From NCBI GenBank assembly GCA_024653965.1, contig JANLGW010000019.1, positions 1-43,463 on the forward strand: a stretch of DNA of 43,463 bases. The letters are read 5' to 3'. The first letter of the stretch is position 1. Every line of letters starts with the position of its first letter. The position numbers and the translations under genes were made by a program. Of the stretch, positions 1 through 43,463 are shown piece after piece. The notes under the pieces were generated by a model, which worked only from the letters and a program-made list of their open reading frames with translations, was not told the DNA's origin and searched no databases. Source of the stretch: Rhodospirillales bacterium (GTDB lineage Bacteria; Pseudomonadota; Alphaproteobacteria; Rhodospirillales; Magnetovibrionaceae).

Positions 1-196
1 CTTGCTACAGACCCGCCTGGATTTCACGACTTCTTACGTGAACACCCTTGAAGACGGTGGTTCCAAGCTGACCTTGGCCGACATCAACGAAGAAGGTGCA
101 AACCTCTTGGCCCTTCAAACTCGTCAGCAATTGGGTATCCAATCTCTGTCGTTCGCTGGTCAGGCCGAACAGTCCGTCTTGGGTCTGTTCCGTTAA
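1..196 (+). CDS. Flagellin, C-terminal end (partial at window edge)
   Basis: This is the last 64 codons of a flagellin, the filament subunit. The reading frame runs in from outside the window and stops with TAA. The segment has the usual C-terminal D0/D1 pattern: a helical stretch rich in Thr, Asn, Leu and Gln, then ANLLALQTRQQLG, and a hydrophobic end with AEQSVLGLFR, close to flagellin termini in alphaproteobacteria. A strong terminator follows at once, so this is the last gene of its transcript. The glycan-biosynthesis genes begin just downstream, and flbT/flaF lie at the far side of that island, which suggests that this flagellin is the glycan acceptor. The N-terminus and promoter cannot be seen. 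Confidence 0.9.
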   Translation, partial: LLQTRLDFTTSYVNTLEDGGSKLTLADINEEGANLLALQTRQQLGIQSLSFAGQAEQSVLGLFR

Positions 197-227
197 GACA
201 AATACTTGGCCTAAGGGCCGACACACG

Positions 228-261
228 AAAAAGCCCCGCAGGTTTCTGCGGGGCTTTTTTT
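228..261 (+). terminator. Intrinsic terminator after flagellin
   Basis: A perfect 10-bp GC-rich stem (232-241 pairs with 246-255, loop GTTT) is preceded by A residues and followed by a run of seven T. The A run also gives U residues on the other strand, so it may work in both directions, but its position 30 nt after the flagellin stop makes flagellin termination the main role. Confidence 0.93.
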
Positions 262-367
262 ATCGTCTGGTTTCTGCAAGGGAGCAGGTCACAAAGGATA
301 CGTCTATCCTCAGTCTGGAGCTTTAAGAATGATGCCTTAGGCTACTGATAAAGCTTTCGATATTAAA

Positions 368-2263
368 TCATCCATGAGATGCTAGGTTAGGCTCTAATTC
401 AAACAATTTACTTTTTCGTTCAACAGAGAAAATGGCATCCTCCGACACGCCGAGTTCAGTAAATTGTTTGATGATTTCATCCCTATAGAGAGACATCATG
501 ATCAGAATGGCAGGATTATCAAATTTATCCATACTCTCCTGATCTCTCATGAAGATGTCATAGCTTTGCAGGTATTTTTTGCCGACCCGTGTAATGTTGT
601 TGTCGATGATACCTTTTATATTTAGCTGCTTATAATCAAGATCGATTAGTTTAAAATATTCAAGGAATTTATCCTCAAATATGCTTGGAGATATAAGCAA
701 TGATCCATATGTTTCATGTAATTTAAGGATCTCTTCTTTTTGCTCTTGCAGCTGATGCTGAAGATTTGGAAATATGCTGGGGTTCATGTCAAAACGCAAA
801 CTGCAGGAACGACAGCCAAGGCGGTACATCTCGACGCGTGTAACAACCATGTTCCCATATGTCATCGTGTCTTTACAATGTGGGCACTCTAAATCACATG
901 TGTAACTTTCATGTTCGGTTCTATCGTCTTTTTTGATGGATACAATTTTAGCATAATGTCGGCCTTGCGCAGAATATGTCGCCATTTTTGATAACAAGGC
1001 AGCATATTGGTCTGCATTTAGCTGTGTCAGGTTTAAGGACGGTGTGCCTGCACGAATAAAAGCAGCACGGTCCTTGATGATACCTTTTTGAATGGCATAG
1101 TCGTAAAGAGGAGTGCCAGGGTAAGGGGCTATTCGACCAAGATTGATTTTATATTCTGTATGTTGTTTCCACCATTCCAGCGTTTCTTCACTTGTTTCTA
1201 CAGTTTCGGCTGGGTCGCCAAAAATGAAGTTACCCTGAATGCAAATTTTATGATCTTTCGCTTGTTTGAGGGATGCTTCAATTTTTTCGCGGGTGACGCC
1301 AAATTTTTTCATGCTCATCAGAACATCGTTGCTCATGCTTTCCAGACCGTAGCTGAGTAAATAGCAGCCAGAGTCTTTCATGATGGATATTGTCTTATCA
1401 TCGAGAGAGCCAGGCCAGAGCTGGCATGTCCATAACACGTTGTATTTTTTGATTCTTTCAGCAAACTCTACAAGACGTTTTTTACTGGCAGACATCATTT
1501 CGTCCAGAAGGAAAACCAGATTGATGTCGTACTTTTCGATCATATCTTCGATTTCATCGAATACACGATCCAAGCTTCTCACACGATATTTTTTACCAAC
1601 AGGGTGAAAACAGAAAGTGCAGTGGAGCGGACATGAGCGACTTGTTACAATTGGAAGGACACGCGGGAAATCTAGGGGCCAAAGATGGGCACTGCACAGG
1701 GGGTTTTGTCTTTGGAAATAATCTTCTAGGTCAAATATTGAGTAATCGGGGTTTGGAAGTGAATCTAGGTCATCAATTGCGGCGCGTTCCGGCGTGAATA
1801 CATATTGGCCATTTTCACGATAAGCAATGCCGTGAATATGGTTGCATTCACGTCCATCTTTTAAGTTGTCCATCAGTTCTTTGATGGTAACTTCGCCTTC
1901 GCCGAGAACAGCAAAATCAGGCTGAAGTTCGCTGCAAACTGTTTCTTTGTCACTGGTTACGATGCCACCGCCTAGAATTGTCGTGATGCTTGGATCAATT
2001 TTTTTGACAGACGACAAAATTGCATCAATGCCATAGAAGAATGCGGATAGACCACCCGTTAATACGGCGTGAACTTTATTGATCGCCAGATATTTTGCTA
2101 GAACATCAAACTCTTCTTCTTCTTCGTGGGTGTTCATATTGACAGCCTGAACAGTATATCCAGCTTCCTTAAGAACACTTGAGACATATGACAAACCTAA
2201 GGGAAGGTCATAATACTCATTTTTTCTTCTGACGAATTTTGGGACGACAATAAGAATGTTCAT
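368..2263 (-). CDS. B12-binding-type radical SAM protein with a C-terminal zinc-ribbon-like segment
   Basis: A 631-aa radical SAM enzyme. The N-terminus (about 1-135) has the cobalamin-binding-domain pattern of the BchE/methylase class: PLGLSYVSSVL at 21-31, a glycine-rich ILGGG turn near 96-100 and LGEGE at 120-124. The 4Fe-4S motif CxxxCxxC uses Cys211, Cys215 and Cys218. After the radical SAM core there is a four-cysteine segment, CPHC at 460-463 and CRSC at 484-487, resembling a zinc ribbon, then a roughly 140-aa helical tail. Such enzymes usually methylate unactivated carbon or phosphorus, or rearrange carbon skeletons; the substrate is unknown. It is transcribed divergently from the glycosyltransferase gene, so its promoter lies in 2264-2527. 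The family call is firm and the substrate is not. Confidence 0.88.
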   Translation of the reverse strand: MNILIVVPKFVRRKNEYYDLPLGLSYVSSVLKEAGYTVQAVNMNTHEEEEEFDVLAKYLAINKVHAVLTGGLSAFFYGIDAILSSVKKIDPSITTILGGGIVTSDKETVCSELQPDFAVLGEGEVTIKELMDNLKDGRECNHIHGIAYRENGQYVFTPERAAIDDLDSLPNPDYSIFDLEDYFQRQNPLCSAHLWPLDFPRVLPIVTSRSCPLHCTFCFHPVGKKYRVRSLDRVFDEIEDMIEKYDINLVFLLDEMMSASKKRLVEFAERIKKYNVLWTCQLWPGSLDDKTISIMKDSGCYLLSYGLESMSNDVLMSMKKFGVTREKIEASLKQAKDHKICIQGNFIFGDPAETVETSEETLEWWKQHTEYKINLGRIAPYPGTPLYDYAIQKGIIKDRAAFIRAGTPSLNLTQLNADQYAALLSKMATYSAQGRHYAKIVSIKKDDRTEHESYTCDLECPHCKDTMTYGNMVVTRVEMYRLGCRSCSLRFDMNPSIFPNLQHQLQEQKEEILKLHETYGSLLISPSIFEDKFLEYFKLIDLDYKQLNIKGIIDNNITRVGKKYLQSYDIFMRDQESMDKFDNPAILIMMSLYRDEIIKQFTELGVSEDAIFSVERKSKLFELEPNLASHG

Positions 2264-2527
2264 GGGGCCCCCGTTTGTAAAATTCTTCTCAAAACATTTC
2301 TAAGTTTTAAGCTATCAAAAATAAAAATTAGCGTCACTAAATCATTCACCCTGACTTCAATGGTGAACTGTGTTTGATGAAGAACCAGTGAAATATGGAG
2401 CCACAGTTTCTTAAGAAAGAGAGATTAAAATGATGCCCCTGATTGGGGAGGCCTTATAGTTTATCTTTAGCTTTAAAGTGTTAAATAGCGGCCTGAGTCG
2501 AGTCAACAAAATGGATAACGATACAAT
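2264..2527. promoter_or_regulatory. Divergent AT-rich intergenic region with inverted repeats
   Basis: This region separates two divergent genes and should hold both promoters. No confident -35/-10 pair or sigma-54 site was found. It contains short inverted repeats: TTCACC at 2345-2350 with GGTGAA at 2362-2367, and AACTGTG at 2366-2372 with CACAGTT at 2402-2408. A small CCCC/GGGG hairpin lies near 2435-2450. Any of these could be an operator, but the evidence is only symmetry. Confidence 0.35.
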
Positions 2528-3520
2528 ATGAACCCTTTATTGGCTATTTGTGTGCCGACAGTTAATCGTGCAGATTTTTTGGATTTTTTTCTTGAGACGC
2601 ATGTGCCGATCATGAAAGAACATGATGTTCCGATTTATATCAGTGACAATGCCTCGACAGATGCGACCCAAGATATTGTGACAAAATGGCAAAATGAATA
2701 CCCATATATTTTTTGCAAGCGCCAATCTGTGATCTGTAATTTAGATGAAAATGCGATCAATGCCCTCAGCATGTCTAAAGAAAAATATGCATGGCTGATG
2801 GGTGATTCGTATGAAATAACAAAAGAATCATTAGAATCTATTTTGCTAAACCTTTATGATGCAGAATATGATATGGTTATCGTTAATCTTTCAAATAAAA
2901 TAACAGCATATAAAAATAAAACATATACTGATTGCAATGAATTTATTAGTGAAGTGGCATGGATATCAACGTGTGTTTCATGTAATATTTATAGTCGTGA
3001 TCTGATAGACAATGGTCAACATGGTGGATACAGCGACACGAATTTTGGGCAATTGGGTTTTATTCTATCTTACATTGCGCATAAAGATTTCAAGCTCCGC
3101 TGGCTACAGGATGTTTCTGTTGTGACATTGAAAACACCAGTGCGTAAGGAGGAAGGTTGGAACCAAGTTTATCTGGATATTCTTTTTCGGAATTGGCAGA
3201 ACTTTATTAAAATTCTGCCGGAGGTGTATACAGCAGAAAGCCGAAAAAAATTGCAAGATGCCCTGTATGTAGAAGGAACAATGTTTCATCCAAGGCGGTT
3301 GCTGCATTTGCGGGCAAAAAACATTATTAATTCGGAAAATTTGCAACTTTATTCGAAAGAATTTAATCAATTACCAGATCCAAACACTTTGAAATTAGCT
3401 AAAATACTGAACCAAATCCCAGTCAGAATGTGTCACGTTCTGGTGCAAACGATCGAATGGATCAGGCGCCGAAACTATCGGATCAGAAACGCGTTGGGTC
3501 TATGGCCATCTAATAGATAA
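2528..3520 (+). CDS. Family 2 (GT-A fold) glycosyltransferase
   Basis: A 330-aa protein with the GT2 N-terminal fold: the nucleotide-binding strand LAICVPTVNRADFL (5-18), the ISDNASTDAT segment (38-47), and MGDSYE (91-96) at the place of the usual metal-binding DxD. The last residue of the canonical DDD/DxD motif is not obvious, so activity or metal use may differ. The C-terminus is basic and rich in aromatic residues (RRRNYRIRN), possibly for membrane or carrier association. It probably transfers a sugar in the flagellin or surface-glycan pathway of this island; donor and acceptor cannot be told. The gene is AT-rich and has no strong Shine-Dalgarno sequence before the ATG. Confidence 0.82.
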   Translation: MNPLLAICVPTVNRADFLDFFLETHVPIMKEHDVPIYISDNASTDATQDIVTKWQNEYPYIFCKRQSVICNLDENAINALSMSKEKYAWLMGDSYEITKESLESILLNLYDAEYDMVIVNLSNKITAYKNKTYTDCNEFISEVAWISTCVSCNIYSRDLIDNGQHGGYSDTNFGQLGFILSYIAHKDFKLRWLQDVSVVTLKTPVRKEEGWNQVYLDILFRNWQNFIKILPEVYTAESRKKLQDALYVEGTMFHPRRLLHLRAKNIINSENLQLYSKEFNQLPDPNTLKLAKILNQIPVRMCHVLVQTIEWIRRRNYRIRNALGLWPSNR

Positions 3521-3840
3521 AATTGTTATCCAATAGGTTGCGTTTCATGATAATATTTTTTTTTCAATCTCTCTCATCAAAGGACAATGGGCGTTTAATT
3601 ACAATGACATCGCCACATCCACTCTACTTTTTGCGGCTCCCAAAAAAAGGGATATTATCGGCACACTTGAATTTGAGCTTGATACTATCGCCAAGATCCC
3701 CATTTTCTCTTGAAGCCGTGGCAACCTAATATTTGTAACGATCCGAATTGTAGACACAAAGCGCCTTCCACGGCAGAGTGACCTTCAGTTAAACGATACT
3801 TGCACCAGAACGTTGCAATCTGCCGCCTAAGGATTCTGAC
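3521..3840. other. 320-nt intergenic stretch with no convincing gene
   Basis: No recognisable gene, RNA or mobile element was found. One frame stays open from 3537 to the TGA at 3711-3713 (58 codons, no ATG) and reads protein-like in its second half (KGQWAFNYNDIATSTLLF), so it may be a gene remnant, but a stretch this short can be open by chance. The end carries the ribosome-binding site AAGGA for the next gene (3831-3835). Confidence 0.4.
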
Positions 3841-5520
3841 ATGACAAGAATACTGTTCATCATCCCGCCCCATCTGTTTTTTGAAGATTTTCTACACCCA
3901 TTAAGCAACGCCAAGCAAATCAGAAAAAAAGATGGGAAATTGTACGGTAGCCTTGTTACGGACATGCCGCTGGGAGCCTTGTCCCTAAGCGCATACATAA
4001 AAAAATATTGCAAAACCAAAGTTGAAACCGAGTTGGTGGATTTCAACATCGAGCTCAATGAAATTGACACGTTTGCACACGCATCGCCGTCCGAATATTA
4101 TGAAGAATATTTGCGCAATGAGCTAGGCTCAGAGCCCGACATAATCGCTCTTTCCGCCCTCTTCTCATCTTCATATTACAACTTGCTCGACATTGTCGCG
4201 TGCTGCCGGAAAATCTTTCCCAATGCGCTCATCCTGGCTGGCGGCAGTGTTCCGACAAGCATGTATGAGTACCTGTACAAAGCAACGGATGCTTTCGATG
4301 CCTTGTGTTACGGAGAAGGCGAGGTACCGTTCACGCAGTTGATCGATGCCGAAGACCGCAATACCTTCATTGACCAGCACCCCAGTTGGATTACGCCCAA
4401 GAAAATCGCTGAAAAAGCCATGTTCTCTCATGATTTCATCGAAGATTTGGATGAGATTCCCTTTTACGATTACGCCATATGCAAAATGGCAAAATACGGT
4501 GCCAACCCAGCAATTATGGCCTATGGATCCATCAAGGATAAAATCGACAACTTCCACGTCATGACCTCGCGCGGTTGCCCATTTCGGTGCACGTTCTGCG
4601 CTTCTCACAAGGTACACGGGCGCGCCATGCGCTATTACAGCATGGATCGCGTGAAGGAAGACCTTCTGCGCCTCAAAGATATGTATGGGGCCAAAATCAT
4701 CGTCTTCCAGGACGATCACTTCATGGCCGATACCGAGCGCGCTAAAGAAATTGCCCGGTTTGTTTCCAGCTTAGGCCTGAAAGCCGTTTTCCAAAATGGC
4801 CTAACATTGTATGCGCTTGATAGGGACATGCTACAGGTCCTCAAAAATGCTGGGGCAGATCAACTTGTCCTGCCCGTTGAGTCCGGAAGCGCGCGTGTTT
4901 TGAAAGAAATCATGCGTAAACCCTTGAAACTCGCGATTGCTGAACGCGTTGCCGACGATTGCCGTGATCTTGGTATCTATACCAACGTCAACATCCTCAT
5001 CGGGATGCCTGGCGAAACGAAAAAAGATATCGAGGACTCGCGCCAGTTCCTCCGAAAACTTAACGCAAACTGGAAAATTATTATCGTTGCGACGCCGCTT
5101 GTTGGCGCAGAGATGCACGACATCTGTGTCGAAAAGAATTATATCGATTCAGCAGATATCGGCTGCGATTTCAGAAAAGCCGTCGTTGAGACAGAGGATT
5201 TCACGGCAAAATACATTCAAGACATTACTTATGACATCAATCTGGATGTCAACTTCCTGTACAACACCGATTTTAGGCTCGGCGAATACGAATTGGCGCT
5301 GAAAGGCTTTGAAACCGCTATCCGCGCAAAAGACGATCACGGGTTTGCCTACCATTATGCCAGTATGTGTTACGAACAACTGGGCGATCTTGAAAAGTCG
5401 GAAGAGTACAAGAAAATCGCCATCAACTGTTATGAGAACAACCCGGTATGGCGGGCGGCCTTTGAAAAGTTCAACATTTCCCCTTACGATCGTAACGTAC
5501 AAATGGCGAAATTCGCTTAG
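3841..5520 (+). CDS. B12-binding-type radical SAM protein with C-terminal TPR-like region
   Basis: A 559-aa radical SAM enzyme. The N-terminal region (1-165) follows the B12-binding pattern, with MPLGALSLSAYIKKY at 42-56, ILAGGS near 131-136 and YGEGEVPF at 157-164. The cluster motif is Cys246, Cys250 and Cys253 (SRGCPFRCTFC). An ESGS segment, a typical SAM-contact element, lies in the barrel. The last ~85 residues form a TPR-like helical pair (LGEYELALKGFETAIRAKD and an ADxGx-like partner), suggesting protein-protein contact or a carrier-bound substrate. It follows the glycosyltransferase by 320 nt and has a good AAGGA site. It probably performs a methylation or other radical step on the glycan or a precursor; the substrate is unknown. 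Confidence 0.88.
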   Translation: MTRILFIIPPHLFFEDFLHPLSNAKQIRKKDGKLYGSLVTDMPLGALSLSAYIKKYCKTKVETELVDFNIELNEIDTFAHASPSEYYEEYLRNELGSEPDIIALSALFSSSYYNLLDIVACCRKIFPNALILAGGSVPTSMYEYLYKATDAFDALCYGEGEVPFTQLIDAEDRNTFIDQHPSWITPKKIAEKAMFSHDFIEDLDEIPFYDYAICKMAKYGANPAIMAYGSIKDKIDNFHVMTSRGCPFRCTFCASHKVHGRAMRYYSMDRVKEDLLRLKDMYGAKIIVFQDDHFMADTERAKEIARFVSSLGLKAVFQNGLTLYALDRDMLQVLKNAGADQLVLPVESGSARVLKEIMRKPLKLAIAERVADDCRDLGIYTNVNILIGMPGETKKDIEDSRQFLRKLNANWKIIIVATPLVGAEMHDICVEKNYIDSADIGCDFRKAVVETEDFTAKYIQDITYDINLDVNFLYNTDFRLGEYELALKGFETAIRAKDDHGFAYHYASMCYEQLGDLEKSEEYKKIAINCYENNPVWRAAFEKFNISPYDRNVQMAKFA

Positions 5521-5551
5521 TTGAGCGAAAGCGTGCGATCATGAGTCCGCG

Positions 5552-5560
5552 CCCCCCCCC
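5552..5560 (+). repeat. Run of nine cytosines
   Basis: A C9 tract lies 31 nt after the stop of the preceding radical SAM gene. Tracts of this length can slip during replication. It is within a short open frame starting at 5541, but no convincing protein is encoded there. Confidence 0.85.
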
Positions 5561-5643
5561 TGGCGGCATTTTCCTTGATTCTGCAAGAAGTACATGCAAT
5601 CTCGTGGTAACTATTTACTCACGGATCAGAGAAGCATCACCCC

Positions 5644-5745
5644 ATGCAAGACCTCAAGCGTGCGATCGAAGTCATAGACGCAGCCATTGCGAACTCGCGA
5701 TTAGGACTAAGCGTTATTTTGAAAGTTATCTATTGTTATGACTGA
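5644..5745 (+). pseudogene. Remnant of a second Nudix gene N-terminus
   Basis: A 33-codon frame begins MQDLKRAIEVIDAAIANSRL and continues GLS before losing similarity and stopping at TGA. It matches the first 22 or so residues of the Nudix protein that starts at 5738 (MTDITDAIKLIEDAVQDPKL, then GLG) in a pattern of D, AI, I-D/E, A and K/R-LGL at the same spacing. It is best read as the 5' stub of a tandem paralogue whose body was deleted; its end overlaps the start of the intact gene by 8 nt. It might instead act as a leader peptide whose translation couples to the downstream start. Confidence 0.6.
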
Positions 5746-6247
5746 TATTACAGATGCCATAAAATTGATAGAGGACGCCGTACAGGATCCTAAACTGGGG
5801 CTTGGCGATGAAATTTTCTTCATGGTTAGTCGTTTGACGCCGATGACCAACGTTGACCTTTGGATCAAGAATTCTAACAATGCGACATTGTTGTCATGGA
5901 GAGACGACGAGTTTCATGGGCCGGGCTGGCATTTGCCAGGGGGTATTCTTCGATATAAAGAAACTTTCGCAGAGCGCATAGCCGCTGTAGCGTGGATTGA
6001 ACTTGGTGCGAGCGTAACGTTCAACGAAATACCATGCATGATCAGACCGATCATGAACCAAACTCGCAACACGCGCGGACACTTCATTTCCTTATTATTT
6101 AAGTGCGAGTTCCTCACCCCGCCTGATGGGGAGCGCGCCTTTAAAGGGGCAGATCCGTTGCCAGGAGAATGGGCTTGGCATGAAAACAAACCTGATAATT
6201 TGATACCCGAACACGCTCTTCAATATGGCAGCATTTTTGAGCGCTGA
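5738..6247 (+). CDS. Nudix hydrolase of the GDP-mannose mannosyl hydrolase type
   Basis: A 169-aa protein with the Nudix region of GDP-mannose mannosyl hydrolases: NVDLWIKNSNNATLLSWRDD, then GPGWHLPGGILRYKETFAERI, then ELGASV. The Nudix box keeps the G-x5-E start and the ELG end, but the central REUxEE arginine and glutamates are largely replaced, as in the GDPMH branch, which hydrolyses nucleotide sugars by a different metal arrangement. It probably hydrolyses an NDP-hexose, perhaps GDP-mannose or a related sugar, as a supply or clean-up step. A stub of a paralogue lies directly upstream. The start is ATG, next to the stub's stop. Confidence 0.8.
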   Translation: MTDITDAIKLIEDAVQDPKLGLGDEIFFMVSRLTPMTNVDLWIKNSNNATLLSWRDDEFHGPGWHLPGGILRYKETFAERIAAVAWIELGASVTFNEIPCMIRPIMNQTRNTRGHFISLLFKCEFLTPPDGERAFKGADPLPGEWAWHENKPDNLIPEHALQYGSIFER

Positions 6248-6491
6248 AGAGAGCAAGGAGGAGGAGGCGGTAATCAATTCATTTCAGGCGTCCTTCATAA
6301 CCCACCTCCCCCCTGATTGACGAACCACGACAAACAGCCAAGAATAACAATTGCGCAACATAAAAAACGCAGCAAAAATGACACCACTGCGACATTGTAT
6401 GCTCTTTGGATTGTCCCGCCTCAGAAAGCTTATCTTCAACTCTGTGGCGCACCTTAAAACTTAGGCACAGACCCTAAAATAGGATAAATTT
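6248..6491. other. Intergenic region before the second biosynthetic operon
   Basis: A non-coding stretch of 244 nt. It starts with a purine run (GGAGGAGGAGG near 6257) and a loosely matching pyrimidine run near 6301-6315 that could pair with it as a weak terminator, but there is no T tract. The promoter of the five-gene operon starting at 6492 should lie here; no clear promoter motif could be assigned. Confidence 0.35.
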
Positions 6492-7592
6492 ATGAGTGAT
6501 CAAGAGATGTCAGCGGTTGTTCAGCCCAGAATTTATTCTGCGCCGAAAGTGCGGCTTGAAGAACAAGTTCCTTTGAGAACACCATTTTCAGCTCATATCG
6601 ATGTATCCAGCTTATGCAATTTCAAATGTAGCTTTTGCTTCCAAGCAGACAGCGTGGCTATGAAAAAAGCAGATCTTAAAAGAGGGATGATGCCGGTTGA
6701 TCTGTTCAAGAAGATCGTCGACGACCTAGGGGAATTCGACGATAAGTTGAAAAAAATCAAAATTGGAAATCACGGTGAGCCCACGCTGCACCCCGATCTT
6801 CCCGAGATGATCGCATATGCTCGCAACAAAGGTGTTGCCGAAACAATTGAGTTGTTCACCAACGCTTCAAAGTTGACCCCCGAATTGAACCAGGCCATCG
6901 CAGATGCTGGCCTGCAGCGGATCAATATTTCGTTGGAGGGACTGACCTCCGAACGATATATGCAAGTCGCTAATGTGCGCCAGGATATGGATGAATTGAT
7001 CCGTAATATCGCTCATTTATACAGCGTTCGGGGGGAATGCAAAATGTACATAAAAATAGCCGATCGAACCAGTTCTTTTGACAAGGCGGATCATCGTATC
7101 CACGTTTTGAACGAAGAAGAGCGGGAGTATTTTTATGCGATGTTCGGAAACATTTGTGATGAAATTTACATCGAACGAATTGTCCCGCAGTGGGCTGAGA
7201 CGCAGGCGGATAAACAAAACGAAGTTGATGAAACGGGGATGTATGATCAAACAATTAAAAAATATAAAGAGATATGTCCCTTTGTCTTTATGTACTTACA
7301 TTTTAACTGTGATGGCACAACCAGTCCCTGTACGTTGGATTGGCCCCGAAAAGTTGTGATCGGTAATGTGATCACTCAAAGCGCGAAAGAAATATGGGAA
7401 GGCGATGCTCTTCGCCAGTTGCGCGTAGCGATGCTTAAAGAAGCAAGGAACAAGATTAACTTCTGCAACAACTGCTCGGCACCTATGGTGTGCGTTGATG
7501 AGGACTTAGATCCATACAAAGCTGATGTGCTCCAGAAGATGGGTGTGTGTGAGAACGAAACATTAGAAAACAATATGTGGGTAAAAGCATAA
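6492..7592 (+). CDS. Radical SAM/SPASM protein
   Basis: A 366-aa radical SAM protein with its cluster motif near the N-terminus: Cys42, Cys46 and Cys49 (SLCNFKCSFC). The conserved GEPTLHP element (usually GGEPLLHP) follows. The C-terminal ~110 residues have the cysteine pattern of a SPASM auxiliary-cluster domain, with CPF, FNCDG, SPC, then FCNNC and MVC. SPASM enzymes include peptide maturases and sugar- or alcohol-oxidising dehydrogenases. In a nucleotide-sugar cluster, oxidation, deamination or epimerisation of a sugar is the most likely role, but this is inference. It heads a tightly packed plus-strand operon, with the next ATG only 1 nt after its stop. Confidence 0.87.
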   Translation: MSDQEMSAVVQPRIYSAPKVRLEEQVPLRTPFSAHIDVSSLCNFKCSFCFQADSVAMKKADLKRGMMPVDLFKKIVDDLGEFDDKLKKIKIGNHGEPTLHPDLPEMIAYARNKGVAETIELFTNASKLTPELNQAIADAGLQRINISLEGLTSERYMQVANVRQDMDELIRNIAHLYSVRGECKMYIKIADRTSSFDKADHRIHVLNEEEREYFYAMFGNICDEIYIERIVPQWAETQADKQNEVDETGMYDQTIKKYKEICPFVFMYLHFNCDGTTSPCTLDWPRKVVIGNVITQSAKEIWEGDALRQLRVAMLKEARNKINFCNNCSAPMVCVDEDLDPYKADVLQKMGVCENETLENNMWVKA

Positions 7593-7593
7593 G

Positions 7594-8463
7594 ATGGCGG
7601 ATATGAAGGTTTTGGTTTTAGGCTCAAACGGTTTTATCGGGCGCAATATCGTCGAGTATCTAGAGCCGAGAAACTACGTTATCCTTTCCCCGAAACGGCA
7701 AGAACTCAATCTATTGGACACCCAAGGTGTCAAGACGTACATCAAAGACAATCAGCCCGATATTGTTATCTTTAGTGCGGTGAATATCCAATCACTTTCC
7801 GAAAACGTGCAGATGTATTTCAACGTTGAACGCTGTTCGAGTGATTTCGGAAAGATGATTACGATTGGCTCTGGCGCGGAATATGACATGCGCCACTATT
7901 ACCCGATGATGTCCGAGGATTATTTTGGTCAGTATGTGCCCTGCGATACGTATGGTTTATCAAAATACATCATATCCAACGACATTGAAAAAAAGCCCCG
8001 CAATATCGTGAATTTAAGAGTGTTGGGGATTTTCGGAAAATACGAAGACTACACAAGAAGATTCATCTCGAACAATATCTGCAAATCTATCGCTGGATTA
8101 GGTGTAACGATCAATCAAAATATGAACTTCGATTTTATTTACATCACAGATTTTATCAAAATATTGGAGATGTTTTTTAATAAAGAAACAAAGTACAGAA
8201 ATTACAATATTTGCACCAGCAAACCGCTGGGGCTGCTGGACATTGCAAATGTGATTTGCAATTTGCTACCCTATGATGAAAAAGTGATCGTAAAGGAAGA
8301 AGGGCTTAAACCTGAGTATTCCGCTGATAATGCACGTTTCAGGGAGGAATTTGGTGATTTTGCATTTACGGATATCAAGGATTCTGTTCAAGAACTTTAC
8401 CAGTGGTACGCCAATCATCAAGACATTGAGAAAATTTGCGCAAAACTTAGAAAGGCCGGGTGA
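7594..8463 (+). CDS. NAD(P)-dependent extended-SDR epimerase/reductase
   Basis: A 289-aa extended short-chain dehydrogenase. The Rossmann motif GxxGxxG is at Gly10, Gly13 and Gly16 (LVLGSNGFIGRNIVEYL). The catalytic set is present as Ser93 (IGSGAEY) and Tyr120-x3-Lys124 (DTYGLSKYI). The length and the late Tyr/Lys resemble RmlD and GDP-fucose-synthase-like reductases and NDP-sugar 4-epimerases. A role in reducing or epimerising a keto-sugar fits, possibly reducing the side chain added by the TPP enzyme three genes downstream, as YerF does in yersiniose synthesis; that link is inference. It lies 1 nt after the preceding stop and 6 nt before the next gene. Confidence 0.85.
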   Translation: MADMKVLVLGSNGFIGRNIVEYLEPRNYVILSPKRQELNLLDTQGVKTYIKDNQPDIVIFSAVNIQSLSENVQMYFNVERCSSDFGKMITIGSGAEYDMRHYYPMMSEDYFGQYVPCDTYGLSKYIISNDIEKKPRNIVNLRVLGIFGKYEDYTRRFISNNICKSIAGLGVTINQNMNFDFIYITDFIKILEMFFNKETKYRNYNICTSKPLGLLDIANVICNLLPYDEKVIVKEEGLKPEYSADNARFREEFGDFAFTDIKDSVQELYQWYANHQDIEKICAKLRKAG

Positions 8464-8469
8464 CGCTGT

Positions 8470-9747
8470 ATGGTAAAATCAAAACAAAGTTTGATTGAAT
8501 TATTACACGGTCGCCCAATTGTTATCTGGGGGGCGCGGATGACTGGAATGGGTTTTCTTCGCTTTTCCAAAGCCAATGACTTGAATGTTGTAAGTTTTGT
8601 TGATTCGGATCCCGCCTTTGATCAAAAAATGGTCAATGGTATTTCCGTTCAGAACCCTGATGCGTTGAGAGATATTAAAGGTTCAGCCCCTAATCTGGTG
8701 ATTGTGATTGCGGTCTCGATAAAAGAAGAGGAAATCATCAAATCATTAAAAGAGATGATGTTTTCCAGTGAAGACTTTGTCTTGTATTCCGATTATTGCG
8801 AATCTTTTTATACCATTGATGTTGTTGGAACTTGCAATTTGGTGTGCCCTTCATGCGCACACAGTATCAATGGGGAAAAGTACCCCAGGGGCATGATGTC
8901 GTTCGAGAACTTCACGCGGGTCTTGGACAAAATTAAGCGAGAATCCGAAGTCGTCACCCACGTGAGTTTGTACAGTTGGGGGGAGCCTTTCTTGCACCCT
9001 AAGTTGCCGGAGATCATTAAGCATCTCCACGACAATGGGATCGCGGCGGCCGTGTCTAGCAATCTATCGATTAAATCCGCGGATCAAATTCGCCACGTCA
9101 TTCAGGCCTCTCCGGAATATTTGAAAATCTCCTTATCTGGATACTATCCAGATGTTTACAACAAGACCCACACAGGTGGTGATATCAATCTCGTCAAATC
9201 GAATATGTACCGCGTGAGGCATTACATTGATAAGTTTGGGGCGGATACGCTTGTTGATGTAAATTACCATTTGTACAACAACAACAATCAGAAAAATCTT
9301 CAAAAGATGAAAGCGCTCTGTGATGAGCTGGGCTTTTCATTGTCCGCGACATATTCTTTGGTTATGCCGCTGGAAAGGTGTCTAGATCATTGTGATGGCA
9401 TTAAGGATCCTCAAACGGAATCGCTTAGCGAGATTTTATTGGTCAACATTGACGAAGGCCTAGAAGTAACGAAAGACTATCGCTCGTACACCTGCCCTTT
9501 CAAAGATAATCAGATGAATATCAGCTGGGATTTAAAGGTCCCGGTCTGTTGCCTTGTTTTTAACGGAGAACGGACGATCGTAGCGGACAATTATCTTGAC
9601 GCTTCGTTTGTTGAAATAAACAAAAAAAAGAACACGGCGGAAATCTGCAATAAGTGTATGGATTATGGCTTGCCAGCCTACAATATGGGGTTCAATCAAA
9701 AAGGTTGGAAAGCCATTGCGTCTTCAAAGCCTTCCTCCGACACGTAG
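8470..9747 (+). CDS. Radical SAM/SPASM protein with N-terminal Rossmann-like domain
   Basis: A 425-aa two-part protein. Residues 1-110 form a nucleotide-binding-like domain (IVIWGARMTGMGFLRFSK, then VVSFVDSD, then LVIVIAVS), like the PglD/CoA-binding modules found in glycan enzymes. The radical SAM core follows with Cys122, Cys126 and Cys129 (TCNLVCPSC) and WGEPFLHP. C-terminal cysteines (CPF, VCCLVF, ICNKC) fit a SPASM or twitch auxiliary cluster domain. The substrate is unknown, but the N-terminal module recurs in two methyltransferases of this island, which suggests a shared ligand. It is part of the operon that runs from 6492 to 12773. Confidence 0.85.
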   Translation: MVKSKQSLIELLHGRPIVIWGARMTGMGFLRFSKANDLNVVSFVDSDPAFDQKMVNGISVQNPDALRDIKGSAPNLVIVIAVSIKEEEIIKSLKEMMFSSEDFVLYSDYCESFYTIDVVGTCNLVCPSCAHSINGEKYPRGMMSFENFTRVLDKIKRESEVVTHVSLYSWGEPFLHPKLPEIIKHLHDNGIAAAVSSNLSIKSADQIRHVIQASPEYLKISLSGYYPDVYNKTHTGGDINLVKSNMYRVRHYIDKFGADTLVDVNYHLYNNNNQKNLQKMKALCDELGFSLSATYSLVMPLERCLDHCDGIKDPQTESLSEILLVNIDEGLEVTKDYRSYTCPFKDNQMNISWDLKVPVCCLVFNGERTIVADNYLDASFVEINKKKNTAEICNKCMDYGLPAYNMGFNQKGWKAIASSKPSSDT

Positions 9748-9778
9748 CCAATTTTGCAGAAGTTGAAGTGGTGTACCG

Positions 9779-10927
9779 ATGAAACACGAACAAAACTCTG
9801 AGTGTTGTCGGCTGTGTTCTGCAGCATTGACCGAGGCACCCATCATTAGTATGGAACCCTTCCCCAAAGCCGCTCAGTTTTATCCTCGAGAAGATGAATT
9901 TGCGCAAGATACCGGCATTGTGTTGGATGTTTTTCAATGTCCATCGTGCGGGCTTGTCCAATTAAAAATAGAGCCGGTGGATTATTATAAAGAAGTCATC
10001 ACCGCAGCTGTCTTATCTCCTCACGCTAAACTAACGCGTCTGACGGAAATGAACGCTTTCGTTGACCGATTTGGCTTGCGCGGCAAAAAGGCCCTTGAAA
10101 TTGGCAGTGCAAGGGGGGACATGTTGGAAGTTATGGCTGAGGCTGGTCTTGATGCTATGGGGTTGGAGTATGCCCCTAAGTCCATTGAGTACGCCAAAGG
10201 GAGAGGGCTAAATATTCACCTTGGATATATCAATGACTTTAATCCAAAAGCCAAGGTGGATGTCTTTTTCTCGTATAACTATTTAGAACACCAACCAGAC
10301 GCCAAAGCATTTATCCAATCGGTTCACCGTGTAACGACACCGGATGCCATTGGGTATGTTACGGTTCCAAATTTGGAATATCTTCTGGCATCAAGGTGTC
10401 TCTATGAGTTTGTGGCCGACCATCTCGTTTATTTTACACAAAGAACGTTGTCGCTCGCTTTTGAAATGAACGGCTTCGAGGTTCTTAGCTGTCAGGCCAT
10501 CAACAACGACAATGACATTGAGATCATTGTGCAAAAACGCCGACAACTTAACTTGTTGTCCTATGTGGCCGAAGTGGATGATTTGTCCGTTCGCTTGAAC
10601 GAACTGGTGGTTCAATATGCCGCGACTGGGAAAAAGATCGCCGTATGGGGGGCAGGGCACCGAACGCTGGCGCTACTCGCGATCAGTCGCATTAATAAAA
10701 TCGAGTTTATCGTCGATTCTGCTGATTTTAAACAGGGCAAATATAGTCCTGTTATGTTCAACAAAATTGTATCGCCAAAAGACCTGGAAGCCTCAGATGT
10801 CGATGCCATCATTATTATGGTGCCGGGCCTATATCCAGAAGAAGTCCTTAAGACGGTCCGCAAATTTAACCGCAAGCTTGATGTCTATATTCTTAAGGGA
10901 AATGATATAGTCGTTGTCGATACGTAG
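9779..10927 (+). CDS. Class I SAM-dependent C-methyltransferase (zinc-binding / Methyltransf_14 type)
   Basis: A 382-aa three-domain methyltransferase like the sugar C-methyltransferases TylC3/NovU. An N-terminal zinc-site segment has CRLC (10-13) and CPSC (54-57). The class I SAM domain has ALEIGSARGDML as motif I and GLEYAP as the acidic loop. The C-terminal Rossmann-like domain has KIAVWGAGHRTLALL, EFIVDSA and IIIMVPG. Members methylate a carbon of a keto-sugar nucleotide, usually C3 or C5, so a methyl-branched sugar is a plausible product here. It lies 31 nt after the preceding radical SAM gene, with the TPP enzyme following. Confidence 0.87.
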   Translation: MKHEQNSECCRLCSAALTEAPIISMEPFPKAAQFYPREDEFAQDTGIVLDVFQCPSCGLVQLKIEPVDYYKEVITAAVLSPHAKLTRLTEMNAFVDRFGLRGKKALEIGSARGDMLEVMAEAGLDAMGLEYAPKSIEYAKGRGLNIHLGYINDFNPKAKVDVFFSYNYLEHQPDAKAFIQSVHRVTTPDAIGYVTVPNLEYLLASRCLYEFVADHLVYFTQRTLSLAFEMNGFEVLSCQAINNDNDIEIIVQKRRQLNLLSYVAEVDDLSVRLNELVVQYAATGKKIAVWGAGHRTLALLAISRINKIEFIVDSADFKQGKYSPVMFNKIVSPKDLEASDVDAIIIMVPGLYPEEVLKTVRKFNRKLDVYILKGNDIVVVDT

Positions 10928-10976
10928 GTCGTGTTGTATTGCAATGCTAACTGATCAGAAGGATGAGTAGCTTATT

Positions 10977-12773
10977 ATGAAAATGAAACTTTCGGACTAC
11001 GTTGCTCAGAAAGTTGTCGAGCTCGGCATAGAACATGTCTTTATGGTGACTGGGGGTGGTGCGATGCATCTGAACCAGTCATTCGGCACGAACGATGACC
11101 TAGAGTGCATTTTCAATCATCACGAACAAGCTTGCGCTATGGCTGCTGAAGCATATTCTCGGCTCACAAATCGCCCCGCATTGGTGAATGTTACGTCAGG
11201 TCCTGGATGCATAAATGCGCTTAACGGCGTGTATGGTGCGTGGACTGACTCCATCAGCATGCTCGTCATTTCCGGGCAAGTGAAGTATCAAACGACCATC
11301 AGAAGTACCGGGCTTGCGCTTCGCCAGTACGGTGATCAGGAAATTGATATTGAGCGGCTAGCAACGCCAATAACAAAATACTGCGAAATGATCACGGATG
11401 CAAAATCAATTCGTTACCATCTGGAAAAAGCATTTCACCTTGCCGTGACCGGACGACCTGGTCCGTGCTGGCTGGATATCCCCATTGATGTGCAGGGTGC
11501 ACAAATAGAAACGGATGAGTTACCCGCCTTTGATCCCGGTGAACTTGATGAACCATGGAGGCACGCTGACCTGGGCAAAGCCTGCAAGGATATTTTTGAG
11601 AAGCTGTCTGGCGCGCGCCGCCCCGTTATTTTTGCGGGATCGGGCATTCGACTGAGTGGCCAGCACGCCGCCTTTATCAAACTTGTTGAGAAGCTGGGCA
11701 TACCGGTCGTGACAGGTTGGAACGCCCATGACGCAATTTGGAATGATCATCCCTTATATGTTGGAAGGCCTGGAACGGTGGGGGATCGAGCGGGAAATTT
11801 CGTTGTCCAGAACTCAGACGTTCTCTTGGTCTTAGGAAGTCGATTGAACATCCGACAGGTCAGTTACAACTGGTCAACATTTGCCTCGAAAGCTTTTAAA
11901 ATATGGGTTGATATAGATGAGCTGGAGATGAAAAAACCGACGGTAAAAGGTGACATGATTTTACACGCTGATTTGTCCGACCTCCTGCCTATTCTTGCCG
12001 CGCATGCCGATAATAGAGGCCCTAAGCAGGAGCACACACGATGGCTCGCGTGGTGCATGGAGCGCCGGCACAAATACCCGGTCGTCCTCGCGGAATATTG
12101 GGATAATGAAAAAATTAACCCGTATTGCTTTTTTGATCGTTTGTTCAACCAACTAGAGGATGGACAAATCATTGTTACGGCAAACGGTTCGGCTTGCGTC
12201 ATCAGTTTTCAAGTTGCGAACTTGAAACAAAACCAACGTCTGTGGACGAATTCTGGCTGTGCGTCTATGGGTTATGAAATCCCCGCTGCCATTGGCGCCT
12301 TTAAAGGCTCAGGTGAAAAGCCTATTGTCTGTATTGCAGGTGATGGAAGCATCATGATGAACCTGCAAGAACTGCAAACCATCGTAGGAAACAAGTACGC
12401 TATTAAAATTTTTATCATTAACAATCAGGGTTATTCATCGATATTTCAAACGCACCGAAATTTTTTTGATGGAGTTGAGGTTGGAGCTGGACCATCATCT
12501 GGTGTGACGTTCCCCGATTTTGGTAAGCTCAGCCTTGCGTTTGACATACCATACTTTCAATGTGTTACGCATGATGAGATGGGCGATGCAATATCGAAAA
12601 CGATGAGGACAGATGGGCCGGTGATTTGTGAAGTCATGGTTGATCAAAACCAACCCTTTGCCCCGAAACTGTCCTCGAAGCAGCTTGCGGACGGGACAAT
12701 AGTGTCGCCATCATTAGAAGACATGTCACCATTTCTTTCAGATGAAGAAATGAAAGATAATATGCTGGCGTGA
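10977..12773 (+). CDS. TPP-dependent acetolactate-synthase-like enzyme (candidate YerE-type sugar C2-transferase)
   Basis: A 598-aa thiamine diphosphate enzyme. The N-terminal Pyr domain has the activating glutamate Glu50 in FNHHEQACAMAAEAYSR. The central domain has RRPVIFAGSGIRLSG. The C-terminal PP domain has the cofactor motif AGDGSIMMNLQELQT followed by NNQGYSSI. The overall length and order fit large subunits of acetohydroxyacid synthase and their relatives. No small regulatory subunit is near, and the setting in a sugar cluster with an RfbH-type dehydrase argues against branched-chain amino acid synthesis. The best-known analogue is YerE, which adds an acetyl unit from pyruvate to CDP-3,6-dideoxy-4-keto-glucose. 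That specific role is inference. It ends the plus-strand operon and faces a minus-strand one. Confidence 0.87.
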   Translation: MKMKLSDYVAQKVVELGIEHVFMVTGGGAMHLNQSFGTNDDLECIFNHHEQACAMAAEAYSRLTNRPALVNVTSGPGCINALNGVYGAWTDSISMLVISGQVKYQTTIRSTGLALRQYGDQEIDIERLATPITKYCEMITDAKSIRYHLEKAFHLAVTGRPGPCWLDIPIDVQGAQIETDELPAFDPGELDEPWRHADLGKACKDIFEKLSGARRPVIFAGSGIRLSGQHAAFIKLVEKLGIPVVTGWNAHDAIWNDHPLYVGRPGTVGDRAGNFVVQNSDVLLVLGSRLNIRQVSYNWSTFASKAFKIWVDIDELEMKKPTVKGDMILHADLSDLLPILAAHADNRGPKQEHTRWLAWCMERRHKYPVVLAEYWDNEKINPYCFFDRLFNQLEDGQIIVTANGSACVISFQVANLKQNQRLWTNSGCASMGYEIPAAIGAFKGSGEKPIVCIAGDGSIMMNLQELQTIVGNKYAIKIFIINNQGYSSIFQTHRNFFDGVEVGAGPSSGVTFPDFGKLSLAFDIPYFQCVTHDEMGDAISKTMRTDGPVICEVMVDQNQPFAPKLSSKQLADGTIVSPSLEDMSPFLSDEEMKDNMLA

Positions 12774-12903
12774 CCGACGTGCTCAGGAGCATTGCGGGGG
12801 GTATGGTTGGATAATGTATAAATTCTCTCGCATATTTAGTGGGCATTGCCGCCTGACCAGATCGGACACTGGCCAAAAATGAAAAAGTGAAAGATTCTGG
12901 ACA

Positions 12904-13557
12904 CTATCTTTTAAATAAATCGAGATCGAGCAATTCGCTCATTTTTCCAATTGAAGCCAAGGCTTGATCTTCTCGCACCCCATCATTGTAGCCCGACGTA
13001 TAAAGGATGAAAGGGATGCCGGCTGACTGCGCGGCGCGTTGATCCGTGGTGCTGTCTCCAATCAGTACGGTCGAAGACGCATCTGCACTCAAGCTAGAAA
13101 TCGCGAAATGAACGGGTTCTGGATGGGGTTTTGGATTTATTGAAGATTCACCAGCGATGATGCAATTGAAATAACTGTCCAGCCCCGTATCTGCCAGAAC
13201 CTTTGCGCACAAATTTTGGGGTTTGTTAGTGCAGATACCCAACTTAAACCCCCATCCTTTTAAAATAGTTAGGGTCTCTACCACGGTAGGATAAATTGAA
13301 CTGGTGGGAGTCTCTAGGACGCTATATTTCGCGCGAAATTCGGCAATGAGCTCCGGCAGGTCTTCATCACTTGGATCCAGGGCCATTTTGATAAGGCTGC
13401 CTGCTCCATAGCTGATCAAGTGGCGAAATTGGCTGTTTTCTAATGAGACATACCCACGTTCAGCCCGCATCAAATTTAGAACGACGCCAGTCTCAACAGC
13501 GCTATCGATCAGGGTACCATCGAGGTCGAATAAAATCGTATTGATGGTTGATGCCAA
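12904..13557 (-). CDS. HAD-family phosphatase (phosphoglycolate-phosphatase-like)
   Basis: A 217-aa HAD hydrolase. Motif I is FDLDGTLIDS with Asp11 and Asp13, motif II is near GICTNKP, and motif IV is LIGDSTTDQRAAQSAG. A helical cap domain lies after motif I, as in the Gph/beta-phosphoglucomutase branch. It would remove phosphate from a small sugar or acid phosphate. It lies 14 nt after the aldolase gene on the same strand, so the pair is probably co-expressed and may act in sequence (aldol step, then dephosphorylation, or the reverse). The substrate is unknown. Confidence 0.86.
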   Translation of the reverse strand: MASTINTILFDLDGTLIDSAVETGVVLNLMRAERGYVSLENSQFRHLISYGAGSLIKMALDPSDEDLPELIAEFRAKYSVLETPTSSIYPTVVETLTILKGWGFKLGICTNKPQNLCAKVLADTGLDSYFNCIIAGESSINPKPHPEPVHFAISSLSADASSTVLIGDSTTDQRAAQSAGIPFILYTSGYNDGVREDQALASIGKMSELLDLDLFKR

Positions 13558-13571
13558 ATGCCTGAGTACCT

Positions 13572-14357
13572 CTATATCCAGCGTGACCTAAGCATGTGAA
13601 TACGAGTTTCATCTTCAAGCGAGATGGTTTTGTAGTATTCCTGCTTATTCTCAAGCCATAAGATTTCAAAATGTACGGCCGCCAACAACCCTTTATCAAT
13701 ATTTTTTTCCGAAATATGCGCGGCATCAAAAATGATTTTTCGGGTTTCAAAACGATCAAGGCGAATGGCTTTTATTTTCTTCAATCCGGGCAGAGCTTCA
13801 ATGGAAACGCCTCCACCGACAACAAGTTCCAAATTGTTATTTTTGCACTGTTGTGCGACGGCACAGACGTATTCTTGAACGGCATCACTATTGATGTCTT
13901 CGCGCCCCATGTTGTGTGAAAGCGAAAAATCGACACGTCCAAAAACCACGCCAGGTTTTATGTTCGACTTCGTTGCAACAGCAATAAGATCGTTAAGATT
14001 GTTGTAGGCAGTGATCGTTTCAATATTAAATAGAAAACCTACGTCAGCGTGCTCATCTGGAGTATAGGTTCTTTCAATTGCCTCGATATATTTTGTTAGG
14101 GCGTATGGCGTTTCGACCATGGGTGCAATGAGGTAATCAACGCCAAATTGCCGCGCTTCATGGAGGTCACGAATTGCCTCACAACCGCCCACTTTTAACC
14201 CCACATTCAGGTCAGCACGGCGCGTGATTTCAAGCAAGCGTAAGAATTCATCTGCACGAGTACCCTCTGCTTCAAATTCAGATTTTACGCCAATGTAACC
14301 ATATTCATCTTTTCCTTGACGCAAGATTGCGAGCATTTCTTTTTCGTTTTTATTCAT
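13572..14357 (-). CDS. HpcH/HpaI-type aldolase family protein
   Basis: A 261-aa TIM-barrel protein with the segments expected of the HpcH/HpaI and citrate-lyase-beta group: GVKSEFEAEGTR with the acidic residues near the start, GVDYLIAPMVETPYAL, and VGFLFNIETITAYNNL, where the glutamate and nearby residues usually bind metal and pyruvate or oxaloacetate. These enzymes cleave or form C-C bonds using pyruvate, oxaloacetate or acetyl-CoA partners. In this island it could build a short hydroxy-acid or extend a sugar. The stop is close to the HAD gene; the upstream gap to rfbH is 259 nt, so it may have its own promoter. Confidence 0.78.
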   Translation of the reverse strand: MNKNEKEMLAILRQGKDEYGYIGVKSEFEAEGTRADEFLRLLEITRRADLNVGLKVGGCEAIRDLHEARQFGVDYLIAPMVETPYALTKYIEAIERTYTPDEHADVGFLFNIETITAYNNLNDLIAVATKSNIKPGVVFGRVDFSLSHNMGREDINSDAVQEYVCAVAQQCKNNNLELVVGGGVSIEALPGLKKIKAIRLDRFETRKIIFDAAHISEKNIDKGLLAAVHFEILWLENKQEYYKTISLEDETRIHMLRSRWI

Positions 14358-14616
14358 AATACCCTATTTTTAATGAATATAGTTTTTGGGGTGCGGTATG
14401 CATATTAGGCTCAAGGTTTCTCAATTTATGAGAAGTATACTTCGTTCTTTGATGGAGTATATTTTATCTTTGATATTGAATGTGGTGAAAACTGTCAACG
14501 GTGGAATAAAATAGAGGGCTGGCGCCCCCCTTTAACGGTGGTTAAACATTAAACGGGTTTTGCGGTGGCAAGAGCAGAAAGCGGTCGGGCCTGATTGTGG
14601 TTATATGCAAATATGA
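14358..14616. other. Intergenic gap between the rfbH-like gene and the aldolase
   Basis: A 259-nt non-coding stretch between two minus-strand genes. It is AT-rich next to the aldolase start (14360-14480) and so may carry that gene's promoter. A short GC-rich segment at 14519-14530 has no clear hairpin with a T tract. No gene was seen. Confidence 0.35.
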
Positions 14617-15993
14617 TTACACAACCCCTAAGCAGTCTTTTATTACCGCAATAACATAATCGAGCATTTCGATTGTTAAGGCGGGTTGGACACCGATCCA
14701 AAATGTATTGTTCATGATAAGGTCGGTTCTTTCCAAGGATCCACTGACTCGAAAGTTCCGTCCGGCCATGTAAGGCTGACAGGTGATGTTTCCGGCAAAC
14801 AGCAAACGCGTGCCAATTTTGTGATGCTCAAGGTGTTTTAGCAATTCAATGCGGCTGAGCGGGGCGGTGTCTTTGAGGGTGATGGTGAAGCCGAACCAAG
14901 ACGGCGCAGATTTGGCGGTCGCTTTGGGTAAAATCAAAAAATCTTCACAGCATTTTAGTCCCTTGTATAGATATGCGAAATTGGTTTTGCGAGCTTCGAC
15001 GAAATCCGAGATCCGTTCCAACTGTGCCAATCCACAGGCGGCCTGCATATCCGTAATTTTCATGTTATAGCCGGCATGGCTATAGATGTACTTATGGTCA
15101 TAACCTTCAGGCATATCACCAAGTTGCCAGCAAAACCGTTTGCCACAGGTGTTGTCGCTACCCGGTGCACAAAAGCAATCACGTCCCCAGTCCCGAAACG
15201 ATTCAATTACGGGCTTAAGTTTTCCGTTATCGGTATAAATTGCCCCCCCTTCACCCATCGTGATGTGGTGGGCGGGATAAAAACTCAACGTCGCAGCATC
15301 ACCAAACGTTCCAACTAATCGTGGCTTTGCCGCTTCGATGGGTTTGAGGTGGTTTCTGCGTATCTCAGTGGCTGGAGTATATGTGGCCCCCAGGGCATCG
15401 CAGGTGTCTTCGATGACCCAAAGGCCATATTTACGCGCCAAATCCATGACGGTGTCTAAATCAAACGGGTTGCCCAAGGTATGAGCAAGCATAATGGCCC
15501 GGGTTTTATCGCTGATGGCGGCTTCAATCAGCACAGGGTCGATGTTGTAGGTAGGAATGTGAACATCAACGAATACGGGAACAAGGCCGTACTGCAAAAT
15601 GGGGTTGACCGTGGTTGGAAACCCTGCGGCGACGGTGATCACTTCATCGCCGGCTTTGAGGGCTTTATCACCGAGTTTTGGGGATGTGAGGGCTGCCAGC
15701 GCTAACAAGTTGGCTGATGAGCCTGAATTGGTCGTTAAGGCGTGCTTAATTCCTAGATATTTAGCAAGCTGCGTTTCAAAGGCCGTGTTGAAACGCCCCG
15801 TTGTCAGCCATCCATCAAGTGAAGCCTCAACAAGATTTTTGAGTTCTTGAGAGCCTAAAAGCTTGCCCGAAGGTGGAATTGCCGTTTGTCCAGGCTCAAA
15901 GGTTTTCTCTTGGTATTGGAGAGCACTAAATTCATCTACCAAAGTGGCGATTTGAGCGCGTATTTTGTCTTTTTTATTGGCAAAAGGCGTCAT
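14617..15993 (-). CDS. rfbH: CDP-4-keto-6-deoxy-D-glucose 3-dehydrase (E1), RfbH/AscC type
   Basis: A 458-aa PMP-dependent, [2Fe-2S] dehydrase that starts C3 deoxygenation in 3,6-dideoxyhexose synthesis. Similarity to RfbH is strong from [20 protein letters not shown] onward. The lysine of ordinary aminotransferases is replaced by His242 in [14 protein letters not shown], a hallmark of this family. The iron-sulfur ligands are Cys198, Cys273, Cys275 and Cys283 (CxCx7C). An insert of about 17 residues (about 206-222) widens the first spacing relative to RfbH. The start at 15993 (MTPFANKK) matches the family; the frame continues 27 codons further upstream. The electron-donor E3 and the CDP-glucose enzymes are not in this window. 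Confidence 0.92.
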
Positions 15994-16245
15994 AAAGGCT
16001 TCAAGCTCCAAAAACATGTTGACAACAGAAATGTAATTTAAGGGTATGAAAAAATATACAAAAATAGATTTCAATTTTATTGGAGAGGCCTCATAATAAC
16101 AGGGTTATATTTTAGCTGACAATGTAAGCTAAGGAGGCAAGCGCTCTTTCTACAACAAACATCCCGCAGCGTTAGAATGGCTCTGAAGATGTTGGTGTTC
16201 AAGACTCATTGTTTTGGTAGAAACCATTTTTCATGAGGTGTTATT
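15994..16245. promoter_or_regulatory. Divergent region between rfbH-like and pseF-like genes
   Basis: This region should contain two divergent promoters. An inverted repeat TTAGCT (16112-16117) / AGCTAA (16127-16132) lies midway and could be an operator. A GAGG ribosome-binding site at 16235-16238 serves the pseF-like gene. No sigma-54 or clear sigma-70 motif was recognised. Confidence 0.35.
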
Positions 16246-16938
16246 ATCCGAGTTTGCATAATCCCCGCACGAGGGGGAAGCGAGAGGATTCCGCATAAGA
16301 ACATCAAGTTTTTTTGCGGCAAACCCATCATCGCGTATTCCATCACAGCCGCCCTGGAAAGTCAGTGTTTCGATAGAGTTATCGTATCCACTGATTCACC
16401 TGAAATCGCCGATGTGGCTAGAAAGTACGGCGCTGAAGTGCCGTTCCTTCGCCCCGCAGAACTGGCCGATGCCTATATAGGCATTGGGGGCCCCCTCAGC
16501 CATGCGATCAATTGGTTGCGTGAAAATGACCGGCAACCAGATTTTGTCTGCCTTTTGCTCGCAACGGCTCCGTTTGTGCGACCGCAAATACTCCGAGATG
16601 CCTTCTCTCTGCTCGAAAAAAATCCATCCAAATTCTTTTGTTTTGGCGTCGTTAAGTTTGAGGCTCCGATCCAACGCGCCTTTAAAATTTCGCAACAGGG
16701 CACGATAGAGATGTTCCAGCCGGAATACTTTGAATCCAGATCCCAAGACCTGGAGCCAGCTTATCACGATGCCGCGCAATTTTGTTGGGGACGAATAGAG
16801 GGCTTTTTGAACGAAATACCCCCATTTTCAGGCCATTCTATACCCTACATTCTACCATCGTCAGAAGTTCAGGACATTGATACACAGGAAGACTGGGATA
16901 AAGCCGAAAAAATGTATTGCCGTGGAAAGGACGCATAG
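16246..16938 (+). CDS. pseF: CMP-pseudaminic acid (nonulosonate) cytidylyltransferase, ATC start proposed
   Basis: A 230-aa CMP-nonulosonate synthetase that activates pseudaminic acid or a relative with CTP. From 16246 the frame reads (M)RVCIIPARGGSKRIPHKNI, the exact family N-terminus including the CTP-binding ARGGSKRI loop. It continues with CGKPIIAYSI, VSTDSPEIA, and ends with QDIDTQEDWDKAE, also typical. There is no ATG, GTG or TTG in frame between the TGA at 16234-16236 and these essential motifs; the ATC at 16246 sits 7 nt after GAGG where the family has its Met. Either ATC is used, an ATG was mutated, or there is a frameshift or sequence error. A start at GTG 16414 would remove the active site. 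pseG follows after 11 nt. Confidence 0.85.
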   Translation: MRVCIIPARGGSERIPHKNIKFFCGKPIIAYSITAALESQCFDRVIVSTDSPEIADVARKYGAEVPFLRPAELADAYIGIGGPLSHAINWLRENDRQPDFVCLLLATAPFVRPQILRDAFSLLEKNPSKFFCFGVVKFEAPIQRAFKISQQGTIEMFQPEYFESRSQDLEPAYHDAAQFCWGRIEGFLNEIPPFSGHSIPYILPSSEVQDIDTQEDWDKAEKMYCRGKDA

Positions 16939-16949
16939 AGGTTTTTGCT

Positions 16950-18584
16950 ATGGGCACCATTGTATTTCGAACACATGCTGGTGAAATGACTGGATTGGGT
17001 CACATGGTGCGCTGTGCTGATTTGGCCAGAGAACTTATAACCCATGGCGCTCAGTGCATTTTCTTAGTTGATTTTCTTGAGGATGCTGTTGCGCCATTCG
17101 TTGACGACTTGGACGTCCGTGCGCTTTATGACAGGCCACCAGAACGCCTTGACTTGGAAGTCGATGCACGTTTGGTGGCCGAGATTGTGAAAGAACAGCC
17201 TGTCGATTGGGTTGTTGTGGATGATTACCGCTTGGGTCGAGAGTGGGAGGGCGTGTTACAAAAGGCGGGCGTTAAGATTTGCGTTATAGATGATCTATTG
17301 CGTCACCATCAATGCGATGTGTTAATTGATCCCAAATGGCGTGGGGATGAGACACAGACGGCTTATGACACGCTGCTCCCATCTTCCGCACAAAAGCTAC
17401 TGGGTCCTGATTATGCCTTACTGAGTGCTCCGTTTCACAATAAGCCTAAACGACAAGTCGGCGCTTCGCAGGCGCCTTTTACAATTATGCTTGGCGTTGG
17501 TGGTGCGGGGGACATTGAGCTTTGCGCCCAGATTATTGATTGCTTGCTTGTGCATCAATCTGATTTAGGGCGGGATATTAAACTGGTTCCTGTATTGGGG
17601 CCGCTCTCTAAAAACACATCTGCCTTCGTTGAGCGCTATCATAACGTATCATCCGTTACACCGTTGGTGGGAGAGGTCGATCTGTATAACCACCTCCTTC
17701 AGAGTGATTTATACATTGGTGCTGCTGGGGGCATTCTCTATCAGCTTATGGCCTTGGGCATTCCAGCACTCACATTTGCGTTAGCTGAAAGTCAGCGCAC
17801 GGACTTAAACCATTTAGAAGACATCGGGCATTTCTTCCATATTGAAAATTGGTCGCAAAGTGAAGTCGAGAAGGTTCCTGCATTTGTTAAAACTTTGGTT
17901 CACAACTATGAGCGTGTACGACGCCTTTGCACCACTCCTAAGGTAACCATTGATGGACTTGGGACGCGCCGCATTTCGCATGTGCTTCTTGGGTTGGGAC
18001 CTAGCATCCCCGGCCAAGACGTAAGATCTTTTGGGGCACACGAAGAAGATAGGCAGCTGACTGACGAACATCGTATCCGATCTGTTTCTGATAGAGACAT
18101 CAATCATTACCTCATCAGTCGAAATCTGGATGCGAATTGTCAAAATATGATCAGTGCAAATCGAATATCGTACTTAGATCATTATTCCTGGTGGTTTAAT
18201 GTCCAGAGGTCGTCATTCTTGCTTATGAAAAATGGCTCGCCCTGTCTTTATATTTGGCATGGGATAAAAACCAGGAACAGTCGCAGCTTCTTGATCGGAG
18301 GATGGTTTGTTTGTGGCGATGCCGCCGGGTTTAGCGATGTCTTGTTGGCCCTGAATTGGCAATTGAATCACTGCGATAATGTCGCGCCAGGTGTGCCGTG
18401 GATCGCAGTTATCCATCGTCATAATAAATATGTAAAACTGATGAACGAGTATTTTGGGTTCCAAGATATTGATTTGCACCATACCTATGGAGATGACATT
18501 TCCGAAATTTTCAACGGCGCATGTTCTAGAGATTTTCACTATGTTGTGCGTGAGCCATCCTTAGCAACCCAAGCCCATAAATGA
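16950..18584 (+). CDS. pseG: UDP-2,4-diacetamido-trideoxy-altrose hydrolase fused to a GNAT-like domain (PseG-PseH type)
   Basis: A 544-aa fusion. The first ~350 residues are PseG, which removes UDP from UDP-2,4-diacetamido-2,4,6-trideoxy-L-altrose: FRTHAGEMTGLGHMVRC with catalytic His18, VVVDDYRLG, VIDDL, and the UDP-binding segment IGAAGGILYQLMALGIPAL. A C-terminal domain (about 365-544) resembles GNAT acyltransferases such as PseH, with VSDRDINHYLISRN, a YLDHYSWWFN segment and a beta-rich core, though the acyl-CoA loop is not clear. The ATG at 16950 has GAGG 9 nt upstream and gives the family start; the frame stays open upstream from TTG 16917. PseG alone usually has about 270-350 residues, so the tail is the unusual part. 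Confidence 0.88.
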   Translation: MGTIVFRTHAGEMTGLGHMVRCADLARELITHGAQCIFLVDFLEDAVAPFVDDLDVRALYDRPPERLDLEVDARLVAEIVKEQPVDWVVVDDYRLGREWEGVLQKAGVKICVIDDLLRHHQCDVLIDPKWRGDETQTAYDTLLPSSAQKLLGPDYALLSAPFHNKPKRQVGASQAPFTIMLGVGGAGDIELCAQIIDCLLVHQSDLGRDIKLVPVLGPLSKNTSAFVERYHNVSSVTPLVGEVDLYNHLLQSDLYIGAAGGILYQLMALGIPALTFALAESQRTDLNHLEDIGHFFHIENWSQSEVEKVPAFVKTLVHNYERVRRLCTTPKVTIDGLGTRRISHVLLGLGPSIPGQDVRSFGAHEEDRQLTDEHRIRSVSDRDINHYLISRNLDANCQNMISANRISYLDHYSWWFNVQRSSFLLMKNGSPCLYIWHGIKTRNSRSFLIGGWFVCGDAAGFSDVLLALNWQLNHCDNVAPGVPWIAVIHRHNKYVKLMNEYFGFQDIDLHHTYGDDISEIFNGACSRDFHYVVREPSLATQAHK

Positions 18585-18591
18585 GAATATT

Positions 18592-19737
18592 TTGATCGGA
18601 TTTGATAAGACAACTACAGTATTAAGACTTGGATTCGTCGGGGGCTCGCTTGCCTCTGCGGTGGGTTATGCCCATTGGACTGCCAGCCAGCTTGATGATC
18701 GCTGGCGTGTCGTGTCAGGCTGCTTTAGCCGCAACCAGAACATCAGTGATCAAACTGGCCATGCGTGGCATTTGGCAAAAGATAAAATTTATTCGGACTG
18801 GACCAAATATGTTGCAGCAGAAAAAGACAATCTTGATGCAGTTGTGGTTTTAACGCCGACTCCCAATCATGCGGATATTGTGTGCGGTTTGCTTGAAGCA
18901 GGTCTTGGGGTGATTTGTGAGAAAGCAATGGTCTCTACCTTAGAGCAATCATTACAAATAAAGCATGCTTTGGACCGATCAAAAGGCTTTCTGGCCGTGA
19001 CCTTCAATTATAGTGGTTATCCGATGATGCGTGATTTGCGGCGTCACGTTGAAGACGGAACGCTTGGGAAGCTCAAACAAATTCAGCTTGAGATGCCATC
19101 GGATGGCTTCATTCAACCGACGGAAAAAATGCATCCGCAATCTTGGAGGCTCCGCGATGGTGAGATACCCACCATCTTGTTGGATTTGGCGGTGCATGTT
19201 CATCATATCTGTCATTTTTTGACGGACCTTGCCCCGCTGAGCGTTAATGCTGATTTTCATCATTTTTCAGACTTCGATGGCATCGTCGATGATGCTTATC
19301 TATGGGTAAATTATGAAAATGATTTTCGTGCTTCGTTCTGGGTCAGCAAGACTGCGCTGGGGTATCGCAATGGACTGCAGCTCAGATTGTTCGGCGACAA
19401 GGGGAGTGCTGAATGGCTGCAAGAAGATCCCGAACATCTGCACATCTACCGTAAAGACACAACGCGTATAACATACGACCGGGGCAATTGCGTTTATCCA
19501 GATGAAATCAGAGAGCGCTTTAAGCCAGGCCATCCGGCAGGCTTCGTTGAGGCATTTGCCAATTTATACGGCGATATTGCAGATGCTTTCGAAGTATTCC
19601 GGGTTAGTGGCCGCCATGATTCGCCATATGTTTATGGGTGGGATCACGCCAACGAAGGGATAGAGCTTTTGCACGCGGCCAGCACCGCCCACCGCACGCG
19701 CAGCTGGGCGCCTGTCGTACGAGATTTGCGATTATGA
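18592..19737 (+). CDS. Gfo/Idh/MocA family oxidoreductase
   Basis: A 381-aa NAD(P)-dependent oxidoreductase. The Rossmann N-terminus has LGFVGGSLASAVGYAHW, then VVVLTPTPNHADIVCGLLEAG and the cofactor/catalytic segment CEKAMVSTLEQS (the family usually has EKP). The C-terminal domain has LLDLAVHVHHICHFL, with the usual histidine pair. It sits between pseG and pseI, so a step on the nonulosonic acid or on its precursor, for example oxidation, epimerisation or reduction, is likely. Its only standard in-frame start is TTG at 18592, 7 nt after the pseG stop; the next gene overlaps by 4 nt (ATGA). Confidence 0.85.
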   Translation: MIGFDKTTTVLRLGFVGGSLASAVGYAHWTASQLDDRWRVVSGCFSRNQNISDQTGHAWHLAKDKIYSDWTKYVAAEKDNLDAVVVLTPTPNHADIVCGLLEAGLGVICEKAMVSTLEQSLQIKHALDRSKGFLAVTFNYSGYPMMRDLRRHVEDGTLGKLKQIQLEMPSDGFIQPTEKMHPQSWRLRDGEIPTILLDLAVHVHHICHFLTDLAPLSVNADFHHFSDFDGIVDDAYLWVNYENDFRASFWVSKTALGYRNGLQLRLFGDKGSAEWLQEDPEHLHIYRKDTTRITYDRGNCVYPDEIRERFKPGHPAGFVEAFANLYGDIADAFEVFRVSGRHDSPYVYGWDHANEGIELLHAASTAHRTRSWAPVVRDLRL

Positions 19738-20786
19738 CTAACATTAAAATTGGCAACAAACGGATAGGTGATGGTGAAGACGCTTATATTATTGCAGAGC
19801 TATCCGGTAATCACGGGGGTAAGCTTGATCACGCTCTGCGTCTGCTGCGCGCAGCCCATGAAGCAGGCGCCGACGCCGTAAAAATTCAGGTGTACCGACC
19901 TGATACCTTAACACTCGACACGGACAATCCTGATTTTGCGATCCCTCAAAATAACGCCTGGGCGGCCTATGCAAATTTGTATCAGCTTTATGAATACGCA
20001 CATACGCCTTGGCATTGGTTGGGAAAGCTTTTTGAAGAAGCAGGTAAACTGGGAATTGAACTTTTCGGTTCTGTTTTTGATGAAACGTCGGTCGATGAGT
20101 TGGAAAAGTATCAGGTCAAAGCTTATAAGATTGCCTCACCGGAAATTGTTGATCTGGCTCTCTTGCAAAAAGTTGCCAAAACACGAAAGCCGGTTATCGT
20201 ATCTACGGGCCTTGCCAATATCAGTGATATCGATACTGCGGTACGATGTCTCAGAGTGCATGGATGTCCAAACGTAATTCTACTGAAATGCACCACAGCT
20301 TATCCAACGCCGCCTGAAGAAGTAAACCTTAAAACCATTCAAAACTTAAAAGAAACCTTTTCATGCCCAGCAGGTCTGTCCGATCACACCGTTGGCATTG
20401 GTGTTTCTGTTGCTGCCGTTGCCCTCGGGGCCTCGGTGATTGAAAAACATATCAAATTAGACGATGGTGAACAGACAGTTGATGGTTTTTTCTCTCTTAC
20501 GGTTCCTGAATTTCAGATGATGGTAGATGAAATTCGCCGTGCTGAAAAAGCGGTAGGCTGTGTCCAATATGAATTGACGTCAGCAGCCCAACAAAACCAA
20601 TATGGTCGTAGATCTCTGTATGTTAGTGCCCCCATTCGCAAGGGTGAGATATTTAGCGACAACAACATCAAATCTGTTCGTCCAGGTTACGGCCTGGAGC
20701 CGAGGTTCAAACCCACCGTATTAGGGCGAAAGGCCGCAAAAGACCTGGAGGTTGGTGATCGCCTAAGCTGGGACGTGATTGAATAG
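19734..20786 (+). CDS. pseI: Pseudaminic acid synthase (NeuB family)
   Basis: A 350-aa PEP-condensing synthase that joins PEP to 2,4-diacetamido-trideoxy-altrose to give pseudaminic acid. The NeuB domain has IIAELSGNHGG, AVKIQVYRPDTLTLD, YEYAHTPWHWL, FGSVFDETSVDEL, YKIASPEI and GLSDHTVGI, which follow PseI rather than sialic-acid synthase at several positions (TLTLD, TPW-W). The C-terminal SAF (antifreeze-like) domain runs from RRSLYVSAPIRKGE to LEVGDRLSWDV. The start at 19734 overlaps the oxidoreductase stop as ATGA, so the two are translationally coupled. PseB and PseC, needed to make the substrate, are not in the window. Confidence 0.9.
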   Translation: MTNIKIGNKRIGDGEDAYIIAELSGNHGGKLDHALRLLRAAHEAGADAVKIQVYRPDTLTLDTDNPDFAIPQNNAWAAYANLYQLYEYAHTPWHWLGKLFEEAGKLGIELFGSVFDETSVDELEKYQVKAYKIASPEIVDLALLQKVAKTRKPVIVSTGLANISDIDTAVRCLRVHGCPNVILLKCTTAYPTPPEEVNLKTIQNLKETFSCPAGLSDHTVGIGVSVAAVALGASVIEKHIKLDDGEQTVDGFFSLTVPEFQMMVDEIRRAEKAVGCVQYELTSAAQQNQYGRRSLYVSAPIRKGEIFSDNNIKSVRPGYGLEPRFKPTVLGRKAAKDLEVGDRLSWDVIE

Positions 20787-20797
20787 ATGAGGATGAT

Positions 20798-21058
20798 ATG
20801 ACAGACACAATAAAAGCCGAAATTCAATCCTTCGTAGCAGACTATATTCGCAATCACGCTACAGGGGAGGAGGTGGTGGTGGACGAAACAACCAATTTTG
20901 TTGACAGTCGCCTTCTTGATTCGTTTGCAATTTTAAGTCTAATTTTAACGCTAGAAACTCAATATTCAGTTCGATTTCAACCTCAAGAATTAGTTGATCC
21001 CCGCTTACACACTGTGGGGGGGCTTACACAGGTGATTAATAATAAAACCACCACGTAA
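20798..21058 (+). CDS. Acyl/peptidyl carrier protein
   Basis: An 86-aa acidic, helical protein with the carrier-protein fold. The phosphopantetheine site is DSRLLDSFAILSL, where the Ser of LLDSF replaces the usual G(x)DSL serine context. A GAGGATGAT ribosome-binding region precedes the ATG. It lies 11 nt after pseI and 11 nt before an adenylating ligase, so the pair probably loads an organic acid on this carrier for transfer to the sugar. The identity of the acid cannot be read from the sequence. Confidence 0.85.
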   Translation: MTDTIKAEIQSFVADYIRNHATGEEVVVDETTNFVDSRLLDSFAILSLILTLETQYSVRFQPQELVDPRLHTVGGLTQVINNKTTT

Positions 21059-21069
21059 TAGGGTATTTT

Positions 21070-22602
21070 ATGGCGTACATCTATACTGCCTTTCGCGATA
21101 TGGCAAAGCGTTTCCCGCAAAAAAATGCGCTGGTCGCTCAAGGTCAGATCCATAGTTATGGAGCGCTCAGCCGTCAGGCGGATTTGTGGGCGGCGTTCCT
21201 GTATGCGCGAATTGAACAAAAACAGCCTCGGGTTGCCATTCTTGTAGAAGACCCATTCCATTCCATAACAATCTCTTTAGGGGTCGCGCGCCTTGATGGG
21301 GTTTGTATACCAACCAATTCGCAGTTGCCGTCAGAACAACAGCTAGAAAATTGGGAAACGACGGATGTTTGTGTTGTCATCTACGAGCCTATTCTCGAGC
21401 ACAAAATTAAAGCGTTGATGTGTGGCGACCTCATCTTTATTTCCACACGAGAGCTTGAGCACTTTGAATCTGACACGGTAACTTCTGAAATACCAGCTTC
21501 TTTCCCGTGGACGGACCAAGCCGGTTTTCTGATCGCGTTTTCTTCGGGCTCGACGGGCACGCCTAAGCCGACGGTTTTATCGCAAGAGACAAAGTGTAAA
21601 CGCGCAAAACAAACTTGGGATTTATACAATCTCTCATCTGACGATGTTGTGCTGTGCGCATCCCCTTATTTTCATTCTTTGGGGCAACGCTTGGTCTATG
21701 TGGCGCTATTGCTCGGCGCAACCCTGGTGTACGTTACAAAGTTTGCGCCAAAGCTTTGGCTTGGTCTTGTTCATGAGTATAAAGTCAGCTTTGCCATAAG
21801 TGTTTCCTCTCACCTATACGCGTTAAAAGACGCGCTTTTGCAAAATGCTGAGCAACTTCGATCTTTAAAAACCATTGTGACATCATCGGCACCGATTGAC
21901 GCAGGTTTTAAGAACCAACTCTTTGAAGCGATAGGCTGTGATTTTAACGAAATTTATGGCGCTACGGAAATTGCCATCGCCACCAATTTGACCAAGGACG
22001 ATGCAACCCAAAAATATATGACGGTAGGCACCCCGTGTTCAAATGTTCAGGTGCGCATTCTGGACGATGCGCGCAGAATTATCCCAATTAACACAATTGG
22101 TGAAATCGCGGTGAAGTCCCCTGTCGTCTTTGATGGCTATTATAAGCAACCTGAAGCCACACGGCAGGCCTTCATCGATGGCTTTTTCCTGACGGGTGAT
22201 TTGGGCTATTTTGATGGCGACGGCTTTCTGACGTACGTGTCACGAAAAAAAGACGTCATTATTTCTGGGGGGATCAATATATACCCCAAGGAGATTGAGG
22301 CAGTAATTGCCCAGGACGATGAGGTTCGTGAAGTAGCTGTCATTGGCGTTGAAGATAAAATGTTTGGTGAGGTCGCCATTGCCATATGCATTACCGAAGG
22401 CAATAAAAACATTGCCCCCCAACTCCATCGCCTTGCCAATATTCACTTAGCACCACATCAACGCCCACTGAAGTATTTTTTTCTAGAAAGCTTGCCCTTG
22501 ACGTCAACTGGCAAGGTCTCGAAGTTGGCATTGCGTGAGCATTTTAACGGATTAAATCAAGACTGGACGTTACCTCTGCGCAAGATAATTTATGGTGAAT
22601 GA
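21070..22602 (+). CDS. AMP-dependent acyl/aryl-type ligase
   Basis: A 510-aa ANL-superfamily adenylating enzyme. Core motifs are SSGSTGTPKPTVL (A3/P-loop), YGATEIAIATN (A5), LTGDLGYFDGDGFLTYVSRKKD (A7-A8), GGINIYPKEIE and TSTGKVSK with the catalytic lysine (A10). At the A4 position it reads CASPYFHSLGQ and lacks the Asp that holds the amino group in amino-acid domains, so a carboxylic or hydroxy acid is more likely than an amino acid. It follows a carrier protein and overlaps the next gene by 11 nt. It probably activates the acid and loads the neighbouring carrier. Confidence 0.87.
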   Translation: MAYIYTAFRDMAKRFPQKNALVAQGQIHSYGALSRQADLWAAFLYARIEQKQPRVAILVEDPFHSITISLGVARLDGVCIPTNSQLPSEQQLENWETTDVCVVIYEPILEHKIKALMCGDLIFISTRELEHFESDTVTSEIPASFPWTDQAGFLIAFSSGSTGTPKPTVLSQETKCKRAKQTWDLYNLSSDDVVLCASPYFHSLGQRLVYVALLLGATLVYVTKFAPKLWLGLVHEYKVSFAISVSSHLYALKDALLQNAEQLRSLKTIVTSSAPIDAGFKNQLFEAIGCDFNEIYGATEIAIATNLTKDDATQKYMTVGTPCSNVQVRILDDARRIIPINTIGEIAVKSPVVFDGYYKQPEATRQAFIDGFFLTGDLGYFDGDGFLTYVSRKKDVIISGGINIYPKEIEAVIAQDDEVREVAVIGVEDKMFGEVAIAICITEGNKNIAPQLHRLANIHLAPHQRPLKYFFLESLPLTSTGKVSKLALREHFNGLNQDWTLPLRKIIYGE

Positions 22603-23698
22603 AATGTGTGCAATGGATGGGGTATACATTTATGGAGCCGGCATTCAGGGAAAATTTTTTTTTGATATTATACAGTCAGAAGGTACGCGGATCGATTGTT
22701 TTGTAGATGATTATTACGAGGCCCCAACATGTAAGGGTAAACCCGTTATTCGGGCCCATGAAATTCGAAATAAACAAGCATATATTTTTATATCCGTCGG
22801 TCTTATCAGTACCAAAATTAAATCGAACTTGGTTTCTCAGGGGTTCGAAAATGTATTCGACTTTACCCAATCCGTATTAAAATTTCCGGCCATTATTCAG
22901 TCTTTGAAGGGTATGAGCCTTTGGTATTCAGACACGCTTTCTGACATGGTCAATGATGAGGGTATTGCTGAATTCCGAACGCTATTGAGTGATGAAAAAA
23001 GCAAAAACCTGCTGGATACAATAGCGGCTTTTCGGCGTGACTTCAGTCCCGAGAATTATGTTATCCCAGATGGGAACATACAATATTTTCCAGATGATAT
23101 TGACGTGTTTTCAAACATTGACGCCGTTCGATTTGTGGATGCGGGGGCGTATATAGGTGACACCGTTGGAACGTTGGCGCGTGTTTGCAAAGAGCGAAAT
23201 ATTTTCTTTGAATATGGGGCTTGTTTTGAACCCGATAGAAAAAACCTTGCCGCACTCAAATCCAGAGTGGCGAAGCTGCGGTCTGACGATAACGGGTTGC
23301 GATTTTTTGTTTACCCCGCAGGAGTCTGGCATCAGTCAGAAATCTTAACATTTAGCGCAGATCAAGCCGCGTCGAGTTGCGTCGTTGAGGGCATACGGGA
23401 TAAGGCTGTAACGAATTCAATTTCCGGTCTCGCCATTGATGATTGCCTGTTTAATGCGGCCCCAAATTTTATCAAGTTGGATGTTGAGGGGGCTGAGCAA
23501 AATGCCTTGATGGGGGCGCGACAGTGCATCGAAACTTATCATCCTGTACTGGCAATATGTCTCTACCATCGGCCGCGCGACCTATGGGAATTGCCGTTGT
23601 TCGTCCATAGCCTGTCCGTTAATTACGATATGTTTTTGCGTGTTTATGGCGATATGCTGCTTGAAACCGTTCTATACTGTGTGCCGAAGAAGGTCTAA
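22592..23698 (+). CDS. FkbM-family methyltransferase with N-terminal Rossmann-like domain
   Basis: A 368-aa protein. Residues 1-110 have VYIYGAGIQGKFFFDII, then DCFVDDY and YIFISVG, a nucleotide-binding-like domain also seen in the radical SAM gene at 8470 and at the C-terminus of the methyltransferase at 9779. The second half is FkbM-type: FVDAGAYIGDTVGTL (SAM motif I), CFEPDRKNL, FIKLDVEGAEQNALMGA and HPVLAICLYHRPRDLW. FkbM enzymes O-methylate sugars or polyketides, so O-methylation of the glycan or its acyl group is likely. It is the last gene of the pse operon, and its start overlaps the ligase. Confidence 0.88.
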   Translation: MVNEMCAMDGVYIYGAGIQGKFFFDIIQSEGTRIDCFVDDYYEAPTCKGKPVIRAHEIRNKQAYIFISVGLISTKIKSNLVSQGFENVFDFTQSVLKFPAIIQSLKGMSLWYSDTLSDMVNDEGIAEFRTLLSDEKSKNLLDTIAAFRRDFSPENYVIPDGNIQYFPDDIDVFSNIDAVRFVDAGAYIGDTVGTLARVCKERNIFFEYGACFEPDRKNLAALKSRVAKLRSDDNGLRFFVYPAGVWHQSEILTFSADQAASSCVVEGIRDKAVTNSISGLAIDDCLFNAAPNFIKLDVEGAEQNALMGARQCIETYHPVLAICLYHRPRDLWELPLFVHSLSVNYDMFLRVYGDMLLETVLYCVPKKV

Positions 23699-23745
23699 CT
23701 TGAATCATACCCCGCCTAATAGGTCATGAATTTCGCAAATTGGCA

Positions 23746-25338
23746 TCATGGCACGTTTGTATCTTGAGCGTATCCTGACCGGCTTGTAACACGAGGCAAC
23801 GCATTGGCTTCAGTCAAGCCAAACCGGGTCATTTGGTTTCGAGTTAGGGTATTGATTTCATCGCGGTAGGATTTAATTTCTTCCAGTGTCATGCCCTTGG
23901 CACGCAAGTAGGCAATTTCCCATAACGTATAGTCAGGGTTGATGAAGGTCACGTTGTCAATTTCCATGAATATGCGATTTACGTGTGCGGTGGCTTCTAC
24001 CCAGTTCATCGTGTTGTGGCTCCAAAATGCGCCTTCACCTTGGAGGCCATATTCTTGAGCGCGATCCTCAACTGGGGTGTGATGCAAGTAATAGAAGGGC
24101 TGTATGTAGTAGTAATCAAGATCAGACTCTTCGATGAATCTCTGAGTAATCTGTACGGTATGCTCCGTTTCACCGGGGAAACCCATGATGAACGACCCTA
24201 CGGTGAGGATATTTGCCTGTTTGAGCCAAGCAATTCCGCGTTTGTAGAAGTCTATGATTGCCCCTTTTTTCATGGCTTTTAAAATGTCGTTCGATCCTGA
24301 TTCAATACCTAGGTACACGCCGGCACAGCCGGTACTTTTCATTTTAGCCACGATCTTTTCGTCAATGTATTGCGCGCGAATGAAGGAATACCACGGAATA
24401 TTGAAACCGATCTCAATCATGATGTTGAGAACATTTTCAAAACGATCCTTCGGGACATTGAATGTATCATCAACAAAAAATATGGCGCTCAATTTGGCAT
24501 CCATTATTCTTTTTAATGTTAGACGAACATTTTCCATGCTGAGTGTCGCCAGCGGTCCGGCAACGGAAGGGTATGAGCAAAAGGCACACTTGAAAGAACA
24601 ACTCCGCGCCGTCCGAACGTTTGCAATGCTGCCGGGTAGAATGTTTTCAAAGCTGCTCAACGTAAAATTAATATCATTGTCCTCGGCGCTGCGGTGCGTG
24701 AGAACAATATCATTACCATCACGGATGACTAGATTAGGTATTGCATTCAATCGATTGGGGTATGTTTGGGCAATTTGCAGCATTGCATGTTCGCCCTGCG
24801 GGTCAACGACAAATGCATCAAATCCTGTGTCGCGCAGATACGACTTGGCAGTTTCGTCCGTGGCATGATTCAACGTCGTGAATACATGATGTCCACCTGC
24901 CATTAAAAAAGTGTTGGGAAATTGTTTGCGAAGGGTTTGCCCAAGCCCCATAAACTGTTTGAAAGTAAGTACAAACGTTGTAGATGCAGCAATGATGTCA
25001 GGGGCAAAATCGTGAAGATCAGTCCAGATTTTTTCGGCATTATGGTCATCTATGAAGTTGATGATTTTGACCTCAAAGCCGTGTGCTTTCAGCATTTGTG
25101 CCAATAACAATTGAGCGCATAAATACATCTCCCAAACACTAAATGGCGTTTCAGGAGGAAGGCCCTTTTTCTCTTTCAAATAAGCAATATGATCAATCAG
25201 CCGATCATCTTCCGTCAGGACACGCGTGTAGTTGAAGGCTTGCATCTGGGTTTTTGCACGGGCTGGGTTGGTCGATAGAGGCATGGACACGGGATTTGGA
25301 ACCATGTGGCCTATTAAAGCGATCTTTATAGCCGACAT
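23746..25338 (-). CDS. B12-binding-type radical SAM protein
   Basis: A 530-aa radical SAM protein. The N-terminal ~190 residues are of the B12-binding type but diverged, with FMGLGQTLRKQFPNTFLMAGGHHVF near 129-153. The cluster ligands are Cys247, Cys251 and Cys254 (RSCSFKCAFC). The barrel has FFVDDTFN, YLGIESGSNDIL and GSFIMGFPGET, typical of the BchE/Elp3-like barrel. It is probably a methylase or other radical enzyme with an unknown substrate. The start at 25338 shares one base with the stop of the acyltransferase gene (TAATG), so the pair is translationally coupled. The frame is open upstream to 25404, but that segment is antisense-like noise. Confidence 0.87.
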   Translation of the reverse strand: MSAIKIALIGHMVPNPVSMPLSTNPARAKTQMQAFNYTRVLTEDDRLIDHIAYLKEKKGLPPETPFSVWEMYLCAQLLLAQMLKAHGFEVKIINFIDDHNAEKIWTDLHDFAPDIIAASTTFVLTFKQFMGLGQTLRKQFPNTFLMAGGHHVFTTLNHATDETAKSYLRDTGFDAFVVDPQGEHAMLQIAQTYPNRLNAIPNLVIRDGNDIVLTHRSAEDNDINFTLSSFENILPGSIANVRTARSCSFKCAFCSYPSVAGPLATLSMENVRLTLKRIMDAKLSAIFFVDDTFNVPKDRFENVLNIMIEIGFNIPWYSFIRAQYIDEKIVAKMKSTGCAGVYLGIESGSNDILKAMKKGAIIDFYKRGIAWLKQANILTVGSFIMGFPGETEHTVQITQRFIEESDLDYYYIQPFYYLHHTPVEDRAQEYGLQGEGAFWSHNTMNWVEATAHVNRIFMEIDNVTFINPDYTLWEIAYLRAKGMTLEEIKSYRDEINTLTRNQMTRFGLTEANALPRVTSRSGYAQDTNVP

Positions 25339-25349
25339 TATGCTCTCTC
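25336..25349 (-). repeat. 14-bp direct repeat, copy 1
   Basis: The minus-strand sequence GAGAGAGCATAATG occurs here and again at 26136-26149, exactly 800 bp away. This copy holds the stop of the acyltransferase gene, the start of the radical SAM gene and its ribosome-binding site. Confidence 0.95.
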
Positions 25350-26138
25350 CGGGTTTTCGAGGACCATCGCGTAGGGGTCGTCTCGTACCATGGACATGGC
25401 GCAATCGTGCGCCTCTTTAACGGTCATGTAAGTGCTGTAACCATAGGCACAAGGCTTTCTTGTGAGCAGCCCGTGGTTTGTCATTAACTCTTCAACAGCG
25501 TTATAGTTTTCGAGGTATCTCCGGTGTTTGTTGCCATCGCGTAAATCTGCCGTCGGGCGGCCATAATATTCGACAATAATATCCAATATATTGCCATGAG
25601 CATCTTTTCGCCGTCGCGGTATCTGTATGGACTCTCTGTAAGGCACTCGGGCTGTGTACTCAACGTAATGCATATAACTTGCACCCTCATTAAAGTTTAC
25701 CCCTAACATGAGCATATGAAATCCATGCTCATGAAAAATTTGAAAGTCACAACCATCACCTAGCGATACGTTACCGCTAACAGTGTCGAGTAAATTGGCT
25801 TTATTGCCTACGCCCAAATGGCTGTGAATCGGGCAAGCGCTGCGATGCCAATTGCCTTGGTTCCAAATGAAGTTGGTGAGGCTACCCATTCCCTGAGGTT
25901 CTGTGTGATGTGGATCAAATATGTATCCTTCAGGCATATAAAGATTGAAGGCAGGGACGATCAACGTTCCCTGAGGGCCAATGGCATTTTGCAAGGCGTC
26001 GAATACGCTGGCCGCTCCACGTTGAAGATAGCCTAGGGCAAGCAAGCGGCTATGTACGAGGACATGGTGTCCAGAGCGCAAACCCAAATCGTAAAGATAG
26101 CTGTCCAATTCTTCGTCGGTGAGTTTTAGAATTGGCAT
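25338..26138 (-). CDS. AAC(3)-family N-acyltransferase
   Basis: A 266-aa protein of the aminoglycoside N3-acetyltransferase fold. It has GHHVLVHSRLLALGYL near the start, GPQGTLIVPAFN, then the conserved HRSACPIHSHLGVG (the RS-x2-P-x2-S motif) and GASYMHYVEYTARVPYR around the catalytic His/Glu. In surface-sugar clusters this fold acetylates or acylates amino-sugars rather than antibiotics, so an N-acyl transfer onto a nonulosonic acid or other amino sugar is likely. It is coupled to the downstream radical SAM gene. The whole gene lies between two perfect 14-bp direct repeats and follows an IS3 remnant, suggesting acquisition as a unit. Confidence 0.87.
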   Translation of the reverse strand: MPILKLTDEELDSYLYDLGLRSGHHVLVHSRLLALGYLQRGAASVFDALQNAIGPQGTLIVPAFNLYMPEGYIFDPHHTEPQGMGSLTNFIWNQGNWHRSACPIHSHLGVGNKANLLDTVSGNVSLGDGCDFQIFHEHGFHMLMLGVNFNEGASYMHYVEYTARVPYRESIQIPRRRKDAHGNILDIIVEYYGRPTADLRDGNKHRRYLENYNAVEELMTNHGLLTRKPCAYGYSTYMTVKEAHDCAMSMVRDDPYAMVLENPERA

Positions 26139-26149
26139 TATGCTCTCTC
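26136..26149 (-). repeat. 14-bp direct repeat, copy 2
   Basis: The second perfect copy of GAGAGAGCATAATG (see 25336-25349). It supplies the ribosome-binding site and ATG of the acyltransferase gene. Confidence 0.95.
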
Positions 26150-26156
26150 AATAATT

Positions 26157-26318
26157 TTAGAAGACAACACTTTTTGAATTGATGTTCTTGACCATGGCGT
26201 TGTCGAGCATCGCCTTGCTGACGCCATGACAGAGGCAAACGTCGGCAGCCCTCTGCCCCGTCTCCTGTTCGCACAAAATCCTCATAATTTGTTCTACTGT
26301 GAAGCTTGAACGCCTCAT
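26157..26318 (-). pseudogene. IS3-family OrfA remnant (N-terminal helix-turn-helix)
   Basis: A 53-codon frame reads MRRSSFTVEQIMRILCEQET, followed by GQRAADVCLCHGVSKAML, the DNA-binding N-terminus of IS3-family OrfA (compare the usual KRSRFTEEQI-ILKEQEAG-ADLCRKHGIS). Similarity fades after HGVS and the frame ends at TAA, so about half of OrfA and all of OrfB are missing. It has the same direction as the OrfB remnant at 28117-28350 and lies just behind the carrier-protein gene. It sits 8 nt before the direct repeat that opens the acyltransferase gene. Confidence 0.8.
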
Positions 26319-26343
26319 ATCTATCTCCTTCTAGGAGACAGAT
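26319..26343 (-). repeat. Imperfect hairpin overlapping carrier-protein stop and OrfA ribosome-binding site
   Basis: Arms ATCTATCTCCT (26319-26329) and AGGAGACAGAT (26333-26343) pair at 10 of 11 positions around a TCT loop. On the minus strand the hairpin spans the carrier-protein stop and the AGGAG before the OrfA remnant. It could be part of the left end of the IS, or fold the mRNA to hide that ribosome-binding site. Confidence 0.7.
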
Positions 26344-26597
26344 TCGAGTCTCAGGTTAGCAGCGCCACTATCCGTTAACTTGGCTTTGTAGGTTTGAATG
26401 ATTCCTGCCATGGACTGGTGGGTGCGAATGCCGTCATCATCTATACACACGCCATAGTGCTCTTCTAGCGCCATCATGACATTGAGATGACCAAGGCTGT
26501 CCCACATAGGATGGGCATTAAGGGCACTCATGTCACTGAGGCTATCAGTGCTGCATCCCAAAGCATCAGCAACCAAATCAAATGGGGATTTCAACAT
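26331..26597 (-). CDS. Acyl/peptidyl carrier protein (second)
   Basis: An 88-aa carrier protein. The phosphopantetheine site is HPMWDSLGHLNVMMALEE, with the canonical DSL serine. Helix II and the following acidic DDDG segment match the DltC/PCP type. It lies 23 nt after an adenylation-domain gene on the same strand and is the likely acceptor for the amino acid activated by it. Its last ~10 codons (ANLRLESVS) lead straight into IS3-derived sequence, so the C-terminus may have been reshaped by the insertion. Confidence 0.86.
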   Translation of the reverse strand: MLKSPFDLVADALGCSTDSLSDMSALNAHPMWDSLGHLNVMMALEEHYGVCIDDDGIRTHQSMAGIIQTYKAKLTDSGAANLRLESVS

Positions 26598-26620
26598 ATA
26601 GCGTTCCTTTCTGAAAACAC

Positions 26621-28093
26621 TTACACGTTCTTCTGAACGTGTTCTTCCAGCGCCCTATGGTCTATCTTATCATTAACATTTCGGGGCAATCTACTCACTT
26701 GATGAAAATACTTGGGAATTGCGTATGTTTCCAAGTGGTTGCCCAGGTGTTTAACGAGTTCTGATGGATTGAGGGGCTCTTTGGGATCTTGTTCTATGAA
26801 ACAATGAAGTTCGTTTCTAACCACGACGGCGTATGCCACGGTAGATGTTAACTTTCGGACAGCCGCATTTATATCTTCAAGTTCAATGCGGTAGCCATTT
26901 ATTTTGGCCTGAAAATCAATGCGAGATACGAAAAATAAATCGTTCTCTTCATAGGCCGCCCAATCCCCTGTGAAGTAAGCTTGAGTTGCCACGCCATTGA
27001 TATCAAGAGTGCGAAACGCTTGGTGCGTCGCTTTGGGATTGTTCCAATACCCTTTGGCGACTTGCGGCCCTGAAATGACGATTTCTCCTTCATTTGAGTG
27101 GCTACCTCCAACTAAATGCAGCTCCATCCCAGAAATGGGGGAGCCAAGCGCGGCGGAGGATTTGCAATGCAGTTTGTAGGTATCTGCCGTTAATTTTATG
27201 AGGGTAAAAGAGACGGTCGCTTCTGTTGGGCCATAGGTATTGTGTACGATGAGATTGGGAAGTGCTGAAAATAAACCGTCAAGATGCTCTGGCAATAATG
27301 GTTCACCGCAAAATGTCGCGAGGCGCAGCGTCCGCAAATGGGTGGTTGTAAGTTGTGTCGCTTGCATCATCATACCGATAACGCTCGGCACGGAATTCCA
27401 GATCGTCAGGCCATGTTTTTGAATGGTTCGTGCGGGCATCATGCGGTCAACTTCACTTGTGAATGGGTATAGTGTCGCACCACTACAGAGCGCCCCGTAG
27501 ATATCCAAAACACTTAAATCAAACGAAATGGGCGGGAACTGTGACCATTTATCGTTGGGCGAAGGGGCCATTGCCTGGATGGCCCAGTCAATGTAATGCC
27601 CCAGCCCTTGGCGCCCAACTTCAACGCCTTTGGGAATTCCGGTTGAGCCAGATGTGAAAATCACATACGCCAATTCATGTTGTGCAAGCGGCTGGGAGAG
27701 AACGTCATCACCAAGCTTGTCCAAATTGATGACCTGGGCTGAGCCAATTTGTGCAACATCGAGATCGCATTTATTTTGAGCATTAGTATTGGTGATGATG
27801 ACGTTAGGTTTAAATTGATCAATCACATTTTGTTGACGCTCAGCAGGAGCGTCCAGATTGATGGGGGCATAATACCCGCCCACCATGAGCGTAGCGAACA
27901 TTGCCGCATAGGCATTGGCACCCTGTGGCAGGCAAATTAAAACTTTAGGATGTGAACACACGGCTGTTTCGTGTGCAATCCTGGATATGAAGTGGGCCAG
28001 TTCTCCAAAGGTGATGACGCCGCATGCCTCATGCACGGCTTTATGATCTGGCATGCGGGCCGCTATATCAAAAAAGCGATCTAAAACGTCCAT
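26621..28093 (-). CDS. Amino-acid adenylation domain protein (DltA/NRPS-like)
   Basis: A 490-aa stand-alone adenylation enzyme. Core motifs include YVIFTSGSTGIPKGVEVG (A3), FPPISFDLSVLDIYGALCSG (A4, with the Asp that binds the substrate amino group), HNTYGPTEATVSF (A5), YFTGDWAAYEENDLFFVSRIDFQAKINGYRIELEDI split over A7-A9, and NDKIDHRAL at A10. It should activate a small amino acid and load the adjacent carrier. The ATG at 28093 begins MDVLDRFFDIA; a TTG 15 nt further upstream is also possible. The IS3 OrfB remnant ends about 20 nt before the start, so the native promoter was probably lost or replaced. Confidence 0.88.
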   Translation of the reverse strand: MDVLDRFFDIAARMPDHKAVHEACGVITFGELAHFISRIAHETAVCSHPKVLICLPQGANAYAAMFATLMVGGYYAPINLDAPAERQQNVIDQFKPNVIITNTNAQNKCDLDVAQIGSAQVINLDKLGDDVLSQPLAQHELAYVIFTSGSTGIPKGVEVGRQGLGHYIDWAIQAMAPSPNDKWSQFPPISFDLSVLDIYGALCSGATLYPFTSEVDRMMPARTIQKHGLTIWNSVPSVIGMMMQATQLTTTHLRTLRLATFCGEPLLPEHLDGLFSALPNLIVHNTYGPTEATVSFTLIKLTADTYKLHCKSSAALGSPISGMELHLVGGSHSNEGEIVISGPQVAKGYWNNPKATHQAFRTLDINGVATQAYFTGDWAAYEENDLFFVSRIDFQAKINGYRIELEDINAAVRKLTSTVAYAVVVRNELHCFIEQDPKEPLNPSELVKHLGNHLETYAIPKYFHQVSRLPRNVNDKIDHRALEEHVQKNV

Positions 28094-28116
28094 ATCACTG
28101 TATTTCAATCAACTCA

Positions 28117-28350
28117 TCATCTGAGCTTAATGTTGCTCTGATACCGAAGTTTGGACCGCCGGAGGCTGGAGCTTTCCGGCTGTAACCCCGGTAACGGGCT
28201 GGCTTCGTTACCGGGGTTTTGCAATGCAATCGGCACGTTGTACCTGATCGTGCTGTGAGGACGAACCTTATTGTAGTATTGACGCCAATCCTCCAACTTT
28301 TCGTAAGCATCTGCAAGCGTCAAGAACCCGTGCGCGTTTAAACATTCCAT
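28117..28350 (-). pseudogene. IS3-family transposase OrfB, C-terminal remnant
   Basis: About 77 codons of an OrfB C-terminus: ECLNAHGFLTLADAYEKLED, then WRQYYNKVRPHSTIRYNVPIAL, matching the end of the integrase-core region, where DDE-transposase sequences of this family read ECLNAHWF-LADA-EKLE-WR-YYN-RPH. The 5' part, with the catalytic Asp residues, is absent; the break is near 28350. It points in the same direction as the OrfA remnant at 26157-26318, with the adenylation/carrier gene pair between them. Confidence 0.87.
28184..28218. repeat. Perfect 13-bp inverted repeat in the IS3 remnant
   Basis: AACCCCGGTAACG at 28184-28196 pairs fully with CGTTACCGGGGTT at 28206-28218 around a 9-nt loop. 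On the plus strand it is followed by TT, giving a TTTT end, so it could act as a weak terminator or block readthrough. It lies in the coding frame of the OrfB remnant, which is unusual for a coding sequence. Confidence 0.85.
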
Positions 28351-28352
28351 CT

Positions 28353-28490
28353 TCGGCTCAGACTTTCACCTACGGTACGGTTTCGATCTCCATCGCTGCA
28401 TTGACGGCTGGTACCGCCAGCATTTCCTTGGTGAACGGTACGACTTATACTGGTTTGCACAAGGAATCATTGACGCGCCCACTCTCGTAG
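28353..28490 (+). other. Open 45-codon segment resembling a flagellin/filament domain fragment
   Basis: Between the two IS remnants, one plus-strand frame reads SAQTFTYGTVSISIAALTAG, followed by TASISLVNGTTYTGL, then runs into IS630 sequence and stops at TAG. The Thr/Ser/Gly/Ala-rich beta pattern resembles the variable domain of a flagellin or hook-type protein. It has no start codon and is broken on both sides. It may be a scrap of a flagellin gene that once lay beside flbT. The resemblance is by eye and weak. Confidence 0.35.
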
Positions 28491-28760
28491 ACCGATGGAC
28501 ATGATCCTTCAGGGTTGGTCGATGAGTCGGTTTCAGGCGAAGCAGCAGTGCTCGACGATATCGTTGTAGAATTTGAAGATGCGGCTGGAGAGCCAGTTGT
28601 CGCGCATGAATTGCCAGACGTTTTCGACCGGGTTGAGTTCCGGGGATTTGGGCGGCAGCGGCAGGATGGCGATGTTGCTTGGAACCTCCAAGGCGTTTGA
28701 GAGATGTCAGCTCGCTTGATCGATGAGGAAGACGGCGTGCGCCGCAGGCCTGCTTGGCGT
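28467..28760 (-). pseudogene. IS630-family transposase, C-terminal remnant with three nonsense codons
   Basis: Read on the minus strand, the frame ending at 28467 gives AHAVFLIDQAS-stop-HLSNAL, then ILPLPPKSPELNPVENVW, QFMRDNWLSSRIFKFYNDIV, EHCCFA-stop-NRLIDQP-stop-RIMSIGLREWA. This is the DDE C-terminus of IS630 transposases, including the catalytic-Glu motif NPVENVW. Three TGA codons (28707-28709, 28533-28535 and 28509-28511) each fall where the family normally has Trp (DQAxWH, AWN, PWR). The 5' part is missing, so the element is dead. It separates the glycan island from flbT. Confidence 0.85.
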
Positions 28761-28859
28761 TGTCCGATGAACGTGCAAAAGCACGAAGGCTATTGCCATT
28801 GCAATCGGATTGTTCTCCCAATACAAAACAATGGCGTATGAAAACACTTGAAATGACAA

Positions 28860-29327
28860 TCAAGCTTGCTCATCGTCTCGAGAAGAAGGCCCGTCCTCTA
28901 GGTCATTTTCCGCCAAGAAAGCTTTCAGCTGTTCGCTGAATTTTTGAAGTACTTTTGATTCATATTTGATTAGATTTTGTGCCTCTTTTAGACCCTTGTA
29001 TATGCGTTCATTATTGACGTGATCGCGCACCTTGAGGGCAATTTCCATGGCGCTGGGACATGCAGCGATAAATTCATTAAGGCGTTGGTCAAAGCGCTTG
29101 AGGCAGCCTTCACGTTCGGTTTGATCAAGGGAGATGTAGGCATTTTGCAGCTCGAAATACACGCGGGATGCCGGCGTTTGTGCATCTTCACCCGCCAGGA
29201 CTTCTTTTTCACGTAAAATAGCGGAGTTGTTGTGCACCAAAATCTTGGTGTTACTGCCGATGTTTTCGAGTACGGAGCCGTTGATAATCAGTTTATCGCC
29301 GGATTTGAAGTCGATCAAAAGAGGCAC
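28860..29327 (-). CDS. flbT: Flagellar biosynthesis repressor FlbT
   Basis: A 155-aa FlbT. In Caulobacter this protein binds flagellin mRNA and links its translation and decay to filament assembly. The family N-terminus is clear: FKSGDKLIINGSVLENIGSN, then LREKEVLAGEDAQTPASRVYFELQNAYIS, and later NNERIYKGLKEAQNLIKYE. The start is GTG at 29327, with GGGGA 6 nt upstream. The last ~25 residues are acidic and variable. It is the final gene of the flagellar block and faces the IS junction. The target would be the flagellin whose 3' end opens this window. Confidence 0.92.
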   Translation of the reverse strand: MPLLIDFKSGDKLIINGSVLENIGSNTKILVHNNSAILREKEVLAGEDAQTPASRVYFELQNAYISLDQTEREGCLKRFDQRLNEFIAACPSAMEIALKVRDHVNNERIYKGLKEAQNLIKYESKVLQKFSEQLKAFLAENDLEDGPSSRDDEQA

Positions 29328-29386
29328 GTTAAATCCCCAAAATGTGAACGGAGCAGAACCGCAGAAAGGGGTTCTTGGGTGAGCAA

Positions 29387-30256
29387 CTATACAAACAGAT
29401 TCATTACCGACCCGGGGTCAATTTGGTTGCCTTCCAAAGACGCGCCAAGCTTTTCCAGAGAATCAATGCGCGCTTCGAAAGACAGGGAAATCACCCGCAA
29501 GATGTTGCCGTATTTGGATTTGATGGCGGTGACTTCGTCTTCGCGGCGCTGCAATTCGACGTCCGATATTTCAGTCATATCTGCGAGTTTAGTCGCCAAG
29601 GTCGATGATAGATCTAAAGAAATATAGGTGGTGTTTTCTTCGGTCGTGGTGGTGACGTTATAGGCCGTGTCGATCAGGTTTTTTAATGTCGTGATATCGG
29701 TAAGGATTTGCCGATTTGCATTGGTTGCCGGCTCGGTCCCTGCCGCATCAACGACTCCCTCTACTGGGGACATGCTTTTCAGCGTATCCAGCATGTTTTT
29801 GACATCGCGGACGACGTAAGGGGTCGCAATGTCAGGATGAATGGAAAGCAGTAGGCCTTCGGTATCCTCGATCAGTTTATCGCGTTTCGCCGTTAGGGTC
29901 GCCAGTTCAGTGGCGGTCAAGTTGGTGTCGGCGTCTTCGTTTGAAAATGCGGCAATGGCCTCATCTGCTGCCGTTGCCATGCGCGCGAGGCGAGTTTGGT
30001 TTGATCTCATGTCGAAGTCGAAACTGTCGATTAACGCCTTGTTCTTTTCCAGCGTGACATATTCACGTTCCAATGCGGCGAGGCGTTTGGGGGTGTCGTC
30101 ATTGTTGTTAACGCGATCAATTTCAGAGTTGATCCGGTTGACGGTCGTTTTTTGAATCTGGCTGAATTGCTGCTCAAAGCCGAAACGAAAATTATTCGCC
30201 GAGAGCTTGCTCAAGACGCTTCCGAGACTCAGGCCATAGGCACTTAACGGGTTCAT
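29387..30256 (-). CDS. Uncharacterised flagellar-locus protein, coiled-coil rich
   Basis: A 289-aa protein that I do not recognise. The N-terminus (MNPLSAYGLSLGSVLSKLSA) recalls the unstructured starts of flagellar axial proteins. Heptad-like helices lie around 20-75 (QKTTVNRINSEIDRVNN, RLAALEREYVTLEKNK) and at the C-terminus (RREDEVTAIKSKYGNILRVI). No signal peptide, membrane segment or enzyme motif was seen. The start at 30256 is preferred because it places GGAG 10 nt upstream; an earlier GTG/ATG extension to 30286 is possible. It sits between flaF and flbT in a flagellar operon, so a role in flagellin export, assembly or capping is plausible but unproven. Confidence 0.75.
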   Translation of the reverse strand: MNPLSAYGLSLGSVLSKLSANNFRFGFEQQFSQIQKTTVNRINSEIDRVNNNDDTPKRLAALEREYVTLEKNKALIDSFDFDMRSNQTRLARMATAADEAIAAFSNEDADTNLTATELATLTAKRDKLIEDTEGLLLSIHPDIATPYVVRDVKNMLDTLKSMSPVEGVVDAAGTEPATNANRQILTDITTLKNLIDTAYNVTTTTEENTTYISLDLSSTLATKLADMTEISDVELQRREDEVTAIKSKYGNILRVISLSFEARIDSLEKLGASLEGNQIDPGSVMNLFV

Positions 30257-30383
30257 TCTTCCCGATCTCCACTGAGGGCACCGCAACCGTGCCCATGACG
30301 CCCTTCTGGGCCATTCCTATGCGACCCCCAAAGTATAGCATTTCTGCGCAAAAAGACAAGCGTGCGCCAATGATGCGTAAGAC

Positions 30384-30860
30384 TTAGGCGTTGGTGTTCA
30401 GGCTGCCGCGACTGACGGGGGCGGCGTTACCCGATTGGGCGTTTGATTGAGCCTGTTTGGCCTCGTTATCGAGGACCCTGTTCAAGCCTTCCAACAAACC
30501 TTGGGCAATGTTGCGGTTGATGTCGATCAGGGTCTTGATCTGGTTGGGCTCAAGGTCACGCAGGCATATAATCGTATGATTGTCGACAAACTGGCACAGC
30601 GTAAGCATGTTTTGGCGTAAATCCATGGGTACGGGATTGGTTTCCAGTGTTAACTCGGCCTGAAAAATCGTCCAAAGGCGCCAATTGAGGCGGATGGCGT
30701 CGCGCAATTCGCGGTTTGCCGCGGGGATTTGCAATTCTTCGGCAGCGGCGGCGCGTTCTATCGCCATGGCGATACGTCGCGCGGCTTCGGTTAAGGCCCA
30801 GGCTTCAGAATGGCTGGGTGAGCCCGCAGCAGGTATGGATGAATAGGTCTGCGTTGACAT
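30384..30860 (-). CDS. flaF: Flagellar biosynthesis regulator FlaF
   Basis: A 158-aa FlaF, a positive partner of FlbT in flagellin expression and secretion. The family core is clear: EAWALTEAARRIAMAIERA, LRDAIRLNWRLWTIFQAEL, and PMDLRQNMLTLCQFVDNHTI. The C-terminal ~35 residues are Asn/Gln/Ala-rich and longer than in typical FlaF (about 115-130 aa). It is the first gene of the flaF-unknown-flbT group. Confidence 0.92.
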   Translation of the reverse strand: MSTQTYSSIPAAGSPSHSEAWALTEAARRIAMAIERAAAAEELQIPAANRELRDAIRLNWRLWTIFQAELTLETNPVPMDLRQNMLTLCQFVDNHTIICLRDLEPNQIKTLIDINRNIAQGLLEGLNRVLDNEAKQAQSNAQSGNAAPVSRGSLNTNA

Positions 30861-30880
30861 ATGAGCTCCACTCTCAGGTC

Positions 30881-30924
30881 TTAAGGATAGCCAATTGCGA
30901 ATGAATAATAGGTGTTAAGGATAG
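30881..30924. promoter_or_regulatory. Two 10-bp direct repeats upstream of flaF
   Basis: TTAAGGATAG occurs at 30881-30890 and 30915-30924, 34 bp apart (start to start), in the 118-nt gap between flgL and flaF. It may be a regulator-binding site or a promoter element. No sigma-54 motif was found in this gap. Confidence 0.4.
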
Positions 30925-30978
30925 GATTGCCTGTAGGGTATGTCCAGGGTAATCCGGCAACTTATTAATAACCCTTGA

Positions 30979-32790
30979 TTACATGTAGTTGATCAGACTG
31001 AGTTCGCGAATGCGCGCCAAAGCCTGATAGGACGCTTCCAGTGCACGCTGGTCATCCAGCAACCGGGTAATGGTTTCCAATTCGTCGGAATTTTCGATGT
31101 TGCCGATCTGGGTATCCAAAAAACCCTTGTAGCTGACGTGGCTGACGGTGGTCTGTTTAATAAGAACTTGCTGATAACCTAACGTCACTTGAAGGCCTTT
31201 GATGTTGCTGGTCAGTTCATCCCCATAAGGAGCCGTTCCGCCGACCGTGCCGTCATAGGCGCTGTTGAGCAGGTAAAGGGCATTTTCCGCGCGCGCGATG
31301 TTCTGGTCTAGCCCGCCTTCGGTGCCGTAATCGCCTTGCGCAACGATGGCCATGGCGCGGATGGCCTTTTCAAACGCCGGATCCAAGCCATTGAGGTCAA
31401 CCTCAAAGCTGCGGCTGTCGTCTACACGATGGGTGAGACTTAATTCATCGCCGGAATAGTAGGTTCTTGAGGCGATGGTGCCATCGGCGTTACTGACTAC
31501 GGCGGTGCTGGCGACGGCGGCCTCTGCAGTTAGGGTTTGGCGCACGTTGATGGATGACCCATCCGATGCCACCGACGTTACGGTATAGGTGCCATTGTTG
31601 GATGCCGTACCCGCAATGACGATGCTCATGCCTGCTGTGACGCCGGTATAGTTGCCTGCGGCGGCTGAAATTGTGTCGTCACCGGCATTAACGGTAAAGG
31701 TTTGATTGCCCGCGAAGTTGAGTGTCGGGGTTGCGGCGGTGCCTTCGTCGGTCAATTTTTTAGGCACGATATCGACGGTGTTGCCATTGGCGGCCACGGC
31801 GGCCACGGTGTAGGTGCCGTTGTTTTGGGCGGTACCGGAAACGGTGAAGGTGGAGCCCACCGTCAGTCCACTAAGCGCGTTGGTCCCTAAGCTGGCGGCA
31901 CCAACGGTGATCCGGTTGGTGGCGCGGTCAAACGATAAATCGGTGAAGTCATCCAGTGTTAATGCAGTGCCACCAGACGGTGTGATCACGGCGGCGGCGT
32001 TATTCAACTCATTGGTCAGCATCCGTGTCACGACTTCAATTTTAGTGCCCCCGCCGGTTACGGCTTTCACGGTGTAGGTGCCATTGTTGTTGGTGGTGCC
32101 GGTGATTTCGATGGTTGAACCAACGCTGACATTGGCAAATTGGGCTGTCGTTGCAGTGATGGTGCCGGTGCCTGCAGTGGCGGTGTTGCCGTCGCCATCT
32201 TGCTCGAATGTCAGCCAGTTGGCTTTGCCGGCGGAATCTTTGGCGATGGTAAAGTTTTCAATGTGCGCATCGCGGGTGGTGGGATAGCTCACGGTTGCGC
32301 CATTGAAGGTCGCTTGAAAGTCCGCCAAGTTGGTCAGTCCCAAATCCACCGGGGCGCCATCCACCCGCCCACCACCAAAGGCGTAGCGTGAACCCACGGG
32401 CGTATTCAGGTACGCCTGGAGCGAAAGCAGTGAATTAAATGCATTTTGTTGGATGGTTGCGATGTTTGCTTCGGTTTTGCCTTGTGTGTTGGTAAAGGTT
32501 GCAAGATTCTTTTTGAAATCATTGATGTTCGTTTCCATGCTGGTCAAGGCCGTGGCGGTAATGTTCAGACGAACATTCATGATTTCGTTGTTTTTTTGAA
32601 ATCCACCGATGGCATCGCGCGATGCTTCAAGGCCCAACAGATATTGAGCATTTTTTGATATGCCCTGATAGTCAGCGGACTTTTGTTGGGAGGATAGCTG
32701 AAACTGCCAATCGATGAGGCGATTTTGCGTGCGGTTCAGGTAGCTCATCAACTGAGTGCTGGTGGCATAATTTGAAATGCGATCAACCAT
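30979..32790 (-). CDS. flgL: Flagellar hook-filament junction protein FlgL, with a three-repeat insertion
   Basis: A 603-aa FlgL (HAP3), secreted and placed at the hook-filament junction. The flagellin-like N-terminus (MVDRISNYATSTQLMSYLNR) and C-terminus (RLLDDQRALEASYQALARIR) form the D0/D1 core. FlgL is usually near 300-500 aa; the excess is a block of three diverged repeats, each with GTxxNNGTYTVxxV, at 231-244, 319-332 and 394-407. The block (about 207-425) is rich in Thr, Gly, Ala and Val and reads as beta-strands, so it probably forms a surface-exposed domain. It lies 26 nt after flgK and belongs to the flgI operon. Confidence 0.92.
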   Translation of the reverse strand: MVDRISNYATSTQLMSYLNRTQNRLIDWQFQLSSQQKSADYQGISKNAQYLLGLEASRDAIGGFQKNNEIMNVRLNITATALTSMETNINDFKKNLATFTNTQGKTEANIATIQQNAFNSLLSLQAYLNTPVGSRYAFGGGRVDGAPVDLGLTNLADFQATFNGATVSYPTTRDAHIENFTIAKDSAGKANWLTFEQDGDGNTATAGTGTITATTAQFANVSVGSTIEITGTTNNNGTYTVKAVTGGGTKIEVVTRMLTNELNNAAAVITPSGGTALTLDDFTDLSFDRATNRITVGAASLGTNALSGLTVGSTFTVSGTAQNNGTYTVAAVAANGNTVDIVPKKLTDEGTAATPTLNFAGNQTFTVNAGDDTISAAAGNYTGVTAGMSIVIAGTASNNGTYTVTSVASDGSSINVRQTLTAEAAVASTAVVSNADGTIASRTYYSGDELSLTHRVDDSRSFEVDLNGLDPAFEKAIRAMAIVAQGDYGTEGGLDQNIARAENALYLLNSAYDGTVGGTAPYGDELTSNIKGLQVTLGYQQVLIKQTTVSHVSYKGFLDTQIGNIENSDELETITRLLDDQRALEASYQALARIRELSLINYM

Positions 32791-32816
32791 AATTGCAGTC
32801 TCCTTTCCCCACCTTA

Positions 32817-35057
32817 TTAGATGATGTTTTCAAGCGCATCGAACATGGCTTGGATCACCGATACAACGCGGGCGGAAGCGGAATAAGCCTGTTCGAACAA
32901 GATCAGATTGGACATTTCTTCGTCCAAGTTGACGCCTCGGAAGGTGTCCGATTTGACTTTCAGACTGGTGGTTAAATTGTCTTGATAGGTGCGTTGGCTT
33001 TCGTTCAAATCAGCCTGTGTCGCGTTGAACGATAAAATACTGGTTGAACGCGAAACAAAGGTCATTGACGTAGAACCCATCGCTCCGGCTGCGTCGAAGG
33101 TGTTCAGGCTGTTGAAAGTCTGCGTCATGCTTTTGATGATCGTGTTATCGCCCTTGCTTTGAAAGTATTCGCCGGCAGCCCCCTTGTTGGCATCCCATTG
33201 GCTTGCCCCGGTGGTGACCCGGCTTGGGGTGGAGATGATGTCGGTGCGTACACGGATTTGGGCGCTGACACGCACGTCGGCGCTATGCATGGACGTGTCC
33301 GTCAGTAACGTATTGCCTGCCGCCTGGGTGACGGTGAAATTTCCGCCATTGTCGCTGGCGAGGCGCAGCCGATACCCCGAGCCATCGGGAATCACGGTTG
33401 CCGTGACACCTGCCGCGGTTGCGGCGTTGATGCTTGCGGCGATGGTGCTAAGGCTATCCCCTGCGGTGACCGCAACATTGGTTGAGGTTGTGCCGTCATA
33501 GATGGTCAGCGTCGCGGCCGTCGCGCTGAACGTGCTCGTCATGACCTCGGTTTCCCAAATGTTATCGGCCATGTCATCGACAAACAGATCGTTCAGACCA
33601 AAAAAGTTGGAAAATCCACTCACCGTTTCATCGATAACGCTATCGCCGTTGGCATCAAATTTTATGGTTGCGTCTGCAGCCGTACTGCCAACCGGCGCCG
33701 GAACGGTTCCTGCTGAATTCACTTCATCGCGCATCGCCATGTAGTACGTCGTGGTATTGAGGTTGATGTTGAATTTCTTGGTGGTGGCGTCAATGGCAAC
33801 GCTGGCGTTGGTTGCGCCGTTTAGCTGTAACCAATCTTCCATGGTGGCTGCGACTTCGGCGATATTCCAAGGACCGTTGGCTGCGGCAGCGCCGGAACCG
33901 TAGCTTGCCGAAGCCATGATGGTTTGCACTGTAGTGGTGGCGTACTGATTACCCGATGCATCAAATAGGGTGATGCGGGTGTCGGAACTGTTGGCCATGG
34001 TGATGGTTTGTTCACCAGCTGCAGGTGCGACGGCGGCGGTCCCGGCATTGAGAAAAGCGCGTGTGCCGTTCAGAGATGTCGCACCGGGATAGGAAGTACC
34101 CCGGTTATGGACCAAGTTGATGACATCGCGTAGTTCAGCCGCCATTTCGTCGAGTTGGCTTTGTAAATCGACCAATGTGCCGTCGCGTAAATCAATCAAC
34201 CCTTTTAGTTCGCCATCACGCACTTCGGTGGTGATGTCATTGGCATCCGTTTGGGCACCCACATAAATGGGGCTGAAGTCACCTTCGGCGTGGGTGGTGG
34301 TGGACGATGAAGAACTGGCCGCCAAGTGAGATGTGGTGACGGCTGTGTTATCGACTAACGTGCGGCCAGCTTTGGTGAACACCACCACATCGCCATCACC
34401 GCGATAGAAATATGAAATATCGACATACCCGGCCAATTCATCCAGCTTGGTATCGCGGCGGTCGCGCAGATCGCTGACATCGGCTCCGGTGGTCGAGTTT
34501 TGAATGATTTTGTTATTGAGATCCACCAAATCACTGGAAATGGTGTTGATGGCGCTAGCCACGTCGGCAATTTCTTTATCAGCCTGCAGGCGCAATTCCT
34601 GAACCGTTGTGCTCATCTGCTGAAGTTTTTCGGCAACTTCTTGAGCTTGGCGCACGAATTCGCTTTGCTCCAGAGACTGATCCGGAGCAAGCGATAAGGC
34701 CTCCATGGAGATGCCGAATTGATTCATGATGTGTGAGATAGAGGTGTTGAGTTCAGGCGTGCCGAACAGATCCTGCATGCGCTCATAATAGGTGCCCTGA
34801 GCATCGTATTGATTGAAGGCGCTGATCTCTAAACGCAGACTTTTCATCAAGCCTTCGTCAACGGCTCGCGTTACGGAAGACATTTGCACGCCTGCGCCGA
34901 TCCCGGCGACGACGCGCTGTTCCATATTCATGATCTTGCGCGAATAACCGGGCGAGTTGACGTTGGCGACGTTTTGCGCAACGCCATCCAGCGCGCTTTG
35001 ATTGACAAGCAGGCCGCTCTGCGCCGTTCTGAGTGCGAGGGTCAAACTACCGGACAT
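32817..35057 (-). CDS. flgK: Flagellar hook-associated protein FlgK
   Basis: A 746-aa FlgK (HAP1), the first junction protein after the hook. The N-terminus is the rod/hook-type motif (LRTAQSGLLVNQSALDGVAQ, then NVANVNSPGYSRK), and the C-terminus is LDEEMSNLILFEQAYSASAR. The middle is longer than in enteric FlgK (about 550 aa), with a Thr/Ser/Ala-rich variable domain. The ATG is preceded by AGAAAGGA. It lies between the flgN-like chaperone gene and flgL, the normal order for a chaperone and its two clients. Confidence 0.94.
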   Translation of the reverse strand: MSGSLTLALRTAQSGLLVNQSALDGVAQNVANVNSPGYSRKIMNMEQRVVAGIGAGVQMSSVTRAVDEGLMKSLRLEISAFNQYDAQGTYYERMQDLFGTPELNTSISHIMNQFGISMEALSLAPDQSLEQSEFVRQAQEVAEKLQQMSTTVQELRLQADKEIADVASAINTISSDLVDLNNKIIQNSTTGADVSDLRDRRDTKLDELAGYVDISYFYRGDGDVVVFTKAGRTLVDNTAVTTSHLAASSSSSTTTHAEGDFSPIYVGAQTDANDITTEVRDGELKGLIDLRDGTLVDLQSQLDEMAAELRDVINLVHNRGTSYPGATSLNGTRAFLNAGTAAVAPAAGEQTITMANSSDTRITLFDASGNQYATTTVQTIMASASYGSGAAAANGPWNIAEVAATMEDWLQLNGATNASVAIDATTKKFNINLNTTTYYMAMRDEVNSAGTVPAPVGSTAADATIKFDANGDSVIDETVSGFSNFFGLNDLFVDDMADNIWETEVMTSTFSATAATLTIYDGTTSTNVAVTAGDSLSTIAASINAATAAGVTATVIPDGSGYRLRLASDNGGNFTVTQAAGNTLLTDTSMHSADVRVSAQIRVRTDIISTPSRVTTGASQWDANKGAAGEYFQSKGDNTIIKSMTQTFNSLNTFDAAGAMGSTSMTFVSRSTSILSFNATQADLNESQRTYQDNLTTSLKVKSDTFRGVNLDEEMSNLILFEQAYSASARVVSVIQAMFDALENII

Positions 35058-35100
35058 AATGTTTTCCTTTCTGGGACCAGTCCTGCTTTAATCGTTGGGC

Positions 35101-35550
35101 TTACAGCGTTTCGTTTAAAGCTAGGGATGCCGCCTGTTTCTTGGCAGCAGGTGTGCGCGCGCCGACCAAGCCGTTGGATGAATATGCGCCAGTTCCCGGT
35201 ATGGCCTGTTTGGCCGACTGGGCGACGCAATCCATAAAACGACGACTGACTTCCAGCGCCACTTTCAACAGTTTCTCGTTTTCTTCGATCAAAACTTCAA
35301 CGCGCCTGCCGATTTCGTTTAAGGTTTTTACATCGGCCATTACGGCTTGGTCGTATTCGCTTTTGTCGTGTTCCTGCTTTAAGCCGAAGACACGAATTTC
35401 ATAGGCGCGGCTCAATGCGGTTTTGCGTTCCAGCAGGCTATGAACCACTTCCAAGTGGTTGGTTTTCAGGGCGGCATTTTCCGCTTCCAGCAACTCTTCT
35501 AAGTTGGTGGTGATAAACAATAGGTCTTCGATACGTTTTGCGGCGTCCAT
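35101..35550 (-). CDS. FlgN-like export chaperone
   Basis: A 149-aa, largely helical protein with charged heptads (NLEELLEAENAALKTNHLEV, LLERKTALSRAYEIRV, RRVEVLIEENEKLLKVALEV). This is the FlgN pattern: a cytosolic chaperone that binds the C-termini of FlgK and FlgL before export. Its place between flgJ and flgK supports this. FlgN is poorly conserved, so the call rests on helices and context. It starts 1 nt after the flgJ stop (TAAAATG), which suggests coupled translation. Confidence 0.8.
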   Translation of the reverse strand: MDAAKRIEDLLFITTNLEELLEAENAALKTNHLEVVHSLLERKTALSRAYEIRVFGLKQEHDKSEYDQAVMADVKTLNEIGRRVEVLIEENEKLLKVALEVSRRFMDCVAQSAKQAIPGTGAYSSNGLVGARTPAAKKQAASLALNETL

Positions 35551-35551
35551 T

Positions 35552-35875
35552 TTAGTTCACCTCCTGCATTTTCAGCATTTCGCGCATCACCTGATCGGCG
35601 ATGCCGATGCCGCCGGATTTGGCGAGGGATTTGCCGTATTCATCAATCATCAGCGAGCGGTACATATCTTCTGCATTACCACCGCCAAACGGCTCTTCGG
35701 CTTGAATGCCCTCGAACATGGGTTTCAGCATTTGCGATAAATAGATGGCCTCGAATTCCTGTGCGGTTTTGCGCAGTTGTTCGATGTCCTTGGTCTTTGG
35801 CACGCGCGGCAGAGCATTGGCCTGTGCGGTTCCGAGCGCGGTGCTGGCATCCATCTGAAGGGCTGTGGTTTCCAT
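35552..35875 (-). CDS. flgJ: Flagellar rod-assembly protein FlgJ, rod-capping domain only
   Basis: A 107-aa protein with the FlgJ N-terminal rod-binding domain: LRKTAQEFEAIYLSQMLKPM, then EPFGGGNAEDMYRSLMIDEY and SGGIGIADQVMREML. The C-terminal muramidase of enteric FlgJ is absent, as in most alphaproteobacteria, where a separate lytic enzyme opens the wall. Its start shares one base with the flgI stop (TAATG), so the two are coupled. Confidence 0.92.
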   Translation of the reverse strand: METTALQMDASTALGTAQANALPRVPKTKDIEQLRKTAQEFEAIYLSQMLKPMFEGIQAEEPFGGGNAEDMYRSLMIDEYGKSLAKSGGIGIADQVMREMLKMQEVN

Positions 35876-37071
35876 TACATCACCTCGATTTCGGCCTGCA
35901 GCGCGCCGGCTGCTTTGACCGCTTGTAAGATGGTAATCATGTCGCGCGGGCCGATGCCCAGCGCATTGAGACCGTTGACGAACTGCTGCAGCGTCACGCC
36001 GTCCTGCAATACCGCAAGCTGCTGGGCGCCGCCGGTTTCGGTAACATTAACGTCGGTACGCGCCACCGTTGTGGTGGTCCCCGTCTGCGAGAACGGACCC
36101 GGCTGCGAAACCTGCGCCGTTTCCGTGATGCGAATGGTCAGGTTGCCCTGCGCGACGGCGACGGTGGAGAGGCGCACGTTTTCACCCATGACGATGACGC
36201 CGGATTGTTCATCAATGATGATGCGGGCAATTTGGTCCGGTTCGATACGCAATTGCTCCAGATCGGTGATCATGCTCACCACCTGGTTTTTATAAACATC
36301 AGGCACGATCACGTTAACGGTGCTGGGATCGGTGGACACGGCTGCGGAAGTACCGAGGAATGCGTTTACCGCCTGGGCGATGCGCCGTGCGGTGGTGAAG
36401 TCGGGGTTGCGCAGGCTCAGCTTCACGCTGGGCATGGCATCCATTTTGAAATCGATTTGACGCTCGACGATGCCGCCGTTGGCGATACGTGCTGAGGTCG
36501 GAACGCCTTTGGTGACGGTTTCGGCCGCGCCGCCAGCAGTGAAACCGCCGACAGCCACTTGGCCTTGCGCCACGGCGTACACTTCACCGTCAGCGCCCAA
36601 TAGGGGGGTTACCAGCAAGGTGCCGCCCAGCAAGCTATCGGCATCGCCCAGCGCGCTGACCGTAACATCCAGGCGTGTACCTTCGGCGGAAAAACCCGGT
36701 AGCGTGGCGGTTACCATCACGGCGGCGACGTTTTTGGAATCCAAACCGGCGTCGGTGGGTTTGACACCTAAGCGGTTCAGCATTGCCTTGAGGCTTTGCT
36801 GCGTAAAGTGCCCGGTCTGAATGGTGTCGCCCGTACCGTTGAGGCCGACCACCAAGCCGTAACCCACCAGCATGTTATCGCGCACGCCTTCGAAATCGAC
36901 GATGTCTTTGATGCGCGACTGAGCGTTGGCCGGGCTGGCCCAAGACAACATTACCAGCATGAGAAGACTGATAAGACCAGCGGTCACGGCTTCTACGAAC
37001 ATCTGACGGCCCTTGGCGGGAGCAATGCCCGGAAGGCCGCCTAATCCTTTGAATGCGATCATGTGGTTCAT
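35875..37071 (-). CDS. flgI: Flagellar P-ring protein FlgI
   Basis: A 398-aa precursor of the P-ring subunit, exported to the periplasm by Sec. A hydrophobic signal (AGLISLLMLVMLSWASPANA) ends at an ANA cleavage site, followed by SRIKDIVDFEGVRDNMLVGY and GLVVGLNGTGD, the FlgI hallmark. The end, LNALGIGPRDMITILQAVKAAGAL, is also diagnostic. The start is uncertain: ATG 37071 is used here; ATG 37002 would give a shorter, more typical signal peptide; the frame is open to 37233. A sigma-54 site lies 63 nt upstream of 37071. It heads the operon flgI-flgJ-flgN-flgK-flgL. Confidence 0.93.
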   Translation of the reverse strand: MNHMIAFKGLGGLPGIAPAKGRQMFVEAVTAGLISLLMLVMLSWASPANAQSRIKDIVDFEGVRDNMLVGYGLVVGLNGTGDTIQTGHFTQQSLKAMLNRLGVKPTDAGLDSKNVAAVMVTATLPGFSAEGTRLDVTVSALGDADSLLGGTLLVTPLLGADGEVYAVAQGQVAVGGFTAGGAAETVTKGVPTSARIANGGIVERQIDFKMDAMPSVKLSLRNPDFTTARRIAQAVNAFLGTSAAVSTDPSTVNVIVPDVYKNQVVSMITDLEQLRIEPDQIARIIIDEQSGVIVMGENVRLSTVAVAQGNLTIRITETAQVSQPGPFSQTGTTTTVARTDVNVTETGGAQQLAVLQDGVTLQQFVNGLNALGIGPRDMITILQAVKAAGALQAEIEVM

Positions 37072-37133
37072 GGTCTTCGTTCCCGTTTGCGTCTTTATCC
37101 TTGGCGCGGTTTTGCCCGCTTTGATCAATGTGA

Positions 37134-37149
37134 TGCGAATTCCGTGCCA
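37134..37149 (-). promoter_or_regulatory. Sigma-54 promoter for the flgI operon
   Basis: On the minus strand the site reads TGGCACGGAATTCGCA. GG (-24) and GC (-12) are separated by exactly 10 nt, and TGGCACG matches the consensus fully; the -12 side has TCGC rather than TTGC. It lies 63 nt before the flgI ATG. Sigma-54 with FlbD/FleQ-type activators drives such class III genes in alphaproteobacteria. Confidence 0.8.
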
Positions 37150-37210
37150 GCCCTTGGGCGGGTTTAATGTATTGATAAATAACGATAAAAATATGAGTAA
37201 TGGGGTAAGC

Positions 37211-37245
37211 AAAATCCCCGCCGGGCAGTCCATGCCGGGCGGGGG
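37211..37245 (-). terminator. Intrinsic terminator after flgE
   Basis: A 12-bp GC-rich stem with one mismatch (37233-37244 with 37216-37227, loop of 5) is followed on the minus strand by ATTTTGCTT. It lies about 50 nt after the flgE stop and before the flgI promoter, so flgE appears to be a single-gene transcript. Confidence 0.7.
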
Positions 37246-37295
37246 AAAAACTTGCCGGGTTGAACGGCATGCACCCTAAAAGGGGCTTGAGGGGC

Positions 37296-38873
37296 TTAAC
37301 GCTTCAGATCGCGCGCCACGATGGTCATTTCATCGGTGGTTTTGAATACGTTTGAAGATGCATTGTAGGCCGTTTGCGTCATCATCATTTTGGTGAATTC
37401 TTCGGCGATGTCGACGTTTGAGAGTTCTTTGGCATTGGGACTGATCACGGCATAGCCGTTATTGCCTGCGGTGGTCAGCTTTACGACCCCGGAATCAGGA
37501 CTTTCGGCAAAGACGTTGCCGTTGCGGGCGTCTAGGCCGTTCGGATTGGAGAATACGCCTAATGACAGTTTGTAGATTTTGCGAAATGAGCCGTCTTCAA
37601 AAGTACCGATGACGTTGCCTGTTTTGTCAAAACTAAACGACGCCATATTGGCTGAAGCAAACCCGTTCTTAGTGTAGCTGGTGGGCAGAAAGTCGCCGTA
37701 AAATTGGGTCATATCGGAAATGTCCAGCGCCATGCTCGCCGTGCTGCCGCCTGCAAATGATAAGCTTAAATTGAGAGTCGTCGGTGTTTGCACAAGTCCG
37801 GTCGAACTGAATGTGATGGCGGTGGCGGCCGTGGTTTGGGTGTTGGTTACATTTGCGGTGGTGGTTGCCACAGTTGAAGTGTTGTCCGCCGTTGCGCCAC
37901 CGTTTACCGCGCTGGTGGTGCTGGTGAGGGCGGTGCCGGCGGTGGCGGCGGTGAGGGTGATTTGACCCGCCGTTCCCGCCGCAGCGGTGGCGATGGTGTC
38001 AAATTGTGCGTTGCTATTGATTTGCGAGATCAGAGCATCTCGGATCGCGTCAACATTCGCTTCGGCACCGTTAGTCGTGTACGATTCCGATACGTTGTTG
38101 ACGGTAATGGTATAAACGTCGCCCGCTTCGATGGTGGGCGCCGTCATGGTCACGGTATCCACTTGCGCCACAGCCGTTCGTGAGGTGGTGGTGGTGACGT
38201 TCCAGGCGTTGGTGCCGGTTCGGGAGAAATTTAGTTTGGCCGACTGCGCCTTGCCCGCACTGTCGACCAGCGCAATGTCGTATTGGTTAACGTGGCCTAC
38301 GGTATCACCGGCAGGCAGGTTTAAATTCAACGTGCCAGAGGTTGTGGCCTCGAATTGATTAACAAATGCATATTGGTCAACACGCAAACTTTTGGGTGTG
38401 CCGGTGGTGGTGACGCTGCCGTTGGCATAAGCCCAGCCCTGAACAAAATAGCCATTTTTATCAACAAGATAGCCGTCTTTTGTGGTTACTGCTGTGTTGC
38501 CGATTCCGGTGACGCTGATGTCGTTGACGGGGGCGATGCCAAAACTGCCGTCGCGGGTGTAAAGATCGGTCCCACTGCCGTCTTGCTCAGTGTTGAGGGC
38601 AAAAAAACCTTGGCCGCTGATGGCCACATCGGTATCGGACTGGCTGGAGACGACGTAACCCTGCTGGGTTATGGTTGCGGTATTATGCGGGCGCACACCA
38701 CCGATATCGGAAATGTTTTCCATCGTTCTGCTCAGCACGGTTGAAAAATTCGTATCCGTTCGCTTGAAACCGCCGGTGTTCACATTGGAGACATTGGCGC
38801 CAATGTTATGCAGGGCGCTGCTTTGGCTCATCATGCCAAGCACAGACGATGAAAATGCACCATAGAGGGCCAT
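37296..38873 (-). CDS. flgE: Flagellar hook protein FlgE
   Basis: A 525-aa hook subunit, secreted by the flagellar export apparatus. The N-terminus has SSSVLGMMSQSSALHNIGAN and VSNVNTGGFKRTDT, the axial-protein motif. DTDVAISGQGFFAL and the end EFTKMMMTQTAYNASSNVFK are typical of the FlgE/F/G core, and the long Thr/Ala-rich variable middle fits FlgE. The ATG has GGAGAA upstream. A near-perfect sigma-54 promoter lies 69 nt before the ATG, and a terminator follows. Confidence 0.93.
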   Translation of the reverse strand: MALYGAFSSSVLGMMSQSSALHNIGANVSNVNTGGFKRTDTNFSTVLSRTMENISDIGGVRPHNTATITQQGYVVSSQSDTDVAISGQGFFALNTEQDGSGTDLYTRDGSFGIAPVNDISVTGIGNTAVTTKDGYLVDKNGYFVQGWAYANGSVTTTGTPKSLRVDQYAFVNQFEATTSGTLNLNLPAGDTVGHVNQYDIALVDSAGKAQSAKLNFSRTGTNAWNVTTTTSRTAVAQVDTVTMTAPTIEAGDVYTITVNNVSESYTTNGAEANVDAIRDALISQINSNAQFDTIATAAAGTAGQITLTAATAGTALTSTTSAVNGGATADNTSTVATTTANVTNTQTTAATAITFSSTGLVQTPTTLNLSLSFAGGSTASMALDISDMTQFYGDFLPTSYTKNGFASANMASFSFDKTGNVIGTFEDGSFRKIYKLSLGVFSNPNGLDARNGNVFAESPDSGVVKLTTAGNNGYAVISPNAKELSNVDIAEEFTKMMMTQTAYNASSNVFKTTDEMTIVARDLKR

Positions 38874-38941
38874 CGGGCTTCTCCGCGTTTACACAGCGTT
38901 CTCGCGACGGGAGTGTCGCGTACCTATATCAGGCGAAAAAA

Positions 38942-38957
38942 TGCAAAAATGGTGCCA
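38942..38957 (-). promoter_or_regulatory. Sigma-54 promoter for flgE
   Basis: On the minus strand the site reads TGGCACCATTTTTGCA: TGGCAC, then TTGCA, with exactly 10 nt between the GG and GC pairs. It lies 69 nt before the flgE ATG. It matches the consensus at nearly every conserved position. Confidence 0.9.
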
Positions 38958-39094
38958 AATATCGATGGGCGTTAACATTTTGATTTATATGCATAAAGTT
39001 TGCTGTGCCGGAGGCGCGGTGGGCAAAGGTTACCCATGTGGCGCGCGGACGGGGGATGATGAGAAAATATTGCCGGGGGATGGGAGGGTTGATT

Positions 39095-40189
39095 TCAGTC
39101 GACAGCAAAGGCGAAGACTTGTTTGGGATCGGCCCATACGGTGACCTTGGCGCCGGGTTCGGGTTTCATCACACCTGGGACGCGCACGTGCAAAATAATG
39201 CTTTCCGAATCATTCGCGTCGCAGCCATGAATGGATTTTGGGACGCGGATGTGGAGGTGACTTGAACGGCCCAAAAGGTAGGTATCCACCACGTGGCCGA
39301 TGGCGGTGCAACAGTCCGTCGGCAGGTCGTGTTGGGACCCTAACGATACGTGGATACCTTCCATGCGCACCAGCACCTGAGCTTTTTCGCCATCGGGGAT
39401 GGAGGGAATGGGGAAAGGTCCGAACGGGGTTTCCAATTGGCCTTTTTCCACCACGCCGTCAAAGTGGTTCATGGCTCCAAACAGTTCCGCCACGAACGCG
39501 CTGACGGGATGAAAGTAAATTTGCACCGGGGTGCCGGCCTGAACCACTTGGCCGCTTTTCATCACCACGATGTGGTCGGCCATGAACATGGCCTCCTCGG
39601 GGTCGTGGGTGACCATCAACACCGCCACGCCGCATTCTTTGAGGAACGTCAGCGTATCTTCGCGGATTTGCGCGCGGCGGGTGACGTCGAGGCCGGAGAA
39701 GGGTTCGTCCAGCAACAAAATTTCCGGCTGTGGGGCCAGCGCGCGCAGCAGCGCCACGCGTTGCTGTTGCCCCCCCGATAGCACATGGGGAAAGCTGTTG
39801 CGGTGTTTGGCGATGCCGAGACGTTTGAGCGCATCTTCAATCCAGGTGCGGCGTTCTGCGGTCATGTTGCGCACACCGAAGGCGATGTTGTCGAAGACGT
39901 TTAGATGCGGGAACAAGGCATAATCTTGGAACATGAGGCCGATGCCCCGTTTTTCCGGGGGCATGGAAAAGTTGCTCTTGCCGTCGGCGACCAGCTTTCC
40001 TTTGAGAAAGATGCGTCCATCCTGCACCGTTTCCAGGCCGGCGGCCAAGCGCAGCAGGGTCGTTTTGCCGCAACCGGACGGTCCCAAAAGGCAGGTGAGC
40101 TTGCCCGGTTCGGCGACGATCGAAACATCCTTGAGGACTTTTGCGTTGCCATACGCATGGCGGATGCGTTCCATTACCAATCCGGTCAT
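39095..40189 (-). CDS. fbpC: Ferric iron ABC transporter, ATP-binding protein
   Basis: A 364-aa ATPase of the FbpC/PotA group that powers iron import. Walker A is GPSGCGKTT (36-44), the Q-loop is near LMFQDYALFPHLNVFDN, the signature is LSGGQQQRVALLRAL, and Walker B is ILLLDEPFSGLD, followed by the His-switch MVTHDPEEAM. The C-terminal ~120 residues are a TOBE-type regulatory domain. The gene overlaps the permease by 4 nt (ATGA). GC content is visibly higher than in the glycan island. Confidence 0.92.
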   Translation of the reverse strand: MTGLVMERIRHAYGNAKVLKDVSIVAEPGKLTCLLGPSGCGKTTLLRLAAGLETVQDGRIFLKGKLVADGKSNFSMPPEKRGIGLMFQDYALFPHLNVFDNIAFGVRNMTAERRTWIEDALKRLGIAKHRNSFPHVLSGGQQQRVALLRALAPQPEILLLDEPFSGLDVTRRAQIREDTLTFLKECGVAVLMVTHDPEEAMFMADHIVVMKSGQVVQAGTPVQIYFHPVSAFVAELFGAMNHFDGVVEKGQLETPFGPFPIPSIPDGEKAQVLVRMEGIHVSLGSQHDLPTDCCTAIGHVVDTYLLGRSSHLHIRVPKSIHGCDANDSESIILHVRVPGVMKPEPGAKVTVWADPKQVFAFAVD

Positions 40190-41922
40190 TGCCCGTCCTC
40201 CGCGTCCAATCCTGTTTGCCCACCCAGATTGGATACACGCGACTTGGCGATGGTGTAGCTGAGCAAGATTACCGGCACGATGCCTGCCGCCACGATGGTC
40301 AGCGCGGCCAGCGCCGCTTCGGGTAGCATTTCGTCGGAAGCGTACTGGTGAACGAAGGTGGCGAGCGTGCCGAAATCGAATGGGCGCAAAATGACCGTCA
40401 TCGGCAGTTCTTTCATGCAGTCCACAAACACCAACAGAGCCGCCGTCATGATCGATCCTTTAAGCATCGGCAGATGCACACGCCGCAGCGTTTCCAGGGG
40501 CCCCGCACCCAGCGTGCGCGCCGCGCCGTCCATGCTGGCGGTGACCTTGGCCAGTCCTGATTCCGCCGCGCCGAACGATAGGCTCAAAAATCGCACCACG
40601 TAACCGAAGGTGACTGCCGCTACGGTGCCGGAGAAAATCAATCCCGTCGAGACGCCGAATGCGTTTTTCATCGCGCCATCCACAAAATTGTCGATGAAAC
40701 CCAAAAACATCAAGATGCCGATGGCCAGCACCGCGCCCGGCACCGCATAACCCAGCGCGGCCATGCGCGCTACTGCGTTTAACCACGGTGCGCGGCCCAG
40801 GCGCAGGCTGTAGGCGAGGAACACGCCCAGCACGATGGCGATAAAGGCGGCGGTCGCGGAAAGGGTCAAGCTGTTTAAGGTGAAGACCCAGAAGTTAGCG
40901 TTCAGGGTATCGGCGTAAAAATCTAAGGCATAAGACCCCAGCACTAAGGCAGGCACTAAAAAGCCCAGCGTCACCGGCAAGGCGCAGGCCGTAAACGCAG
41001 CCCACGCCCGCACGGGGCGGAGTTTGTAGCCGATGATGGCGCGGATGTGGCTGGAGGTATGGTGAAATTTTTGCTGCCGCCGTCCATAACGTTCCAGGCC
41101 GATCAACACGATCACGAAGGTCAGCATGACGGTCGCCAACTGGGCTGCGCCGGATGGGCTGTTCATGTTTAGCCACACATCGAAAATGCCCGTCGTGAAG
41201 GTGGCGACGGCGAAAAAGTCGACGGTGCCGAAATCGTTTAGGGTTTCCATCATGACCAGACTGACGCCCACCGCGATGGCCGGGCGCGCCAGCGGTAGGG
41301 CAACCTTGAAAAAGCTGGCCCACGGTCCGCGTCCCAGGGTGCGGCTGGCTTCCAGCACGCACACGCTTTGCTCCAAGAACGCCGCCCGCGCCAACAGATA
41401 AACGTATGGGTACAGCACCAGCGTCATCATGGCGATGGCGCCGCCCAAAGAGCGGATTTCGAAAAACCAATAATCGCGGCGCGTTTCAAACCCGCCCAGA
41501 TCGCGGATCATGGCTTGCAGGGGGCCTGAATATTCCAACAGGTCGGTATAGACGTAGGCGATGACGTAAGCGGGTACCGCCATGGGGATCAGCAGCGCCC
41601 ACTCGAAGATCTTTTGTCCGGGAAAACGGCACATGGTGACGATCCACGCCGTACCGACGCCGATCACGAAGGTGCCGAGACCAACCCCGCTCATCAGGGC
41701 CAAGGTGGTCCAGATCAACCGGCTTAAGACCGTTTCAACCAGATGGGACCAGATGTCGCCGCTGGGACCGGCGGCAATGCCCAACACCCATAACGTTGGT
41801 GCGACCAATACCAAGGCGATGCCTAACGTACCCAAGGCCCAACCGCTGATGGCGGGGACCTTGGGTACGTTAGGCGTTGCGGCTTTGGCGGCGGCGTGGG
41901 GCATCGAATGCGGGTCTTTCAC
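40186..41922 (-). CDS. fbpB: Ferric iron ABC transporter, fused double permease
   Basis: A 578-aa inner-membrane protein with about 12 hydrophobic segments in two halves, each carrying a BPD_transp_1 core with the EAA loop (first near ASRTLGRGPWASFFKVALPL; second near AARTLGAGPLETLRRVHLPM). This fused layout is typical of FbpB/CysW-like iron permeases. A proline/alanine-rich cytoplasmic N-terminus precedes the first helix (GWALGTLGIALVLVAPTLWV). It lies between the binding protein, separated by a hairpin, and the ATPase, which it overlaps. Confidence 0.92.
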   Translation of the reverse strand: MKDPHSMPHAAAKAATPNVPKVPAISGWALGTLGIALVLVAPTLWVLGIAAGPSGDIWSHLVETVLSRLIWTTLALMSGVGLGTFVIGVGTAWIVTMCRFPGQKIFEWALLIPMAVPAYVIAYVYTDLLEYSGPLQAMIRDLGGFETRRDYWFFEIRSLGGAIAMMTLVLYPYVYLLARAAFLEQSVCVLEASRTLGRGPWASFFKVALPLARPAIAVGVSLVMMETLNDFGTVDFFAVATFTTGIFDVWLNMNSPSGAAQLATVMLTFVIVLIGLERYGRRQQKFHHTSSHIRAIIGYKLRPVRAWAAFTACALPVTLGFLVPALVLGSYALDFYADTLNANFWVFTLNSLTLSATAAFIAIVLGVFLAYSLRLGRAPWLNAVARMAALGYAVPGAVLAIGILMFLGFIDNFVDGAMKNAFGVSTGLIFSGTVAAVTFGYVVRFLSLSFGAAESGLAKVTASMDGAARTLGAGPLETLRRVHLPMLKGSIMTAALLVFVDCMKELPMTVILRPFDFGTLATFVHQYASDEMLPEAALAALTIVAAGIVPVILLSYTIAKSRVSNLGGQTGLDAEDGQ

Positions 41923-41933
41923 AAAGGCAAAGC

Positions 41934-41974
41934 ATGCCCCGCGAAATCGTGAAAACTGACGACTTGCGGGGCAT
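41934..41974 (-). promoter_or_regulatory. Hairpin between the binding-protein and permease genes
   Basis: A perfect 9-bp GC-rich stem (ATGCCCCGC at 41934-41942 with GCGGGGCAT at 41966-41974, loop of 23) fills the 59-nt gap. With no T tract it is more likely an mRNA-stabilising or partial-termination element that keeps binding-protein expression above that of the membrane parts, as in other ABC operons. Confidence 0.7.
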
Positions 41975-41981
41975 CTTGGGT

Positions 41982-43037
41982 TTATTGATCGAAGGCCACT
42001 CTGTCCATCATTTTAGCGGCTTCGGTGTGTTGGGCAACGATTTCGGCCAGATTGCGATTGTCGGCTTTGAATGCGCCCCACGAGGCGACCAGTGGGTCTA
42101 CCGCCACGCCCTCTTTCAGGGGGTATTCAAAGTTTTCCGCAGCGAAAATGCGTTGCGCGTTATCGGAGGATAAAAACTCCAGGAACTTGATCGCCGTGTC
42201 CAGATGTTTGGCGCTTTGTGTTACGGCGGCGGCGGATACGTTCACATGTGCGCCACGATCGGACTGATTGGGGAAAATCAGGTTGACGGCGGCGGCCCAT
42301 TCTTTTTCTTCGGGCTTATCGTCGTTGGTCAGCATCTTGCCGAAGTAATAGCTGTTGCCGATGGCGACGTCGCACTCGCCTTCTTTGATGGCTTTGACTT
42401 GGGCGCGATCATTGCCTTGCGGGCGGCGGGCAAGATTGTCCTTCACGCCCTGCAGCCAAGCTTGCGCTTCATCGATGCCCTTGGCGGCGATAACCGACGC
42501 CAGCAGCGAGATGTTGTAGGGGTGTTTGCCCGAACGGGCGCATACACGGCCTTTCATATGCGGCTGGGCCAGATCTTCGTAAGTGTCGGCCTCGCCGGGT
42601 TTGACACGGGTCTTGTGCGCGTAGATGACCCGCGCACGCATCGTCAGCCCATACCACAAACCTTCGGGGTGGCGGTATTGGGCGGGGATGTTGGTGCTGA
42701 GCGTATCGCTCGTCACCGGTTGCAGCAGATTTTCGCTCTGGAATTCTTCCATACGGTTGATGTCGGCGGTTAAAATCACATCGGCGGGGCTGTTCATGCC
42801 TTCGGCCTTGAGGCGCTGCACCAGGCCTTCCTGGGCAAATACGATTTTGACGTCGATATCGGTTTCTTTCTCGAATGCTTCGATCAGCGGGTTCACCAAA
42901 AATTCCTGGCGGTAGGAATAGACATTGAGCACGTTGCCAGCATTTTCGGCAGCGTTTGCGTTCAACGCAGGGCCGAATAAGGCACCCAATAATGGGGCTA
43001 TGATCAGGGAGCGGAGGACATAAGTTTTTATATTCAT
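41982..43037 (-). CDS. fbpA: Ferric iron-binding periplasmic protein (FutA/FbpA-like)
   Basis: A 351-aa periplasmic binding protein. The Sec signal (LRSLIIAPLLGALFGPALNA) ends at ANA. The mature start VLNVYSYRQEFLVNPLIEAF, then VKIVFAQEGLVQRLKAEG and DVILTADINRM, is close to FutA/FbpA. Tyrosines that usually hold Fe(III) are present (YSYR near the start and GNSYYFGKM in the second lobe). It should capture Fe(III) for the adjacent permease and ATPase. Two Fur-type palindromes lie 48-105 nt upstream, consistent with iron repression. Confidence 0.93.
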   Translation of the reverse strand: MNIKTYVLRSLIIAPLLGALFGPALNANAAENAGNVLNVYSYRQEFLVNPLIEAFEKETDIDVKIVFAQEGLVQRLKAEGMNSPADVILTADINRMEEFQSENLLQPVTSDTLSTNIPAQYRHPEGLWYGLTMRARVIYAHKTRVKPGEADTYEDLAQPHMKGRVCARSGKHPYNISLLASVIAAKGIDEAQAWLQGVKDNLARRPQGNDRAQVKAIKEGECDVAIGNSYYFGKMLTNDDKPEEKEWAAAVNLIFPNQSDRGAHVNVSAAAVTQSAKHLDTAIKFLEFLSSDNAQRIFAAENFEYPLKEGVAVDPLVASWGAFKADNRNLAEIVAQHTEAAKMMDRVAFDQ

Positions 43038-43084
43038 GTGTGTTTTGTCCTTGGAGATTAGGGGCAGAGTAGGCCTGAGGTTAG

Positions 43085-43101
43085 TTGAGAATGATTCGCA
43101 A
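43085..43101. promoter_or_regulatory. Fur-type operator 1 upstream of fbpA
   Basis: TTGAGAATGATTCGCAA is a 17-bp near-palindrome (7 of 8 arm positions match) of the form TTGnnAATnATTnnCAA. It lies about 48 nt before the fbpA start. Its half-site ATTCGCAA is shared with operator 2, 41 bp away (centre to centre). Confidence 0.75.
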
Positions 43102-43125
43102 TTGACAAGGCTGACCCTAGGCTAG

Positions 43126-43142
43126 TTGCGAATCATTTGCAA
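43126..43142. promoter_or_regulatory. Fur-type operator 2 upstream of fbpA
   Basis: TTGCGAATCATTTGCAA is a 17-bp near-palindrome (7 of 8 arm positions match), resembling alphaproteobacterial Fur sites. The two operators sit about four helical turns apart, so two dimers could bind the same face. The rest of 43143-43337 contains an AT-rich patch (43150-43172) that may hold the fbpA promoter; no other element was recognised. Confidence 0.78.
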
Positions 43143-43337
43143 CTGAAAATAACATATTTTTTATAAGGCTATTTTTCCCCTGTCGCCTGGGAACTCTGGG
43201 GCTGTGCGGGTGGAGGTGGAGAACGCTCTGAGATCAAAAAAACAGTGCATAAACCGATATTTAACTGCATTGTAGGATGCTCTATGATGCATGGGTCCGT
43301 AAAAAGACCGTTATATGCATGGCAAATGGGACCACAC

Positions 43338-43463
43338 ATGAAGATTGGAAATGTTGATCGAGGCAAAGGCGTTGACCGCGCGACCCCCAAAAAGGGCGTT
43401 TCCGGCGGTTCGGGCGCTTCGTTTGCCGATCAATTGCGCGGGGCGTCCCACGCTGAAAGCGCT
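43338..43463 (+). CDS. fliX: Probable flagellar assembly regulator FliX, N-terminus (partial)
   Basis: The first 42 codons of a plus-strand gene that continues outside the window: MKIGNVDRGKGVDRATPKKG, then VSGGSGASFADQL. FliX proteins begin with MKI/MKV and a Gly/Ser/Lys-rich flexible stretch, and fliX is often divergent from flgI in alphaproteobacteria. The short visible part cannot exclude another basic, disordered N-terminus. If correct, FliX would tune the sigma-54 activator FlbD that acts on flgE and flgI. Confidence 0.5.
   Translation, partial: MKIGNVDRGKGVDRATPKKGVSGGSGASFADQLRGASHAESA

Follow-up and report, generated by a model that had tools for sequence, protein, structure and literature searches.

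Flagellin glycosylation islands are already known, and so are flagellin glycans predicted to contain pseudaminic acid (Pse) and 3,6-dideoxyhexoses. In the sections accessible to us, the Geobacillus islands are reported to be low in GC and to contain transposase genes, and the work on Clostridium predicts Pse and 3,6-dideoxyhexoses (RfbF/G/H) on flagellin (PMC5109656, PMC13317340). According to the available text on Shewanella oneidensis, motility in soft agar depends on each of the sfm genes compared below and the formation of most filaments on three of these, and the flagellin probably carries an acetyl-Pse and a methylated second moiety (PMC3765264). As for radical SAM (rSAM) enzymes, the excerpt on Brachyspira plasmid pBHWA1 suggests that its rSAM block changes LOS or glycosylates surface proteins (PMC4267127), and rSAM genes of Campylobacter are phase-variable, with no tie to the flagellin glycan stated in the excerpt (PMC6321876). 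The accessible parts of PMC8743553, PMC6321876, PMC11878206 and PMC2791219 nowhere link rSAM enzymes to a flagellin glycan, and in the open-licence literature we found no described flagellin island with an rSAM-rich sugar pathway such as the one presented here.

The stretch of DNA analysed (the window) is positions 1 to 43,463 of contig JANLGW010000019.1, assembly GCA_024653965.1, from a Magnetovibrio-like host. Its gene content, protein families, flagellar context and the recurrence of its modules are observed directly; they make it fairly probable that the block is a flagellin glycosylation island that was put together from modules by horizontal transfer and that provides a Pse derivative, a second CDP-sugar and an aminoacyl group, the reactions, their order and the linkages all being predicted.

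Results

A probable glycan island between flagellin and flbT

As the preliminary description had proposed, the island is bounded by flagellin on one side and flbT/flaF on the other. The first boundary is the C-terminal 64 residues of a flagellin cut by the contig end (1..196, + strand, reading frame 2-196; NCBIfam flagellin models, best E 5.8e-16), 84% identical to the C-terminus of the flagellin of relative G004. Another contig of the genome, C149, ends in the first 25 residues of a flagellin directly after Maf, and synteny with a congener, where the whole stretch lies on one contig, leads us to infer that both pieces belong to a single gene. The Flagellin_N profile has no match anywhere in the genome because this gene is split by contig ends. 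The right boundary is FlbT (28860..29327, - strand; Pfam FlbT 104 bits), beyond which lie FlaF (30384..30860, -; Pfam) and FlgL and FlgK (30979..35057, -; NCBIfam/Pfam, with FlgL under the NCBIfam cut-off). Frame translations at the island edge reveal broken transposase remnants (28100..28860, -) that we take to be IS630-like and IS3-like, and contig C74 carries an IS3-like frame whose C-terminus is similar. The ORF at 28366-28863 was rejected as a gene, having no Pfam or NCBIfam match and overlapping these broken frames. The GC content of the island is 45.2% vs 54.7% in the flank. No RNA families at gathering threshold and no tRNAs were found in the window, and positions 1-12000 gave no megablast match to plasmids.

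In agreement with the earlier inventory, the interval encodes RfbH, a ThDP enzyme and two methyltransferases, together with five rSAM proteins, an incomplete set of pse genes and two pairs of a carrier and an adenylation enzyme. A family 2 glycosyltransferase (GT2; 2528..3520, +) is the sole glycosyltransferase recognised by Pfam among the 23 proteins of 368-28108, and relatives of it (39-40%) adjoin module A, described below, in G013, G007 and G547. Overall, the island is pieced together from three modules (A, B and C) that are found again in flagellar loci of relatives.

Five radical SAM proteins of different affiliation

All five rSAM proteins have the CxxxCxxC motif and exceed the Pfam Radical_SAM cut-off of 29.5 bits (62, 82, 62, 36 and 77 bits for rSAM1-5 in order). 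The genome has 25 Radical_SAM matches, and two of the five window proteins are among the matches listed; when 25 points were placed at random in 20,000 simulations, any five of them lay within a span of ~23 kb in 0.1% of the runs. The earlier count of three B12-type enzymes holds, as the proteins at 368, 3841 and 23746 match B12-binding over the Pfam cut-off; that of two SPASM enzymes holds for half, since rSAM3 (6492) matches SPASM and rSAM4 (8470) has no Pfam SPASM match and is SPASM-type by eye only. A defence role was considered and rejected, the PADLOC matches being weak (pVip <=52 bits, PDC-M51A <=50 bits).

For rSAM1 (368..2263, -; B12-binding plus radical SAM, Pfam), the flagellar loci examined contain no ortholog. 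At E<=1e-80 the protein is found in 10 of 317 genomes of the order, its own included, the other copies being 35-40% identical; a plasmid protein of Azospirillum oryzae is 39% identical, and none of the three relatives examined lies beside flagellar genes. rSAM2 (3841..5520, +; B12-binding plus radical SAM, Pfam; 84% identical in G013, 94% in G007, 78% in G547), rSAM3 (6492..7592, +; radical SAM plus SPASM, Pfam; 92%, 88% and 76%, respectively) and rSAM4 (8470..9747, +; Pfam) belong to module A. The N-terminal domain of rSAM4 is akin to the C-terminus of the C-methyltransferase at 9779-10927 (hhalign P 2.2e-6, probability 89%); in the same test for a domain common to tailoring enzymes, the rSAM4 and FkbM N-termini gave a probability of 53%, and the other four pairs compared gave no support. 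rSAM5 (23746..25338, -; 74% in G004) is PhpK-like by sequence and fails the cut-off of the PhpK family P-methyltransferases (TIGR04479, 374 of 600 bits). Its start codon (ATG) shares one base with the stop codon of the AAC(3)-like gene. In a scan of genome contigs, the matches were limited to NORP274, which is the G004 contig, and an Omnitrophota protein of 27% identity.

Module A: a predicted branched CDP-sugar

Module A consists of RfbH, a YerE-like ThDP carboligase, an HpcH-type aldolase, a HAD protein, an SDR, a C-methyltransferase and three rSAMs, and its predicted product is a CDP-linked, C-branched 3,6-dideoxyhexose. RfbH (CDP-4-keto-6-deoxyglucose 3-dehydrase, E1; 14617..15993, -) scores 717 bits against a cut-off of 423, and 631 bits to 3bcx. 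It keeps His at the PLP-lysine position and four cluster Cys, residues which we presume to replace the PLP lysine and to bind the [2Fe-2S] cluster. The ThDP enzyme (10977..12773, +), noted earlier simply as a TPP enzyme, has the GDG...NN ThDP motif and is closer to YerE-like carboligases, with JanthE (8rph, 409 bits) as best PDB sequence match vs 234 bits for acetolactate synthase; in some relatives, its neighbours are RfbF/RfbG/RfbH. The preliminary description had passed over this RfbH/YerE/aldolase logic of the main sugar. The putative HpcH/HpaI-type class II pyruvate aldolase (13572..14357, -; Pfam 27.1 bits, cut-off 25) has no useful match in the PDB by sequence and a fold model was therefore made; this AlphaFold model (pLDDT 85) has HpaI and SwHKA among its PDB neighbours at TM ~0.6. 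In G038 and G431, an HpcH-type gene comes after the ThDP gene. The module further contains a phosphoglycolate-phosphatase-like HAD phosphatase (12904..13557, -; Pfam; NCBIfam 153 bits, cut-off 180), an NAD-dependent epimerase/dehydratase (SDR; 7594..8463, +; Pfam), a counterpart of which (33-34%) also lies between RfbH and the ThDP enzyme in G131 and G247, a SAM-dependent C-methyltransferase of Methyltransf_23/14 architecture (9779..10927, +; Pfam) and a NUDIX-like protein with a weak match to GDP-mannose mannosyl hydrolase (5738..6247, +; NCBIfam E 2.8e-5, under cut-off), whose gene adjoins rSAM2 in G013, G007 and G547 as well.

RfbG was found on contig C55 (406 bits, over cut-off), preceded by a fragment at the contig end that shares 49% identity with a Brachyspira protein annotated as RfbF, and PseC on contig C74, outside the island (486 bits, cut-off 423.5). 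Since these genes sit on other contigs of the same genome, their supply to the island pathways is assumed.

Modules B and C: predicted acylation and aminoacylation

Module B runs PseF-PseG/GNAT-Gfo-PseI-ACP-ligase and is predicted to make an N-acylated pseudaminic acid. The pse genes announced earlier are indeed there as a partial set: PseI pseudaminate synthase (19734..20786, +; 433 bits, cut-off 340), PseG (16950..18584, +; 163.5 bits, cut-off 153.6) and PseF CMP-pseudaminate synthetase (16237..16938, +, start approximate; 87% in G007). The PseF score of 193 bits (cut-off 206) comes from an ORF lacking the N-terminus; its frame is open upstream to ~16237, where there is no ATG/GTG/TTG. PseB, PseC and PseH genes were not recognised within the island. 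PseG is fused to a C-terminal GNAT (PseH-like) domain, the model of which (pLDDT 70) has AAC(6')-Ie as first PDB match and PseH (4xpk, E 1.1e-4) as second. A Gfo/Idh/MocA oxidoreductase gene (18592..19737, +; Pfam) is kept between PseG and PseI, and acyl carrier protein 1 (20798..21058, +; weak NCBIfam ACP matches under cut-off, DS motif) adjoins PseI, in G007, G015 and G547 as well. An acyl-CoA/ACP ligase (21070..22602, +; Pfam AMP-binding and AMP-binding_C) and an FkbM O-methyltransferase with a PglD_N-like N-terminal domain (22592..23698, +; Pfam/NCBIfam) follow.

Module C, predicted to add an aminoacyl group, comprises a DltA-like amino-acid adenylation enzyme (26621..28093, -; TIGR01733 302 bits, cut-off 317; TIGR01734 290, cut-off 560), carrier protein 2 (26331..26597, -; NCBIfam ACP E 1e-5, under cut-off; DSL motif), an AAC(3)-like N-acyltransferase (25338..26138, -; Pfam Antibiotic_NAT; 63-66% in G004 and G006), which misses the NCBIfam cut-off for AAC(3) (aminoglycoside 3-N-acetyltransferase; 73 of 270 bits), and in some cases the PhpK-like rSAM. 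The adenylation domain, whose nearest PDB sequence is that of an NRPS, and the PhpK-like rSAM would also suit a cluster for a small molecule (secondary metabolite) built with adenylation/carrier pairs and rSAM enzymes. We consider this very improbable: condensation, thioesterase and polyketide domains are absent from the Pfam results, and in six of the seven genomes with an AAC(3) match, module C lies no more than 26 kb from flagellin or Maf on the same contig.

The same flagellar spot in other genomes

In G004, a single contig carries FlgK-FlgL-FlaF-FlbT, a 36.7 kb island with five CxxxCxxC rSAM ORFs, flagellin and Maf. The FlbT-flagellin interval is also closed, with rSAMs inside, in G013 (five), G015 (four) and G006 (at least three), and Maf adjoins flagellin in all four of these genomes; in six of 13 relatives (G002, G005, G017, G018, G019 and G021), the stretch from FlbT to flagellin showed no rSAM. 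Because rSAM-bearing glycan genes fill the flbT-flagellin/Maf spot in several relatives, the block in the window is most likely a flagellin glycosylation island. Its content differs among relatives and shows signs of transfer.

Among the genomes searched, the ThDP enzyme occurs at 70-82% identity in G013, G007 and G547 only, and in each of these all of module A is present in a flagellar locus. In G547, from another family, the order is flagellin-FlbT-FlaF-Maf-module A-RfbH-RfbG-RfbF-module B-FlgL-FlgK, and the CDP-sugar route is thus complete there. Module B was found in G015 too, and module A stands without module B in G013, so that different acceptors are possible for the second sugar. In the more distant G033, Maf, a ThDP enzyme (39%), a C-methyltransferase (36%) and rSAM2 (51%) adjoin flagellin-FlbT-FlaF.

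Could the island instead make sugars for LPS O-antigen or capsule, its flagellar position being incidental? RfbH is an O-antigen gene in enterics. The stretches fetched around the 57% identical ThDP enzymes of G038 and G431 gave no match to the flagellar proteins tested, so related branched sugars serve other glycans too, and nine of 17 less similar ThDP-enzyme loci have no rSAM by local profile. In the accessible excerpts, YerE-like enzymes are known from LPS (PMC12247030) and an rSAM protein lies within a Campylobacter capsule cluster (PMC8743553). However, the Pfam scan of the 23 island proteins recognised a single glycosyltransferase and neither a flippase nor a polymerase, ligase or ABC exporter; Maf is linked to the locus, and close copies of module A lie in flagellar loci in four of four genomes, the present one included. 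We therefore regard an O-antigen or capsule role as unlikely. A flagellin glycosylation island is supported because the modules return in flagellar loci and the close copies do not travel with O-antigen or capsule genes, an association that the preliminary description had named as contrary evidence.

That description had also proposed looking for the five rSAM genes together beside flagellin in other genomes, and no other genome examined has all five. Its proposal of a pathway for a heavily modified flagellin sugar survives in that the block is most likely a flagellin glycosylation island and falls as a single five-rSAM pathway, since three rSAMs belong to the branched-sugar module, one is an optional addition to the aminoacyl module, and rSAM1 lacks an ortholog in the flagellar loci examined.

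Discussion

Our analysis suggests that the flagellum is probably decorated with unusual branched and acylated sugars. Module B would yield a CMP-pseudaminic-acid derivative, its N-acyl group coming from the ligase/ACP pair via the PseG-fused GNAT domain; FkbM may O-methylate this derivative, and Maf, on the opposite side of the flagellin gene, would transfer it to flagellin. Module A would produce the second, CDP-linked sugar: RfbF/RfbG (on contig C55 here, adjoining the module in G547) would form CDP-4-keto-6-deoxyglucose, RfbH would remove its 3-OH, and the YerE-like carboligase would place a carbon branch on C4 with a 2-oxo acid as donor, for which the HpcH-type aldolase and the HAD phosphatase are perhaps the source. 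Tailoring of the branched sugar by the SDR, the C-methyltransferase and rSAM2-4 would follow, and GT2 may join it to the nonulosonate. Module C would load a small amino acid on its carrier, from which the AAC(3)-like enzyme would move it to an amino sugar, and rSAM5 may methylate the aminoacyl group or the sugar.

The rSAM enzymes of the island may put methyl or other groups onto sugar. Modification of flagellin itself, by protein C-methylation or cross-linking alongside an ordinary glycan pathway, seems to us improbable. Many peptide modifiers do occur in the SPASM and B12 families (NCBIfam lists), and lysine methylation of flagellin is reported in the available text on Shewanella (PMC3765264), but rSAM2-4 are interleaved with the SDR, C-methyltransferase and ThDP genes and recur jointly with them as a block, rSAM3 relatives on the Brachyspira plasmid adjoin rfbF and glycosyltransferases in a stretch with no annotated flagellin, and rSAM sets vary among genomes with flagellins that share 63-67% identity with the G004 flagellin. 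As to the product of the sugar-directed pathway, we put forward tentatively, with somewhat less than even confidence, an undescribed flagellin glycan composed of Pse with an ACP-delivered acyl group, a C4-branched 3,6-dideoxy sugar that extends the Pse (made by an aldolase-fed ThDP carboligase, with two to three rSAMs acting on the CDP-sugar) and an optional radical-methylated aminoacyl cap.

If this is true, flagellin glycosylation draws on rSAM chemistry and on C-C bond formation of the YerE type, which are known from cofactors, antibiotics and LPS, and the gene sets named here have products that can be read directly on a single protein that is plentiful and easy to purify. The conserved modules would define enzyme groups that give unassigned rSAMs a predicted substrate (rSAM2-4 with RfbH/YerE/HpcH, and AAC(3) with its carrier and adenylation enzyme), and the hot spot would offer a natural module-swap series for asking what purpose flagellar glycans serve.

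Like the Geobacillus islands and the flagellar hypervariable regions of Clostridium, the locus has exchangeable glycan gene blocks at a flagellar site; unlike here, those two papers contain the term 'Radical SAM' nowhere (0 occurrences), and a YerE-like carboligase or C-branched sugar was not found in their accessible parts (PMC5109656, PMC13317340). The S. oneidensis sfmABCDE genes, with NeuB, an IlvB-type ThDP enzyme, a reductase and a methyltransferase, are comparable to the island content in the available text, but 'Radical SAM' has 0 occurrences in that paper and the likeness of the ThDP enzyme (SO_3262) lies in its IlvB type (PMC3765264). A further module, D, lies outside the window's content, in G004 and G013, and is nearer to sfm in its genes. 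Brachyspira hyodysenteriae pBHWA1 combines rfbF, epimerase and glycosyltransferase genes with genes for five rSAM3-like proteins of 29-35% identity, but this is a spirochaete plasmid, and the stretch has neither a YerE/RfbH match nor a flagellin or pse gene in its annotation. The yersiniose A and erwiniose pathway (RfbH with YerE/ErwE) shares with module A the CDP-4-keto-3,6-dideoxyglucose intermediate and the ThDP carboligase; it is known for LPS in the excerpt consulted (PMC12247030), whereas here the genes lie in a flagellar locus with an HpcH-type aldolase, a C-methyltransferase and three rSAM genes. Set beside these systems, the rSAM-rich, YerE-containing island looks like a new variant of the flagellin glycosylation island.

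Results

The reading as a flagellin glycosylation island is well supported in both place and kind. In all, 23 genes of glycan type occupy window positions 368-28093, between flagellin and flbT. Flagellin is present as its C-terminal 64 residues only (2-196), because the contig end cuts there; the genome is an assembly of 2.99 Mb in 153 contigs and the window is the entire contig C7. The GC content of the island is 45.2%, versus 54.7% for the flank from 28860 onward. Another contig of the same genome, C149, terminates with FlgD, FliK and a GT41-like TPR protein (all three assigned by eye), a Maf protein (MptE-like, 109 bits against a cut-off of 34.6) and the first 25 flagellin residues. The congener G004 has an unbroken order on a single contig, with FlgK-FlgL-FlaF-orf299-FlbT followed by 36.7 kb of mostly glycan genes, then flagellin, Maf, the GT41-like gene, FliK and FlgD. 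The island therefore most likely runs on through flagellin to Maf, and we infer the corresponding join between C149 and the window.

Degraded transposase frames (28100-28860) mark the island edge beside flbT, and to their right FlbT, a 299-residue ORF, FlaF, FlgL and FlgK follow in order. The 299-residue protein (29387-30286) has no Pfam or NCBIfam match and is kept at the same position between flbT and flaF in G004 and three other relatives (G006, G009 and G015; 53-62%). Three genes at 39095-43037, which by eye resemble an iron ABC transporter (ATPase, permease and binding protein), adjoin the flagellar genes. A glycosyl hydrolase family 57 protein adjoins flagellin in G004, G006 and G013 (L107 5833-7833, L008 7431-9431); the G009 stretch contains a relative at 44%, and the window lacks the protein.

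The five radical SAM proteins that the preliminary description placed in the island (rSAM1-5, at 368, 3841, 6492, 8470 and 23746) are real, each having a Pfam Radical_SAM match and a CxxxCxxC motif. There are 25 Radical_SAM matches in the genome, the matches listed including two of these five, and clustering as tight as theirs occurred in 0.1% of 20,000 simulations, a figure to be read with the possibility that rSAM genes are not independent. Matches to rSAM1 were found in 10 of 317 genomes of the order, its own included (E<=1e-80); the others are 35-40% identical, and three of their loci (G005, G025 and G346) had no flagellar matches. By these comparisons, rSAM1 appears to be island-specific in the window genome. 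On a plasmid of Deltaproteobacteria bacterium Smac51, similarity to rSAM4 occurs at six places; the best of them (L187 17359-18609) is annotated as a hypothetical protein, with asparagine-synthase and perosamine-synthetase genes nearby.

FlbT was matched in 38 of 60 genomes searched, and its neighbourhood was examined in 13 relatives. Four have rSAMs between FlbT and flagellin on one contig: G004 (five), G013 (five) and G015 (four), all counted with a local profile partly built from these same proteins, and G006 (at least three: three among the Pfam matches listed, whereas the local profile detected one protein carrying the motif and a second lacking it). The same profile, built in part from their proteins too, gave three rSAMs downstream of FlbT in each of G007 and G009, where the interval is not closed; the G007 contig ends, and in G009 flagellin was not found within 40 kb. 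No rSAM was seen between FlbT and flagellin in six relatives (G002, G005, G017, G018, G019 and G021), and in G011 the contig ends, so the interval cannot be read. A further module lies beside FlbT in G013 (L108 9530-19470, content by Pfam) and G004 (L072/L007, content by eye), and consists of NeuB, a fused cytidylyltransferase, a methyltransferase, a SPASM rSAM, a split transketolase, an SDR and an ATP-grasp ligase.

Families and neighbouring genes support two predicted sugar routes. For the first (module A: RfbH, a YerE-like ThDP carboligase, an HpcH-type aldolase, HAD, SDR, a C-methyltransferase and rSAM2-4), RfbH would yield CDP-3,6-dideoxy-4-keto-D-glucose, its known product. The window protein matches the E1 structure 3bcx with 631 bits, has His in the position of the PLP-lysine and retains all four cysteines of the cluster. 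The HpcH-like protein is modelled as a barrel (pLDDT 85), its nearest solved structures being pyruvate kinases, class II pyruvate aldolases (HpaI, SwHKA; TM about 0.6) and the citrate synthase SbnG; HpcH/HpaI aldolases produce 4-hydroxy-2-oxo acids. Against the PDB, the ThDP enzyme scores highest with JanthE (8rph), at 409 bits versus 234 bits for acetolactate synthase. Passages of PMC12188165 and PMC12247030 describe JanthE as YerE-like, YerE as attaching activated acetaldehyde to the 4-keto sugar named here, and ErwE as preferring 4-hydroxy-2-oxo acids. The aldolase would, in the proposed route, feed the carboligase; the radical steps are likewise predictions.

The ThDP enzyme has matches (E<=1e-110) in 15 of 317 genomes of the order and 8 of 289 of the class, its own counted in both. 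The three closest of the others are in G013 (82%), G007 (80%) and G547 (70%), all of which contain NUDIX, rSAM2, rSAM3, SDR, rSAM4, the C-methyltransferase, ThDP enzyme, HAD, HpcH, RfbH and GT2, with some rearrangement. Module A adjoins FlbT in G013 and G007. In G547, from another family, it lies outside the FlbT-flagellin interval and is placed between Maf and FlgL, in the order FlgD-FliK-flagellin-FlbT-FlaF-GT41-like-Maf, module A, RfbG, RfbF, module B, FlgL-FlgK. A distant version in G033 (ThDP 39%, rSAM2 51%, C-methyltransferase 36%) also adjoins flagellin, FlbT and Maf. The seven other ThDP loci of the class scan, among them a G321 stretch cut by the contig end, have RfbF and RfbG nearby in four (G038, G225, G131 and G247), RfbH nearby in three, a related SDR adjoining the ThDP gene in two and HpcH immediately after it in one (G038). 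At the 11 order-scan loci examined, HpcH occurs in G547 and G431 and RfbH in G547 and G466. With G547 and the family members left out, the local profile found an rSAM near the ThDP gene at 8 of 17 loci (G355, G427, G022, G370, G421, G466, G033 and G180) and none at nine (G431, G038, G418, G474, G225, G321, G131, G247 and G108). G038 and G431 carry HpcH, yet the stretches examined there yielded neither an rSAM nor a flagellar match; the aldolase thus accompanies the ThDP enzyme rather than the rSAMs.

Module B, the second route, keeps the order PseF, PseG-GNAT, Gfo, PseI, ACP1, ligase in G007, G015 and G547. The modelled PseG C-terminus has a GNAT-like fold (PseH the second match, pLDDT 70), so that the acyl group delivered by the ligase and ACP may be one different from acetyl. 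FkbM comes after module B in the window; the G007 contig ends at that point, and no FkbM match was found in G015 or G547. At 16230-16420 the PseF frame is open upstream, but none of ATG, GTG and TTG occurs where its start is expected; a rare start codon is likely.

The AAC(3)-like transferase of module C, which also comprises an adenylation enzyme and carrier 2, has matches (E<=1e-40) in 7 of 317 genomes of the order, including its own. An adenylation enzyme lies at most three genes away in all seven and a carrier equally near in six (not detected in G456), and flagellin or Maf is within 26 kb on the same contig in six; neither was matched from the contig start to 40 kb in G463. A DUF4910 protein stands beside AAC(3) in the six other genomes and is absent from the window; it is named from its homologue in G013, a genome in which AAC(3) was not matched. 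The PhpK-like rSAM5 accompanies module C in the window genome and G004 only and is an add-on: it had no match in G006, and in the remaining four genomes the stretches contained no rSAM by the local profile.

Discussion

Radical SAM genes within surface-glycan clusters are, as such, already known: they occur in a Campylobacter capsule cluster (in part of PMC8743553), on Brachyspira hyodysenteriae plasmid pBHWA1 (in part of PMC4267127) and on Azospirillum plasmids. On pBHWA1, five rSAM3-like proteins stand in a row (L053 16001-21251) with rfbF nearby. In an excerpt of PMC6321876, a list of phase-variable Campylobacter genes (CFT03427_1545-1581) has two radical SAM enzymes clustered with an SDR and methyltransferases, possibly another such locus.

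Searches of an open-licence collection of papers found no flagellin glycan linked to rSAMs. Portions of three papers report variable, low-GC flagellin islands in Geobacillus (PMC5109656), predicted Pse and 3,6-dideoxyhexose sugars on Clostridium flagellin (PMC13317340) and a NeuB/ThDP/reductase/methyltransferase operon required for flagellin modification in Shewanella (PMC3765264); the phrase 'radical SAM' is absent from all three papers. The further module of G013 and G004 resembles the Shewanella sfmABCDE genes, with an rSAM added. Flagellin islands as a kind are already known, and the rSAM-rich island looks like a novel form of them.

Follow-up and report, generated by a model that had tools for sequence, protein, structure and literature searches.

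The window analysed here, 43,463 nt of contig JANLGW010000019.1 from a Rhodospirillales bacterium, holds a pseudaminic acid (Pse) island that adjoins flagellar genes and has two carrier/adenylating-enzyme pairs on either side of an AAC(3)-family acyltransferase gene (Table 1). Orthologues of PseI, PseG and PseF, which belong to the CMP-Pse pathway, lie together in one operon. The PseF score falls just under its cut-off because the N-terminus is missing from the listed ORF, which starts at GTG 16414 while the homologous frame is open from ~16237; PseF orthologues in the same gene order are 82% and 50–54% identical. PseB and PseC were absent from the window, in which the DegT-family protein is RfbH. 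Among the flanking flagellar genes, FlaF, FlgL and FlgK were named from position and sequence reading. The GC content of the island is low, and scans for promoters and terminators stayed at chance level.

Table 1. Genes and features of the Pse island and its surroundings (positions in the window).
Feature	Position	Strand	Evidence
PseF, CMP-pseudaminic acid cytidylyltransferase	16237..16938	+	TIGR03584 193 bits vs cut-off 205.7
PseG UDP-sugar hydrolase fused to C-terminal GNAT-like domain	16950..18584	+	TIGR03590 163.5 bits, cut-off 153.6
GNAT-like domain of PseG protein, candidate N-acyltransferase of module A	~17817-18584	+	C-terminal part of the PseG protein
Gfo/Idh/MocA oxidoreductase, inside Pse operon	18592..19737	+	PF01408, PF22725; syntenic
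PseI, pseudaminic acid synthase (NeuB family)	19734..20786	+	TIGR03586 433 bits, cut-off 340
Carrier protein A, 86 aa, VDSRLLDSFAILSLI	20798..21058	+	4'-phosphopantetheine Ser in LLDSFAIL
Ligase A, acid-type acyl-AMP ligase	21070..22602	+	AMP-binding 1.8e-58 plus AMP-binding_C
PglD_N-like domain and FkbM methyltransferase	22592..23698	+	TIGR01444 above cut-off, PF17836
Cobalamin-binding radical SAM methyltransferase, PhpK/BcpD type	23746..25338	-	PF04055, PF02310; CxxxCxxC in SCSFKCAFC
AAC(3)-family (Antibiotic_NAT) protein	25338..26138	-	PF02522 2.4e-28
OrfA remnant of an IS3-type element, lying between the carrier B and AAC(3) genes	26157..26318	-	HTH_Tnp_1 24.3 bits, above cut-off
Carrier protein B, HPMWDSLGHLNV	26331..26597	-	Ser in MWDSLGHL
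Ligase B, DltA/AlmE-like aminoacyl-AMP ligase	26621..28108	-	AMP-binding 7.3e-59
C-terminal remnant of an IS3-type OrfB, on the upstream side of ligase B	28117..28350	-	rve_3 44 bits
Flagellar genes flanking the island (FlbT; FlaF, FlgL, FlgK)	28860..35057	-	FlbT = PF07378

The tail of the CMP-Pse operon (module A, 20798-23698, + strand) consists of a carrier, an acid-type ligase and an FkbM methyltransferase. Carrier A lies 11 nt from PseI and 11 nt from ligase A, which the FkbM gene overlaps by 11 nt. As a single sequence, carrier A matched the Pfam PP-binding family below threshold (E 0.003), and its orthologues are 48–56% identical. Ligase A has no Asp at A4 (SPYFHSLGQR), as is also the case in four orthologues, and its pocket code, S-L-R-S-V-S-I-I-A, is kept in orthologues; those that are 68, 53 and 51% identical each adjoin the same carrier. 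We propose that ligase A is the loader of carrier A, and that the FkbM enzyme (53% orthologue in one related locus) may O-methylate either the acyl group or the sugar. Three other genomes share, in synteny, the order PseF-PseG::GNAT-Gfo-PseI-carrier A-ligase A; flagellar genes adjoin it in two of them, and homologues of the window's flagellar genes sit by module A in two of the related loci. A distant DNA search for module A among plasmids gave no match.

The fusion of PseG to a C-terminal GNAT-like domain is kept in three related loci. The domain was not detected by the Pfam scan, a 4-sequence profile matched MJ1062 (PDB 3eo4), which we take to be a GNAT protein, weakly (E 0.002), and a single-sequence AlphaFold model was too low in confidence for use (pLDDT 31). 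In the standard Pse pathway, PseH acts at the 4-amino step. TIGR03585 gave no match to PseH anywhere in the genome, and the GNAT-like domain may be its replacement. The genome also holds two matches to the phosphopantetheinyl transferase family, an observation that, like the missing PseH match, is in line with carrier-based acylation.

Known flagellin islands of Aeromonas group II and enterobacteria resemble module A in that an acyl carrier protein and an AMP-dependent synthetase (CaiC type) lie between Pse genes (PMC7874193, PMC4875605). Those islands also have FabG, LuxE and LuxC, whereas only the carrier and the ligase of this set were found among the scanned island proteins here; no aminoacyl module or AAC(3) is reported for them. 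The carrier, CaiC and LuxE genes have been read as a possible liposugar pathway (PMC4875605), and ligase A with carrier A could likewise be a fatty-acyl activation unit through which a lipid is attached or primed. The best-scoring models of ligase A, fatty-acyl CoA ligases ahead of malonyl and o-succinylbenzoate CoA ligases among its top families, favour this reading. We nonetheless consider it unlikely, given that the pocket has a conserved Arg at the PheA 239 equivalent and that module A is joined to a soluble Pse operon. In addition, the nonulosonic acid of Shewanella flagellin carries an O-methylated, nitrogen-free moiety (236–264 Da) that gives oxygen-rich dehydrated ions, not those of a plain fatty chain. 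We instead infer that the acyl group coming from module A is a second, organic one.

Module B (28108-23746, - strand) comprises a DltA/AlmE-like amino-acid ligase, a carrier, the AAC(3)-family protein and a B12-radical-SAM methylase. The top models for ligase B were AA-adenyl-dom (TIGR01733, 302 bits) and DltA models (298 and 290 bits); it has the Asp at A4 (PPISFDLSVLDIYG, D in SFDLSV) and an FCGE motif. A pocket comparison placed AlmE (4oxi) and DltA (3e7w) nearest, and its pocket code is the same as in two related loci. Its orthologues are 60–62% and 46–47% identical. Near orthologues are restricted to close relatives: a class-wide search (E 1e-75) recovered the window genome only, 1 of 385 genomes, and a scan of genome contigs brought up no near relative, the top match reaching 31% identity and most matches being acyl-CoA ligases of Bradyrhizobium. 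Carrier B begins 23 nt beyond ligase B, with 74% and 64% orthologues at the same place. Its single-sequence match to PP-binding was below threshold (E 0.07), while relatives in two other loci exceed that cut-off; all 11 of 11 aligned carriers have the D-S pair. We propose that ligase B loads this carrier.

The AAC(3)-like protein matches PF02522 over its full length (99.7 bits, residues 27–250 on model positions 1–230) and fails the curated AAC(3) equivalog cut-off (NF033082, 73 bits vs 270), on which ground plain aminoglycoside resistance was rejected; its single-sequence AlphaFold model was also too low for use (pLDDT 33). The radical SAM gene begins with an ATG that overlaps the AAC(3) stop and has a 72% orthologue in the same operon of a related locus. 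A true PhpK was rejected, as the protein reaches 374 bits against a TIGR04479 cut-off of 600 and is related only. The initial annotation had described two carrier/ligase pairs that differ in substrate class, and its features were all recovered at their positions; the A4 Asp, missing in ligase A and present in ligase B, bears out the division. The link that it drew to nonulosonic acid synthesis and flagella likewise holds, with PseG and PseI over curated cut-offs and PseF just below.

Three further genomes keep the ligase B-carrier B-AAC(3) triad, with differing neighbours, and in one of these it is close to flagellin and Maf. Remote versions of the triad recur with DUF4910, often together with NeuB/CMP-transferase genes. 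Among AAC(3)-family genes taken unselected from 60 related genomes, 18/23 had a ligase, FkbH or carrier gene as neighbour or fusion partner, and five of the 23 had no loader nearby. A ligase was adjoining in 13/23 (about 1e-12 or rarer under a rough binomial expectation), where the counted neighbourhoods come mostly from related genomes and some also gave HMM seeds. Fusions in relatives include a formyltransferase-A-PP-binding-AAC(3) protein of 1417 aa, AAC(3)-FkbH-carrier and AAC(3)-FkbH. Ligase, carrier and transferase genes were all absent from 15 control stretches of such genomes (14 of ~20 kb, one of 1 kb). Because the adjacency is kept across genomes and absent from the 15 controls, the arrangement is not due to chance.

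This gene context points to a carrier as the donor of the AAC(3)-like enzyme, which we propose is a carrier-dependent N-aminoacyltransferase. The protein could also be a plain acetyl-CoA N-acetyltransferase, of aminoglycoside type or substituting for PseH, with the ligase and carrier genes serving something else. It does belong to the CoA-using AAC(3)/FrbF/YokD family, but the fusions to A-carrier and FkbH-carrier modules, the adjacent loaders and a score far under the curated resistance cut-off make this improbable. CoA may yet be the donor for either the AAC(3)-like or the GNAT-like enzyme.

The sequence itself shows the families, motifs, kept adjacency, operon structure, fusions and flagellar context; our preferred reading is that the island probably makes an N-acylated Pse for the flagellum through two carrier-based acyl supply lines. 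Ligase B would adenylate a small amino acid (of Ala, Gly or Ser size), a substrate suggested by the closeness of its pocket to DltA and AlmE, and would then load carrier B. From this carrier the AAC(3)-family enzyme would pick up the aminoacyl group, in place of acetyl from CoA, and join it by an amide bond to an amine of either Pse or the UDP-diamino-sugar that precedes it. C-methylation of the amino acid or the product may fall to the B12 radical SAM enzyme. In the other line, ligase A would load carrier A with a non-amino organic or hydroxy acid, for whose transfer, at the 4-amino step, the GNAT-like domain on PseG is the best candidate, and the FkbM enzyme may O-methylate this acyl group. 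The predicted order ends with CMP-Pse from PseI and PseF, which would go on to flagellin. Most likely, the sialic-acid-like sugar of the flagellum receives an organic acid from one assembly line and a small amino acid from the other. Modules A and B may, however, serve different glycans.

The IS3 remnants break up module B, and the DUF4910 gene is not in the window but on another contig, where it adjoins a truncated AAC(3); module B is therefore possibly decaying in this genome. That it is already a remnant without current function, as the remnants on either side of ligase B/carrier B could also suggest, appears rather doubtful to us, since none of its four reading frames is broken, the ligase B pocket code recurs unchanged in two relatives, and the AAC(3) and radical SAM genes overlap. 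Least probable is that module B came to lie by the flagellar genes as a small unit for a nonribosomal peptide or natural product, unlinked to the flagellar sugar: the true amino-acid A-type domain of ligase B, a radical SAM enzyme whose family, PhpK, is known from phosphinothricin-type pathways, the low GC and the flanking IS remnants speak for it, and the lack of condensation or thioesterase domains in the module B proteins, the recurrence with NeuB, CMP-transferase, DUF4910 and Maf, and the action of Cj1295, placed in the DUF4910/DUF2172 family, on flagellin Pse speak against it. A complete NRPS was rejected on the same domain grounds.

The closest analogues of module B are the Dlt (DltA/DltC) system of teichoic acid D-alanylation and the AlmEFG system of lipid A glycylation, in which a stand-alone A-type ligase and a stand-alone carrier also use a small amino acid for surface decoration. 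Module B shares with them an A-type ligase with the amino-acid Asp and a separate carrier with the phosphopantetheine Ser. It differs in that its transferase is a soluble AAC(3)-family protein; no DltB/DltD MBOAT or AlmG-type transferase was found among the scanned island proteins. The proposed bond, an amide on a sugar amine, and the proposed acceptor, a cytosolic nucleotide-sugar pathway intermediate, would differ as well.

For the chemistry, there is a precedent in Campylobacter jejuni, whose flagellin Pse carries a Cj1295-dependent 5-N-di-O-methylglyceryl group (PMC3068675); in this Pse5dimethylglycerate7Ac the acyl group replaces the 5-N-acetyl (PMC3068675, PMC7099621). By description, the C. 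jejuni locus Cj1295-Cj1302 is alike, with Pse genes adjoined by Cj1295, the N-acetyltransferase Cj1296/7 and Cj1302, which has an FkbH domain, but its loader is of FkbH type (glycerate) and not an amino-acid A-type ligase. From our reading of PMC4000134 and PMC6321876, Cj1295, annotated as an aminopeptidase, falls in the DUF4910/DUF2172 family. A literature search on Cj1298-Cj1308 found nothing. The DUF4910 neighbourhood of Clostridium acetobutylicum (CA_C2186-2199) lists NeuB, Maf, DUF4910, an aminosugar N-acetyltransferase, an acyl carrier protein and an N-acetyltransferase+HAD protein (PMC4000134) but, unlike module B, no A-type ligase. For the O-antigen R-group of Flavobacterium psychrophilum (WfpD/WfpG), a dedicated carrier is predicted to give the acyl group to UDP-Qui2NAc4N (PMC6519341); that system differs in its PglD-type acyltransferase, its FAS-type acyl synthesis and its target, LPS and not flagellin. 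Amino-acid-derived N-acyl groups occur on flagellin of Clostridium botulinum and C. difficile (Leg5GluNMe7Ac; taurinyl-Ala-Gly on Fuc3N; PMC5207245), but on other sugars and with biosynthesis that is predicted or assigned to other ligases.

Among the suggestions of the initial annotation, that of the AAC(3)-like enzyme as partner in aminoacyl-carrier transfer gains from the kept cassette and the A-PCP-AAC(3) fusion, and that of the GNAT-like domain as second candidate transferase is also supported. Its statement that carrier-based decoration of flagellin sugar is undescribed stands in part. The Aeromonas and enterobacterial islands are reported to hold carrier, AMP-synthetase and LuxE/LuxC genes (PMC7874193, PMC4875605), whereas neither the A-domain/carrier/AAC(3) cassette nor the biochemistry of carrier transfer is described in those two papers or in PMC3068675 and PMC6519341.

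Many flagellin and surface nonulosonic acids bear N-acyl groups other than acetyl, and such unusual sugars are already known on Campylobacter flagellin (PMC3068675). The literature searched held no characterised enzyme that attaches them. The ligase/FkbH-carrier-AAC(3)-DUF4910 cassette offers a concrete, testable gene set for this step, and suggests how the Campylobacter glyceryl group may be attached. Our comparison of many genomes points to relatives of an antibiotic-resistance family as the likely transferring enzymes. A wider generalization seems to us evenly balanced: that a branch of the AAC(3) superfamily would be the general carrier-dependent N-acyltransferase of nonulosonic acid pathways, with interchangeable loaders (A-type ligases where the group is an amino acid, FkbH where it is glycerate) and with DUF4910 in a helper role, and that the two supply lines here put two different groups on the flagellar sugar. 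By implication, many 'aminoglycoside 3-N-acetyltransferase' annotations near such clusters would denote sugar-decorating enzymes and not resistance genes. When plasmids were searched with the AAC(3)-like protein, the matches listed were all AAC(3) proteins of ~27% identity.

The gene set of the initial annotation, which had two carrier/ligase pairs beside an AAC(3)-like enzyme that may decorate nonulosonic acid amines, was present, and open reading frames with Pfam/NCBIfam matches confirmed the ligases, each paired with a carrier-like frame, and the Antibiotic_NAT (PF02522) protein. As single sequences both window carriers scored under the PP-binding Pfam cut-off, which carriers of two relatives passed; the Asp-Ser attachment motif was invariant across 11 aligned carriers, the window's included, and the genome had two matches to the phosphopantetheinyl transferase family. 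The GC content of the island (16237-28108) was 0.44-0.49 vs. 0.54-0.60 for FlgK and one neighbouring gene, and this low GC suggests recent acquisition.

Features of the island and of the adjoining sugar genes
Feature	Position	Strand	Support
C-methyltransferase	9779-10927		
TPP enzyme, acetolactate-synthase-like	10977-12773		
RfbH	14617-16074		PRK15407, 717 bits, over cut-off
Carrier A, short carrier-like ORF	20798-21058	+	
AMP-binding ligase A	21070-22602	+	Pfam/NCBIfam
Antibiotic_NAT protein	25338-26138	-	Pfam/NCBIfam
Carrier B, short carrier-like ORF	26331-26597	-	
AMP-binding ligase B	26621-28108	-	Pfam/NCBIfam

Pocket alignment bore out that ligase B has the amino-acid Asp and that ligase A lacks it. 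The nine-residue code of ligase B was D-L-L-S-T-C-T-V-S (identical in the L095 and L096 orthologues), next to D-L-H-S-F-C-L-I-A for AlmE (glycine), D-L-M-S-M-C-T-V-A for DltA (D-alanine) and D-L-L-S-L-A-L-V-C for a proline ligase in the same alignment; the L117 orthologue was at most one residue from AlmE. A small amino acid is the likely substrate, judging from these codes. Ligase A (S-L-R-S-V-S-I-I-A, nearly identical in orthologues) resembles acid-activating ligases.

Ligase B, carrier B and the AAC(3) gene were grouped in three relatives (G004, G006, G002), all with DUF4910/DUF2172 among the neighbours; in G004 the window's radical SAM gene also has a counterpart in the cassette, at 72% identity, and flagellin and Maf genes are nearby. 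Judged by gene content, they form a conserved cassette. DUF4910 was absent from the window, and the genome has one such gene on contig C17 (L110, 2386-4023), where a truncated AAC(3) (~80 aa) comes after it. An IS3 OrfA remnant separates carrier B from AAC(3) where L096 has DUF4910. Remnants of IS3 OrfA (26157-26318) and OrfB (28117-28350) flank ligase B and carrier B, and upstream of the OrfB remnant lies a further degraded transposase (28366-28863) with a LPPKSPELNPVENVW-type motif, which we take to be IS630-like.

Because intergenic gaps were 7-11 nt, with overlaps, the pseudaminic acid (Pse) genes and module A (carrier A, ligase A and a PglD_N+FkbM gene) appear to be a single operon. The order PseF, PseG with a fused C-terminal domain, Gfo/Idh, PseI, carrier A, ligase A was common to G007, G015 and G033 (from the same family and one other of the order); as in the window, it adjoined FlgL/FlgK or FlbT/FlaF/FlgL homologues in G033 and G015, and G033 also retained PglD_N+FkbM. 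By synteny, module A thus belongs to the Pse operon. The PseG C-terminal domain had no Pfam match, and its four-sequence profile matched PDB 3eo4 (MJ1062; E 0.002). PseH had no match in the genome, so that in a complete pathway the PseH step would have to fall to either this domain or the AAC(3)-like protein. Around the expected N-terminus of PseF (16237-16938) there is no ATG, GTG or TTG (frame opening ~16237, first listed start 16414), reflecting an unusual start codon or a sequence error.

Among neighbourhoods of 39 DUF4910 genes, 19 held AAC(3)-like genes, 14 A-type (amino-acid adenylation) ligases and 17 carriers (10, 7 and 9 in the 30 outside HMM seeds), and 15 control stretches from such genomes held none of the three. 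Starting from PF02522 in 60 relatives, 18/23 genes had a loader or carrier fused or within ~2.5 kb (ligase 13, FkbH 4, carrier alone 1); phylum-wide, FkbH or ligase lay near AAC(3) in 14 of 20 inspected neighbourhoods, mostly top scorers. These counts come from genomes related to each other, with HMM seeds overlapping some tested loci, and the binomial chance expectation for adjacency is rough. One 1417-aa protein (L112:9170-13423) joins formyltransferase, A, PP-binding and AAC(3) domains. The genes after it encode a probable phosphopantetheinyl transferase, DUF4910 and, at 17181-19025, a carbamoyltransferase. AAC(3)-FkbH fusions in several proteins (including L124:3458-5980, L146:10623-13187 and L180:7007-9871, the last with a carrier-like C-terminus bearing KWDSKGQ) suggest that the family also transfers glyceryl.

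Gene families, motifs, synteny, fusions and flagellar context are established at the sequence level. The AAC(3)-like protein would pass acyl groups from the carriers to an amino group of Pse or of the UDP precursor. These groups would be methylated by the radical SAM and FkbM enzymes, and the product would be delivered to flagellin. DUF4910 may free the 5-N amine of Pse, but the study that solved its structure saw no peptidase site of a standard kind (PMC4000134). We take Campylobacter jejuni Cj1295 as a DUF4910/DUF2172 member because it is annotated as an aminopeptidase, both names occur in PMC6321876 and Campylobacter is among the carriers in PMC4000134. Its mutant flagellin lacked 5-N-di-O-methylglyceryl Pse, and the glycan of 391 vs. 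317 (+74, dimethylglyceryl minus acetyl; tabulated as Pse5dimethylglycerate7Ac) shows that an acyl group can replace 5-N-acetyl (PMC3068675). Flagellin islands with carrier/ligase genes have been reported without biochemistry (PMC7874193, PMC4875605). Also on record are an O-methylated substituent (236-264 Da) on Shewanella flagellin nonulosonic acid, aminoacyl groups on clostridial flagellins (PMC5207245), tetronate acylation of perosamine in V. cholerae O1 and a proposed carrier-to-UDP-aminosugar transfer in Flavobacterium (PMC6519341). In the literature searched, a cassette of A-type ligase, carrier and AAC(3) serving nonulosonic acids was not described.

Together with genes for HAD and HpcH/HpaI proteins, the region 6492-16074 resembles a pathway to a branched, yersiniose-like 3,6-dideoxyhexose, which would be a second flagellar-island sugar. 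Several radical SAM genes lie within one flagellar island, at 6492-9747 and 368-5520 (two SPASM/MoaA-like, two B12-binding), and L115 homologues of the window genes at 6492, 7594, 8470 and 3841 (80-92% identity) lie near flagellin, Maf and DUF4910.
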